DNA of 64,000 nucleotides from NCBI GenBank assembly GCA_947623455.1, contig OX392530.1, positions 27,931,405 to 27,995,404 on the forward strand, written 5' to 3'. Source of the stretch: Mimachlamys varia. Taxonomy: Eukaryota; Mollusca; Bivalvia; Pectinida; Pectinidae. The notes beneath the pieces were generated by a model, which worked only from the letters and a program-made list of their open reading frames with translations, was not told where the DNA came from and did no database searches. Shown here one piece after another: positions 1-64,000 of this stretch. A program made the translations under genes and the position numbers. Position 1 is the stretch's first letter. The number at the start of each line of letters is the position of its first letter.

Positions 1-3000
1 TACTGAGGACGATGCTCTCCACTCTATGTTACATTACTGAGGACGATGCTCTCCATTCTATGCTACATTACTGAGGATGGGGACCCCCATTCTATGCTAC
101 ATTACTGAGGACGATGCTCTCCATTCTATGCTACATTACGGAGGACGATGCTCTCCATTCTATGTTACATTACTGAGGACGATGCTCTCCATTCTATGTT
201 ACATTACTGAGGACGATGCTCTTCATTCTATGCTACATTACTGAGGACGATGCCCTCCATTCTATGTTACGTTACTGAGGACGATGCTCTCCATTCTATG
301 TTACATTACTGAGGATGGGGACCCCCATTCTATGTTACATTACTGAGGATGGGGACCCCCATTCTATGTTACATTACTGAGGATGGTGACCCCCATTCTA
401 TGTTACATTACTGAGGATGGGGACCCCCATTCTATGTTACGTTACTGAGGACGATGCTCTCCATTCTATGTTACATTACTGAGGATGGGGACCCCCATTC
501 TATGTTACATTATTGAGGATGGGGACCCCCATTCTATGTTACATTACTGAGGACGATGCTCTCCATTCTATGTTACATTACTGAGGACGATGCCCTTCAT
601 TCTATGTTACGTTACTGAGGACGATGCTCTCCATTCTATGTTACATTACTGAGGACGATGCCCTCCATTCTATGTTACATTACTGAGGACGATGCTCCCC
701 ATTCTATGTTACATTACTGAGGACGATGCTCTCCATTCTATGCTACATTACTGAGGACGATGCTCTCCATACTATGTTACATTACTGAGGACGATGCTCT
801 CCATTCTATGTTACATTATTGAGCACGATGCTCTCCATTCTATGTTACATTACTGAGGACGATGCTCCCCATCCTGTTACATTACTGAGGATGGGGACCC
901 CCATTCTATGTCACATTACTGAGGACGATGCTCTTAATTCTATGTTACATTACTGAGGATGGGGACCCCCATTCTATGTTACATTACTGAGGACGATGCT
1001 CTTAATTCTATGTCACATTACTGAGGACGATGCTCTTAATTCTATGTTACATTACTGAGGATGGGGACCCCCATTCTATGTTACATTACTGAGGACGATG
1101 CTCTTAATTCTATGTTACATTACTGAGGACGATGCTCTCCATACTATGTTACATTACTGAGGACGATGCTCTCCATTCTATGTTACGTTACTGAGGACGA
1201 TGCTCTCCATTCTATGTTACGTTACTGAGGACGATGCTCTCCATTCTATGTTACATTACTGAGGATGGGGACCCCCATTATATGTTACATTACTGAGGAC
1301 GATGCTCTCCATTCTATGTTACATTACTGAGGACGATGCTCTCCATTCTATGTTACATTACTGAGGACGATGCTCTCCATTCTATGTTACATAACTGAGG
1401 ATGGGGACCACCATTCTATGTTACATTACTGAGGACGATGCTCTCCATTCTATGCTACATTACTGAGGACGATGCTCTCCATTCTATGTTTCATTACTGA
1501 GGATGGAGACCCCCATTCTATGTTACATTACTGAGGACGATGCTCTCCATTCTATGTTACATTACTGAGGATGGTGACCCCCATTCTATGTTACATTATT
1601 GAGGACGATGTTCTTAATTCTATGTTACATTACTGAGGACGATGCTCTCCATTCTATGTTACATTACTGAGGACGATGCACTCCATTCTATGTTACATTA
1701 CTGAGGACGATGCTCTCCATTCTATGTTACATTACTGAGGACGATGCTCTCCATTCTATGTTACATTACTGAGGATGGGGACCCCCATTCTATGTTACAT
1801 TACTGAAGACGATGCTCTTAATTCTATGTTACATTACTGAGGATGGGGACCCCCATTCTATGTTACATTACTGAGGACGATGCTCTCCATTCTATGTTAC
1901 ATTACTGAGGATGGGGACCCCCATTCTATGTTACATTACTGAGGACGATGCTCTTAATTCTATGTTACATTACTGAGGACGATGCTCTCAATTCTATGTT
2001 ACATTACTGAGGACGATGCTCTCCATTCTATGTTACATTACTGAGGATGGAGACCCCCATTCTATGTTACATTACTGAGGACGATGCTCTCCATTCTGTG
2101 TTACATTACTGAGGACGATGCTCTCCATTCTATGTTACATTACTGAGGACGATGCTCTCCATTCTATGTTACATTACTGAGGATGGGGACCCCCATTCTA
2201 TGTTACATTACTGAGGACGATGCTCTTAATTCTATGTTACATTACTGAGGATGGCGACCCTCTTTCTTCTGTTACATTACTGATGATGGCGATGCCATTT
2301 TAATTCTATGTTTCCTTACTACTGAGGATGGTGACCCCTATTGTATGTTACATTATTGAGGATGTTGACCCCCCCCCCCCATTCAATGTTACATTACTGA
2401 GGATGGAGACCCCCATTCTATGTTACATTACTGAGGACGATGCTCTCCATTCTGTGTTACATTACTGAGGACGATGCTTTCCATTCTATGTTACATTACT
2501 GAGGATGGAGACCCCCATTCTATGTTACATTACTGAGGACGATGCTCTCCATTCTGTGTTACATTACTGAGGACGATGCTCTCCATTCTATGTTACATTA
2601 CTGAGGACGATGCTCTCCATTCTATGTTACATTACTGAGGATGGGGACCCCCATTCTATGTTACATTACTGAGGACGATGCTCTCCATTCTGTGTTACAT
2701 TACTGAGGACGATGCTCTCCATTCTATGTTACATTACTGAGGACGATGCTCTTAATTCTATGTTACATTACTGAGGATGGCGACCCTCTTTCTTCTGTTA
2801 CATTACTGAGGATGGCGATGCCATTTTAATTCTATGTTTCCTTACTACTGAGGATGGTGACCCCTATTGTATGTTACATTATTGAGGATGTTGACCCCCC
2901 CCCCATTCAATGTTACATTACTGAGGATGGTGACCCCCATTTCATGCTACATTACTGAGGACGATGCTCTCCATTCTATGCTACGTTACTGAGGACGATG

Positions 3001-6000
3001 CTCTCCATTCTATGTTACATTACTGAGGACGATGCTCTCCATTTTATGTTACATTACTGAGGATGGGGACCCCCATTCTATGTTACATTACTGAGGACGA
3101 TGCTCTTAATTCTATGTTACATTACTGAGGATGGGGACCCCCATTCTATGTTACATTACTGAGGACGATGCTCTTAATTCTATGTTACATTACTGAGGAC
3201 GATGCTCTTAATTCTATGTTACATTACTGAGGACGATGCTCTCAATTCTATGTTACATTACTGAGGACGATGCTCTCCATTCTATGCTACATTACTGAGG
3301 ACGATGCTCTCCATTCTATGCTACATTACTGAGGATGGGGACCCCCATTCTATGTTACATTACTGCGGACGATGCTCTCCATTCTATGTTACATTACTGA
3401 GGACGATGCTCCCGATTCTATGCTACATTACTGAGGACGATGCTCTCCATTCTATGTTACATTACTGAGGACGATGCTCTCCATTATATGCTACATTACT
3501 GAGGACGATGCTCTCCATTCTATGTTACATTACTGAGGATGGGGACCCCCATTCTATGTTACATTACTGAGGACGATGCTCTCCATTCTATGTTACATTA
3601 CTGAGGACGATGCTCTCCATTCTATGTTGCATTACTGAGGATGGGGACCCCCATTCTATGTTACATTACTGAGGACGATGCTCTCAATTCTATGTTACAT
3701 TACTGAGGACGATGCTCTTAATTCTATGCTACATTACTGAGGATGGGGACCCCCATTCTATGTTACATTACTGAGGAGGATGCTCTCCATTCTATGCTAC
3801 ATTACTGAGGACGATGCTCTCCATTCTATGCTACATTACTGAGGACGATGCTCTCCATTCTATGTTACATTACTGAGGACGATGCTCTCCATTCTATGCT
3901 ACATTACTGAGGATGGGGACCCCCATTCTATGCTACATTACTGAGGACGATGCTCTCCATTCTATGCTACATTACTGAGGACGATGCTCTCCATTCTATG
4001 TTACATTACTGAGGACGATGCTCTCCATTCTATGTTACATTACTGAGGACGATGCTCTCCATTCTATGCTACATTACTGAGGACGATGCCCTCCATTCTA
4101 TGTTACGTTAATGAGGACGATGCTCTCCATTCTATGTTACATTACTGAGGATGGGGACCCCCATTCTATGTTACATTACTGAGGATGGGGACCCCCATTC
4201 TATGTTACATTACTGAGGATGGTGACCCCCATTCTATGTTACATTACTGAGGATTGGGACCCCCATTCTATGTTACATTACTGAGGACGATGCTCTCCAT
4301 TCTATGTTACATTACTGAGGACGATGCCCTTCATTCTATGTTACGTTACTGAGGACGATGCTCTCCATTCTATGTTACATTACTGAGGACGATGCCCTCC
4401 ATTCTATGTTACATTACTGAGGACGATGCTCCCCATTCTATGTTACATTACTGAGGACGATGCTCTCCATTCTATGCTACATTACTGAGGACGATGCCCT
4501 CCATTCTATGTTACATTACTGAGGACGATGCCCTCCATTCTATGTTACATTACTGAGGACGATGCCCTTCATTCTATGTTACGTTACTGAGGACGATGCT
4601 CTCCATTCTATGTTACATTACTGAGGACGATGCCCTCCATTCTATGTTACATTACTGAGGACGATGCTCCCCATTCTATGTTACATTACTGAGGACGATG
4701 CCCTCCATTCTATGTTACATTACTGAGGACGATGCCCTCCATTCTATGTTACATTACTGAGGACGATGCTCCCCATTCTATGTTACATTACTGAGGACGA
4801 TGCTCTCCATTCTATGCTACATTACTGAGGACGATGCCCTCCATTCTATGTTACGTTACTGAGGACGATGCTCCCCATTCTATGTTACATTACTGAGGAC
4901 GATGCTCTCCATTCTATGTTACATTACTGAGGACGATGCCCTCCATTCAATGTTACGTTACTGAGGACGATGCTCTCCATTCTATGCTACGTTACTGAGG
5001 ACGATGCTCTCCATTCTATGTTACATTACTGAGGATGATGCTCTCGATTCTATGTTACATTACTGAGGACGATGCTCTCCATTCTATGTTACATTACTGA
5101 GGATGGGGACCCCCATTCTATGTTACATTACTGAGGACGATGCTCTCCATTCTATGTTACATTACTGAGGACGATGCTCCCCATTCTATGCTACGTTACT
5201 GAGGACGGTGCTCTTCATTCCATGTTACATTACTGAGGACGATGCTCTCCATTCTATGTTACATTACTGAGGATGGGGACCCCCATTCTATGTTACATTA
5301 CTGAGGATGGGGACCCCCATTCTATGTTACATTACTGAGGATGGGGACCCCCATTCTATGTTACATTACTGAGGATGGGGACCCCCATTCTATGTTACAT
5401 TACTGAGGACGATGCTCTTCATTCTATGTTACATTACTGAGGACGATGCTCTCCATTCTATGTTACATTACTGAGGATGGGGACCCCCATTCTATGTTAC
5501 ATTACTGAGGACGATGCTCTTAATTCTATGTTACATTACTGAGGATGGGGACCCCCATTCTATGTTATATTACTGAGGACGATGCTCTCCATTCTATGTT
5601 ACATTACTGAGGACGATGCTCTCCATTCTATGTTACATTACTGAGGACGATGCTCTCCATTCTGTGTTACATTACTGAGGACGATGCTCTCCATTCTATG
5701 CTACATTACTGAGGACGATGCTCTCCATTCTATGTTACATTACTGAGGACGATGCTCTTAATTCTATGTTACATTACTGAGGATGGGGACCCCCATTCTA
5801 TGTTATATTACTGAGGACGATGCTCTCCATTCTATGTTACATTACTGAGGACGATGCTCTCCATTCTATGTTACATTACTGAGGACGATGCTCTCCATTC
5901 TGTGTTACATTACTGAGGACGATGCTCTCCATTCTATGTTACATTACTGAGGACGATGCTCTCCATTCTATGTTACATTACTGAGGATGGGGACCCCCAT

Positions 6001-6480
6001 TCTATGTTACATTACTTGGGACGATGCTCTCCATTCTATGTTACATTACTGAGGATGGGGACCCCCATTCTATGTTACATTACTGAGGACGATGCTCTCC
6101 ATTCTATCTTACATGACTGAGGATGGGGACCCCCATTCTATGTTACATTACTGAGGACGATGCTCTTAATTCTATGTTACATTACTGAGGATGGCGACCC
6201 TCTTTCTTCTGTTACATTACTGAGGATGGCGATGCCATTTTTATTCTATGTTTCCTTACTACTGAGGATGGTGACCCCTATTGTATGTTACATTATTGAG
6301 GATGTTGACCCCCCCCCCCCCCATTTAATGTTACATTATTGAGGACGGTGACTCCCCCACCCCCATTCTATGTTATATTGCTGAGGATTATGACCCCCCA
6401 TCTTATGTACATAACTGAGGATGGCCAAGCCCCCCCCCCCCCCCTCATCCTTTCCATTCTATGTGAGATAACTGATGATT
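1..6480. repeat. 34-bp minisatellite array, roughly 180-190 units
   Basis: Head-to-tail units of 34 bp run from the first base, so the true left end is outside the window. Two main unit types share the frame TACTGAGGA...CATTCTATGTTACAT. Type A carries CGATGCTCTC in the middle and type B carries TGGGGACCCC. Type B contains the 14-bp inverted repeat ATGGGGACCCCCAT. Units are otherwise near identical, with point variants such as TTAATT for CCATT, or GTTACGT. The right edge decays from about 6190, with poly-C expansions, and ends near 6480. Because 34 is not a multiple of 3 and the units contain stops, no long reading frame exists and I see no coding role. Confidence 0.97.
2244..2921. repeat. Degenerate sub-block duplicated inside the 34-bp array
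   Basis: A variant block of about 150 bp contains ATGGCGACCCTCTTTCTTCT, then a unit ending TTTCCTTAC, then a unit with a poly-C run. It occurs at 2244-2394 and again at 2769-2921, and a third copy forms the right edge of the array at 6184-6334. The second copy has a shorter C run. The three copies show that multi-unit segments have been moved or copied within the array, not just single units. Confidence 0.85.
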
Positions 6481-9400
6481 GCATGGTAACTTCCATTCTA
6501 TGTTAGAATGTTTAAAATTTAATTGTTTATTTACGAGTAAATGAAGGTCAGAGGAGACTTGAAAATAATCAAGACGATTATATTTTCCACCTTGTCCAAA
6601 TCAACAATAACTTTTCAAATTTTGGTGTTGAATTCTCCAAATTTCAATTATACCTACTTCTTCAATATTATCAGTTACAGCAACCCTGACATTTTTATTA
6701 TGTTCTCTTAGACATTTACGAGTATGTTTGTCAAAAGACTTGACCGCATTAAAATCCTCTGCTACATGTACATTTACAGAGTCATTACACCATAAGTTAA
6801 AACATGTATACCTTGATATACTTATGTAAATGTATACATGCAAGAGATGATCTTTGATTTTGAATTGTGATACCCATAATTAAATTATATAATTTCCATA
6901 GTCATCGGTTAAATCATTCTGAGTAGTGTACTTAAAACTGTTTTTAATTAGTATATCAATGTTCTAAATATAGTGACGTGGTGATGAAAGCACAATGACT
7001 AAACCGACTGAAAGGTGTATCCCGGAACTTGCATATTATTTTTTGTTAATCTCACATCATACTTCATCTATAGTTGATTGCTTTAGTACTTGAACCCTGT
7101 CTTAAATATGACATTTTAATATTCAAGATTCATTTTTAACTTCTTTCCAATTAATGATGTTATCATTGAAGTAAGTATGTACCTTGCTAGGTCGCCTCCA
7201 CAAAGTTTGCCTGGCAACTCGTCATCTTCACCAGTGTAATTACTCTCAGTTGCAATCACCTTAACATGACCAACGAATATGCATTTCTGGATAGTTGTTT
7301 ATTGCCAAAGCAAGTATTTTCAGTTGTGCATTCCGTCGACTAATTGATTGATAGCTTTGAGCAATTTACCAAAATTTGCAAATTAAAAATACAATGTACC
7401 TAGTACATTTTATATAGGTACATTTTATATGAACTACCAGCGTTTTGAAAATTCATTTATAAGTATTACTGCAAGGAAAATGACGTAACACACACATATG
7501 CTAAACCTTTAAACTGTAGATTTTTAAATATGAATATAAAGTGCATCGCATTCCTTCACATGACCTCTCAAATTGTTGATGTCAACTTATTTCCCACAGA
7601 GGAGGTACTCATCCATCTCGAACATAATCATATACGACCTGTGGATTTCTGTATTAAGACACCCACACAGCATGGTCCAGCACTGATCACCACCAACTCG
7701 GTTCTCGGTTGTTCTGCAGTACTCACAACCCCAGAGGCCCCAATTTCCCCCTTCCTTGAAATGCACTTAAAATGTAGAAAACAAGATTTATTTAGAACAA
7801 AAAATAATTTCCATGAAGATACTCAGATGGTCATTACCATTTGAGCATTGAACTGTTTTCAGTTGCCATGTATAGGTGGTATGAATGCCAAACAATTGAA
7901 ATTGACAAAGGCAAATTTAATGACTGAAGCGTACAATTTAACACTTCATGTTTAATGTGCCTATGTCCAGTTCTTCGCGGACGGTCAATGGTATTCCAGC
8001 ATACATTGTATCTTTTGAGACTCTTCCCACAGCCCCAGGGTTGGACCAAAGTCAAATTTCTAACAAAGTCAAGTCATAATTTTAATTCTCGCATATCTAG
8101 CTAAATCGGGTCTTTACGTTACAATAAGTTTACTTTCGTATATTCGCCTAACAGCGTAAACGAAATGACCGATTTTTCATGACAATCTCGTACAATGTAC
8201 ACAATGAACACCTGTGTGTATACGCTTTGCTCGTCATTTATCTGATGAAGGTAGCATGGTACACATCATACTACTCGAAACGTCACATAAAACTTCCATT
8301 TGTTGTGAAAAAATGAAACTAGACGAAGTTTGCGAATAAATTATACCTTGGCATAAGTTAATGGATCAAAGTGTAAATATGTTTTCGATTTTAGTTCATT
8401 ATAATGTTACAAATGAGAGATTAATACCAAACGAGCGACGAGCGCCCATAGGGTTTCTTGTCATATAAATATTCGTATTACATTTCTTATAAATATCCAG
8501 TTTTGCTTCTCGTCAAATGTCACTTTGCCGTCCAAAGTTATGTTGTCGGTTTATCAACCCCGCACAACCAAACGCAAATAAGACAAATTTATGATGTCTA
8601 TGTCCATCCCGGTGTTGCAATATCGCGAGTGAATGGCAAAACAAACAAAATATAACGTGATTGTGATTACCGGAGGACTGAGTTAACCGACTCTGTTATA
8701 GCTACATAAATGTAGCCCGTACCAGGTTCATCAACGATCTGATATCATTGCGCATATCATTGCGCATTATTTCTGAACTATTTTCGCTATTCTTAAATAA
8801 AATTATATAAAGTAAGGAAATCAAAAGCCTTTATAGTATTTTGGCTATTCATAGATAGCTAATGGATTTTATTAATATGTTTGTGTGGCGTATTAATATT
8901 CTATAAGCCTAAGGCACTCTGATCAGTTGAATATGAAATCAGACATTTGGGAATTTCGAAAATGTAATAAAAGAAAATTCAATGGTTTCCCATTTAGTAT
9001 CAAGAAGATACTGTTAGATTTTATATGTTTATTAATTTGTATGGCGAAATTCTATCCGGTACGCAAAATGACAATTCAAGCTGACAATTCAGAACTTTCT
9101 GTCGACACAAACAATTCTAAACAACTTCTTACATCTTTCCGTCTGTCTGTTATCCTTCGTTTCCATGAGATAATGGCCAAGTTGGATTGTCCCTTCTTTC
9201 AGATGTTATTGGGCAGAGTTACGGCCCATTGATTCACAACAAATGTCATTTTCTTTCGTTTCCGTCTAAAAAACAACAGCAAATATTATCCTTTTTTAAA
9301 CTTTGTAATAAGGTTTCTTGCCTAAATGCCCTTCTTTGTGAACTTGATTTGGACAAGTTTCGGCCTATTTCTTAACGTTTCCTTGCATTCACGACAACAA

Positions 9401-10559
9401 ATATTATCCAATTTCTTTGTATTAGGCTTTTGTTTCTGTTCAATTTCCAAGTAGAACATCTGGAGTCAAATGCATGACAATTACAAAAGTTTGTTTACAT
9501 TTAATATGAGTGTGCCCCTACGAAAAGGGGGACAAGCGCAGGATATTTATTCTACGGATTAATAATAATAATAATGCCTCCAAACGAATTACATGTAGCG
9601 AGTTGTCATCACTTGACTCTTGGGACACTCCGTGTTTCATTTGACACACGTTCCTTCGATCAGACAGATAAAGGTGTTTTCCTATAAAGTAACTATGCTA
9701 TTAAACATCGTGTTGTCACAGAAAATAGTTCCAAAAGTAAAGGTCACAGACCTGATAATTCTGTGCAGTAAAATCACAGAGTATGCACGGAACTGTACGC
9801 TAAATGCTAGTGCGGTTTATCGAAGCGGACGATTTTGTGACCCAATAAAATGAGCATTGTTTTGTGCTATTTTCTCATGAGGACTTCAGGCAAGTTAGTA
9901 AATATAACTATTTAACCATTCTTTATCGTGTTCTACGTCACATGGGTGGATGCGACTCCCAAATAATCAGTCTTCGTTGAATAAACTACCAATAAGCATT
10001 GATACTCAACAGAAATTATCAGGTTACCCTGTTTATTTTCACCCAGACCGTAAACATTGAATCGTTTCAATACCCACTGCAAAGTCCATGTCTTCGAAAG
10101 ACAATGCCATTTTCGTCCAACTTACTCAAATTTGAAATCTGTACCGTTAGTTCATTTTGCCCGCTGTTGTCTGAACGGGCAGTGCGATGTTTATTGTATC
10201 GTTATTTCGATTTATTGTGCCTATTTATTACGATATCTAGAAAGGCTTTGATGGAGAGAGATTATCAAATACATTGTATCATTTCATTTGTGTAACTCTA
10301 GTAGCCGCAATATATCGCTCTGCACTTTAATTACTAGTCGAACTACAGATTTAATAAAGATAAAAACGCGGGATTGCCACCAGGAGCATGGCCATGATGT
10401 GTTCTCGGACGTTTAACAGACGCTTTTGTACGCTTTTCCTTACTATGAATGGCTTATTATAAAGAGCGAACTGGCGGGTTGTTTCATACGAATGTCTAGG
10501 TAACTAAACGAACTACAGAAAAATTAAAAAAAAAAAAAGAAAGAAAAATGAACAAAAAT
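6481..10559. other. Unrecognised AT-rich non-coding stretch
   Basis: There is no convincing gene here. Short open frames (for example 7530-7844 on + and 6601-6843 on -) have no motif I recognise and no clear splice context. A slightly GC-richer patch lies at 7.6-8.05 kb. A small (AAT)n run occurs near 9560, beside a hairpin-like sequence at 9511-9534 (TGTGCCCC / GGGGGACA) that resembles the end of another repeat near 39.78 kb. Confidence 0.6.
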
Positions 10560-10830
10560 AAATAAATAGAAATAAATAGTAATAATGGAAATTGGTGACC
10601 TTTGTTGAACTTTGACCCGGAAGTGAAAATTTGTATTTGTCATTCTTTTCTGATTACTTGTAGAAGAACAAAGTTAGATCCGGCTGTAATCAATTTTTTT
10701 TTAATTTTATCATTGCACGAACTATAAGCGATTAGTATTTTTCGAGTTATGAACGGTTTTACAATTTACATATGACGTCATGGCGGTCATATTGGATTTA
10801 GTTGGACTTGAAAACTTGGCTATAAAACCG
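10560..10830 (+). repeat. Diverged copy of the TGACGTCA/GCGG-CAT dispersed repeat
   Basis: This segment shares its order of motifs with the three tandem copies at 13.98-15.27 kb: an 'aactttgac' segment, 'gtagaagaacaaa', 'gagttatgaacggtt', then a perfect TGACGTCA at 10773-10780 followed by tggcggtcatattggat. It is strongly diverged, so it is an older member of the same family. Confidence 0.6.
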
Positions 10831-11601
10831 TCTATCATGAGTTACAACGTATTTGTACAATTTTGAACATATTTCAAACAATAAAAAGATTAGGATGCCG
10901 CGAACTAATGAATCCTATGGTCAACTTGATAAGAACAACGCATGCGCCTTCTGTGACCTACATCGAACGAAGGTCAAGGTCAATTTAAATTCTGACTTTA
11001 TTTGTAGACCAACATTAATTATGTGCGCAATGTCGACTTTGTATATGTTTGGATGACGGAGAAGAAGCGTTAAAGAGTGCGGCGGTTTTTGCCGGGAAAA
11101 TGAACAGTTTCAAAGTGCCCTATCTGCGCCAGTTTTTATGTAACGCACTAAATATTTTTGAAAACACCATCAGTAAAACATGCTCTTGCAATGGGAGATG
11201 CGACAATGAAAAAGTATTTTTGTGTCTATTTTTTCAAATAAATTTGAGACCACAGCGAGGCATTATACGAAACTATTTCCTGATAAAGGGTTAACCCCGA
11301 CCAAAACCTATCACAGGTGCTTGTGGACATGAATACGATTTTGTGTTCATTCAAATTGAAGGTAACAGACGAATAAAGTAATAAACAACAATACAGTGCT
11401 TAATTTCAAAGTTTTATAAGACTTATGAACGGGGTTGTAAATATATACGTTTACTATTTTCTTAAATTTAAGTTCAAAGGTTGAGTGTCTATTTACACAT
11501 CTGTGTTCTATGATATTTTCAAAACTGCTCGTGGTGTCGTCGCAGTAGAAGCAGTGATATAATTTTGTCATATCCATCCCTTCTCCTGTAATTCAGAAAA
11601 G

Positions 11602-12165
11602 ACGAACTAACGGTACAGTTTTTTGCTAATGGTATTTGAACTAACGGTACAGTTTTTTGCTAATGATATTTGAACTAACGGTACAGTTTTTTGCTAATGA
11701 TATTTGAACTAACGGTACAGTTTTTTTTGCTAATGGTATTTGAACTAACGGTACAGTTTTTTTTGCTAATGGTATTTGAACAAAGGTACTGTTTTTCGCT
11801 AATGGTATTTGAACTAACGGTACAGTTTTTTGCTAATGATATTTGAACTAACGGTACAGTTTTTTGCTAATGATATTTGAACTAACGGTACAGTTTTTTG
11901 CTAATGAAATTTGAACTAACGGTACAGTTTTTTTTTGCTAATGGTATTTGAACTAACGGTACAGTTTTTTTTGCTAATGGTATTTGAACAAAGGTACTGT
12001 TTTTTGCTAATGGTATTTGAACTAACGGTACATTGTTTTGCTAATGATTTTTGAACAAACGGTACAGTTTTTTGTTAATGGTATTTGAACTAACGGTACT
12101 GTTTTTTTACTAACGGTATTTGAACTAACGGTGAAGTTTTTAGCTAATGGTATTTGAACTAACAA
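11602..12165. repeat. Second minisatellite, unit about 34-36 bp
   Basis: About 16 units of the form GAACTAACGGTACAGT, a T run, GCTAATGGTATTT are repeated head to tail. Unit length varies from about 33 to 36 bp, mainly through the length of the T run. Two positions carry a shorter GAACAAAGGTACTG variant, at about 11777 and 11988, the same distance into two successive groups of units, which suggests a multi-unit duplication. The sequence is unrelated to the 1-6480 array despite the similar period. Confidence 0.93.
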
Positions 12166-12824
12166 ACAGTACAGTAGCGATTGCAATGACGGTACAGTAA
12201 CTGCAATATACAGTGACCATTAAAAAGGTTATTTTTATCAATTATAGCAATGTAACACGACAGGCCGTGGTTGCATACCTAATTGGTATATATATTTCGA
12301 TTGCAGTAGATATGTCGCTTAATCATTCCATAACCTTTTATCAGTTACATTGCAAACATGGAATTGTGTCGCCGAAAGTTTTGTCTACAAATGTTTATAA
12401 GGTCACATTCGTTCGAGTATCGCAGTATCTTGATTGGAAATACTTATACGCGGCCCTTTCAGTTCAGTTACGTGTATATACGTCAGAATGCATCATTTTC
12501 TGTCAGTGACTCGGGGTAATGTACGCGAACAAGCACGGGCGATCGCTTCAATAAACCACACTAACATTTTGCGTACAGTTCCGTGCATACACCGTGGAAA
12601 TGAGGCCTGGCTTTCGTATTATTGAAATGCTAATTTTGATGTTGGGTTTTTATTGGTCAAATCAACAAAAGTGATATTTAACAAATGAAACATGTCACGT
12701 TTATGATCGTAGAATGACTAAATTCCGATATTTTACTGATGAAAATGTAATAAAGATGTTTTAGTCATGTACTTTATTACAACAGTTTCAACGGCAATCA
12801 TTCAAATCATTCATTTTATTCTAG
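12166..12824. other. Non-coding stretch upstream of the FTP exon
   Basis: No signal-peptide exon or other coding evidence is recognised here. A pyrimidine-rich stretch ending in ATTCTAG at 12824 forms the acceptor of the following exon. Confidence 0.5.
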
Positions 12825-13025
12825 AAAACATCGCTTTAAACAAAGACACGAATCAGAGTTCTACCCAAAGCAGCAACTGGGGCAGCTCTAAAGCCGTAGA
12901 CGGATGTGTCCTCCAGTACGTAACCTCCAACTGTTGTACACACACGGCAGCTGGACAGACGGCCTGGTGGCAAGTAGATCTACAGACCCAGTCCGTCATA
13001 GACACCGTGACTATCATATACAGAA
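12825..13025 (+). CDS. Exon encoding the N-terminal half of an FTP (fucolectin/F5-8C-like) domain
   Basis: The frame reads ENIALNKDTNQSST, then SSKAVDG, then CCTHT, then AWWQVDL and DTVTIIYR. These are the landmark blocks of the eel-fucolectin/tachylectin-4/pentraxin (FTP) lectin domain: NIAL start, AVDG, the Cys-Thr-His-Thr block and WW.VDL. The exon is bounded by an acceptor (TTATTCTAG) and a donor (GAA/GTAAGT). It is 201 nt long, starting with two bases of a split codon and ending with one (phase 1). Such domains bind fucose-like sugars in secreted proteins, and in bivalves they often precede EGF arrays. The second half of the domain does not follow on this strand. A phase-matched second half lies on the minus strand at 42802-43047. 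No upstream or downstream + exon was identified. Confidence 0.85.
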
Positions 13026-13283
13026 GTAAGTTTTACTGGACGAGAACTTGTTTAGTCACATCTATCAACAATTCCCCTCTAAACATAGAAAGCACAATGT
13101 TTGTTTTGGTCATGTTTATGGTTGAACATAATGATTCTGTTTAACGTGCACAGTTCCTGTAAAACTATCATTAAATACCCTATTAGAAGTGATAAAAATA
13201 ATAAAAAAACTAGAAATTGTTTCTGAACAATTTGACGGGCTTTTCACACCTTTGTCAGATTGTGTCTTTAGTGAAAGGGAGGT

Positions 13284-13918
13284 AACTCTTACATATTATC
13301 TGTACATGGGATTATAAATTCAATTAAAGAGCAGTACATCACTCAAAAATATATTGCAAATAGTAAAGATGAAAAATATCTCTTGAATTTTCAGAACGAG
13401 TGGAAAAAATGGAAAAAACTTATTGATATTCCCTAAACCTGTGATTTGCCGATCATAATCTTATCCTAATAACAATATTTGTTCTTCAGAGAAAAAAAAA
13501 AAAAAATTGCGAAATTAAACATCTTGATTAATTACCTACTGACATCTACATATTTAATACCAGATTTGAACTTTTTATATCTGACATTTTATTTTCCATA
13601 CTTTTATTTTTGCTTTCCTCCTCTCATACCTTTACCTGCTTTTCTTTCGTTTTCTTTCTTTCCTTCCTTCCTTCCTTCTTTCTTTCTTTCTGCTTCTCAT
13701 TCTTTTTTTTTTCTTCTACTCTAGATCTGATTTTTCTATCCTTTCTATATAGCATTACAATAGATAAAATGCCACTTACAAAAAGAGTGAATGGAGTGTT
13801 ATAAAAGTGTGTGAAAGTGGAATATATTGTGTATAATTGTAATATGTATACTATTGTAATGTGAAAAAAACTTTGAAAATAAACAAATAAAAAAAAAAAA
13901 AAAAAACTCTTACATATT
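13284..13918 (+). mobile_element. 5'-truncated LINE 3' end with 14-bp target-site duplication
   Basis: The 14-bp direct repeat AACTCTTACATATT sits at 13284-13297 and 13905-13918, flanking an insert of about 607 bp. The insert starts inside a reading frame whose end reads YLLNFQNEWKKWKKLIDIP then stop (about 13310-13433), which resembles the C-terminus of L1/Tx1-type ORF2 proteins. A 3' UTR follows with a pyrimidine-rich tract, AATAAA-like sequence near 13878 and a poly(A) tail at about 13888-13906. Target-site duplication, 5' truncation and tail together are the signature of target-primed reverse transcription. Confidence 0.88.
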
Positions 13919-13975
13919 GTAAGAACTACTTCCCTTTTACCACTGATAGACAGTAAACCATTTTAATACAAAGAA

Positions 13976-15265
13976 TATATAGGGAAATTTTCAAAATGGC
14001 TTACTTCCTTAACCGGGAGTGCTATCAAGACACCGAAGGTATCAATATCATCGGAATGACATACTCTATTGATCTGTAGAAAAATAAAACAAAAATAATG
14101 AAAAATGAAAAAACTCTAAAAATAGATTAACTTTGACCTCCGCTGCCCTTTTTGTACGAGACATATTTTGCAATAACTTGTAGAACAAGAAACTTTTCCC
14201 CAGATGTAATCTACCATAAAATACCTTTAAAACATCTGGATATTAAATGGTTATTGAGATATAGCCATTTTAACATTTTGAAGTATGACGTCAGAGCGGC
14301 CATCTTGGATTTTGAATCAATTTAAAAATATCAAACTTTAGTCGGGACTATCCCGCGATCATTTTTGACAAGTTTGAGCTGAATCCCACTGTTGGAATTT
14401 GAGAAGAAGTTTAAAATGTGAAACGGTTTTTTATATAGATTATATAGGGAAATGTTCACAATGGCGTAATACCTTAACCGGAAGTGCTATCAAGACACCG
14501 AATGTATCAATATCATCGGGATGACATACTCTATTGATCTGTAGAAAAAGTTTTCACAAATAATGAAAAAAGAAAAAATTCTAAAAATAGATTAACTTTG
14601 ACCTCTTCTGCGCTTTTTTACGAGACATATTTTGCAATAACTTGTAGAAGAAGAAACTTTTCCCCACATGTAATCTACAATAATATACCTTTGAAACATC
14701 TGAACATAAAACGGTTATTGAGATATAGCCATTTAAACATTTTAAAGTATGACGTCATAGCGGCCATCTTAGATTTTAAATCAATTTAAAAATATCAAAC
14801 TTTAGTCGGGACTATCCCACGATCATTTTAGACAAGTTTGAGCTGAATCCCACTGTTGGAATTTTGAGAAGAAGTTTAAAATGTGAAACGGTTTTTTATA
14901 TAGATTATATAGGGGAAAATTACATATGGCGTATACCGGAAACCACATGTGTTACATAAAAACTAAACACATCAAATTCATCAGAATGACATTGTGTATA
15001 GATTGGTCAAAACAAATTTCAAAAAAAATTAAAATTAAAAAAAAAAAAATTAAAATTTTTTTTTTTTTGATTTTTGACCCAATGGCGAACTTTTTTTATT
15101 TCAACTCCAAAGTACCTAAATGTGTGACAAAAAAAGTTAGATATGGCTTATGTCTACAATAATATCATTACAGAAACTCTGAACAGCCAACGGTCATTGA
15201 AATATGGCTATTTTAAAGTTTTTAACTTATGACGTCATGGCGGCCATCTTGGATTTTGGACCTAC
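13976..15265 (+). repeat. Three tandem copies of a ~465-bp dispersed repeat
   Basis: Copies lie at 13976-14441, 14442-14906 and 14907-about 15265, the third being diverged. Each starts ATATAGGGRAA, contains 'ccggaagtgctatcaagaca' (copies 1-2), a 'tagaaaa' plus A-rich stretch, and near its end a perfect TGACGTCA (14286, 14750, 15230) directly followed by AGCGGCCATCTTGGATTTT or a close variant. Copies 1 and 2 are near identical. There is no reading frame. It looks like a non-autonomous repeat, and another diverged copy lies at 10.56 kb. Confidence 0.88.
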
Positions 15266-15373
15266 TTCGTTATGTTGCTGTCACCCCTTTGGCTCATGCC
15301 AAATACAATGGGCTTAACTGAATTGACATACCTCTTACCATTTTTGCATAATTCGTGTCACAAAATGAAATGC

Positions 15374-15445
15374 AGAATAATAATAATAATAATAATAATA
15401 AACAGAACAGAAACAATAGGACTTTTCACCACAAAGTGAAAAGCC
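15374..15445 (+). repeat. (AAT)n tract followed by a perfect hairpin
   Basis: A run of AAT repeats (about 15377-15402) is followed by AACAGAACAGAAACAATAGG and an 8-bp perfect hairpin, CTTTTCAC / GTGAAAAG, with loop CACAAA (15422-15443). The order microsatellite, short linker, hairpin looks like the terminus of a dispersed element, possibly the end of the repeat family just upstream. Confidence 0.6.
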
Positions 15446-17209
15446 TTTGTTTGGCTTTTGGTACATGCACAACGCAAATATGTTAACATATGTTATATAA
15501 TTCGGCATTTATTAAGTGTATATACTGATCTCACCAACGCTAATTTGATTAGAGATACTAGAACAAAAGACATACACATATCACTGTTAAACATAAATTA
15601 CTTTTATAAACGATCGTCATATCGCAAGCTACATGTACCAAACAGTTTACATGGACGTCACATTAAGGTTGTACGAAATGAACCGTTCCGTAGAAAGGAC
15701 TCCCTGTTTTTCTTATCAGCGAGTATAACTATATTCGTACTACATATCAAACGTCATTAGTTTTCCGTTTACACCACACACATAATGTGAAACGTGTTAA
15801 AGCTATTCAATTGTTTTGGCTTGTCTCTTCTGTTACGATCTATTTTATTAATACTGTCTCATGAGTGAATTATGGAAGCAGTGTACTGTAAATATTTCCC
15901 AATTCCTAAAAGTAAACGGCATTACCCATATACATATAACCATGAATAGCTAGTCAATTCCTGCATAGCACATAGATACCCATACTTATTATATACATGT
16001 ATTAACTTACATGTAAGTTTAAATACATATTGTTAAGATGATGGATTCATTCGTGATTTTTGTTTTTGTCATAATTCGAACACGTGAAAGGTATGAGACA
16101 TGTTTTGTACTAGTACGAATTGCAATGTTTACCTTGACAGTGGGGAACGGGTGTAATACAATTAAAGCAACGACACGTCATATTGGATAATACACAATTT
16201 ATCCGTGATCGTACATTACACCGACATCACAAGTATATGTTCATGGTAATACAACGTCATTCAGCTGATCGTACTACGGTGTTGTGTCTCAGTCCGACTA
16301 AGTCAATTGTCAACTTATACGTCTGTAGCCCCCCTCCCCCCGTATATGTGATTTTCCTGACCGGAATAGAAATTTCTGGACATGCTTCAAGATTTTGAGT
16401 GTGTTTTTTCAAGCTTATCATTGTTTTTTTTTTACGGATTTCCTTATTCCTTATTGATGTTCATTTTTTGCTGAAAATTTTGTACAGTTACTTTTCAAAC
16501 AAAAAGAGGAAAACAGTTTGCCTACACATGCAAAAGCATTGCATGACACATACATGTATATGCAAAATGCTTGCTACATGGACAAGACGAAAAGCCTGAG
16601 TAATTATTTAATAACAAACTTTTCCTAGTATTTCATATATGGGCAGATGTTTATAAATAGAAACAAAGATACAGAATATACTTGCTAATACCAACATCAT
16701 GCTGTAAGCGGCAATTTTATTGACAGATTCGTGTTTTCTCTACTTTCTTTGCATTAGTAATTCTTGTTTTGTATCGCATTGGTTGGTACAGCCTCAATTT
16801 TGGCTTGGTTTCAAATATAGTCTACCACGTTTAGTACATCTATATTAAATGTGCAGGTAGTAAGTCATTTACGGGTTAGTTGCTTTTCTCCCGAAAACGT
16901 TAAGTATTTAGGATTATTGGAAGAAACGGTTAACCAGTTGTCAGTATATTCGATTGCAAATACCTTGTTTTTTGAAATGCTGTTTTAGTGAGTGAGGTAC
17001 ATTTAGTACTATAAAATCGGCATCAGATTCGTGCTATCAGAAGGAGGCAGATAGACAAACATACCATTTTCAGCCAGCCTAAAGACAAATGTACCATTTA
17101 CACATACTCAGCACTTTCATGAGATTTGCGTATGCTTTACACAAATAAAAACTCAATTATTGGGAAGCTTACACAAAATGAATATAACTGCAAATTACTA
17201 CAATCAAAA
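15446..17209. other. Non-coding stretch without recognised features
   Basis: Open frames here are short and have no recognisable motif. An AT-rich region with scattered ATG-TAC palindromes (for example near 16008) is all that is visible. Confidence 0.5.
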
Positions 17210-17495
17210 TAAATAAGAGAATACCAAAGTGTTAACATAACCATTATCCAAACTCAAAATCGATTAAACCAGGGGCAAAATATGAACAAAGGAAAGATTC
17301 ACATGGAGATTCCTTGCAAGAGAATAAGACCAAGTGTTCCGGAAGAGTAAGCGTCTTCTGCTTCATCGACGACACCCGTCATGTAAATCTTAGTCACATA
17401 ATAGTAGACATCAAGTTCTCAAAATGAAAACCGAATATCATTGTCTATCACAACAAGTAAACACACTAATGAGCAAACTCAAAAACGTCCATCTT
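17210..17495 (+). repeat. Dispersed repeat family B, copy 1
   Basis: Shares the ordered blocks 'gagaataccaaagtgt', 'aactcaaaatcgattaaac', 'tggagattccttgcaa', 'agaccaagtgttccgg', 'gtaagcgtcttctgcttcat' and 'cactaatgagcaaactc' with copies near 29.15, 32.2 and 43.69 kb. All copies are in the same + orientation. No intact ORF spans them. It appears to be an old interspersed repeat of unknown class. Confidence 0.75.
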
Positions 17496-17821
17496 CCTAT
17501 CACTTAAAGATACAGAATATTTCTCAATGAGACAAATATGGCGATCATAAAACTTGCCCATAGTTCTGATCAACCTGCATCTCTCGAATCCTTGTGTTGT
17601 TAGTTTGTTTGTCAGCAGTCGACATCGATCACGAAAATCCCGATATTTAGAGGGATGTTACTATCAAGAAATGGAAATTTAACGATCGGAAAATTGAAAT
17701 CATCCCCTTTATCGTATAGCTTAGTAGTAAGCTGTCCATGCTGGTCTTAGTTTAAGTAGAGATCGAGGTAAGCAGCTGATGTAGAAGAGTCTGTTGTGTC
17801 CTTTTTTTCAAGTCCATAAGG

Positions 17822-17985
17822 GTACAGTTGTGGGATCGCAAAACCTTACACGATGTGCGGTTGGCGCACGGTGGGCGAACGGTGTATGCACGATGTGTGA
17901 ACGTTGCAATCCTGGGCGATTTATTCTAACGCACATGTGGGCGCACGATAAACTAACATTGTGCGATGACAATCGTGGTTGATGT
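17822..17985. mobile_element. MITE-like element rich in ACGATG/GTGCG words, copy 1
   Basis: The left end, TACAGTTGTGGGATCGCAAA, has a loosely matching inverted counterpart near the right end (TTGTGCGATGACAATCG). The interior is made of repeated words such as ACGATGTG, TGTGAACG, TGCACGATG. A related element with better preserved ends lies at 30001-30190. The short open frames inside are by-products of the repeat. Confidence 0.6.
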
Positions 17986-17989
17986 AAAG

Positions 17990-19395
17990 GAGTAGGGCCA
18001 CGAAAGGTCGTAACTGGCCCTGTTGTGGAGCCCAATTAGAAAATGAATATATTTCAAATGTACAATAATAAAATAATGATTGAAGTGTTGAACTTTTATT
18101 GTCAATATCATTTTGTCAGAATTTTTTTATAAAATATGCCACAATAAGGCAGTAAACACACGAACATATGCCCAAATGGTGAAATTATTGAATTTTAGTG
18201 AGGAAATTTCAATATTTCATAGTGGCCACATGCCTCGACCAGCGTATATTTTTCAAAACAAAAACTATTGCCAAAGCATGATTGAATGACCATCATATTA
18301 TTTTGGTCGAAGCCTGTGGCCACTTCGAAAATTGAACTTTTTCATGTTTAAATGTGGTGGTATCTTTCGTCTCTGACGTGATGCACCACTTTATAATTAG
18401 TTTATTTATCTTTAAATTATTGTATAAATACTATCGGTAAAATATTGTGATTCTGCAACCTCTTTTTCCTTCTGAAATAATACCTTTACTGAATTTGACT
18501 GTGTTCTACATTAATGATCCAAAAAGTATTACGATTGTAAAATGAAGTGTAATCGTTGTGCATCGTCGACGCAGTATCCATGGACGCTATTTTACGCACG
18601 ACGAAAATTTAGAAGATGCCTTGACGTACCTGTTATCGGAATGCAGCTCTAGGTAAGTACTACCAAAAGGAAGAAAAACAAACACCAAATCCTTCTCAGT
18701 CTAGATTAATGCGTCCTTTTTTTACTTATTCCATCCCTTGTTGCTATTTGGAGACGATGTTTCGTTACAAGCTGAAGTGTCTGACACTTGACAGATCGAG
18801 TTGCGTCAACAGCAGCTGGCCTACAGTACTTGTACTGTAGGCGAATCGGCAATAAGAGAGCAGTTTTTATTGTTGGTGTATATTTTAATTACTAATTATG
18901 CATTAATAATTTATTAATAAATACTCGACCTTAAATATGCGAATTGTTAACACTGTTGAACAACTTTTAGGCTGTAAGCTTAGTATTGTCGTCTGCTTCG
19001 GAAACAAATAGCACGTAATTTAACATAACAACCGACGGCTTTGATTTCTAATAATAACGAGCTTTGTAAATCTATTTTTGAAATCAGTGAAGAAAAGTGG
19101 ACAGGCCTAGGTGTATTATCTAAATTATCTAAATTATAATAATAATAATAAATTATAATAATTATAATTAGAGATAGGTTTAGGTTTAGGTGGTTCCGGT
19201 TTGGATTTCCATGGTGGATACAGCTATTCACATCGAAGGAAAACGATCGACAGCAATCACTGGTAATACGGGCTTTAGCCCTATTTATTGGTTGAATTTG
19301 AAATATTGAAATATTTTGTGAGACATTGAAATTATTCATGATGTGACAGTAGTTCATATTTTGTACATTTCGCTGACTCAATTTGGGTCGGCAGA
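17990..19395. other. Flank and possible 5' UTR of the LINE
   Basis: No gene is seen. A 24-bp near-perfect palindrome (18819-18842) and an (ATA)n tract at about 19130-19170 lie here. The 5' end of the LINE must fall somewhere before 19396, but I cannot find a matching target-site duplication, so the boundary is unresolved. A short TTTAGG direct repeat near 19180 is too short to be telomeric. Confidence 0.5.
18819..18842. repeat. 24-bp palindrome
   Basis: GCCTACAGTAC and GTACTGTAGGC form 11-bp perfect inverted arms separated by TT. It could be a cruciform-forming site or a binding site; function unknown. Confidence 0.8.
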
Positions 19396-20682
19396 ATGGG
19401 AACCAGAGGCGACCAACATGGCGGCTCGCGGAATTACAGGAAAGACTGTTCATATTTGGTCAAAGTTGGTGATAATAAACTTATTACTGCTAAGGATACC
19501 ATAAATACTATCGAGAGTGTATGTGGTGTCGGGACATTGTATGCTTGTGTTCCTAAAGGAAACGATTGTTTTGAGGTGACGCTCGACGGCAAGACATCGG
19601 GCCAACTGATATTTGACGGAGTTCATATAGGCACCCGTGCGTGTCCGGTGACGGAGATAGTTAAGTCATTTTTGATGGTGTCTTTCCTGCACATACCTGC
19701 CTACATTGAGGATGCAGAGATTCTCGCGAAACTTGAACTTTTGGGGGTTGAGATTTTGTCGCCGGTGAAACGGAGATTTTATCCAGGTACGACCGTTGCA
19801 GATGGAACGCGTTTTGTTAAAGTACGATTACCCCCGGAGTTACCGTCGATTCCCTATACCGTAAAGTTGGATAATTCCTATTATCGGGTAGTACATGACA
19901 ATCAGAGAAAGATGTGTAACTTATGTCACTCTTTGGATCATGTATTCAGAGATTGCCCCGAGTTTTCCTGTTACAAATGTAATGGTCAGGGCCACTATGC
20001 TAGGAATTGTTCGACCCCTCCGTGTAGCCGATGTGGTACTATCAGAGTGAACTGTCAATGTGACGAGGTACATATCTCATCCCTATGTGACAGATGTGGT
20101 GAACGTGGTTCCCAGTGTACTTGTACAGATGGGAGTAGTGAGGGGGGAGGTGACATGGACCAGGTGTGTTATACCTGTGACACGTGTGAGCAGTTGATTT
20201 GTACGTGTAAAAGTACAGCTCACAGTTCTGATGTTGAGGGTAATGATTCTGATGGGAGTGATGATGGGAATGATGCTGATGGTGATGAGGACGATGATGA
20301 TGATTTTGATGACGATGGCCTTGACCTTGACCTAGAGGGACCGGCTGATGATGTGGCGGGAAACCGTGTCGCAACTACGGATGACGTAACAATAATATGT
20401 GACGTCCAGGGTGATGTGACGGAACTTTCTCCAATTCTGCACGATTCGCAGAATCTTGACAATGATTCTACACAAACTGGTACTTTAGTTAATGATGAAT
20501 GCAAAGATGGGGAGGAGGGATCTCAAAGTACGGAGATCCCCTCTCCCCAACAGATTGTAGATATGACTGATGCGGAGAATTGGGCTGTCGTTTTGGCTCG
20601 AAATAAACGGAAATGTAAACCAGCCTCTTCTCCCGTTACTCATAAGAAGGGAAAAGTACTTCGTAGCAAAACAAAAAGGTAA
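19396..20682 (+). CDS. LINE ORF1, CCHC zinc-knuckle nucleic-acid-binding protein
   Basis: A 428-residue protein, presumably the RNA-binding partner of ORF2 in the ribonucleoprotein. The N-terminal ~170 residues look like a folded RNA-binding region. Two perfect CX2CX4HX4C knuckles follow at about 174-187 and 192-205, then three further CxxC-type clusters (about 210-222, 231-243, 258-271) that are not CCHC. A very acidic stretch runs from about 283 to 319, and the C-terminus is basic (about 410-428, KKGKVLRSKTKR). The layout matches the ORF1 class of Tx1-like LINEs as I remember them. The first ATG is at 19396, just after a TTGGGTCGGCAGA leader. Its stop codon TAA (20680-20682) is immediately followed by the ATG of ORF2 in the same frame. 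Confidence 0.9.
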   Translation: MGTRGDQHGGSRNYRKDCSYLVKVGDNKLITAKDTINTIESVCGVGTLYACVPKGNDCFEVTLDGKTSGQLIFDGVHIGTRACPVTEIVKSFLMVSFLHIPAYIEDAEILAKLELLGVEILSPVKRRFYPGTTVADGTRFVKVRLPPELPSIPYTVKLDNSYYRVVHDNQRKMCNLCHSLDHVFRDCPEFSCYKCNGQGHYARNCSTPPCSRCGTIRVNCQCDEVHISSLCDRCGERGSQCTCTDGSSEGGGDMDQVCYTCDTCEQLICTCKSTAHSSDVEGNDSDGSDDGNDADGDEDDDDDFDDDGLDLDLEGPADDVAGNRVATTDDVTIICDVQGDVTELSPILHDSQNLDNDSTQTGTLVNDECKDGEEGSQSTEIPSPQQIVDMTDAENWAVVLARNKRKCKPASSPVTHKKGKVLRSKTKR

Positions 20683-23600
20683 ATGGATTCGTTCATGTAC
20701 ATTTGTCTACTTCTTCTAATGTTCAGTTTATATTCTTTTAACTGTAATGGCCTTAGAGATGTGGACAAAGTTATGAAAGTTTTCACCATGTTTGAAGAAA
20801 AAAATGCAGATTTAGTATTACTACAGGAAACATTTTGGTCGGATACATTTATAGAACAGATTAAAAATAAGTGGAATGGTCGTATTATTTATTCCAATAG
20901 TGATAACAGTAGACAGGGAGTTGCTATCTTGGTTAAGAATGTAATCAAGGATTGTATAGTAAATAGTGATGTAGTTATAGATGGCCGGTTGCTAAGGGTA
21001 GCTATCAAACTTGATGACAAGATTTTTAATTTATTTAATGTGTATGCTCCAAATATCAATAGAGAAAAAATATTGCTTTTTGATAAGTTATCACAGGAGC
21101 TGCAGAAAGGCTATGAAAATACTATTGTGGCTGGGGATTTTAATACAACCCTAAGTCAACTGGACAGGTCTGGTTTAACTAAACATTGTGAAGATTGCAG
21201 TGTGTTAAGATTGAAAACTGTTATTAATGAATTTAATCTATGCGATATATGGAGAAATAGGAATCGAGATTGTTCGGTCTTTTCCCGAAAGCAAATAAGA
21301 AATGATATTTTTTCACAAAGTAGAATTGATTATTTCCTTATTGGAAGACAATTATCAGGAAATGTACGTAATATGTATTATAACGATACATCATATAGTG
21401 ATCATAGTATTTTAACCATGCGACTTGATTTAAGTGAAGTAGAGAGAGGTCCAGGTTTGTGGGTTTTGAATAATCAATTTTTATTTGAAAATGAATATGT
21501 TGTTAAAATTCAAAACATTATTTCACATGCTAAACGTGATGAATTGTTCTTAAATGAACCACTGGTCTGGTGGGACAATTTAAAGTTTAAAATTAAGAAA
21601 ACCTCCCAATTATTTGGAAAAGCACGACAAAAAGAAAAGAATGCTCAATATTTTCAGCTTCAGAAGAGGTTGACAGATATTTCAGGTAAAATTGTTGGTT
21701 CTAATGATAAATGCCTTTTTAAAAAATTTCAGAAATTGAAAGCGGAATTAGAACGATTTGAAGAGGAAAAATGTAAGGGTGCGGTTTTACGTTCTAAAGC
21801 TAAGTGGGCGATTGAAAGTGATCGTAACACTTCACATTTTTTACGACTAGAAAAACACAGACAAAGTTTAAAAGTAATTAAAGAACTTCAGAAAGAAAGT
21901 GGACATGTTATAAATGATACGGACTCAATCATTGATGAAATTTATCATTTTTATAAGAAACTATACTCGTGCGTTAAAGTCGATGCTGATGATATTGATG
22001 GTTTTTTACAGTGTATTGATAAGAAACTATCACAATGGGATAAAAAATGTTTGGATTTTCCTATCTTGGAGGAAGAGGTAAAATCCGCATTGGAGGGCAT
22101 GGCCCATAATAAAAGTCCTGGACAAGATGGTCTAACGGTAGAATTTTACAGCAAATTTTATGGTATTTTGAGTGATGTATTTCTTCGGATTGTTTCTGAT
22201 ATTGAGCAAAAGGGCGAGCTATCGAAATCAATGAAACTTGGTGTTATAAGTTTGGTTTTTAAAAATAAAGGGGATCGAAATAACCTTAAAAATTGGAGGC
22301 CTATAAGTCTCCTTAACGTTGACTACAAAATCTTAGCCAGAATTATGTCAAATAGGTTGAAAACTGTTTTACCAAGCATTATCTCCCCTTATCAAAGCTG
22401 TTGTATTGTAGGGCGGGATATAGCTGATAATATTTCATGTATACGGGATGTTATAGATCTTGCTGAATGTGATAAATTAGAGGGTTATTTACTTAAAATT
22501 GATCAAGAGAAAGCTTTTGATAGAGTTAGTCATGTCTATCTGGAAAAAGTTCTTCTGAAATTCGGCTTTGGAGAACGCTTTATTAAATGGATTAAAATTT
22601 TTTACAATGGAATTCATAGTAGTGTCAAATGTAATGGCTTCTTAACTAAATATTTTCCCATTTTGAATTCAGTAAGGCAGGGATGCCCTATTTCCGCAAT
22701 GTTATATGTTTTAACTGCTGAACCATTAGGTCAAACTATTTTAAAGAATATAAATATTAATGGAATTCAAGTGCCCTTGTCAAATAATGCGGCCAAGGTT
22801 TTTCAACATGCTGATGATACAACGTTGACTCTATCCAATAAAACTTCTATTAATGAAGTTTTCAATGTTTTGGCAAAATATGGTAAAGTATCTGGGGCCA
22901 AAGTTAACATTGAGAAATCAGAGGTGATGTGTATTGGTGCAGGTGTACTAACGGAAGAAGAGGCTCGTGTATTTCAAGTAAAAATCTTAAAGAACTTGAT
23001 ACTTGTACTGGGTGTATATCTAGGTCCAGATGTCAAAACATGCCAGTCACTTAATTGGGAAAGTAAAATTAATTCCATTAGTAAGATTTTGAAACTGTGG
23101 TCTCAGAGATATTTAACTATTCAGGGCCGTGTTACTGTTATTTCATCGTTGTTGCTTTCGAAATGTTGGCATGTCCTGTCTGTAGCTTCAATATCGGAGT
23201 TGCACAAGGCTCAAATAAAAAATATGTGTTTAAAGTTTCTCTGGAATAATGGTAAACATTTAGTATCGTATAAAACGATCATAGGCCTGAAAGATAAAGG
23301 AGGACTGCAGTTTCCAGACATTGATTTGAAAATGAAATCTTTCAGAATAAAGTTCGCATTTAGATTTCTCATAAATGATAACATATTATGGAAAGACACT
23401 GGTAAATACTTTTTGTCTGCAATAGGAAATATGAAGCTTGGTTTGTCTTCTTTGAATTGTAATTTTAAAAGTTCACAATTAAATAAAATTCCGTTTTTCT
23501 ACCGAGAAATGCTACTTGCCTGGTCGGATATATTTCAGTTCTTAAAATTTCAGGAGACAAGTGATAGTTTATATAGTCAGCCTGTATTTTTTAATCCTCT

Positions 23601-24573
23601 CTTTCGGAATGAGGACAAATTACTTAACAGTGTTTTGTTCATTCAAGCTGGTCTTGTACATGTAAAAGATTATACTTACGAGGTACGTCCAGGTTTACTT
23701 CCAATCCAATCCATTGTTGAAATAATTCACGAATTTAATCCAGACATTCCGAGAAAAGACGTAATAACACAATATATCCAGGTAATTAAAAGCTTTCCAG
23801 AGAATGTTCGTGCTAATATAATTAATCACAGTTATGAGAAAACATGTGCGATAGATCCCGTTGTAACATTACAGAGGGCAGACGGCACGCACGTGTTACC
23901 ACGATCTACGCGTGACATTTACACTCTCCTGTTAAGCAAGGCGTTTGTAACACCCGTAGCGATTGAGTTTTGGGGAAATAAGTTTCCGGATGAACAGGTG
24001 GACAGAGCTTTTCGCATTATTAACGCTCCAAATTATCCAGTTGAAGTAACGGAGGTACATTTTAAAGTCGCTCATAATGTTATTTTTACACGTCAGAAAT
24101 TGTTCATGTTCGGTATAACTGATACAGATGATTGTCCAGTTTGTAAGAGTGCAACGGAAAATTTATGGCACATGTTTTTAGAATGTGAAGAATTAGACCG
24201 GTTTTATTTATTTTTTACCCCTTTACTTGAAAAGTTGTTTGTTAGTGCAAGCGTTGACAATATTAATAGTATAAACTGTGATCGGCTTATTTTACTTGGG
24301 TTTTACGAAAAATGGAAGAAAGTGAATAGTTATATAATAAATTTTACATTGAGTATAGCACGATATTGTATTTTTAAAAGACGAAATCTTGTCATGTGTA
24401 AAGAAGGTAATGTAGATATTATAAATTTTTTCAAGTTCACTTTCAAACGTTTTGTACATTACATCTTTTCCTATTTTGTCAACACGTCCAATGTGGCAAC
24501 TTTCATTAAGTATTTTACCTCGTCTAATGATATCGTCTTATTGAACGACTGTGATATTCAAATTGTGTTTTAA
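20683..24573 (+). CDS. LINE ORF2, endonuclease-reverse transcriptase
   Basis: 1296 residues. The endonuclease domain occupies about 15-250, with NCNG (20-23), QET (48-50), GDFN (151-154), RIDYFL (214-219) and SDH (239-241), all expected catalytic motifs of the APE-like LINE endonuclease. The reverse transcriptase follows at about 465-760: NWRPISLLN (537-545), KIDQEKAFDRV (605-615, metal-binding Asp), RQGCPIS (665-671) and HADDTT (709-714, active-site Asp pair). A C-terminal CX2CX8HX4C motif sits at about 1151-1168. No stop or frameshift interrupts the frame. Translation presumably starts by reinitiation after the ORF1 TAA, or the stop is read through, because the two ORFs share a frame. The family call (L1/Tx1 group) is inferred from domain order. 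Confidence 0.95.
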   Translation: MDSFMYICLLLLMFSLYSFNCNGLRDVDKVMKVFTMFEEKNADLVLLQETFWSDTFIEQIKNKWNGRIIYSNSDNSRQGVAILVKNVIKDCIVNSDVVIDGRLLRVAIKLDDKIFNLFNVYAPNINREKILLFDKLSQELQKGYENTIVAGDFNTTLSQLDRSGLTKHCEDCSVLRLKTVINEFNLCDIWRNRNRDCSVFSRKQIRNDIFSQSRIDYFLIGRQLSGNVRNMYYNDTSYSDHSILTMRLDLSEVERGPGLWVLNNQFLFENEYVVKIQNIISHAKRDELFLNEPLVWWDNLKFKIKKTSQLFGKARQKEKNAQYFQLQKRLTDISGKIVGSNDKCLFKKFQKLKAELERFEEEKCKGAVLRSKAKWAIESDRNTSHFLRLEKHRQSLKVIKELQKESGHVINDTDSIIDEIYHFYKKLYSCVKVDADDIDGFLQCIDKKLSQWDKKCLDFPILEEEVKSALEGMAHNKSPGQDGLTVEFYSKFYGILSDVFLRIVSDIEQKGELSKSMKLGVISLVFKNKGDRNNLKNWRPISLLNVDYKILARIMSNRLKTVLPSIISPYQSCCIVGRDIADNISCIRDVIDLAECDKLEGYLLKIDQEKAFDRVSHVYLEKVLLKFGFGERFIKWIKIFYNGIHSSVKCNGFLTKYFPILNSVRQGCPISAMLYVLTAEPLGQTILKNININGIQVPLSNNAAKVFQHADDTTLTLSNKTSINEVFNVLAKYGKVSGAKVNIEKSEVMCIGAGVLTEEEARVFQVKILKNLILVLGVYLGPDVKTCQSLNWESKINSISKILKLWSQRYLTIQGRVTVISSLLLSKCWHVLSVASISELHKAQIKNMCLKFLWNNGKHLVSYKTIIGLKDKGGLQFPDIDLKMKSFRIKFAFRFLINDNILWKDTGKYFLSAIGNMKLGLSSLNCNFKSSQLNKIPFFYREMLLAWSDIFQFLKFQETSDSLYSQPVFFNPLFRNEDKLLNSVLFIQAGLVHVKDYTYEVRPGLLPIQSIVEIIHEFNPDIPRKDVITQYIQVIKSFPENVRANIINHSYEKTCAIDPVVTLQRADGTHVLPRSTRDIYTLLLSKAFVTPVAIEFWGNKFPDEQVDRAFRIINAPNYPVEVTEVHFKVAHNVIFTRQKLFMFGITDTDDCPVCKSATENLWHMFLECEELDRFYLFFTPLLEKLFVSASVDNINSINCDRLILLGFYEKWKKVNSYIINFTLSIARYCIFKRRNLVMCKEGNVDIINFFKFTFKRFVHYIFSYFVNTSNVATFIKYFTSSNDIVLLNDCDIQIVF

Positions 24574-24692
24574 AAACATCCTTCTGTCCGTCCTATTGTA
24601 AATTGTATGATAACGAACTAAAAATTACTTTGTTTTGAATATTTTGAAACATAAATTGCATCTGTGCAATATTAATTATGCATTGTGAGGAA

Positions 24693-24716
24693 CCCCGGGG
24701 GACCCAACCTCCGGGG
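24693..24716 (+). promoter_or_regulatory. 3' UTR hairpin of the LINE
   Basis: CCCCGGGGG and CCTCCGGGG pair over nine positions (one G-U) around the six-base loop ACCCAA. It stands out in an AT-rich 3' UTR, 36 nt before the poly(A). In several LINEs a 3' stem-loop is recognised by the reverse transcriptase; that role here is an inference. Confidence 0.65.
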
Positions 24717-24732
24717 CCCTATTGACGGGAAA

Positions 24733-24772
24733 AATAAATGTTTTATTTTGTTAAAAAAAAAAAAAAAAAAAA
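24733..24772 (+). terminator. Poly(A) signal and tail of the LINE
   Basis: AATAAA at 24733-24738 precedes a 20-nt A run at 24753-24772. This marks the 3' end of the retrotransposed transcript. Confidence 0.9.
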
Positions 24773-24833
24773 CCGTCTAGGTCTTTTAATATGATGGTCC
24801 AGGGTTCAAACCCTACCAGCGACACTTTTTTTA
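24773..24833 (+). other. tRNA-3'-half-like sequence directly after the LINE tail
   Basis: Immediately after the A run comes CCGTCTAGGTC, CTTTTAAT (reminiscent of a Lys-type anticodon loop), GGTCCAGGGTTCAAACCC and ACCAGCGACAC, then T7. The segment GGTTCAAACCC fits the RNA polymerase III B-box consensus GGTTCRANNCC, and the T run would serve as a terminator. The T-arm stem pairs only partly, so this is more likely a decayed tRNA or a tRNA-derived SINE than a working tRNA. No matching 5' half was found before the LINE. Confidence 0.45.
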
Positions 24834-25967
24834 TTTTATTTTCTTTATAAGGAAACTCAGTTTTTTTCCCACCTTTAACTTGACTCCTTTGTTAAAAAAA
24901 TATATTTGTTACATTTTTCTTATTTTAATTGTTAAACACTTACTATTAAAGAAACAACTCTTTACATTAAGTGCATGTAATTCAAGTTGATATTTATTCC
25001 TTTTGCAAAATATTGGAAACATATAGAAATTGAATTATATACGACTAACCAATAAATTGGAAATAAAGCGTTATTATTGATATCCTGTTTTTTGTTATTT
25101 TAAATCTTATTGTTAATTATTAGTTTTGAAAGGCAGATTCCTTTTTAGACCATCAGTTTTAAAGACAAGCTAAGACAACTGACATTATCAAAAACCAATT
25201 TTTAGTACTTCTTGTAAAAAGCAATACAATAAAGACTACTAATAACTATATTAATAATTATAATTAGATAATTTATGAAGAATTGTAAATAATTGGTTTT
25301 GATAACTTAAACCCAGATATATCCAACGTTTACATTTTTTGAATTTTATTTTGGTAAACTGCAGTGCTAATACCTTTCTCTTAAATATACCAACAGATGG
25401 CAGATAAAATCATTAAGTGTATTCCATTGCTTTGCCTGGTATTTGGTTTATTAGGTATATTTATATTATGGTTATTGCTTGAAATTATCAAAATAAAAAA
25501 TTCTGACCAAATTATGAACATGTTTTTTTAAGAATTGAGAAAAATGAGAATGGAAAAACACTTGTTTTTATATTCATCAAATGTGGTTGCTAGGGTGAAT
25601 ATTTGGTTGCTAGAGTTCTTTGTTAATAATATTGGCAGTAATTTAGAACTGACTCGTGTTAGAGTCCAAATTATATAACTCATACTTGACTAAGATGCAT
25701 TTGAAAAAAAAAATGAAATTGTAAAAGTTCATGCATCTAGTAATAAAGCCCTTAATATGGTACAAAGTCTGCCTTAAATATGGCCCGTTTCTAAGGGCCG
25801 TTGCTAAGCAACAGCAAATACAATCGCTTTTCCAAATGCAGCAAGTCTAGGCTATCAACTTTTGTGTTTTTTATTTGTTTTGGAAATGGGCCAAAATTGA
25901 TCCTTACTGCATATACTCCTTTATCGCACGAGTTTCGTTTTCTTGATGATAGTAAAATTCGCCTTAC
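24834..25967. other. AT-rich non-coding stretch downstream of the last EGF exon seen
   Basis: No further EGF exon, transmembrane exon or poly(A) site for the minus-strand gene is recognised here, so the 3' end of that gene is not visible. Confidence 0.5.
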
Positions 25968-26063
25968 CTGTGCACTGACCGTAGTCATTGCTACAGACGT
26001 TGATTTTACAGTTAAGTGGGCACGACTGATTACAAAAACTGCTAAAGAATCCATCAGCACATT
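25968..26063 (-). CDS. EGF-like exon 9 (most 3' seen)
   Basis: A 96-nt exon between acceptor TTAATTCAG and donor ACAG/GTAAGG. It reads CADGFFSSFC, NQSCPLNC, VCSNDYGQC, giving the Cys spacing of one laminin/MEGF-type EGF repeat. Phase 1 at both ends. It belongs to the minus-strand multi-EGF gene. No later exon of this gene could be found before the LINE. Confidence 0.8.
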
Positions 26064-27192
26064 CTGAATTAAAAAAAAAATATACAGGTTACACAAAGGA
26101 CGGGTTTCAAAATGACCCAAAAAGCAAATACGATAGCTTGTTTAAGCTATTGATATCATATTTAACCATACGCTCACAGATAGGCATTTAAGTCCAAACA
26201 TGCATACGCTAAAATATAGCGCCCTATTTCAGACAAAGGAATATTAAGATGTATTTTTTTTCAATGGAAAATGCTAAAATATTTTTTTTTTTAGAAAACA
26301 TGAACATGCTGATAATAGCATGTTTAATACCATCCATGCAAAGTAAGAATATACATTTTTGAATATAATAGGAACAGGATATAAAAGTGTGGAGGATTTT
26401 GGGTAAGATCGTGCCCTTTTTACAATAAACAATATTTTCTTAAGGTCCAAATGCAACTTTATATTTTAGTCCTTTCGTAATTATTTGCCAACAAAACTTC
26501 AAACAAACTAAAACAAAACCCTCAAAAGTCCTTTTGTGCAATTTAATTTGAATAATTAAAACTTAAACATTATATTGCTATGTATCTGAAAATGGAAATT
26601 TGTTTTGCATTAAAATATTGTAAAAAAAAAGAAAATATTACAAAATGAACCGATATGAAATGTATATGCTTGTATTTGTTCAATACACGGGGATTAACAC
26701 CTACACAAATAACAAACTAGTGAAATTCCACTTTCAAAATGGCCATTATGTTATCTGATTACCACAAATATTAAATGTTCTTACAACTCCTGAATCAATT
26801 TTCTTTCAGAACGTTAGAGTATATATCTATATTGGTTAACATATTGAACCGCCTTTGTATTCAGTATATAAATTTTCTTCAAGAAGTCAGGTCACATACA
26901 TTTATATCTTATACAATACTAAATTGTTCTTGTTCCTAGTTTGGCGGTAAGCCATAGCAAAGCGTTTGTTGTCCAAACAAAGGAAAAAATGCGTTGTATT
27001 GTGAATTTGATGACAGACGATGTTACGTTTTGTGTCTTATCGTATCCCAAATTTTCAAAGTCAGAAATACACATATTATATTACTTGAACTGTTTATTGT
27101 AAGGCTGGTACAGGCTAGCATTTTAGGAACGCAATCTGAACGTGGTTGAATAAATGAGGCTTTTTTATATATCCTTTACCATAAACACTTAC

Positions 27193-27285
27193 GAAAACAA
27201 TGTCCTGACGTTTTGTCACACGTGGTACTGCCACAGCCAACAGGACATGGTGTACAGATTGATCCATAAAACCCATCCTTACAAT
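27193..27285 (-). CDS. EGF-like exon 8
   Basis: A 93-nt exon: acceptor TTTTCAG, donor TTTTC/GTAAGT. It reads CKDGFYGSIC, TPCPVGC, STTCDKTSGHCF. Phase 1 at both ends. It is closely similar to the exon at 32521-32613 (both with CTPCP and TSGHCF), so these two share a subtype and probably arose by exon duplication. A long open frame in another phase here is only a shadow. Confidence 0.85.
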
Positions 27286-27814
27286 CTGAAAACAAAGTGT
27301 AAAACATTTTAAACAGGATCGAAACAGACAGAAATTCAAACATTTTTTACCAGTATCGAATAGTATTCACTTCACTTTCACATATTTTAATTAATTGACC
27401 CTACGCTTGATTAGATCTACACGTGATCAGTAAAACAAAAAATACAGGCCTGAAGAAAAAAATATTCCATTTGTTGAATTTCCCTATTAACTTGATTTTC
27501 GAACCACAGAAAATAAGCAACCAATGTCACAGGGCACCAACATGTTGATTATAATAATTCAATTGATTTTTATTCAGCAGAAACTATACCTATGATGGAC
27601 AGACGAACGGACGCTGAACTCACAACCATGACGAAAACTCGAAACTTCATAAGTTGTGATACATGTATCTTACATGATTTGATAGTCAACATTACATTTC
27701 CAACTATCCCAAGTTTTCATTCAGCGTGTATTAAATCAGTATCAAACAATTTTTTTGGGGGGTTTTAAATAATTACAAATGACTATTTTTGATGAAAAAG
27801 GAAAGAAGGCTTAC

Positions 27815-27910
27815 CTGGGCAATGACCGCTGCCCTTGTCACAAACGTTGTTTAGACAGTTGCTGGGGCATGGCTTGTTACAGAAATTACCGTAAAATCCA
27901 GCATCACATT
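27815..27910 (-). CDS. EGF-like exon 7
   Basis: A 96-nt exon: acceptor TTTTTAAG, donor CCAG/GTAAGC. It reads CDAGFYGNFC, NKPCPSNC, VCDKGSGHCP. Phase 1 at both ends. It is very similar to the exons at 29360-29455 and 31847-31942, including the acceptor and donor flanks, indicating a recent tandem duplication of exon plus flanking intron. Confidence 0.87.
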
Positions 27911-29149
27911 CTTAAAAAGAATCGAAACGATTCATTGTGGAGTCTTTCAAAAGCTTTCACTTCATGAAGTCGAGAAAGAAAAAAAATCCATATTTACTTA
28001 TATCATAGATATACAACGTACCGATTTATTAAACAGAGGGCTGTATCGCTCATCGGATTTCCATATAACTAATTCAAATGTACCTATCCATAGAGTCATG
28101 TACGTATACACAAAAATATATATCGAAGTAAAATATTGTTTTTTGTTTGTTCACTGAAATAGTTATTTTAACTCTAAATATATCAGAAGGAACTCAGTTG
28201 TCAAATACGTATTACATATAAACCTATTATTCTTGCTGAAATAGGTCAATGCATTTTTTTAAGTGTGTACAATTGCAGATCTATCAACAAATTTGTCGAA
28301 TTGATTAGTTTTACCATTAAACATCATGCGCTTCTTTATTTTCTAGGATATGCCTTAATATTGCTTGTAATATTTTAAACAAGTGTAGAAAAAGCGATTC
28401 TTATTTACTAATTTCCTACTTATACAATGTACAGAATTATAAAACAAAGGGGCCACAAACCAAAAACATTGTATCCCTCATCGGTTCTTAACTAATTACA
28501 AATGTACTATTTATGTATTCATCTAAGTTTACACAAAATATACATATATACAAAGTAAAATATTATTAGAATTACTGGTCTGTTCAATTAACAAAATAAT
28601 CAAACTCCAAAAGTATCAGAATGTACCTTGCCAGATACGAATAAAAGTGGTGAAATGGAAAGAATATTTAGTTCGTCTTTTCATGTGGCTAAATTGTCAA
28701 TGTATTTCTTATTAAACACCTTTTTAACGATTCTTCCTGCATAGAACCGTTATGTTTTGTGCATTGAGATATAATGGAAAGCTTCTGTGTTATACCCGGT
28801 TTCTTTGATGAGAGGTTCTGGGATCATTAATAACATAATAGGCAAATACAATGTATATCAAACTATGATTTAGATCGTTTTTAGAAATAAGGCTTGCTTT
28901 GTATGAAAATCATAAACATGTTTGTTTTTAAGATACAGTTTCATAACAAAATATATATCGAAATATTCTTGATCACACAATGATTCGATTGTGCTGTTTA
29001 CCTGGGTTTAAGCCGAGTTAAAGTTCATGTAACAACATTAGGACTTAAATCATAGGCCTTGATATATAATAGTTGATTACCACGAGAAGATCAGAATCAG
29101 CTTTCAGTTTCTAGAAACCAAACTCGATGTAAATAAATGTGATAACCAC

Positions 29150-29290
29150 CATTGGTTAGTGGGGAAAGGGGAATATCGAACCGTCAATGAAGCTATAATG
29201 CTAACTCAAGTTCGATGTAACTGGGAGCAAAACACAGAGAAATGAAAGATTAAATGGAGACCCTTGTGAAACTATTTAAAGAGTAAGGAA
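29150..29290 (+). repeat. Dispersed repeat family B, partial copy 2
   Basis: Blocks such as 'gataaccaccattggttag', 'atgctaactcaagttcgatg' and 'aaatggagacccttgtgaa' match the family also found near 17.2, 32.2 and 43.7 kb. It lies in an intron of the minus-strand EGF gene and is shorter and more diverged than the others. Confidence 0.55.
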
Positions 29291-29359
29291 TCATTATCAC
29301 ATGTTTTGAATTTTTAAATTATTACAAATTATCATTTTTTTATGAAAAGGGAGGCTTAC

Positions 29360-29455
29360 CTGGGCAATGACCGCTGACCTTGTCACAATCGTTGTTTTTA
29401 CAGTTACTTGAGCATGGCTGGTCACAGATATTACCGTAAAATCCAGCATCACATT
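29360..29455 (-). CDS. EGF-like exon 6
   Basis: A 96-nt exon: acceptor TTCCTAAG, donor CCAG/GTAAGC. It reads CDAGFYGNIC, DQPCSSNC, DCDKVSGHCP. Phase 1 at both ends. Nearest relative is the exon at 27815-27910. Confidence 0.87.
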
Positions 29456-30000
29456 CTTAGGAAAATATGAAACGATTTATTAAGAAACCCATGAACAAGC
29501 TTTCCTTCGGGAAGTCGATATAGAAGGAATAAATTGTTCCTTATTTACTTATTGCCTTCTTACACAATGTACCGAATGAAAAAAAACTTGAGTGGCCAGT
29601 TTTTACCAAGTTATACACTGCACCTGTACATGGACAATATGTGTAGATGTCTCTGGCCCGGGGCACTTACAATACTCGCTTATGTGTGTAAACACAGGTA
29701 AAGTGGTGGGGAGGGGAGGGGTTTTTTAAATAACTAATTATAAGAGTCCAGTTTGTTTTCATAACGGTTCCTCGGTAATGGCTGTCGAATACGTAGCGTT
29801 TCGCCGCACGCAGGACAGGTAAAACTCTGGCATGCTATTTACCTATTCTGTTACCTGGTAGCTAAACCCGCACTTGGCTGTCTCATGGTCACTGTAATAC
29901 TGTTTACGGTATATTTTTAAATTGACATAATCCAAATAAATATGATTCGAATTTAAATAGTTTTTGGACAAGAGGGTTCCATATGTTTTTTTTTTATTCC

Positions 30001-30190
30001 GTAATTTGTATCGACCAATTGCACCAAATCGTGCGTGTGTGCGATTCTAATCGCCCTCATAAACGAACGATCTTTAGATCGCTCAGCTGTGCGCACCATG
30101 GGCGAACGATGTGTGAACGATGTATGCACGATGCACGCACGATGCACGAACGCAGTTTTTGGTGCGTTGTGCGATACCACAACTGTAATA
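30001..30190. mobile_element. MITE-like element rich in ACGATG/GTGCG words, copy 2
   Basis: The ends form an imperfect terminal inverted repeat: TTGTATCGACCAATTGCACC at the left, and GGTGCGTTGTGCGATACCAC at the right. The interior repeats ACGATGTGTGAACG and TGCACGATGCACG. It lies in an intron of the EGF gene. Homologous to the element at 17822-17985. The open frames on both strands come from the repeat words and are not genes. Confidence 0.65.
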
Positions 30191-30879
30191 GGCAAACATA
30201 TAAGGAATGCTTTGAATCGTTATAAAGAATGACAACAAAAATATACATAATTGTCTGAGATTTAATATGTAAGGTATGCTTTTCTTGTGTTTATTTATTA
30301 AGATTGTGACTCATTGGTGCTTTATACCAAGAACATTGGAATCGTATCTGTATTTTTAATATCTGCACTAAAAAGAGCAAAATGAAGATAGCATGGACAC
30401 AAATGTAAACTAACTGAAATATACCAATCAATAATATCAATAATTTAATGTTAGGTAAATTTTTCTCTTACTTAACAATTCGAACTGTATAGGAAAGTGG
30501 AATGTAGCTTGAATTAAAGGAGAACAGGTTTATTAAAAAGTGTCTTATAAGGAGAATTAAATATTTCATGTTTGGTTTAAATTCATTATCTGTGCAGAAA
30601 AAAATGTCTGTGCAATGTTTTATATATGGACAATAATACCTGACTAGAACTGTCATCCATAATACAAATAATACCCCCCCTCCCCCTGGTAGTGTATAAT
30701 TCTTTACTAACCTTGATGGTCCACTTAAAGAAAAATTATAATTTTCTTGAGAACGTCTTTATCTTTGATACATTTCACATAAAGGGTCAAGATATACAAC
30801 TAAAACAACAATACAGAAATAGATAATATAGTGGTCATGCAAGTAAAGGTTTATACCAATCTGTTCATTACCCTGTTAA

Positions 30880-31265
30880 TTAAGGGGATTGCGATTGTTA
30901 AGGAGTAGAGCTCCTAAACGTTATTTCACCTAAAGGGACGTAACTCCCTTAATTGAGGTCAAAATATAAAATTAAAATGTCGATGCACAACTACATTTTG
31001 GGTTGTTTTTTAATGTCCAATGGTGCTAGACAATGGTCTTTAATGTCGGTCATACCATTGGTGTCGGCCACACTTACAAATTGCATTGTACGTGTGGGGG
31101 AAAAGGTCATAACTGCCTTAAAAGGGAAATCAGAAACCAAAACAACATGACAAGACATACTATTATTTATGTTAAGTTTCATCAAAACTTCATGTGAAGT
31201 TTCATAAAAAAAACAATCAGCCAACTAGCTAAGGAGGAGATTTTCGGACAAGTTACTGCGGACAA
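30880..31265 (+). repeat. Probable interspersed repeat in an intron
   Basis: The segment contains 'aaagggacgtaactccctta', a sequence style similar to 'aaagggaggtaactctt' near 13276, then a run without reading frame ending near 'gttactgcggacaacatcc' and 'agacagac'. I take it for a non-coding interspersed element, but ends are not defined. Confidence 0.35.
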
Positions 31266-31846
31266 CATCCAGACAGACAAATTATTTATCAAATTAATAA
31301 GTTATATCGATTTAACATCACGCTCGTCATTTTCTTCTAGGATAGGTGACCAAGTGACTGAAAACATTTTAAACTCGTCTAGATAATCATTCATGTTTGA
31401 AATGTGTTCCCAAAGTTTAACATATCTTAATAGACCCTACACTTGAGTTAACCTACAAGCTATTGGTAAAACCAATGGATAAAACGAATATTCCATCTGC
31501 TTTGTTTCACTTACAATTACCATTCAAACTAAATTACTTGATATACAAGCCATTGGCAAATAGACAACCTATGTCACAGGACATAGGACATCAATATGTT
31601 TATTATAATAGTGTAATTAATTCAGCATGATTGACGTATGTGATATTTGAAAAAAAAACAAGATAACGCATTTTTGTGTGAAAAAAAGTACTTGTCTACG
31701 ATTATAATTCCAACCCTTGTATATCCGTTACCTAGCAATTATTTCGAGTTATCAGTTAATGGCATGTAATATTTATCAAAAGTTTGATGTGAATTTCTAA
31801 CTAATTAAAAGTGACAATTTTTGATGAAAAATGAAAGTATGCTTAC

Positions 31847-31942
31847 CTGGACATTGACCGCTGACCCTGTCACAAAAGCTGTGTTTACAGCTACCGGGAC
31901 ATGACTGATTACAGAAACTTCTGTAAAATCCAGCATCACATA
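31847..31942 (-). CDS. EGF-like exon 5
   Basis: A 96-nt exon: acceptor CTTTTAAG, donor CCAG/GTAAGC. It reads CDAGFYRSFC, NQSCPGSC, FCDRVSGQCP. Phase 1 at both ends. Third member of the near-identical trio with exons 6 and 7. Confidence 0.87.
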
Positions 31943-32199
31943 CTTAAAAGGAAACGGAAAAATTAATAAAGAAGACATTTTTTACTTCATAAAGTAGATA
32001 TACAGAGAATGAATCGTTCCTTTTTTCTTTACTTATTTCCCTACTGATACACTGTTCCGAATGATAAAAAAGGTCCACAAGGACTGTATCGCTCATCGGT
32101 GGATGTAAAAGGGATGCATTTACAATATGTATGGTTTGCCATTGATCATCAAGAAAAGACCCGAGTCAGCATTAAATAAATATGATACTGTGTAACCAT

Positions 32200-32430
32200 C
32201 CTCTGTTGGTTGCAGAGCAATCAGAGAATACCGAAGCGTAAACAAAACTAAAATCGTAACTCAAAATCGATTAAACTAGGGACAATTATGAACAAAGGAC
32301 ATATTGATACATATCATCGAAAATGTACCAGAGAACAAGACCAGGTGTTTCGGTAGAGTAAGCGTTTTCTGCTTCATCAACGATACTCACAATGTACATA
32401 AGTAAGTCTAGGTCGTATCCAGGAAAACGA
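32200..32430 (+). repeat. Dispersed repeat family B, copy 3
   Basis: Blocks 'gagaataccgaagcgtaaac', 'aactcaaaatcgattaaac', 'caagaccaggtgtttcgg' and 'gtaagcgttttctgcttcat' match copies near 17.2 and 43.7 kb. Intronic to the EGF gene. Confidence 0.72.
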
Positions 32431-32520
32431 CTTGATATCAAAAAAGGTATAAAGGCCATGATGACCTATGTAGTATTAATCATTAAAGCCTTATATGATA
32501 AGTATATATCTACTACTTAC

Positions 32521-32613
32521 TAAAACAATGCCCTGACGTTTGGTTACACGTGTTAGTGCTACAGCCACTAGGACAAGGTGTGCACGCTAGCCCGTAGTAT
32601 CCGTCATCACAGT
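32521..32613 (-). CDS. EGF-like exon 4
   Basis: A 93-nt exon: acceptor ATTTTCAG, donor TTTTA/GTAAGT. It reads CDDGYYGLAC, TPCPSGC, NTCNQTSGHCF. Phase 1 at both ends. Same subtype as the exon at 27193-27285. Confidence 0.87.
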
Positions 32614-33230
32614 CTGAAAATATTGTAATATTTTATATACAAATGAAGTGTATATCTACACTGAATTATTCGTCTAAATACATGTATCAAATAATTACAT
32701 TACCGTTGCAAAGAGACTAAATTGGGCTTCTTTGTCCAATTTATGTTATTTCCGAATAGTATTGATTCGGACATTGTGACGTCATCATGTTTGGGACATC
32801 ATAATTGTAGCGTTGGGAATGGAATTGCTCCATTGTCAACTGGTAGCTGGGCTCTGTCTTGATTTACTTTGATGTTGAAAAATGCTTTGACTGTTATTAT
32901 ATATGTCTTCATCAACTGGATATTGTTTAAAAAAAATGTAAATACTAGTAATATTTGGCTTATTTCCTTTGATTTATTATAGTGCTGGATGCAATGACGT
33001 ATGTAGCGGATAATACATAATAAATTAATCATTTTTAAGGTGCTCTGGGAATATTCAAATATAGTTAGATCGATATCATCATTTGATAATCATATTACAA
33101 GGCACGGTCCTTTGATGTAATATGCAATTAATTTTTAAACTAGTATTTCAAATTTGGATCAAGTTTGACTACGGAGATATTACACAGGTGAGTCAAATTG
33201 TATGATTAACAGTAATAAAGCATTAACCAC

Positions 33231-33364
33231 ATTCTGTTTCGGGTTATAGGCAATATGAACGCCCACTGCATTAAATGAAAATCGCATGAACCATGCTAGC
33301 GGTTCATGTTTTATTTTCCTGTAATGCAGTGGTCGTTCATATTGCCTAGAACTCGAAACAGAAT
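33231..33364. mobile_element. Palindromic MITE, ~62-bp arms
   Basis: The left arm (33231-33292, starting ATTCTGTTTCG) and right arm (33301-33364) are near-perfect reverse complements with about ten mismatches or gaps, around an 8-bp centre ATGCTAGC. Such a fold-back is typical of a small non-autonomous DNA transposon. It lies in an intron of the EGF gene. Confidence 0.85.
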
Positions 33365-34809
33365 GCAGTCAAATGTTTATATTTTCATATCTACTTCTAA
33401 CCATATCCGTAAAAAGTAATTACGACCGAAAATAAAACAAATCGTGGTACTAAGAATTTATGGAATGTTGAATAAACAGGACAGCCCGTAGCCCATATTC
33501 GTTTCGAGGGATGGAAACGTTTCTCGTGCTTTCTCCTGGAACTGAGACCGTGGAAAACAGCTACGGTAAACGGATTTTATTACGAAAAAGTTAAATCCCC
33601 TTTCTTTCTTTTACACTATTGCTGTCTAAGGGTGCTTTTAAATAACACATGACATAATTGTCGTCATGATATGTGACATCCCGTATTTATGACGTCATAC
33701 TGCGGAGGCATGCCCGCTGAATTTGAAAACTGAGTAGGAAAGTCCACTTTTGATACAGTTGTCCGCGTCGTGTTGTTTGTTGCTGTGTGCTTAATTATTT
33801 CGGACGACAGGCCAACTGCATCTTCCGCGAGACAATGAGTAATTAAAAGCTTATATTTGTGATGACGACGCTTTCATTCAATGTTTAAATATGATTATTC
33901 AATTTTACCCAATAAGCGATTTAAATTTGAATAAATAAAGCCAAGAAGTTGTTTTAAGTTTCTCGTCCCAACGGGAGTTCAGCGTGATATGCATTTTTTA
34001 CCTTCATACCACCTTCGAATGTATACTCGTTTCGAGTCATAGACCTATGGACCGAAGCGGAACATCTTTGGTTTATATAGTGACACTGCAGTGTAATGAT
34101 CCTACGTCTCCCTTTTTTCTTTTTTTGGGGGGTGGGAGGGGGGGGGGGGTCGTCAGCAAAAACTTTCAAAAATTTGAAACATACGCTAGATCCAACAAGG
34201 AACTCAAATGCAACCTTTGGCAAGAAAACATTTAAGATACTAGTCGGCTAGGTTATCAGTTATTTGTAAGTGACCAACCGCGTGTCCAATGTGGTTTGAA
34301 AACATTAATTTAGATCACTAGAATATTATCAAACAGTAGCTCTGAAGTAAAATTATGGTTATACGTGTATTGTTCACGATCAACGATGATAACATATTTT
34401 AAAATGATGAATATTCTTGTTAATATGCAAATTTTTTTCAACTTTGTTTTCAACTTCTATCGTACATCGTTTGTCCATGAGAGCTTAGGTTTTATGTAGT
34501 TCTCAGATAGTGCGCTCACTACACACATATGGTTTCCACACAGTTCACACACGATGCACATGCGGCACACCAGATACTTGTTGAACCTTCCATTGTTATA
34601 ACAAATTAGAATATTGCAGACATTTAACTAAAGTTGAAGTTTGTGTAACTGCCAAATGGAATTATATTGAATGCACAAGAACAATAGGTTTTGTCAAGTG
34701 ATTTTCATTCCCTATGTTTACACTGCTATTGTTAGAACAAAATTATTATGAATAAGTGTGATAAGAATATGTATCCCAACAATGATGTTCAGAGACATTA
34801 TACAGTTAC
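33365..34809. other. Intron sequence between EGF exons 4 and 3
   Basis: Contains TGACGTCA near 33688, a G-rich tract at about 34128-34150 with G-quadruplex potential, and near 34450-34560 words (ACGATGCACATG, GTGCGC) that may be a decayed third copy of the MITE-like family. No coding evidence. Confidence 0.5.
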
Positions 34810-34896
34810 CTGTACATTGGGCATTGAGACAGCTACCGTCCTTACAGTTGGCTGGACATCTATAGAATATGCCCGAAAATCCCGTGTTGCAACCTC
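34810..34896 (-). CDS. EGF-like exon 3 (divergent)
   Basis: An 87-nt exon: acceptor TTTTACAG, donor ACAG/GTAACT. It reads GGCNTGFSG, YRCPANC, SCLNAQCT. Phase 1 at both ends. It is one of the shorter repeats and has Tyr-Arg where a Cys is expected early in the repeat, so its disulphide pattern may differ. Confidence 0.75.
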
Positions 34897-35860
34897 CTGT
34901 AAAATTCCAGTGTAATTCATGCTACCTGTATCGATATCGTATGTATAATTTTAATAAATGTGCAATCTAAATCAAATTAAACTTTGTATTTGAAAGATAA
35001 AATAAGCGGATCTGTACTAAAATGTATTGTTTTACTTAAACAAATACCACCTCCGTAAATTTTTATCACACTTTTATTACAACTACTTTTTCTTCAAAGG
35101 AATTACAATAAGCTTGTAACATGAAATCACGAACTTGCATTTGTGTTAAGTAGTTACTCTAGCATTCAGTAAATGCATCGTGCTCATGAAGGAAAAAGTA
35201 GACATTCATAAATTTTACGCGATTGTTCTACTCAAAAAAGTGTATTCATATTCATGTTGTATTTTGTATGTCATGATACAGGAAGACAGTTGAAAATTGG
35301 ACAGGAAATATTTCAGTATAAAGGGTTCCGTGATTTGATTTCCCTGGGAAAGGGAAAACTGGGTTCGTTTCGTTTTATATCTTTCACAATTTGAGATCGT
35401 ACAAACAGAATTTTACTTTAAATTGTAACAAAATTAAAAACAAGTTAATTTCCAATTATACCTGTAAAAAAAGAGAAGATTAGCGAAACCGCTCCGCACC
35501 TTTAAGCACAAATTTCGTAGTTTAAATACTTAATTGACATCAATACAATGCCAAACAAATTGCAGTCATAACAATGGTTAGGTAAGAAAAAAGAACCTTG
35601 CTCGTATTGAAATCATACAGGTATGGTATAATGAACCCAACGTAGAAATCAAAAGGAAGCTGAAGAAAAAGATTTTTGACGACAGAAAATAAGAACAGTA
35701 TCAGCAAATAATATGCATCCTATTTTTGTATCACCGCAAAATGATGTTATGACATCCATTTGTGTAGTAGATAAAGTATAAGCTCTGTAACAGGGTGTGA
35801 GAAATATGTAATCAATGTTTGAATTACATATGTACACAACGCAGTATCACTTTAGCTTAC

Positions 35861-35962
35861 CTAAACAAGCTCCACTGAGACTATCACACGTATTCCCTGC
35901 ACAATTAATCGGACAGGGATCGCAATTCCCACCAACTTTAAAATACCCAGAAGTGCAATCGT
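35861..35962 (-). CDS. EGF-like exon 2
   Basis: A 102-nt exon: acceptor ATTTTCAG, donor TTAG/GTAAGC. It reads DDCTSGYFKVGGNC, DPCPINC, TCDSLSGACL. Phase 1 at both ends. The longest of the EGF exons seen here. Confidence 0.83.
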   Translation of the reverse strand, partial: TIALLGILKLVGIAIPVRLIVQGIRVIVSVELV

Positions 35963-36690
35963 CTGAAAATGAAATTGGGATTTGTTGACATTAAAATGAT
36001 AAGTAATATCGCTTTACAAAGTTGTATAACTTATTTCAATATCAAAACTAGAATTCTTAACTCGATAAGTATGTTCATAAAGGGCTTGTCAAAATGCTTT
36101 GCAAAATGTTTTACAGTGTTGCATTCTGAACAAACAACTAGTCATACTTTCATATTGATGTTTATGTCACTTGGGTAGTTTATGAACAATAATCATATTG
36201 TTACATTAATCAGAATTCTTGACATTCAAATAACTGTGAAACTTGTTGTGTATGTCAGCGTTTGGCAGTTTAGAAATAGATTCATTTTTGGTGAACTTTT
36301 GCACAGAACCACTATTGGAGTTTTGCTCGAACGACTACACGTTTTCGTAATATTAAACATTGATGTGTTATTTTGGTCATAGATGAGAAGCAGTTACGGC
36401 CAGGACTTATATAAAATATTCTAACAAGAAAAAAATAGCATTCACCATGTAGAATGGACTATTTTTTCTTACGGTCCAGATGGGAATGTGGTGTGTTTCT
36501 AACACATTGCGAGAACAGTCACTTTGTATGTCAGTACTATTTACATACAAACGATAGGTATTGGTAGCTGGATGCTTCATAACAAGACGTAGCAAATACT
36601 TTTCTTTACATGCTGTTATTATTATTTTCCATAGCTACACTAGCAATATATATATTTTTTTAATTATCATGTACATATAAGAATACGTAC

Positions 36691-36780
36691 TACAGCCGGA
36701 AGTTGTATCACATATGTTACTGAGACAGTTCATGCAGACTCCATTACAATTTCCGTTTCCGTACTTTCCATATGGACATC
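36691..36780 (-). CDS. EGF-like exon 1 (first after the FTP exon)
   Basis: A 90-nt exon: acceptor TTTTTTCAG, donor TGTA/GTACGT. It reads GCPYGKYGNGNC, NGVCMNCLSN, ICDTTSGC. Phase 1 at both ends. The sequence would link the FTP domain to the EGF array; 6 kb of intron separates it from the FTP exon. Confidence 0.83.
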
Positions 36781-36829
36781 CTGAAAAAATGAGAGTTCCA
36801 ATAATGATTCTCGACAGTTCCATTTTTCA

Positions 36830-39800
36830 GTTATTTGCATAAATGTTGAGGAAAAGAAATTTTCATGACTAAGGGGAGTGTATTTTGGAAATTTTGAAAT
36901 ACATTTGCACCAATATGATTATTCTATTTTTTTATGAAGACCAAGACCAGCGCCCTTCAACTTGCGGATTTTTAACAATCAATTTCTAAAAGTTATTCAC
37001 TTAATTTTTAATCAAGTGCTTGAAAACTCTTATCTAATACCAGTTTGCATAGATTTTTTATTAACAATTTAACAATGTCATTAATCGCAAAGATTTACTG
37101 AGAGCTGGACTAACCGTATAAGTGCCGAATACCTTGGAATTATATATACCGCCAATATTCCTTTAATTGTTCAACCTATCAATTCCATCTTTTTATTTTC
37201 TGATAATGAAAAAGTTTGGATTAATTTGATTTATTTTAAGGTAAAGTCTCTAGTTCCTGACACATAGTTATGAAGTTTATCATCATATCAACAACTACCA
37301 AACACTAAAGCTGCTGTAGACGCTAAGAGCTGTGTCACGTCTTAGAAACAAAAGTGGCTATCAGAAATGCTGGAACCTACGTACAATCAAGGTTATGCAT
37401 TTATGGCATAGGTAACAGGGCAATATGAAGGTTTATTTATCCGAAGTTATCATGGCAGCTGAGGGTAAATTAACCTTCATTTTGTCCTGCAACTGACTAT
37501 TTATTGACTATTAAACTGAAAAAATCATAACATGACACATTTTGAGTTTAGTAGTTCAGTAGTTCAGTAGTTCAGCACCTCATCAAATTCATCCGACTTT
37601 AGCGATAAAAAATAGGATTTCTACTTGTTCCCTGAAGGTATTCGCAGAAACAATTGACAGCTGCGTTGGTTGATGGCATTCTTGCTTCCGAGAATACTCT
37701 TAATTTCAGATTCTTCAAACAGTCGAAATCGTTTTGATTTATCGTCTGCCATTTTGGAAAACAAACGAGAAGCTAGGGAGACCACTCCGCTTACAGTATT
37801 GATGGATCACCTTGGGGGCATGCGGTCCAGAGCAATACGATACGATATGTATTGCCCTCGCGATAGGGCTATACGATGTTTAATTATCCGGCCATGTGAT
37901 GTGTTTCAGCTAATCACAGACACTGTTATGAACATGAGGTGTAATACTATATATAATAGGCTCAATTATTTTACTGTAGAAATGGTTGATTTCATCAAAT
38001 CTGACAGGGGACATATCTGCTGTTCTGGATTCATCTAGATCGAACTCGACATATTGCAATACTGATCAATAATAATTTTAAAGTCTGAGTGATAAATGGA
38101 GAGTATCAGTGGAACTGATGATATCATCCCGAAAATTACTATATTGGAGGTTGTTTCCTGGCTGTGAAGTTTATATTTGATTATGTTAATAATTAGTTGT
38201 GAGCTACCAAGTTTTATTATCTGTAATTGCAAGCAACTCTACGCTCCAGATAAGGTATTTCAAAGGTCAATAACTCTGTAAATGAGAGGTTGTATGTTGA
38301 ATCTTTCCTGCATGATTATATGGCACTTTTTGACAAAAAGAACGCATCCCCGTCCTTCTTTGTATCTGTCTGTGTATATATGTATGTATGTATGTACAAA
38401 ATGTGTGTAAAACTACGAAGATTCATGCGATTTTCGCAATAGTATGCATATGTATGTGTATATTACAAAAGGTAAAGTTTTGTTATTTCGTCTTGAGGTA
38501 CTCATATACGTATAAAAGGTCTTAATCTGCCTTATTAAATTTGCGAATCAGTAGCCTCATATTTCCGAACCATGTTTCTCTGTAGCAGGTTCCCCTCTTG
38601 ATATCTGTGACACTCAATATGCATTTAAAAGTTAAATCAAACGTCCCAAAACCCAATGAAAACAGTATGTACTTACATGTTGGGCATTATTAGTTCGTCA
38701 AATAAATGAAAACCATGAATACATGAAATTTGATACGTTTTTAACTTTGAATTTAAATTCCAATCGTACCCTTCTTTGTAAGCCCATATTTTTTACAAAA
38801 AAGGCGGACGTAAATGATTGATCAGGAACTTTAAAACTCAAGCGGAACAAGTGCATATTGTAATAAGGTTATAGATGTCCACTAATCCCACGTATTTTAG
38901 TTGACAGTGCTAAAAACACTCAATTTCATCATGTTAGCATTATAATGAATTACGTTACAAATCTAAGTGGAGCTAGTCTGGAACCTTGGCGCACACCTCT
39001 AAATGTGCTAAATTAAAAGGGGCCGTAACGGCTATATTGGCTGTCACATTAACTTAATTCATATGGTAATATTACGTAAACATACCAACAAAAAAACGGA
39101 CAATATTTCAATTTTAACCAATCAGTGGCAAGGGAATGTTGGCCATTTTGACATTTGTGACGCAACATGCATATAAAAATAGAAGAAGAATAACTAGTAC
39201 TAATTGCAATTGGAACCATTACAGAAGTCACCGAAACTCCCACAGTTGCTTTCGCAGTGCTACAATACACCCACATACCAAATTTCGTAAACATTAGAGG
39301 ATATCTTAATCTAAATTTCCAACAATCAAACGTCATTTTCTTAAATTATTAAACCAAATTTGCGGCAGTGTCCGTCGTGCATGTAACACCTGCATACCAA
39401 ATATCATCCAAACAGGGCTATATTTTAGTTTTGTCCGATCAGAGGCTAACAAATGACGGTCATTTTGTTAAATCAGAAAAATGGGTTTGTGGCTGTGTTT
39501 GCCGAGTCATGTTTCACCTACCAAAGTTCATCTCAATCGGACTCCATCTGAATTTTGAACAACTAGAGGCCTGGAAATGGCGGCCATTTTGTTTAATCAA
39601 GAAACTTAGGTTTTATGAGTGTTTTTATAGTCATATTACACACACATACCAAGTTTCATAAAAATATGCACAATATTTCTTATTTGAACTAATCAAAAGC
39701 CTTTATTTCGGCAGCCATTTTTAAATCCCTCACATCGTTTTAGAGACGTAATAAAAAACGGAGCAAGCACACAATATGTCCCCCACGAAGGGGCATGAAA

Positions 39801-42800
39801 ATATATTTTCTTTGCAGTTTTTCTTTGCTTAAACATTACAATAAACATTGTCATTTAGTTCTATAATAATTATAACCATTAGATACTCAGTCTTAGGTGA
39901 ATGAAAATCTACCGTTTAGTTATCAACGTTTTAAAAACCCACACCATTTTCGACCGTTTTTATTTTGTACATGTATTTATCCATGCTTCTTGGCATTTTG
40001 ATTATTAAAAATAAATCGTTTAAAACTTTTTATAGATTTGACCCCAGTGATCATGACCTTAATTATAAGTTAAGGTAATTTATTTTCACAAACTTTGTCT
40101 GGCTTCTTCAAAGGAATATTTTATGCAAATATCATATTTCTATGCCCTCTGATTGATCGGAAGAGTTCTTTAAAGGTGAACAACCACCCATTTCTAAAAC
40201 ACGCAAATAAGAGTTAATTGCCATTCTAGCTTTTCAACAAACAAAAATCCGTAATTGAGTATTTTTAACAATTTGAAAGCGACCCGTTTACTAAAAGTAT
40301 GCAGTTACTTCCCTTTGGTTGTGATGTAATTTGCGACGATCGGAAAAGCTCGCCAGCTGTCCTTCAATGCAAACAAACGACAAAGTACACTGCTGTGCTG
40401 AACCACAGACTCACCTGCAATCTTTCTTTCTTTTTATTTCAACTATTTTGAGCCAGAAAGCTTCATGAAATATCCACGGTTGGTGTCTTCGACAGGCTTT
40501 GAACCTAAAAATCTGAGGTTATAGGCCTAAAACCAATAGTCTTGCCTACTCGTTTTAAATTGGAAACGAGGACGGAGCAATGCCGTACAGACGGAGACTT
40601 GGGGTAGGCATACATCATATTAAACAATACTAAACCTTAATTATTGTTTTTCTTTTAATTTTTTTTTTCTCAGAGAGTAATCTTAATTATTGGTAAGGAA
40701 GTTTACAGCAGACTCAAGAGAACTGTAGATAGGGTAATCGGCAGCAAGTTTAGTATTGGTCTACCTTCTACACTTTGACTTTTTTAATTGAAAAGTGATA
40801 TTTACATATTACAGATTATGTTTAGCAGCATTGCCCTTAATGTATATTTCTTACGACTTCAGGCAATGGAAGATAGCGATAATTTATTTAATTTCTTTTC
40901 TTACAGGAAGGAAAGACGATGTTTTAAGCTTAAAGGAAAATGTTTGCGGATAGTTGACACAGTTTTTCCCAAAGGCGTGTCAATGTCCATCTTATAAATG
41001 TTCGGTAGTCCTCAAATCCAATGGATTTGCAAATTATACTAGATTTCTACTTAAGAAATCACATTATTGGTTCCGCTTTGAAATACATGTACTTCTCCAA
41101 CATTTATTTTGAAATATTTAGAATAGACATCTATTTTTTTAGAACTGAAATTGCCACAAATGTGTGACTGCTTCAAATATCTTCGCCATCTCCTTTTTTT
41201 TGGCTATCTAATAAACAATGTCCTAAAATATGCATATTTATTTAGGTGCTTAGAAAAAATCACATTTTGATGTTTTAAAATTATTCATCATCAATGGTTG
41301 GCGCCATCAGGGGAAAATAATGAATCTGTGTTTTCCACATGATGCAAGATACTGCCTGATAAAATTATGACAAGTTCGCTTTTAAATTAACTTTTTTTCT
41401 GTGACAATATATCGGGATACTTATTGCAATACATTCTTTCTTCATGGCAATACGATTAAGGCGTATTTGGCACCCCTAGGTCGGAAGACTGGTAAATTTC
41501 CCCCGACACTGTAAATATGTCGACCACAGTGTTTGTGAACTTGTGAAGATCTAGATTTGTAATTGTACGTGCACAAGAATAAATGGTTGTACTGAGTGCT
41601 ACATTTGTATCAATATTCAATACAGAGTAAGTTTTATGTTTTGATTATGTGTAGTCATCTGCAAAGTTGCCACTTGTGTGATCTAAGTATTTAGCTAGGG
41701 TAAATAGACTGAACTACCTATTAAAAAGGCTATTATAATTGTTGGAATTTAGAATTTTAATTCAGAGCTGATGAGTTTACCGGGAATGAAAGCTTATAGT
41801 ATTCAAACATGTATGTAAGTACTGCTGCCTGTTTTTTTAGATCTGATCCAGTTCTGAATATACTAAAGGCCTGATTATATTTTTTATGTTTAATAGAGCT
41901 GCAGTAGATATAGCCTCCCCATACAAAGATTTAAAGTAAGCGTGCATGAAACGTCCTACCATATTGGTCCCTCATATATTTATCTCAGAGAACAACAGTT
42001 TACTGTAGATTCTATCGTATTTGAGCATGCCGCATGCTGCTGTCATGATGAAACATAGATATGGCGATGCATTCTCATTAAACTGTGTCATAACCTTTAC
42101 ATCATAATATAAATGCAACACGGTAAAATCATAATTTGGGTCAAATTTGTTTTTTGTAGTGAAGACTTTTTACGATCAATTTGGTTCAAAGCTTTTACAA
42201 GTCGACGTTAGGCAAGTATTATGATGCAAGTTTTCCTGTCCTTGTTAGCTGTCACTTACATCCAACTTCAGATTCACTGATCACCTAATCTTCTGATCAT
42301 TTTTGTTCAAACATTGATTTCCTCATTGTCGCTAAAATCCCCAAAAACTTTCCCTCCAGTACCAAGCCTAGCTAGCTTGACGTGCATGGCTTGAAACAGG
42401 TGGTTGCGATCGTCGCAAATGACTTTACAGTTTTTTCCGATTCAAGAAAGATAACTCCTGCTAACTTGAATTTGAGATTTTTAATGTCGGTTTCAATATT
42501 TGCATATTTTCGTTATGTTTATGTTTTATAAATTATTTATATTTTGCAAAGGTAATATTTGATACATATTCCAAAAAAAATAAATAAAAATGTTGGGAAA
42601 ATGAAATTGGGTTTTTATCAGCTTTAACAGGTTTTAACACTTCATACTAAAACGAATAAGCAGTGAAATAACGCCCAATGTATTACCCAATAGTAAACTA
42701 AACAAGCATATCCAATAAGAAGAGTGATGAAACTTGTAAAGGCATGACACAATATAAGAATGTCTCAAAGTTAATACAGTGATTGATATACGAAAACTCA

Positions 42801-42801
42801 C
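36830..42801. other. Long intron between FTP and EGF exons
   Basis: No exon recognised. It holds a (TATG)n run near 38378, a tandem-like repeat region at 39.0-39.8 kb, and a B-box-like site on the minus strand near 40500. An open frame at 37670-38038 on + has no recognisable motif. Confidence 0.5.
39020..39796 (+). repeat. Dispersed repeat with internal ~125-bp units and terminal hairpin
   Basis: The core GGC(C/T)ATTTTG-like motif recurs near 39140, 39334, 39455, 39580 and 39710 with similar surroundings (for example 'ccaatcagaggc', then 'ggcggccattttgttt', then 'catACCAArTTTCAT'), at about 121-131-bp spacing for the last three intervals. The region ends with a hairpin, ATGTCCC / GGGGCAT, around CACGAA (39776-39796). 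A similar hairpin occurs inverted at 9511-9534. Confidence 0.6.
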
Positions 42802-43047
42802 CGTAAACCTGTACCTCACACAGTTCCAGTAGAGCCTCGTCCGAGTACCAGGTGTAAGCTTTAACTCGTCGGTCGTTGTAGATGGTCAGATACCGAGCCA
42901 CACCTGGACATGTTATGTCCTGTGTAACAGACATAAATGCCAAGTCAGGTGTTGTGTCTTTGTGACACCTGTTCCCTGATGTCCACTCTGGTGTATTAGA
43001 CAGGTATACCTCGTATCCGGCCAGTCTGTTTACCAGTTCGACACGAT
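42802..43047 (-). CDS. Exon encoding the C-terminal half of an FTP (fucolectin-like) domain
   Basis: A 246-nt exon: acceptor TTGTATAG, donor TACG/GTGAGT. The frame reads RVELVNRLAGYEVYLSNTP, then RCHKDT, then CPGVARYLTIYND, then LLELCEVQVYG, the typical second half of an FTP lectin domain, including its paired Cys residues and the LCEV.V.G end. Phase 1 at both ends, which matches the exon at 12825-13025 exactly: the join would read through YRN RVEL. No N-terminal FTP exon was found on this strand at higher coordinates up to 64 kb. Confidence 0.88.
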
Positions 43048-43689
43048 CTATACAAAGAGGTATAAAATACATAGCATTTCAGTTTATGGTCCGTGTATTG
43101 AATGAATTACTTGAAGCGTGAAAATTTGACAAAATGTCCGTCTTTTTCTTTAGGTTTACAACATACTTTTCAAGTATAGATAGAGATATGAGTTATCAGT
43201 ATGGAAAGATATTAACTAGTCAGTCAATTTCTCATTTAGCTGCAGCATTAAGATCTTGTTGTAAAGGTGTACAGTCATAGGCGGATGTAACTTCTTTATA
43301 AATAATGGTATCGTCCGCAGTATTTTGTGAAGTCATTTATGCAAATTTAAAAGAGAACTGGGCCGAGGCCCGCACCCTGGATACACAAGATATCTATGTT
43401 CCTCGGACAGTTTAAGAATATTCACCATCAAGCATGAGATGTTGTGTTCTATCCTAAAGGAAGGCTGACGTCTTATTTGTAGGACTGTTTCGAATTTTGT
43501 AGACGATCAATTTACAAATGTATATAAAAGGCGTCTTTTAGGGACTTTGTCAAATGCTTTGCCAAACTTTATGATGATGTTTGTCAGGAATTAGTGTAGT
43601 TGTGTTTCACAGGAACGTGTTTTTTCCAAAACCATATTGTAAGTCGTATACAATGATGTATTTTTCTAGGTGTGTCATTGTGTAGCCAA

Positions 43690-43965
43690 CGATTACATCT
43701 TTGTGAAAAAACGGAGAATGCCGAAGCGTCAACAAAACTATAATCCGAACTCAAAAATCGATGAAACTTGGGGCCAAATGTCTATATGGAGATCCTTGCA
43801 AAAGTACAAGACAATAAGACAATGTGTTCTGGAAGAGCAGGCGTCTTCTGCTTCATTGACAGCACCCTCGATGTAAATCACATTCAAGTAAACAATATGT
43901 TCTTCAAATACAAACTGACCATCATTGCCAATCACCACGAGGAAGAACACTAATGAGCATACTCA
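43690..43965 (+). repeat. Dispersed repeat family B, copy 4
   Basis: Blocks 'gagaatgccgaagcgtcaac', 'aactcaaaaatcgatgaaac', 'tatggagatccttgcaaaag', 'gtgttctggaagagcaggcg' and 'aacactaatgagcatactc' match the other copies. Short open frames here are fragments of the repeat. Confidence 0.75.
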
Positions 43966-44199
43966 AAAAGGGCAATATCCATACCACACACAGATTAAAA
44001 GCATTTCTACTAAATTTAAGATGTGCACCATGTGTATGTGTTACGTCATCTTTCTGACAAACACAGCAAAAACTAAGAGGAAATACACCAACAGAGGTAT
44101 AATACGAATTACTGAATTCCTGATTATTATTATTTTTTGTTTTGGGGAAGATTTTCCAGCAAATGGCATTCGTCGGGAGCTTATAAGGACAGATGATAA

Positions 44200-45960
44200 C
44201 AAGTTTGCTAAATCATCGAGTTTCACTTCCAGGTATATCGAAGATGTTTTGTCTATGAATAACATTATGTTTGCCTACTAAGTCGATCGGGTCGTACATA
44301 TATACCTTCTTCAATGCCTTGCTTATAACACAAAATACCAGTCCGACTTCTTTACCTTTATCTAAAGCGGAGAAGATATCATAAGAAATAGATAAAAGCT
44401 GATAGGGCATTAGTAAGGACTTGTAAACGTGCCGTCATTTTCCCGACAACTGACATTAGTTATATAGGTCGATAATTACTTAAAATAGATGGATCTTTTT
44501 TTTTGCATACTGGTTTAACATTAACAATTTTCCAAGATGATAGGAATATACAGTGAGTGAAATGTTAAATAATACATGTACTTGTAACGCATAGCTTAGC
44601 ATATCGCAGTTTCCTTGATCAAACGTGGACTTACAAGGTCGGGACCAGAGGGTTTATTCCTGTCGAGGGAATGTATAGCATTAAGAACGTCTTGTCGAGT
44701 TATTTTAATATCAAAAAGTGTCTGTGTATGGGACTGGTTTAGCACAGGGGGTGCGAGGGGTCAATGTCAGTGTCATCAATAGTAGATTGTGAAGAGAAAA
44801 AAAGTGTTGAAAGCGTTTGCCTTCTGCAAGTTGTCATGTAGAAAATCGTTATTGTCAGAAATAGGAGGAACGTCGCTTTTCCTTTTGGAGTTGGACATAA
44901 AACTTTTGATAGTTTCCCACCTTTTCCTTTGCACAAGTATTATTTGTATAATATTTGTTAAAACATTTTCGCTTGGAATTGCGAATGGCGTTAAAACATG
45001 TATTTCTGAATTTTCTAAATTTGGCATAATCGTCTATTTTACCAGATTGCTTTGCTTTCCGATGAAAATATTTTCTTTTACGAATCAACGAATCAATTTC
45101 CTGACATTGTTGTTTAGACATACAGGAACAATACTTCTTACATTTATAGTCTTGTTTGGTATACATTCTCCAGCCGTCTTCAGAAAAATATTGGTGAGTA
45201 AATCAGTACTTTGTTCTACGTCATGAATGTCGAAAATGCTTTCCCAGTCAATTTTAGAAAGTTTGCCTCTGCTGTCGTCGTAGTCACCCAGGTCATAAAG
45301 CCAGATATTACGTTTGAACGATGATTCGACTGGTTTGGAAATAGTGAGGCTACCATAAACATGACAATGATATATAATTGGCTGGTCTAGGAAGCTTTTG
45401 CCGACATGACAGAAATGGACGGATCATTAGCACAGACAATGTCAAGAAGGGAAGAAGAAAATTCGGTGAAGAAGGTAGGACTGTCAACATTCTGTTTAAG
45501 GTTGTATGTAGTAAGTTGATTGCGAAGGTGAATAGCTTGATTGTTATTGTTTAATAAGTTTACATTGAAGTCGTCGGTTATGACAATATTAGGAATCCCA
45601 GTGTTGAAAGCAAGTTGAATAGAATGAGCAATATGGTCCAAAAAGAAACTGGTTTATCAGGGGTCTATGAAATGTCCCATATAGATTGTTTTTAATGATG
45701 TGTTAAATTGCACCCACACGCACCCGACTAAAGGTAATTCTAGGTCTGATCGACGCTTTGATGTTATACTGTTACTGATATACTGGCATTCCTTGTCTAT
45801 ACGGTCTACAATAGCAGTATAGGGGGAAAAACCAGGAAAGTAAGAAACAGAAGTTACCTCATCAGAACTAAGCCTTGATTCAGTAAAGGTTATGATACTA
45901 GCATTGAATAATTTTGATGAAGAGTTTATCAATTGTTTGCTTTATACTTTGAACGTTAAG
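44200..45960 (-). mobile_element. Decayed LINE, endonuclease to early RT
   Basis: On the minus strand, from high to low coordinates: endonuclease pieces (about 45657-45932 with FTESRLSSDEV; 45387-45641 with IVITDDFNVNLL, the GDFN block altered to DDFN), an inter-domain basic region (44855-45166, RKRKYFHRKAKQSG), then RT blocks at about 44600-44720 (AIHSLDRNKPSGPDLV), 44470-44560 (KKKDPSILSNYRPI) and 44300-44390 (DIFSALDKGKEVGLVF). Frames are broken by shifts and stops, and the 3' part, including the YADD region, is missing. The style is that of Jockey/CR1-type LINEs. Confidence 0.8.
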
Positions 45961-46262
45961 GTGAACTTAAGTATACTTTGCTTCGTCAAACGACGTTGGA
46001 ACATGAGGAAAGGGATGATAAGCCCAGGATTACTTTCTATGTCTCCAGAGAGAAGAAGTAATAATTGAAGGATTATTAAAGATATACCCATGGTAGTGGA
46101 AAGAGAAATGACGCTTTTCACTTAGTTAGGTACATACCTAAATCGCCTATCAAAGTCATGTCTTAGCTGAAGTGACGCTTGTAATATGCCGTTCAATAAA
46201 TGGAAAACGTATAATACAATTAATACAAGTTAAATATCCACAAGTACCAGGTCAAGTGTGTA

Positions 46263-47428
46263 TACGAGGGGTGTTCAAAAAATAATGTCACTTGCATCGG
46301 TGCTCATATAGCGGAAGTGCTTTTGTTCATTTTAATTTGCTCTGCCCTTCAAAATACTCTCCGCCAGCCAGAACACAACTTTTTAGCCGGTCAATCCATT
46401 TTTCAAAGCATTGTTCATACTCTTCAATGGGTACACCCATCAGACACTGATAAACAGTAGATCCAAGGGCATTTCTCGAATTGTATCTCCTTCCAGATAA
46501 ATTATATTTAAGTTTTGGAAAGAGAAAATAGTCGCAGGGGGCCAAGTATGGCGAATACGAAGGGTGCGGAAGGACGGTAACCTTCTTTGACTCCAAAAAG
46601 TCAGTCACAATACGTGCCTTGTGAGCGGGTGCATTATCATGCAAAAGTCGGACATATTTAAGTCCTGTTTTGGAGCGGCGACTTTTGTAGGAGTTCTACA
46701 ACTTTCTCAGAACAACGTTTTTATAGAACTTGCCTGTGACCGTTCTGCCTTTTGGCACCGGGATTTGAATAGCTGGACCCTTATTAGTGAAAAAAATAGC
46801 ATACAGAACCTTCTTTACCGTTCGTATCCGTATCGCAATACTTGGGCGTCTGGCATTTTCAGTGGCCCATATTCGGTTGGCAACTTTCCGCTTTGGTTCA
46901 AAATAATACACCCAGGTCTCATCACCAGTGACTATATTATCAAAAGCCTTTTTTACTATATTTTGGGTACATTTTGAGAAGTTTTTGCCATTGTTACACG
47001 CGTCTTCTTTTGCACATCCGTTAACAAATGGGGTATCCATCTTGCTTTTATCTTCCTAACTTTTAGGTGTTTCTTCAAAATTGCATGAACTCTTGCTAAC
47101 GACAAGTTTGTCATTCGATCCTATTATCTTACGGTGAATCGAGCATCAGTTTGGAGGATATTTCTGATTTTTTTTGTTACCTTTGGTCGTAGTTGTTGCA
47201 GGACGACCTGGGTGAGTAGCATCGTTCAGTTGCTGCTGCCCAGCACTAAATTTACCTACCCACCTACAAACAGTCCTGTGAGACATTTGGCCCTCTCCAT
47301 AAATGTCACACACCTCGCGTTGAATATCTACAGCCTTTATGCCGAGTAATGACCTACCTTTTATATAGGCCCTAATTTCGGATAATGATGGATCTTGGTT
47401 GGAAGGATGATGACGTGACGGTACTCAT
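46263..47428 (-). pseudogene. Decayed mariner transposase
   Basis: The minus strand encodes, in pieces, an N-terminal HTH (47140-47400: IRAYIKGRSLLGIKAVD, MSHRTVCRWVGKFSAG, THPGRPATTT), a catalytic first block (46696-47040: GDETWVYYFEPKRK) and the second and third catalytic blocks (46327-46644: HDNAPAHKAR and LAPCDYFLF) with 34 residues between the last two Asp, the DD34D mariner signature. There are frameshifts near 47050-47150, an in-frame TAG near 46690, and PDL is altered to PYL. The 3' terminus TACGAGGGGTGTTCAAAAAA is visible at 46263-46285, but no matching inverted end is seen beyond 47428, so the 5' end is deleted or decayed. Confidence 0.87.
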
Positions 47429-48462
47429 TATAAACAAAAAAAATAATGCATTACGATTCATTACGATTGGTCAAAATCAAATGATATCCAAGTTTCATTA
47501 ACTTTGTCTCATAGTCATTTCTAGTTTACAATATGAAACAATTTATTTACTATCAAATCTTGATAAATAGCTTAACTTTGGCATCTACAGAGTTTAAACG
47601 CTACATGTATATTAATTTCAGTACTTTGATTACTAGATAAGCATGGTTTACAAATGTCCCAAATATGATGGAATTTTATTTTTGAACAAAATATATTCAA
47701 AATATAGATTGTAAATGAAGGTGCGTTGTGCAGAATGAACTCATTATTCATGTTCATCGAGAAGTGCCCTTCTATAATAAGGTACTACTTTTTTTCCGTG
47801 CATTACAGTTGTGATCGACAGCTGAAAAAGTATCCATGACCTTTATTTTAAGGAAAATGTAATTTATAATGCATACTGCTACATGTATCGTGATAACATT
47901 TGTAACTCATGAAACAGTATTAAGAAAATAAATTGTAATAACAGAGGTAAATCAAAATTATTGACGGCAAGTACGAAAGTATGATTTCATTAGGGGATAG
48001 AACGTTGTTTTGAGTGGCTATACTGGCGATTAGAACATGAAATTTGGTTTGAACTCGAGACCGATACGGTTTATCCTTACTTTATTCAGCTAATACATTA
48101 AATCGGTCCTCTCTGCTCTGATGCTAACTTGACGTACGCCTATCATGCAGTGGAATCAATGTTCATCGATAGATGGGGATCCCATCTAGACGCCATTTTG
48201 CTTTCGGTAGACACGGGGCGTGGCTTAAGCTCGATGGGAGGAGCTTGATACGATTGGCCATGATTCTATCGCACATTAGAACATAGTCAATATCCAATCA
48301 AAACGCGTATTACAAACGTATCGTGTTAGAATTTTGTTTAATAGCTTTAACACGTTTCCCATCCTAAGTGTGGTAGAAATAGTTGAACGTTTGATATTTA
48401 GTACGAACTCTGTGATAAGACAAAAATGAGAGAATCTCTGTGGAACGGTACCCTTACGTATT
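47429..48462. other. Non-coding stretch
   Basis: No coding evidence. Around 48190-48270 a locally GC-richer segment carries GGGGCGTGGC (GC/KLF-box-like) and GATTGGCC (inverted CCAAT box), promoter-like words without a gene I can attach to them. Confidence 0.4.
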
Positions 48463-48795
48463 ACATATTATCCACGTCGTATTTATTTGCAAAATGCATT
48501 TGTCTTTGTTTTCAACCAGAAATAATAAATAATGTATTTTTTATCAAGTCTTATCCGCAAAAACTGATTGTTTACAATAACCAAACTCAAGTTTTAACCA
48601 AAACAATGAAATTAATTATTAATCATACATCGTATATATACTTAGCATTGTGATACTATGGTAACGCAGTGGATCACATTCGCAAAGTGTGGAGCCTAAA
48701 GCTCGGAATTCCATGGAAACCAGGATCAGGTGTGTGGTTCACGACAAAAGAGAGTTATAGACATTTTATTGTGCGGTGCTACTTCTGCAGAAAAT
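48463..48795. repeat. Direct repeat, copy 1 (~333 bp)
   Basis: Starts ACATATTATCCACGTCG and ends TACTTCTGCAGAAAAT. It matches 49434-49759 with few differences and one small gap. No ORF is conserved in both copies beyond short frames, and no protein motif is recognised. Confidence 0.92.
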
Positions 48796-49433
48796 GATAA
48801 CAATGAGCTTAATTACTGTGGTTGTGTCAGCCTACTGTCTGACTTAACAAATGATCTGGATATATAGGTATTTAACCTGCGCTCAGTATTATTATATTTT
48901 TATCATAGTAAGCAACCACTTACAGAAGCAAACTTGAATAATTGTTTATTTTACAATGTTTGTGAAAGTGATCGTTAATTGATTACTTCAACTTTCTAAT
49001 TAATGTATGTGTTTACAATGGCGTGAGAAATTAAAGGAAAATAATATGAATTGCTATGTCCATATCCTCGAAAACTGTGTTAAAATGATCACAGTATAAT
49101 TTCTATAAAATTGTCTAACGCATCATCGCATGCAAATGTCAAGCATTTTTGAGTAAACACATCATTTCCATGATATCGAACAATTTGTCACGTAAACGAC
49201 ATATTTCAGTGGAGGCACGTCATGTTTTTTTTCATTTTCATTCGAAAACTTCATACATATTGACAAGCACTTTTGTATACTAAAGGAACACAAGCAATCT
49301 TATCAATGAGCCTGCGTCGTTCACCTGGTATTATTCTCTCACTTGTTACGTGATAATGGACTTAAATCGATGACTACAAGTTATTCAATAGAACATGCGA
49401 AAAGATTAAAACATATTTGTCTATTTTACCTTT

Positions 49434-49759
49434 ACATATTATCCACGTCGTATTTATTTGCAAAATGCATTTGTCTTTGTTTTCAACCAGAAATAATAAA
49501 TAATGTATCTTTTATGAAGTCTTGTCCGCAAAAACTGATTGTTTACAGTAACCAAACTCAAGTTTTAACCAAAACAATGAAATTTATTATTAATCACATA
49601 TATACTTAGCATTGTGATACTATGGTAACGCAGTGGATCACATTCGCAAAGTGTGGAGCCTAAAGCTCGGAATTCCATGGAAACCAGGATCAGGTGTGTG
49701 GTTCACGACAGAAGAGAGTTATAGACATTTTATGGTGCGGTGCTACTTCTGTAGAAAAT
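49434..49759. repeat. Direct repeat, copy 2 (~326 bp)
   Basis: Near-identical to 48463-48795; lacks about 7 bp near ATCACATATATACTTAGC. Offset between copies is about 965 bp. The unrelated spacer of about 640 bp lies between them. Confidence 0.92.
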
Positions 49760-51246
49760 TTCGGGATGTTTTCGCGTATTGTGGATCCACTGCGTCATCA
49801 GGTCATCATAATGCTGACTAATACATGCATGTTGGTTGTTTACCAGTTAATTCATTTTTGTTGAATTTTATATTTATTGTCTGAATTCAACAATTTTATT
49901 CTACAGTCAATTTTGAGGGTGTCATTTTTCATCGTCTATATTTTTTTTCCTAATATGCGGTCATATGTATATATCACCATTTATGTTTTACGGGAGAAGA
50001 CACATTATAAGTTGTTTAACTTGTGTCTGATCCCATTTGTATATTTGCAAATAAAATATGTTTAAATTAAGTAAAATATACCTATAAAAGTAATGCAAAA
50101 TCAGTAAAATTTAGGTAGTTCAATTGTTCCAATTGATGCCAAAAATGTATATATTGTTTTTCCGTCATGTATCGTGGTCTACCTATGTAGATTGCCCTTG
50201 ATGTAGCATACAAAATGAAATAAAATACGCAAATACAAAAATGTATGTTTACTTGTTCTCCTGTCCCAGTAATTCTTCTGTTTGGAAATTGAAATAAAGA
50301 CATACATGTTCTCTCTCAAACATACAAGGTCGAGCACGGTATGCTTAAACAAAATGATAGATAGCATAGTCACAATTTACTGTATAAAAGTGGGTTGAAA
50401 ACGGGTAAGGGAGTGAATGGTAATTAAAGACTGTGCAGAGGAGAATGCCAGGTGGAGGGTAGACAAGAGAAGTTGGTGGGGGGTTGTTCATCTCAGGATC
50501 TATGTGCATTCGTGTGCTGAAAGCTATGTATCTGTATTAACCGTTCAGCCATAGATAATAATCATTTAAAAAACGCAAATATTCCTAACCAGACAACGAT
50601 GCAACACAATATAAAAGCATCCAAGCGTTACATTATATACCTATACACGTAGTTTTCGTTTAAATACTTGTTTACACATATAACACAACATTGTCTAAGC
50701 TAATATAGTCTAATTTAATGAAAATTATAAAATGCAAAAAGGCTATGTCTTATTTGATCAAACATATGTGAAATATGATCTTCGTGTACGTTATCATATA
50801 AAGTATGACCGTCTCCTACAAGTACATTTATGTGTACATGATACATTATCAGGATATATATACTTTGGTCCACTGTTTGTACATTTATCAAGGTATATTA
50901 CTCTCATCTGATGCGTTAAGGACTGGGTAGAGCCATATTGGTAGTAACCTGGTTGAAAATGGTAATATTGAAATTTTTATGCTTCCTTCCAATATATGAC
51001 ATCAGCTTTATCTCATTTTCTTTAATACAAAAATTTCGGTAATCAGAATGTGCGTAAGTTGCCGTTCTTGCTACGAGTACGTTATCTTATTCTGCGGTTT
51101 TCAATTGAATGAGAGATTCATTAAAAAAATCGAAGGCTCGTCTATCATTCTGTGTATATAAAAGAAACTAAAAATGATATTCATTGTTTTAATACACCGA
51201 TCCAGAACTGAAACGATAAACCAATCACGCAAGGCTATTTTTATCA
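49760..51246. other. Non-coding AT-rich stretch
   Basis: No gene recognised on either strand; only scattered short open frames. Confidence 0.5.
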
Positions 51247-51290
51247 CGTGACATGTCCAACTCGCAAGGCGCTTCCGGGTCGGACAAACA
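51247..51290 (+). promoter_or_regulatory. Leader of the THAP-type gene (E-box and CGGGTCGGACAAA)
   Basis: CACGTG (51247) and CGGGTCGGACAAA (51276-51288) precede the first ATG by about 20 nt. The same two words occur, inverted, in front of the minus-strand SWIM gene at 58455-58490. They may be shared promoter sequence or remnants of terminal repeats of one transposon. Confidence 0.5.
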
Positions 51291-51309
51291 ATCGCATGCT
51301 TACGACACA

Positions 51310-51546
51310 ATGGCATATGAGTTTGTCTGTACAATGGTGAAGAATTTTTTTTACGGGCTGTGTCGCTCGGATTCACGGTATCCTGCAAAGTTAGACGGTG
51401 CCTAGTTTATACCGTTTGTGAATCCTTCACAAGATTTACAGAAGTGTTTGAGGTGGATATCGCTCAGTGGCCGTCCGAATGCAGCATGTAAACAACGCCG
51501 TCTCACGCCTGAGAAGATAACAAAACACACATACATTTGTTCAAAG
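51310..51546 (+). pseudogene. Exon 1 of a THAP-type gene (N-terminal DNA-binding domain)
   Basis: The frame from ATG at 51310 reads MVKNFFYGLCRSDSRYP, a stop TAG at 51403, then FIPFVNPSQD, KCLRWISLSGRP, and ITKHTYICSK to the donor AAG/GTACAT. The order Cys, SDSRYP, PF.NP, W, GRP and TYICSK is that of the THAP-like zinc-binding domains fused to DDE transposases in marine invertebrates. The first zinc Cys expected in VKNC is Phe here, and the stop interrupts the domain, so the gene is dead. Downstream exons at 52.5-56.4 kb continue it. Confidence 0.72.
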
Positions 51547-52540
51547 GTACATATCGGGAACGTTTGATGAATTTAGTTAAAGTTTTAATCCATCAATTTC
51601 AAATCCTGTCATTAACAGTATGATTTACCCCCGATTTTGTACAGTGCCACTGGTCTAGCCTAAATGACACCCTGTCAACATTTGACTCGTACTTATAGTA
51701 CGATCTCACCTCTTTTGGATAAAGACAAATTGTCATTGTAATCAGAGACGTAAACAGCTGTATAACATCAAATGTTGTATAGTTGAATATGACAAATATT
51801 AATTTCTATTGTTCTTAAATGTCACAAACAATCTTTTATTGCCCAGTCTACACTACCAGACAACACCCACTTGGGAGCATTCCACTCTTCAGTGCAAATC
51901 GTGGCATTGGTGCTTATGGACATGAATGTGATTTTTGTTTCATTAAAAATAGTAGGTTACAGATGTATACAGTATTTCACAATATAATATCCTCATAAAA
52001 CCTGAGTTTTCATAAGGCTACTCTTCATTGGTCGCTATTATAAGCTCTTTTTAATTAAGCATTCTAATATTATGAAATAGTGTATTTCGTCTGTCACCAC
52101 CTACCATTATTAATAAAAAATCCAAAAAAAATCACATTCATGTCCGCAAGCACCTGTGGTCACAGGCGAGCATGGATTTACCTGTGTTCTTTTTTTAACC
52201 ACAGTGCAAAGAAATGGAGGTGATCATGACCAAATTTGTTATTTTTACAGAAACTGAGAAAGGGAAACATCTCGATTGGTATTTTTTTTGTGCAGAAGTA
52301 TTGTCTTGTAATGGTGTTTCACTCAATAAGGATGGAGCATCGGCTCAATACACAATTATTAATACGAGATATTGTGATATTAACCGGATGCTCAGACAGA
52401 GTTTACTTAGTGAAACAAGTGCCTGTCGCTCTACATTTGATACTTCAAAATTGTATTAGATTGCAAGAGTGTAAACAATTAACAAATACTGTTTAATCAT
52501 CCATCAGTGATTGGTTATTCTTTTGTTTTTCATATTAAGT

Positions 52541-52618
52541 CCTTCAGAGGGAATACCCTGACCCTTATGATGCTACCACCGGTGAAATTAAAAAGGCCAG
52601 GACCACACTTGCCAACTG
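52541..52618 (+). pseudogene. Exon 2 remnant of the THAP-type gene
   Basis: Reads EYPDPYDATTGEIKKART and TLANW to the donor AACTG/GTAAGT. EYPDP is the usual continuation after the Cys-His end of this THAP-like domain. The expected 'HF...G' block before it appears deleted, and one extra G (GAGGGAATAC) shifts the frame. The join to the next exon is in phase. Confidence 0.6.
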
Positions 52619-52861
52619 GTAAGTTTGATCAATATAATTTGACTTACTGGCTATGATTATTACCTGCATTTATGAATCAAACTGCCTGTGTTGGACTCCA
52701 GTGGTTAGTGTGATTGGTCTTGTATAATTATGACAAGTCTAATACAATGATATTTTTTTTTACTTTCTCTATAAGTATAGAAAATCAGAACAGTTTATTT
52801 CATTATTATTATTTTATGGTTAGCAATGGAGAATTTATTTTGTAATATATTTTTTCTACAG

Positions 52862-54721
52862 GCACACAAATGGTTTTTGTACAGTCACTCTCAAGGACAG
52901 CCCAGCACAACAATGTCTAAGTGCATCTGATCATGATTTAGAGATGACACTTGAATCTATTCACCTAGAAGCGGCAAGAATCATAACAGGACTCAGGAAA
53001 GGAACATCACATCATTTACTGTATAGGGAATTGGGGTGGGAACCATTAGAAAATCGTCGAAAAAATCATCAATTAATCCTTATGTATAAAATACTTCATG
53101 GTCAAACTCCTTTATATTTGCAAGAAATAATTAACCCATTTCTTCACAATAATATTGATAATGTTTACCCATTGCGTAGAAATAGAACATTTAACCCACC
53201 TCTTTGCAGATCTAATAGCTATTATAATAGTTTCTTTCCTTCAATGCTCAGAGAATTTAATAATCTTTCTTCACCTATGCAACAAGCACCTTCTATTAAT
53301 AACTTCAAAAAACTTCTTAACGCCTCAAATACCAGTGAAGAGGAAGATATGAGTACTTCAGATGTATTCAAAAATAAAGGATCAAGAAAGGGTAATATTA
53401 TACTTTGTCAGCTTCGAAATGGATGTAGCAACTTAAACTTTGACCTATTTATTGATCATTTAAAAGATAATCCTATATGTGCATGCGGTCTAAATCAAGA
53501 AACTGTCTCACATTTTTTTCTTCATTGCCCTTTATTTTCAGACCAAAGAGCTCTACTAAAAAATGAACTTGAACCTATTGGAAACCATAACCACTTTCAT
53601 CTCACTAATTTTTGATATGGCTGTCAGATATGTAGTGAAAGCGTGAATATTGAAATTCTTAACTGTATCCTAAAATATGTAGTGAAAACCAAAAGATTTG
53701 TTGAATATCGAATATGATACATGTACCTGGCTACTCCATACATTTTGGCCTAATGCATACTTTATGTATGTATTATGGCTATAGATGACATAAATTTCTT
53801 TTATAAAAGTAGCATACATTCGTATAAGAGTGCATCCCTGGCTGGTTACCATAACAATAGTATACTTCCTGTTTATATCAAGCTCCCATACTCCCTATGT
53901 TTTAAACCTTATTGTGTATACATGTATATACATGTACATGTGCGAAATTTCTGTATTACTGTGCAGCAATACTGCAATAACATCAGCCCGGATTATCAAC
54001 AGTGTTCAGTTGGAGACCTAAACGTAACACATGGACTGTGCGGTCTCCAATCTGATAGTTTCATCACTTGTATACTATATATATGCAGTATATATATATA
54101 TTTGCACTGATATCCTAATTATCATATTGTTATGGGAGTTACCCCCCTCCCCCACCCTTTACCCTACCCTATCCATACCCTATGATATCCCATTGTTTGT
54201 ATAGTACATATAATTTGTTAATACATCTATATGAAAAATGGGCGTTAGAACTCAAAACAATACATAAATGGAAATTACTTGAAATTATTAAGCAAATGAT
54301 TTTGATATCAAATTATAAATATAATTATCCAAACGTTAAACTTTCATAAGTCTCTCTATATTAAAATATGCAGAATTTATATCACAATTTTTCAATATGC
54401 TGATTACATTAAAATTATATTCATAAAGTTGCATTGTTTAAAAGTTCTAACGCCTAATGTTATACAAGTTCATTATGATTAATTATTGACAAACTGATCT
54501 TCATTCTTTAATATTTGCAAATACATTTATGTAATACAACGTCCATATATATACCACCTTGGGAGAGGACTTATATAGGCTTTAAGCCTGTTGTCCAATC
54601 CTTTTGGCATTGTAACATCGATATCTTGTCAATAAAATTTGTTGAAATGAAAAAAATTTAGAGATGACAGATGATGCCCACTCAGAGCAACATGGTATTT
54701 CAGTCCAGACGGGGGAGACAT
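52862..54721 (+). pseudogene. Exon 3 of the THAP-type gene, split by a LINE insertion
   Basis: The host part begins after TTTTCTACAG and reads HTNGFCTVTLKDSPAQQ and SASDHDLEMT up to 52949. A LINE of 1.7 kb follows, and the exon resumes at 54670 with DDAHSEQHGISVQTGE to the donor ACAT/GTAAGT (54721). The 14-bp duplication ATTTAGAGATGACA on both sides proves the insertion. Without the insert, the frame would be continuous. Its function is not known; it is the linker between the DNA-binding and transposase parts. Confidence 0.7.
52936..54669 (+). mobile_element. 5'-truncated LINE inserted in exon 3
   Basis: Flanked by ATTTAGAGATGACA at 52936-52949 and 54656-54669. The insert begins inside ORF2: LESIHLEAARIITGLRKG, then LLYRELGWEPLENRRK, then YKILHGQTPLYLQEI, then a C-terminal zinc-like motif CACGLNQETVSHFFLHC. 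The last is the usual end of Jockey/CR1/I-type ORF2. The stop is at 53613. A 1-kb 3' UTR follows, with AATAAA at about 54631 and a short A-rich tail. The open frame beginning with Met at 52944 starts in host sequence and runs into the LINE by chance. Confidence 0.87.
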
Positions 54722-55450
54722 GTAAGTTACATATTGCCTGCAAATTCAAAAGCATGCTTTAGAAAGAAGTCGATTAATTTTTTCAACCTTTCTATTTACA
54801 ATGTCGCAAAGAATTCGGTTAGTTGTTTTGATCTTTCTTCAAACTGTTTCTAGTCTAAGTTTGTGATATACTTTTCTTTTATTTTAAACATTTGTATTTG
54901 TCATAAAGTTCAATGTTAGTATGTTTGTGGAACATTTCATCACCACACAAAGTGCTAGTGACATTTGACATTTGTTTTATGTTGGACATGATCTTGCAGC
55001 TGAAAAACAAAATGTTAACAATGTAAAAATCAAAACAGCATAACGTTTTTAAGTAGGATTTTTAAAATAAAAAACTGATAATATGAACAGTTATTAATTC
55101 CTTTACCTATATGTTTTGAAAACTTTGTAGTATTGATTCAGTTTTATCTACGCATCTCTATAATCAGTAGATGTGCAAAGTCTATATCAGGACTTTTCTC
55201 CCCTTTTTGAAAAGTTATAGGGGGGGGGGGGGGTAGGGGGGCTGCTAAAATTCACACCAGGAGATATTAGCCAGCCACCCTAGAATCAGTTCTAGTACTA
55301 TATAAGATACTAAAATTGACATTTTTTTCAAGTTGGCATTGTGTTATAAATCAATTCAAGTATACTGGTGAAGTTTTCTTCTTTCAGTCAGTAAATTTAG
55401 CTTATCTATAATTCTTGACTTGTTTTATTGGTTTTCTGTGTTTTTTTCAG

Positions 55451-56409
55451 TATATTCATCAATAGAGATGTTATCATATGCAGCATGAATTCATGAACTT
55501 GAGCAAGAGAACAACACACTCAAAAACAAAATAGTAACATTCCAAAGAATGATCAAAGCTGCCAGACAGATTCACAGAGTGGTACATTTTCTCCAGAGTC
55601 TATCAAAGAGTCTCCTCTTCCAGGACTATTCAATTTCTATACTGACTTGGAGTATGTGCGATTTTCTCTGTCGTTGGGCTTTTTATTCCCTACTAAAGAG
55701 ACAAGTAACCTTCATTATGACAAGAATAGGAAAGACATAAAGAAAATGCCTGTTTCAGAACAGCTGTTGCTTGTGTTGTGTCGTCTGATAAATGGATTAA
55801 ATGTGAAGGATTTAGCATGTAGATTTAACAAATTATCTCAAAATGTGAGTTCAATTTTTTCTGCTGTTATTCAACATATGTATGTGAAAGTGGGGTCTTC
55901 ATCATTTTGGCCAACCATGGACAGTTTGATTTTGAACATGACAGATGCCTACAAGACTGATTTTCTTACGGCCATGGCAATGATTGATTGACTGAATTGA
56001 AAACAGAAAACCTTCTTCTCTGCTATGCCAGAGCCAGTGCTTTTCTGACTATAAGTCATCCACTGCACTCAAAGCAATAGTTGTTTGTGATTCTAGGGGT
56101 TCAGTTATGTTTGTTGCCAACTTGTACTCTGGTTCTATATCAGACAATGATATTTGTCAAAAATGTGGATTTTATGACTTACTAAAGGACCTTTAAGCCA
56201 AAGGATTTTTGAAAGATGGAGATGCTATCATGGCAGATAAGGGATTCAGAATAAAAAAGAAACTTGAGGAGTTGGGACTAGAACTTCATATCCCACCACT
56301 GAACTCTGTCACACAGCAAATGTCAGCTGGGGATGTAACGACAACAAGAAAGATAGCAACACACCATATTCAAATTGAGAGAGCCATCAACCAAATGAAG
56401 TGTTTTTAA
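55451..56409 (+). pseudogene. Exon 4: coiled coil plus DDE transposase (DDE_Tnp_4-type)
   Basis: After TTTTTTTCAG the frame gives a short coiled-coil (HELEQENNTLKNKI). In shifted frames it gives LEYVRFSLSLGFLF and an HTH block (VSEQLLLVLCRL, NVKDLACRFNKLSQNVSSIF) at 55745-55860, then catalytic-region pieces (about 56000-56200) and IMADKGFRIKKKLEELG, HIPPLNS, ATHHIQIERAINQMKCF at 56229-56406. This order is that of THAP-linked transposases of the ISL2EU/Harbinger-like DDE_4 class. At least three frame changes and several stops make it inactive. Confidence 0.8.
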
Positions 56410-57036
56410 CTTTTGAAAAAAAAATACCAGTGAGTCTGTTTTAAATAGCAAATGACATGTTGCTAGTGTGTTCAGTCTTGACTAACTTTCAAGATACTCT
56501 AGTGAAGAAATCTTAATACAGTATTATGATGTATGGTAATTACTAGTAAACTGTAAATTACAGTGTGATATCTAAACTGGCTGAGATTTCCTCAGAACTA
56601 CGGTAGATGTAATAATAAAGAAAAAAAATATCTCGTTAACCGAGATCGGCGCTGTATGAGAACCTCAAGTTATATAATGGAATCGTGATTCTATGATAAT
56701 ACTTATGGGATTTTTCCTTTTGGGGAGACCAACTTTTCAGAAACATCGCTATAATAATCAAACAGCAGTCTGAATAGTATTTTGAGGTCAAACACACCAT
56801 AATTTTTAATAACATGATATTTATTATTGTTTTGTCCCATCTTTACCAATAAATATGAAGTCGGCTTGAAAAAAAAAACAATTTTATCATACATTGTGTT
56901 TATTATTTTAAATTAACTGGTACAGTATATATGCAAATAATGCGACTTAATTCCCTCCTTGTAATGGAGTACTCTTCATATATTATTTGTTGATGGAACG
57001 ATGAGCCCATACAGGAGCAGGAGCCCTTCAATGTGT
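56410..57036. other. Convergent space between the two transposon genes
   Basis: No conserved block recognised; the nuclease (YqaJ) part expected for the minus-strand gene is not seen here and may be deleted. Confidence 0.45.
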
Positions 57037-57276
57037 TCAAGGTAAAGGTTGTACACTTTTTGTAAGGTACTGATCTACACCTGAGTGATTATAATAATAC
57101 ATATAACTAACCTGCAATAGAACCAGATATATTTGTGTATTTCTATGATACCGAAGTGTTGGAAAAGTTCCATGTGAAGTTGATAGATTTTCAATCTTCT
57201 CGTCCAAAAGATATAAAAATGGATGTGGACGGTCTGGATCTGATCTTAGCTGCTTTATAGATTTATCTGATGACAT
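57037..57276 (-). pseudogene. Probable middle exon of the SWIM/YqaJ-type gene
   Basis: Reads SIKQLRSDPDRPHPFLYLLDE and TSHGTFPTL. From memory, blocks of this kind lie between the SWIM finger and the YqaJ nuclease domain in this protein family. The match is partial and exon edges are not clear. Confidence 0.45.
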
Positions 57277-57605
57277 AAGTACACCGGAATATCCATCCTA
57301 ATTGTGTACTTGGATATTTATGGAATATGAATTGCTTTAATTCAATTAAAATTAGAATTGTAATTCCTCTCATCTACGACCGATTCCAATCTAAAAAAGA
57401 TTATCATGGTTTTATTGTTTTACTCCGGTATGCTCCTTTAGTGTATATTTTCAAATTATTTGATAAATGTAAATTGTGGTTGTCATAGCAATATGGAAGC
57501 CATTTTCTTCAGAAAAAAACATCATGCAATAGGCCTAGCTAATACAGATCAGAATGTGTAGCTATTTAAATTAATCTTAATTACTAAATTGGAATCAGTT
57601 GGTTG

Positions 57606-57819
57606 TTATATGACATGTCTCCTTTTTCTGGTAGCTTTTGGTTTTGCAAAAGTCCTGGCACTGAGGGCAACAGGGGACATTTTTCGACCTCTTGGTTTAT
57701 GCAATTGCTGTGGTTAACTTATACAAGAAAGCTCACATGGTACTTCTTTCAAATCCAATTGTTGGTAATGTAATATTGTGAACATCAACCCAACAATATG
57801 GGCACATGAACCCAACATC
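57606..57819 (-). pseudogene. SWIM-finger exon of the minus-strand transposon gene
   Basis: After acceptor ATTTGCAG, the frame reads GSCAHIVGLMFTIL (the C-x-H half of a SWIM zinc finger), LDLKEVPCELSC, an in-frame TAA, then QQLHKPRGRKM and FAKPKATRKRR to a stop at 57606. The 'HKPRG.K' block after the finger is typical of YqaJ-type proteins carried by two-gene transposons of marine invertebrates. The internal TAA makes it non-functional. Confidence 0.65.
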
Positions 57820-58144
57820 CTGCAAATAAAAACGTCATTAGCTAGCTATAGGCCTACAGTACTGTATTTCAGTATTTGTTTTAATGTTTTTTATAAGAAA
57901 AAAAAAACAACACTATCAACCACATTTAAGTTTTTTTAAGATTGTTTTAGACTTGCAGATATACTTGTTGGAATATCGAAAGGCCTGGTCTAGTGTCTTG
58001 GGCTTTAACTTCACACGAATTCGGCAGATTCAGTAGGCCTAACGTTACGGTAAAGATCACTACATGAGGGATAACGATATTCTCCATGACGGCGAGCTCG
58101 AATTCGCGACTGCCTATATATGCCTGTAGGAATAGCAAAGTATT

Positions 58145-58444
58145 TCATATAAACTTAAATGGAGAAACCCTGTAACACACGGACAGTGATTTTCTGTTGC
58201 TTTTGCCAACTGACGGCAACGTGAGTAGCGGCGTTTCCGATTTGCTCATACTACGGCAACATCTACCCCTAAGATGTACATAATCCGAGTCTGTCCAAGA
58301 GAAAATTGATACGGAGTGAATGTATTCATTAACTAAGAAAGTATACTCCCTCTCCTTAGAACGTTTTGAAAGAACATCGGTCTGAAAACAGCCGTTAGCC
58401 GAGGCTAGTTTTTGCACACATTCTATGCTTGTGTTCGCCGCCAT
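58145..58444 (-). pseudogene. N-terminal exon(s) of the SWIM/YqaJ-type gene
   Basis: Starts MAANTSIECVQKL and contains LSKRSKEREYTFLVNEYIHS and GRCCRSMSKSETP, the part that precedes the SWIM finger in this family. The ATG lies about 25 nt after an E-box (CACGTG), GC box (GGGCGG) and CGGGTCGGACAAA. The rest of the gene is in pieces at 57.6-57.8 and about 57.0-57.3 kb. I cannot tell whether the frame after about residue 75 is intron. Confidence 0.6.
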
Positions 58445-58452
58445 TGTTTACT

Positions 58453-58500
58453 ATTTTTTGTCCGACCCGTAGTCACGTGACAGAATGGGCGGAGCCAACG
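58453..58500 (-). promoter_or_regulatory. Leader/promoter of the SWIM gene
   Basis: On the minus strand: GGGCGG, then CACGTGAC, then ACGGGTCGGACAAA, just upstream of ATG 58444. Shared words with the + strand leader at 51247-51290. Confidence 0.5.
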
Positions 58501-58721
58501 TAACATTTGTGGATCGGCGTATTATCTTTCGCAGTATTCTGCAAACGTGCACGCGGTTTTAGGCATATAACACCAAATACCAGAAAAAAACACCAAACGT
58601 ACCAAACTATGGTTGAAATTATAGATTTTCCATCAAAAAATGTACTTTGTGGTCTATTTTGGTCATGTATTTTTGGTAAAAAACACTTCTGTCATAGTGA
58701 ATTGTTCTGTACCTAGTCCTT

Positions 58722-60720
58722 AATCGAGTCGAGAAAGTTGACAGTGCAGAATGGGCAACGAAAATAATACCGGTCTTGAAGCAAGACGGGTCTGTAATAA
58801 TTTGTGGCGACTTTAAGATTACATTAAACCCAGTGCTAGATTTGCCCGATTATCCCCTACCAACAAATGGGGAGCTGTTCACCAAACGAAATGGAGGATA
58901 TATTCCAGCGTGCAATGGGAACCGTATTACATGAATTGGATCGTATTTGGCTGTATCCTGGATAATGTACTTGTAACAAGAAAAGATGATGTAACCCATC
59001 AGCAAAATCTGGATGCTGCACTACATCGTTTGGACAACTATGGTGTCAAGTTGAAGAAAACCGAGTGTAACTTCATGAAAGAGGAGGTGGACTATTTTGC
59101 TTTTGTTGTCAATAAAAAAGGGATCCACCCATCACAGCCCAAAATAGAGGCTATCGTACAGTTGAAAGATCCTCAAAACAAGAAAGAACTGCAGTCATGG
59201 TTAGAAATTGTTAACTATTGTCAAAAGTTTATACCTGACATGTCTACAATTGTATAACCTATCACAGCATTACTGCCTGATAGTGTTGATTGGAATTAGA
59301 CAGCAGATTGTCATTCTCCATGTGTGAAAGTCACAGAACGTTTGGTGTATTCAAAGGTATTTATTCATTATGACCCGGGAAAGCCTGTAATGGTGGCGGT
59401 TGATGCATCTTCATATGGCTTGGGAGCCGTGATCTCTCACACTATTGAGAATGATGACCGACCAATCGCATACGCGTTGCATACACTCACTTCCGCCGTC
59501 CGACGAGAAAAAACTATTCTCAAATTGAGAAAGAAGCGCTGGCGATCATATATGGTGTTCGAACATTTCACCAATATCTCTATGGTCGAAAGTTTATGTT
59601 GCTGATGGACCATACGTCTTTGACTCTCAGTGTCTTAGCTACTTCGTCTATCCAGTTGTCACCATACCAATTTGATATCAAGTATAGGCCAACTACCCAG
59701 GACGGGAATACTGATACCTTGTCCCGTTTCCCCTGTTGATAATGAGGATTCTTCTTCCCACCAAGGTGAACAAACTTCAATTGAATAAATTACCTATAGC
59801 AGCGGCTCAGATTGCTAGGGCAACGAAAAATATTAAGGTGTTGTCTAGTGATGTTACTAATGGGTAATCATACAAAAAACCAGAGAAAGTGTTACTTCCC
59901 TTTTTCCACGTCCGAGAGGAGCTGACAGTGGAAGAAGGATGTGTCTTGACGGGAGTACGAGTTATTGTTCCTCATCGCTACCGGGACGAAATTTTTAACG
60001 AGATACATGGTAACCATCCCGTGATGGTTAGGATGAAGACCCTGGTGAGATTGTTCGTTTGGTTGTCACATTTGGATATGGATACAGTAACCAAGGTGGC
60101 AAAGGGTGAATGTTGTAGAAAACAACTACCGAACACGCCAAAGTCGCGCCCCAACCCATGGTTATGGCCAAACAAACCTTGGGAACGCGTACATCTTGAC
60201 CATGTAGGACCGTTCTTGAACAGTATGTTCGTAGTCGTGGTCGACGCCCATTCAAAATGACTAGATGTTGTCAGGATGTCATCAACCAATGCTAAAAGCA
60301 CGATCACGCGCTTCGATACATGTACGGACGGACTACCGAAAGAGGTAAGTGTCTGACAATGGACCCCAGTTTGTTGAGTTTGAATCTTGTTTTAAAAAAA
60401 TAATGGTGTCAAACATATCCAATCGGCACCGTGTAATTCAAGTTCGAACGGTGAGGCCGAACGTGCGGTTTGAACTTTTAAAACTTGGATGAGGAACTTA
60501 GAGGATGAGGAAGGAACATTGAACCAGAAACTGGCGTCATTCCTATTGTCATACAGAAATATTCCTCATTCCCTTACCAAGGTCACCCCAGCTGAGTTGT
60601 TCATGGGCAGGAAGCTCAGAACTCGTTTGGACATTATCAGACCAAATTTAGAACAATCCGTTCAATTACGTACTAAACATCGCGTAAAACAGGGTCGCGA
60701 ACATGAAGTTCGAGACTAAG
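58722..60720 (+). pseudogene. Decayed Gypsy-type pol (RT, RNase H, integrase)
   Basis: The + strand frames give the start of RT (58730-58900: VDSAEWATKIIPVLKQDGS, GDFKITLNPVLD, DYPLPT), then jump to the region just past the active site (58950-59257: VLVTRKDDVTHQQNL, LKKTECNFMKEEV, GIHPSQPKIEAI). The catalytic core between is deleted and the Asp pair is altered. RNase H follows (59380-59600: VAVDASSYGLGAVI), then integrase pieces (59889-60260: EIHGNHPVMVRMKTLVR, PWERVHLDHVGPF) and the integrase C-terminal part (60489-60719: PHSLTKVTPAELFMGRKLRT). No LTRs, gag or protease were found. Confidence 0.85.
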
Positions 60721-60805
60721 TGATGGTACATGACTACGGGGGTATCGCGTAAAACAGGGTCGCGAACATGAAGTTCGAGACTAAGTGATGGTACATGACT
60801 ACGGG
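60681..60805 (+). repeat. 60-bp tandem duplication in the integrase tail
   Basis: The 60-bp segment starting CGCGTAAAACAGGGTCGCG and ending ATGACTACGGG occurs at 60681-60740 and 60746-60805, with five bases between. Confidence 0.93.
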
Positions 60806-60908
60806 TGTGCGAAGCGAAAAACCATCATGGATTCGTGGACTTATTCTGTAATTTATTTACTGACAGACGTGCTTTCATTTTATTAGTGTCCAAAGTGATT
60901 CCTAAGAA
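60806..60908. other. Junction between Gypsy and DIRS relics
   Basis: No recognisable boundary repeat; the + strand Gypsy relic stops and the minus strand DIRS relic begins. Confidence 0.4.
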
Positions 60909-61690
60909 TTACAAGCTTTCACAAGGACCCTTAGTTTTGTGAGGAGAAACTGGGATATTGAGTGTCGTCAAAACCTTGGGCAGAATTGCCATGGATCGTT
61001 CAGCTACCACGTTTGGTCCGTCGATTACAAGACAACCATTCAGGTATTGAATTATGTATTCTAGCTGGTAGTTAGTTGATAAAATCCAACAGATTGCTGT
61101 TGATACCAGATCAAATATCTTGGGACTCAAACGGCATCCAAAGGCAGTTTGGTTTAATAATAGTACTGTTTTTTTCCCAGCATATACCATAGAAAGGCCA
61201 GAGTTTGGAAGAAACAGGTATAAGCTTGAAGGCATCTGTTATATCAAGTTAAAACAATTTTGAGTGCCTTCCTGAATATTGTATTTGTTTAATGGCATCA
61301 TCAAAACTGACATACGGCAATGAGTATCCCTACTTATCAATTAAATCGTTAATGCTGCTATTATTGGAATCATGAGGTGCAGAAAGTTCAACAATTAGAC
61401 GTTTTTTGTCCGAGTATTTTTCAGGCCCTATTCCGTTTGGATTTATCCTGTATACATCAAAAGGTGGCCCTTTAAAGGGACCGATCAGGATTTTTTGTTT
61501 GTTTTGACTTCATTGATTATAAGTTTTTCAACAAACTCTGGTTCAGCAATAACACTTTTTAACTTCTTACATACTAGCAATGTATCTGGTATCGAAGAGA
61601 TTCCTGTGTCAAAACCTTCAGTTAATCCGGAAATTAAAGACCGCACAAAGCTTTCATCGAGATGGTCTGTCAATTCTGATTCTAATGATG
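60909..61690 (-). pseudogene. Decayed DIRS-like reverse transcriptase
   Basis: From high to low coordinates: DHLDESFVRSLISGLTEGF and EPEFVEKLI (61485-61673), GPFKGPPFDVYRINPNGIG and LIVELSAPHDS, SFDDAIKQIQYSG (61260-61480), then GCRLSPKIFDLVSTAICWI and SPHKTKGP (60909-61235). These are the RT blocks of DIRS-type tyrosine-recombinase retrotransposons. The active-site YLDD is YLNG here, and a stop and frameshift interrupt the frame. The tyrosine recombinase that should follow is not present. Confidence 0.8.
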
Positions 61691-62630
61691 CTATATTGAT
61701 AGGAGTTAAAGCCTTGAAATCCTGGTGTTGTGCTTGTCATTATTTTGCGGAATCGTTGGTTTTAGATGTTTTAGCCGATTCGACTTAGGGTTTCTTGATG
61801 TGAAGGTAAGGACAATCGTCGCGGGTACAACCATCCTTGTCATTGGAGTTGTTACAGACCTCCTTTCCATAGTGGATAATGTGGGTCCGTCCTTTACTGT
61901 CTGTGTTGCTGTTCCTGGTTAATTTACGGTGTATTGCTTGATATCCTAGGCCATTCAATAAAAGGGGACATCATTCTGCTGTGTTGTTCATGTTGTTACA
62001 GAACTTGCAGATGTAACACCAAAACCCTGAACATATTGTTAAACTGATTTTCGCTTATAGTTCAGTTCACCTTAATGCTACGGTGATGAAACAGGGCTGT
62101 AGCTCCGGCAGCGAAGGCCTCATGACACTCATAAACAACGGATCCAGGAAATGTGGTAGCTAGTTCTATAATAACACGCTCGTGCAAATTAAGTTCTTGC
62201 CTGCGATTTGGGTAACATTCACACATAATGTTTCTATACATGGAAAAGTCCTTAACAAACTCCTGCGATTTCCACAAACGTGGGTCTGTGTGGAACTGGA
62301 CTGATCGCTCCTCAATATCGATGTATCAAGTGTACCTTGATCGATCATAATCATAGGATGGTAATAATAGTACACTGTAAGGCTAAATAAACAATTGGCT
62401 GGCGTATGGCTGAAGGTACAGCTTATATTGTTGGTGGGGATTCAGATGCTACAACCTTCTGTTTTAGCCGGGCGTCATGCTGAGTTACAGGATTGTTTGG
62501 TAGGAATCCTGCTGCAGTTTTGGATCTAGGGTCGATGAGGACACGGCATGTTTTAGTATGACCGGGACCTGTACTGCTGTTGATGTGTTCTGACTCAAGA
62601 TTATCTGTTCCAGCCTAGTTACATGATCCT
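61691..62630 (-). pseudogene. Decayed DIRS-like gag region (C-terminal part)
   Basis: Contains EFVKDFSMYRNIMCECYPNR, RQELNLHERVIIELATTF (62062-62277) and, near 61990-62025, CKFCNNMNNTAE, a broken zinc knuckle. At 62420-62660, in several frames, LAALKDHVTRLEQIILSQN and a following 'DPRSKTAAGFLPNNP'-like block are readable. These are blocks found upstream of RT in bivalve-type DIRS elements as I remember them. Confidence 0.65.
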
Positions 62631-63424
62631 TTAGGGCTGCCAGTGTATCATTATCTGGTCCCGGCTTACCACTGGGTTCGACAGTGTGTGGAGGGATATT
62701 AACTGTTGATGAGGTAGCGTTACGGTTACTGCTGATAACAAAGAGGTCTTCACTATTGTCACACTGCTGTTTTCTTTATATTTATTTTTAGTATGCTTGA
62801 AAGCATTGACGAAAACTGTATTCACATTGAAAAATAGTTTAGTTCCTGAACAATAGCAATGATTATGATTTTAAAAGAATGCTTAAAATAAACAAAGAAT
62901 ATTTTTTTTAAAAAATGCAGTGACAACAAATACTGTCATGTGTAGATAAAATGTTGACAAATGCAAGCGTTCTGTACGGCACCGGAATTACCCTGTCGTC
63001 TGATAGGCCTAGAACTATCCGCCGTCAAGCCATCAGAATTGTTCTTCTACCCGTGTTATATTCAGTATTGCAATGGTCCTCTTAAAATTCAAAGCATACA
63101 AATCACTCCGAAAATCTCACAAAATAAATGTTGTAGATGGAACTACGTTTTGTTCCGGTTATTGTTATGATGGTTGCTAAGACCGTGTCACGAACTGTGT
63201 AACACTTTCCGGCGAAAACGGCTGTTCTGTCTCCGACGTCACTCCAAGGTAAAAACATAAAAAATGCATTTTTTTTATTAAGCTGTGCGTTAACAGATAA
63301 AATAAAAATAATAATGATGTAAACATAAGGAATAAAATTACGTTATTCATGGTAAATATATCCAAAAAGGCAATGCTGTTATGACCTCATGGATGTTGAA
63401 CAAATAAATTTCATTTTTTAAGTA
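62631..63424. other. Diverged interior of the DIRS relic
   Basis: Little coding sequence can be followed. Around 62640-62760 minus frames give serine/threonine-rich linker pieces; 62830-63420 is AT-rich with no motif and may include an unrelated insertion. Confidence 0.4.
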
Positions 63425-63649
63425 TTATTGGAGTAGAATTGTCTTGTAAAAACCTCTGGGGGGTCTTATATTCCTTTCTAGCAGCTGCTCCCTGACTTCA
63501 CTAATTGTCCAGTTATCGGGCTTACTAGAGTCCCACATGTTGTAATGACTACCTTGTACGCTGACATCAGAATCGAGATTGTTTCTAGTGGCAGTGTCTT
63601 GATTTGGAGCTCTCCGTTTTCGTCCACGGGTTTGACCACGTCCAGACAT
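63425..63649 (-). pseudogene. DIRS-like gag N-terminus (SAP-like)
   Basis: Starts MSGRGQTRGRKRRAP, basic and Arg-rich, and continues DNWTISEVREQLLERNI, which resembles a SAP-type DNA-binding helix pair common at the N-terminus of such gag proteins. The frame then leaves the homology at about residue 70. Confidence 0.55.
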
Positions 63650-63941
63650 GATGTTACGTTAGTGGTGTAACGAAGTCTTGGTTGTATGACTTGTTGAAGA
63701 TTGATGTTCTTTAACTGTGATAATCTAGATGTTTAGGTCGAATATATTGAAGTCTTTTAGAGAGGCCAACAAAGTTTTGGAATAAGTCTATCTTTTCTGA
63801 GATTGAAGTCTAGATTAGATGTCTTGACATCCTTACTACCTTAGTTGTAAGTAAGGAGCTATTTATATAGAATATGTGAATTAGTTTTAAGAAGGGGGAC
63901 GTCCTTCAATTGCCAAATCTTTCAATTTCACTTTCAGGTAT
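63650..63941. other. Non-coding stretch upstream of the DIRS gag start
   Basis: Probably leader of the DIRS relic near 63650-63700; nothing else recognised. Confidence 0.4.
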
Positions 63942-64000
63942 GACGATGTGCTATCTATACTAAACAAGAAGTTTGCTGACCTAGTCGATCGTCTATACCT
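63942..64000 (+). CDS. Fragment of a reverse-transcriptase-like reading frame cut by the window edge
   Basis: After TTTCACTTTCAG the frame reads YDDVLSILNKKFADLVDRLY to the window end. It resembles the active-site block of an RT family common in bivalve genomes (YIDDVLSLNN-type). The preceding Asp or Ile of the motif is altered. Only 20 residues are visible. Confidence 0.4.

What the first reader, a model, noticed from the sequence alone, without database searches (positions are those of the whole stretch)
12825..43047. Two halves of one FTP lectin domain on opposite strands, 30 kb apart: inversion or assembly flip
The + exon at 12825-13025 is the first half of an FTP domain and ends in phase 1. 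The minus exon at 42802-43047 is the second half and starts in phase 1. The split codon would be AAT. The EGF exons follow the second half in order towards lower coordinates. Turning the segment between about 13.1 and 43.1 kb around would place the second half right after the first and all EGF exons behind it, restoring a standard FTP-EGF gene. No other matching halves were found on either strand. A real inversion would break the gene or be a polymorphism; an assembly error would have the same look.
Basis: partly seen in the sequence, partly recalled or inferred. Interest (0 to 1): 0.82.

Follow-up and report, generated by a model that had tools for sequence, protein, structure and literature searches.

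The report
Split lectin-receptor gene in scallop DNA
A gene for a sugar-binding surface protein, most likely from a scallop, appears to have been cut in the middle of its lectin domain, its two intact halves now lying 30 kb apart and facing opposite ways; a local inversion is one likely cause, but two broken neighbouring copies would look much the same.

Summary
By protein similarity the window is scallop DNA. A + exon (12825-13025) is the first half of an F-type-lectin/F5-8C-like (FTP) domain; a - exon (43047-42802) is the second half, followed downwards by nine EGF exons (36780 to 25968). All 11 exons are phase 1-1, open, with AG/GT sites. A profile scan finds one half of each kind. Both fall nearest one Mizuhopecten subfamily (supported for half 1, weak for half 2).

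That one gene was inverted is not shown. Flipping the segment does not restore a standard gene: transmembrane, tail or phosphatase parts of the relatives were not found in the window. A 220-bp inverted homology (15.7/48 kb) fits two gene copies or an old repeat. An assembly flip is less likely: no Ns, no long inverted repeat. Partners outside the window would need introns over 50 kb and 20 kb, against at most 6 kb here.

Verdict: a real rearrangement in the mid-domain intron, as one inversion or two broken copies at about equal odds. A review reports recombination in a mid-domain intron of oyster bindin lectins.

The parts
12825..13025 (+). FTP/F5-8C domain, first half; phase 1-1 exon, ctag|AA ... 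GAA|gtaagt
42802..43047 (-). FTP/F5-8C domain, second half; phase 1-1 exon, tatag|AT ... ACG|gtgagt
36691..36780 (-). EGF exon 1 (CPYGKYG...)
   Evidence: 76% identical to Mizuhopecten P0001 over 29 aa
35861..35962 (-). EGF exon 2
34810..34896 (-). EGF exon 3; lacks one cysteine that 9 of 9 rows with this EGF type keep in alignment A1
32521..32613 (-). EGF exon 4
31847..31942 (-). EGF exon 5
29360..29455 (-). EGF exon 6
27815..27910 (-). EGF exon 7
27193..27285 (-). EGF exon 8
25968..26063 (-). EGF exon 9, last exon found
15672..15890 (+). one arm of a 220-bp inverted homology, without the 372-bp insert of the other arm
47880..48460 (-). other arm of that homology, with a 372-bp insert at 47965-48336

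Best explanation
This is a member of the scallop FTP-EGF receptor family (annotated in relatives as scavenger receptor F-like, draper-like, MEGF10-like or receptor phosphatase-like). It was broken by a genomic rearrangement inside the phase-1 intron that splits the lectin domain. The simplest history is one recent inversion, which left the first-half exon on the + strand and carried the second half and the nine EGF exons, as one block, to the - strand. Shown: both halves, their phases, open frames, a common subfamily (supported for half 1, weak for half 2), and no partner on the same strand within the window. Inferred: that the two exons were once one gene, and that the inversion happened in the animal rather than in the assembly. 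If so, neither piece can now make the whole lectin domain from this chromosome.
For: One half of each kind in 64 kb. Both halves sit nearest Mizuhopecten P0001/P0002/P0009/P0049: in the half-1 tree in a 6-row set that also holds P0005 (99/96), in the half-2 tree with the same four only (84/50, weak). Partners outside the window would need introns of at least 50.9 kb and 20.9 kb; the nine measured introns are 0.5-6.0 kb. All 11 exons are open with AG/GT sites; over 1,263 coding bases, neutral decay without a disabling hit is under 5% likely beyond 1.2-2.1% divergence, so the break is young or the pieces are still under constraint (simple model). No N in the window. The only inverted homology found that bridges the segment is about 220 bp.
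Against: The last EGF, transmembrane or cytoplasmic exons were not found in the window on either strand. Half 1 lacks a residue before AWW where 20 of 20 comparable rows have one, and EGF 3 lost a cysteine, which suggests relaxed constraint or fragments. In the half-2 tree P0005 leaves the group and support is weak; Pecten P0006, second best by score for half 2, was not in the trees. The 220-bp homology lies downstream of half 1 in its sense and upstream of half 2 in its sense, as two copies of one intron would. The family is multi-copy; several Argopecten and several Pecten members share one contig, judged by equal contig length, so orphan exons are not rare a priori (inference).
Confidence: 0.4

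Rival explanations
1. Two different copies of the same subfamily lie in opposite orientation in a scrambled gene array. Each has lost its other half by deletion or partial duplication.
For: Multi-copy family, apparently clustered (equal contig lengths); 3' parts not found on either strand; the 220-bp homology between the two flanking intron-side regions; a one-residue gap in half 1 and a lost cysteine in EGF 3.
Against: Needs at least two breaks instead of one; all 11 exons are open and spliceable; no second copy of either half in 64 kb. The 220-bp homology may be only an old dispersed repeat, since other dispersed pairs occur in the window, and it does not extend convincingly on either side.
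Confidence: 0.35
2. Assembly error: the 30-kb block was joined the wrong way round.
For: It would leave every exon intact, as seen. The window holds a 6.2-kb 34-bp satellite that could trouble assembly.
Against: No N in 64 kb, so no scaffold flip across an unfilled gap. No inverted repeat long enough to mislead long reads was found: the best bridging pair is about 220 bp at about 70% identity (one search masked the first 6.4 kb). The 34-bp arrays lie outside the segment.
Confidence: 0.15
3. Nothing is broken: both genes are whole, with very long introns and their partner exons outside the window.
For: Sequence beyond the window could not be searched. A mid-domain intron of very variable size is reported for oyster bindin (PMC5712786 section 12).
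Against: It needs introns of at least 50.9 kb and 20.9 kb, against at most 6.0 kb for the nine introns measured.
Confidence: 0.1

Closest known systems
Mizuhopecten yessoensis P0001 (cell death abnormality protein 1-like isoform X2, 646 aa)
   Same: FTP half 1 (71%), half 2 (78%) and EGF 2-9 in order (58%); EGF 1 (76%)
   Different: One chain with an N-terminal hydrophobic leader, more EGFs, a hydrophobic membrane-like segment and a tail (read by eye); the window has only the FTP halves and nine EGFs
Mizuhopecten yessoensis P0049 (receptor-type tyrosine-protein phosphatase epsilon-like isoform X2, 1075 aa)
   Same: In the window's group in both half trees
   Different: Ends in phosphatase domains (PF00102); tblastn found none in the window
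Oyster (Crassostrea gigas) bindin F-type lectins
   Same: An intron in the middle of each lectin domain, where recombination is reported to make new combinations (PMC5712786 section 12)
   Different: Sperm proteins with one to five lectin repeats; the section speaks of recombination, not inversion. Whether the intron position is the same was not tested.
Fish F-type lectin FBP32 (PDB 3cqo; the fish is recalled)
   Same: Best solved relative of the joined domain, E 4.5e-12; a His and the first Arg line up in half 1 and a second Arg in half 2. That these are the fucose triad of the eel lectin (named) is inferred.
   Different: The loop after the first Arg is one residue longer here and has RNR where FBP32 has RGD; the review places the introns splitting the FBP32 domains elsewhere (eel Glu123-Cys124, passage)

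Membership tests
Scallop FTP-EGF receptor family | FTP/F5-8C domain followed by an EGF chain in the same order | tested here: met
   met as a whole only if the two halves belong together
Scallop FTP-EGF receptor family | Whole FTP domain on one strand | tested here: not met
Scallop FTP-EGF receptor family | Signal peptide exon | tested here: inconclusive
   No clear match; the in-frame stretch MYFITTVSTAIIQIIHFIL just before half 1 aligns with leaders of relatives but could be intron read-through
Scallop FTP-EGF receptor family | Transmembrane segment and cytoplasmic tail or phosphatase domains (some annotated models lack them, e.g. P0003, P0022) | tested here: not met
   nothing convincing in the window; one search left out - strand hits within the EGF block (25.9-37 kb) and showed the best 30
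F-type lectin (fucose-binding) | His...Arg...Arg fucose triad | tested here: inconclusive
   Residues line up with FBP32, but they are split between the halves and the loop is one residue longer
Real inversion | Both breakpoints seen against an uninverted relative | not testable with these tools
   No other scallop DNA was obtained; own-genome search unanswered

The most novel reading that the evidence does not exclude
The mid-domain intron of bivalve FTP lectins is a recurrent rearrangement point, and in scallop FTP-EGF receptors it works through segment inversion. Haplotypes would differ in whether, and with which, second half a first half is joined. This would be an orientation polymorphism that reshuffles the two sides of the fucose pocket, in line with the recombination reported for oyster bindin.
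Probability: 0.07. Interest if true: 0.7.

Novelty: new member of a known kind. Interest (0 to 1): 0.33.

Why it matters
If the inversion is real and young, it is a clean case of a receptor gene split inside its ligand-binding domain. Bivalve haplotypes are reported to differ in immune-type gene content and to carry megabase inversions (pearl oyster, PMC9646362, passages), and putative inversions are the subject of a king scallop paper (PMC9532988, listing only). It would also add a second bivalve lectin family whose mid-domain intron is a breakpoint. If it is two broken copies, it is ordinary turnover of a gene array.

Tried and rejected
An inversion by recombination between transposon copies was considered and rejected. 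The LINE at 19.3-24.6 kb has no second copy in the window at protein level, and the one bridging inverted homology found (about 220 bp, about 70% identical) is too diverged for a break as young as the open exons imply (inference). Reading that homology as a duplicated intron, hence two gene copies, could not be told from an old dispersed repeat. The stretches next to it gave only weak matches.

Transcripts of the same species across the join were sought with a 179-aa query; 2 proteins of 26 candidates came back, from Pecten and Argopecten, 67% and 60% identical. Phosphatase and transmembrane parts were sought with 24 further relatives and 13 C-terminal pieces (- strand hits starting within 25.9-37 kb were left out and the best 30 shown; the best was 26 bits): nothing convincing. 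A scan of genome contigs with half 2 gave no relative. Rfam gave nothing at gathering scores. A structure model of the joined domain was not attempted, since the join is not a contiguous translation of the window. The third protein search widened the set of relatives to 70.

Trees used 51 of the 70 relatives; 19 without an alignment over nearly the whole joined domain were dropped, P0006 among them. The half-1 tree had only 70 columns; the bootstrap of the half-2 tree had not settled; the half-2 tree also held the first 25 residues of EGF 1.

Literature: six searches (one search listed 10 of 233). No title in the listings names an inverted FTP-EGF gene. In PMC5712786 I saw passages and section 12; in PMC9646362, passages; for all other papers, search listings only.

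Full report
What is there. The window (64,000 bases, 35.7% GC, no N) is most likely scallop DNA: the closest proteins to its lectin-EGF exons are from Mizuhopecten, Argopecten, Pecten and Ylistrum, the best 58% identical. The + exon at 12825-13025 and the - exon at 43047-42802 are open, lie between AG and GT, and are phase 1 on both sides. Joined, they read as one FTP/F5-8C domain of 148 residues, which scores 42 bits against PF00754 (cut-off 28.2), while half 1 alone scores 27 bits and half 2 alone does not match that family. The joined domain finds FBP32 (4.5e-12), two platelet aggregation factor chains, two fucolectin-related proteins and the lectin 1k12 among solved structures; two further matches at 0.7 are unrelated proteins. 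The split codon is A|AT, Asn. In the alignment of relatives the residue there is Asp in 13 of 20 rows, Asn in 3, Glu in 2, His in 1 and Gly in 1; P0012 and P0023, not homologous at that place, are left out. So the join is allowed but is not the commonest form.

Are there other halves? Two profiles, built from 51 relatives without the window, were run over all 2,779 six-frame segments of 15 residues or more. Half 1 was hit once (5.9e-30, next best 0.058) and half 2 once (2.6e-35, next best 0.89). tblastn with 46 relatives and 24 more agrees. So the first half has no second half in the 51 kb downstream on its strand, and the second half has no first half in the 21 kb upstream on its strand. The nine introns measured in the - strand block are 529 to 6,021 bases.

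The EGF block. Nine EGF exons follow half 2 at 36780-36691, 35962-35861, 34896-34810, 32613-32521, 31942-31847, 29455-29360, 27910-27815, 27285-27193 and 26063-25968, all phase 1-1. EGF 1 matches Mizuhopecten P0001 172-200, and EGF 2-9 align with P0001 204-456 in one colinear stretch. Further EGFs, the membrane segment and the tail of P0001, and the phosphatase domains of P0049, were not found in the window. Turning the segment round therefore gives a lectin domain with nine EGFs, not a complete standard receptor gene.

Do the halves belong together? By score, half 1 is nearest P0002 (76% identity), P0001 (71%) and P0009 (72%); half 2 is nearest P0001 (78%), then Pecten P0006 (74%), P0002 and P0009 (75%). 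Trees of 52 rows put half 1 beside P0001, P0002, P0005, P0009 and P0049 (99/96), and half 2 beside P0001, P0002, P0009 and P0049 with weak support (84/50); P0005 lies elsewhere in that tree. This fits one gene, and also two recent copies of one subfamily.

State of the exons. In 1,263 coding bases there is no stop or shift, and all 22 splice dinucleotides are present. With an indel-to-substitution ratio of 0.05-0.15, the chance of this under neutral decay falls below 5% beyond 1.2-2.1% divergence (a simple model). Signs of slackening: one residue is missing before AWW in half 1, where 20 of 20 comparable rows have one (Glu in 18, Thr in 2), and EGF 3 has lost a cysteine kept by 9 of 9 rows with that EGF type in alignment A1 and by P0049.

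Inversion, flip or two copies? The window has no N, so a scaffold-level flip across an unfilled gap is excluded here. No inverted repeat of 60 bases or more spanning the segment came out (first 6.4 kb masked) and a more sensitive search found one bridging inverted homology: 15672-15890 (+) with 48460-47880 (-), the latter with a 372-base insert. With the insert skipped, its alignment score is 85, against 19 +- 3 and at most 30 for 300 shuffles, so it is real. It is about 70% identical, too diverged to have mediated a break as young as the open exons suggest. It lies downstream of half 1 in half 1's sense and upstream of half 2 in half 2's sense. If it is a piece of the mid-domain intron, it is present twice, which speaks for two gene copies. 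If it is an old dispersed repeat, as others here (17.2, 32.2 and 43.7 kb), it says nothing. I could not decide between these.

Judgement. A rearrangement with a breakpoint in the mid-domain intron is well supported. One inversion of one gene (0.40) and two broken copies in opposite orientation (0.35) are close. An assembly flip (0.15) and whole genes with giant introns (0.10) are less likely. A review of F-type lectins reports that oyster bindin diversity arises partly by recombination in an intron of very variable size in the middle of each lectin domain (PMC5712786 section 12); the same review places the introns of fish FBP32 at another point of the domain (passage). The scallop break may be a relative of the oyster process, but that is inference, and the identity of the intron positions was not tested.

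Limits. The own-genome search did not complete in ten tries, and no scallop DNA other than the window was obtained, so the decisive comparisons were not made.

Noticed in passing
19342-24570 (+): An apparently intact non-LTR retrotransposon: a 446-aa open frame (stop to stop) with a zinc knuckle, then a 1296-aa endonuclease-reverse transcriptase. It lies between the two lectin halves.
   Followed up: partly
1-6226: A 34-bp satellite, about 182 copies, at the left edge; a second 34-bp array with a different unit at 11604-12163.
   Followed up: no
48461-48795 and 49432-49759: Direct repeats of about 335 bp, 95.5% identical, 636 bp apart; by eye the ends do not look like a standard LTR.
   Followed up: partly
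17217-17524, 32219-32399, 43714-44008: Three copies of a dispersed repeat, all in one orientation, 71-76% identical.
   Followed up: no
46330-46695 (-), 55503-55988 (+), 52824-53612 (+): Transposon remnants: DDE_3 (just below the curated cut-off), HTH_Tnp_4 (above it), and a weak zf-RVT match (below it).
   Followed up: no
27701-28033, 29302-29586, 31736-32071: EGF exons 5-7 and their intron flanks are tandem duplicates of one another, 72-77% identical.
   Followed up: no
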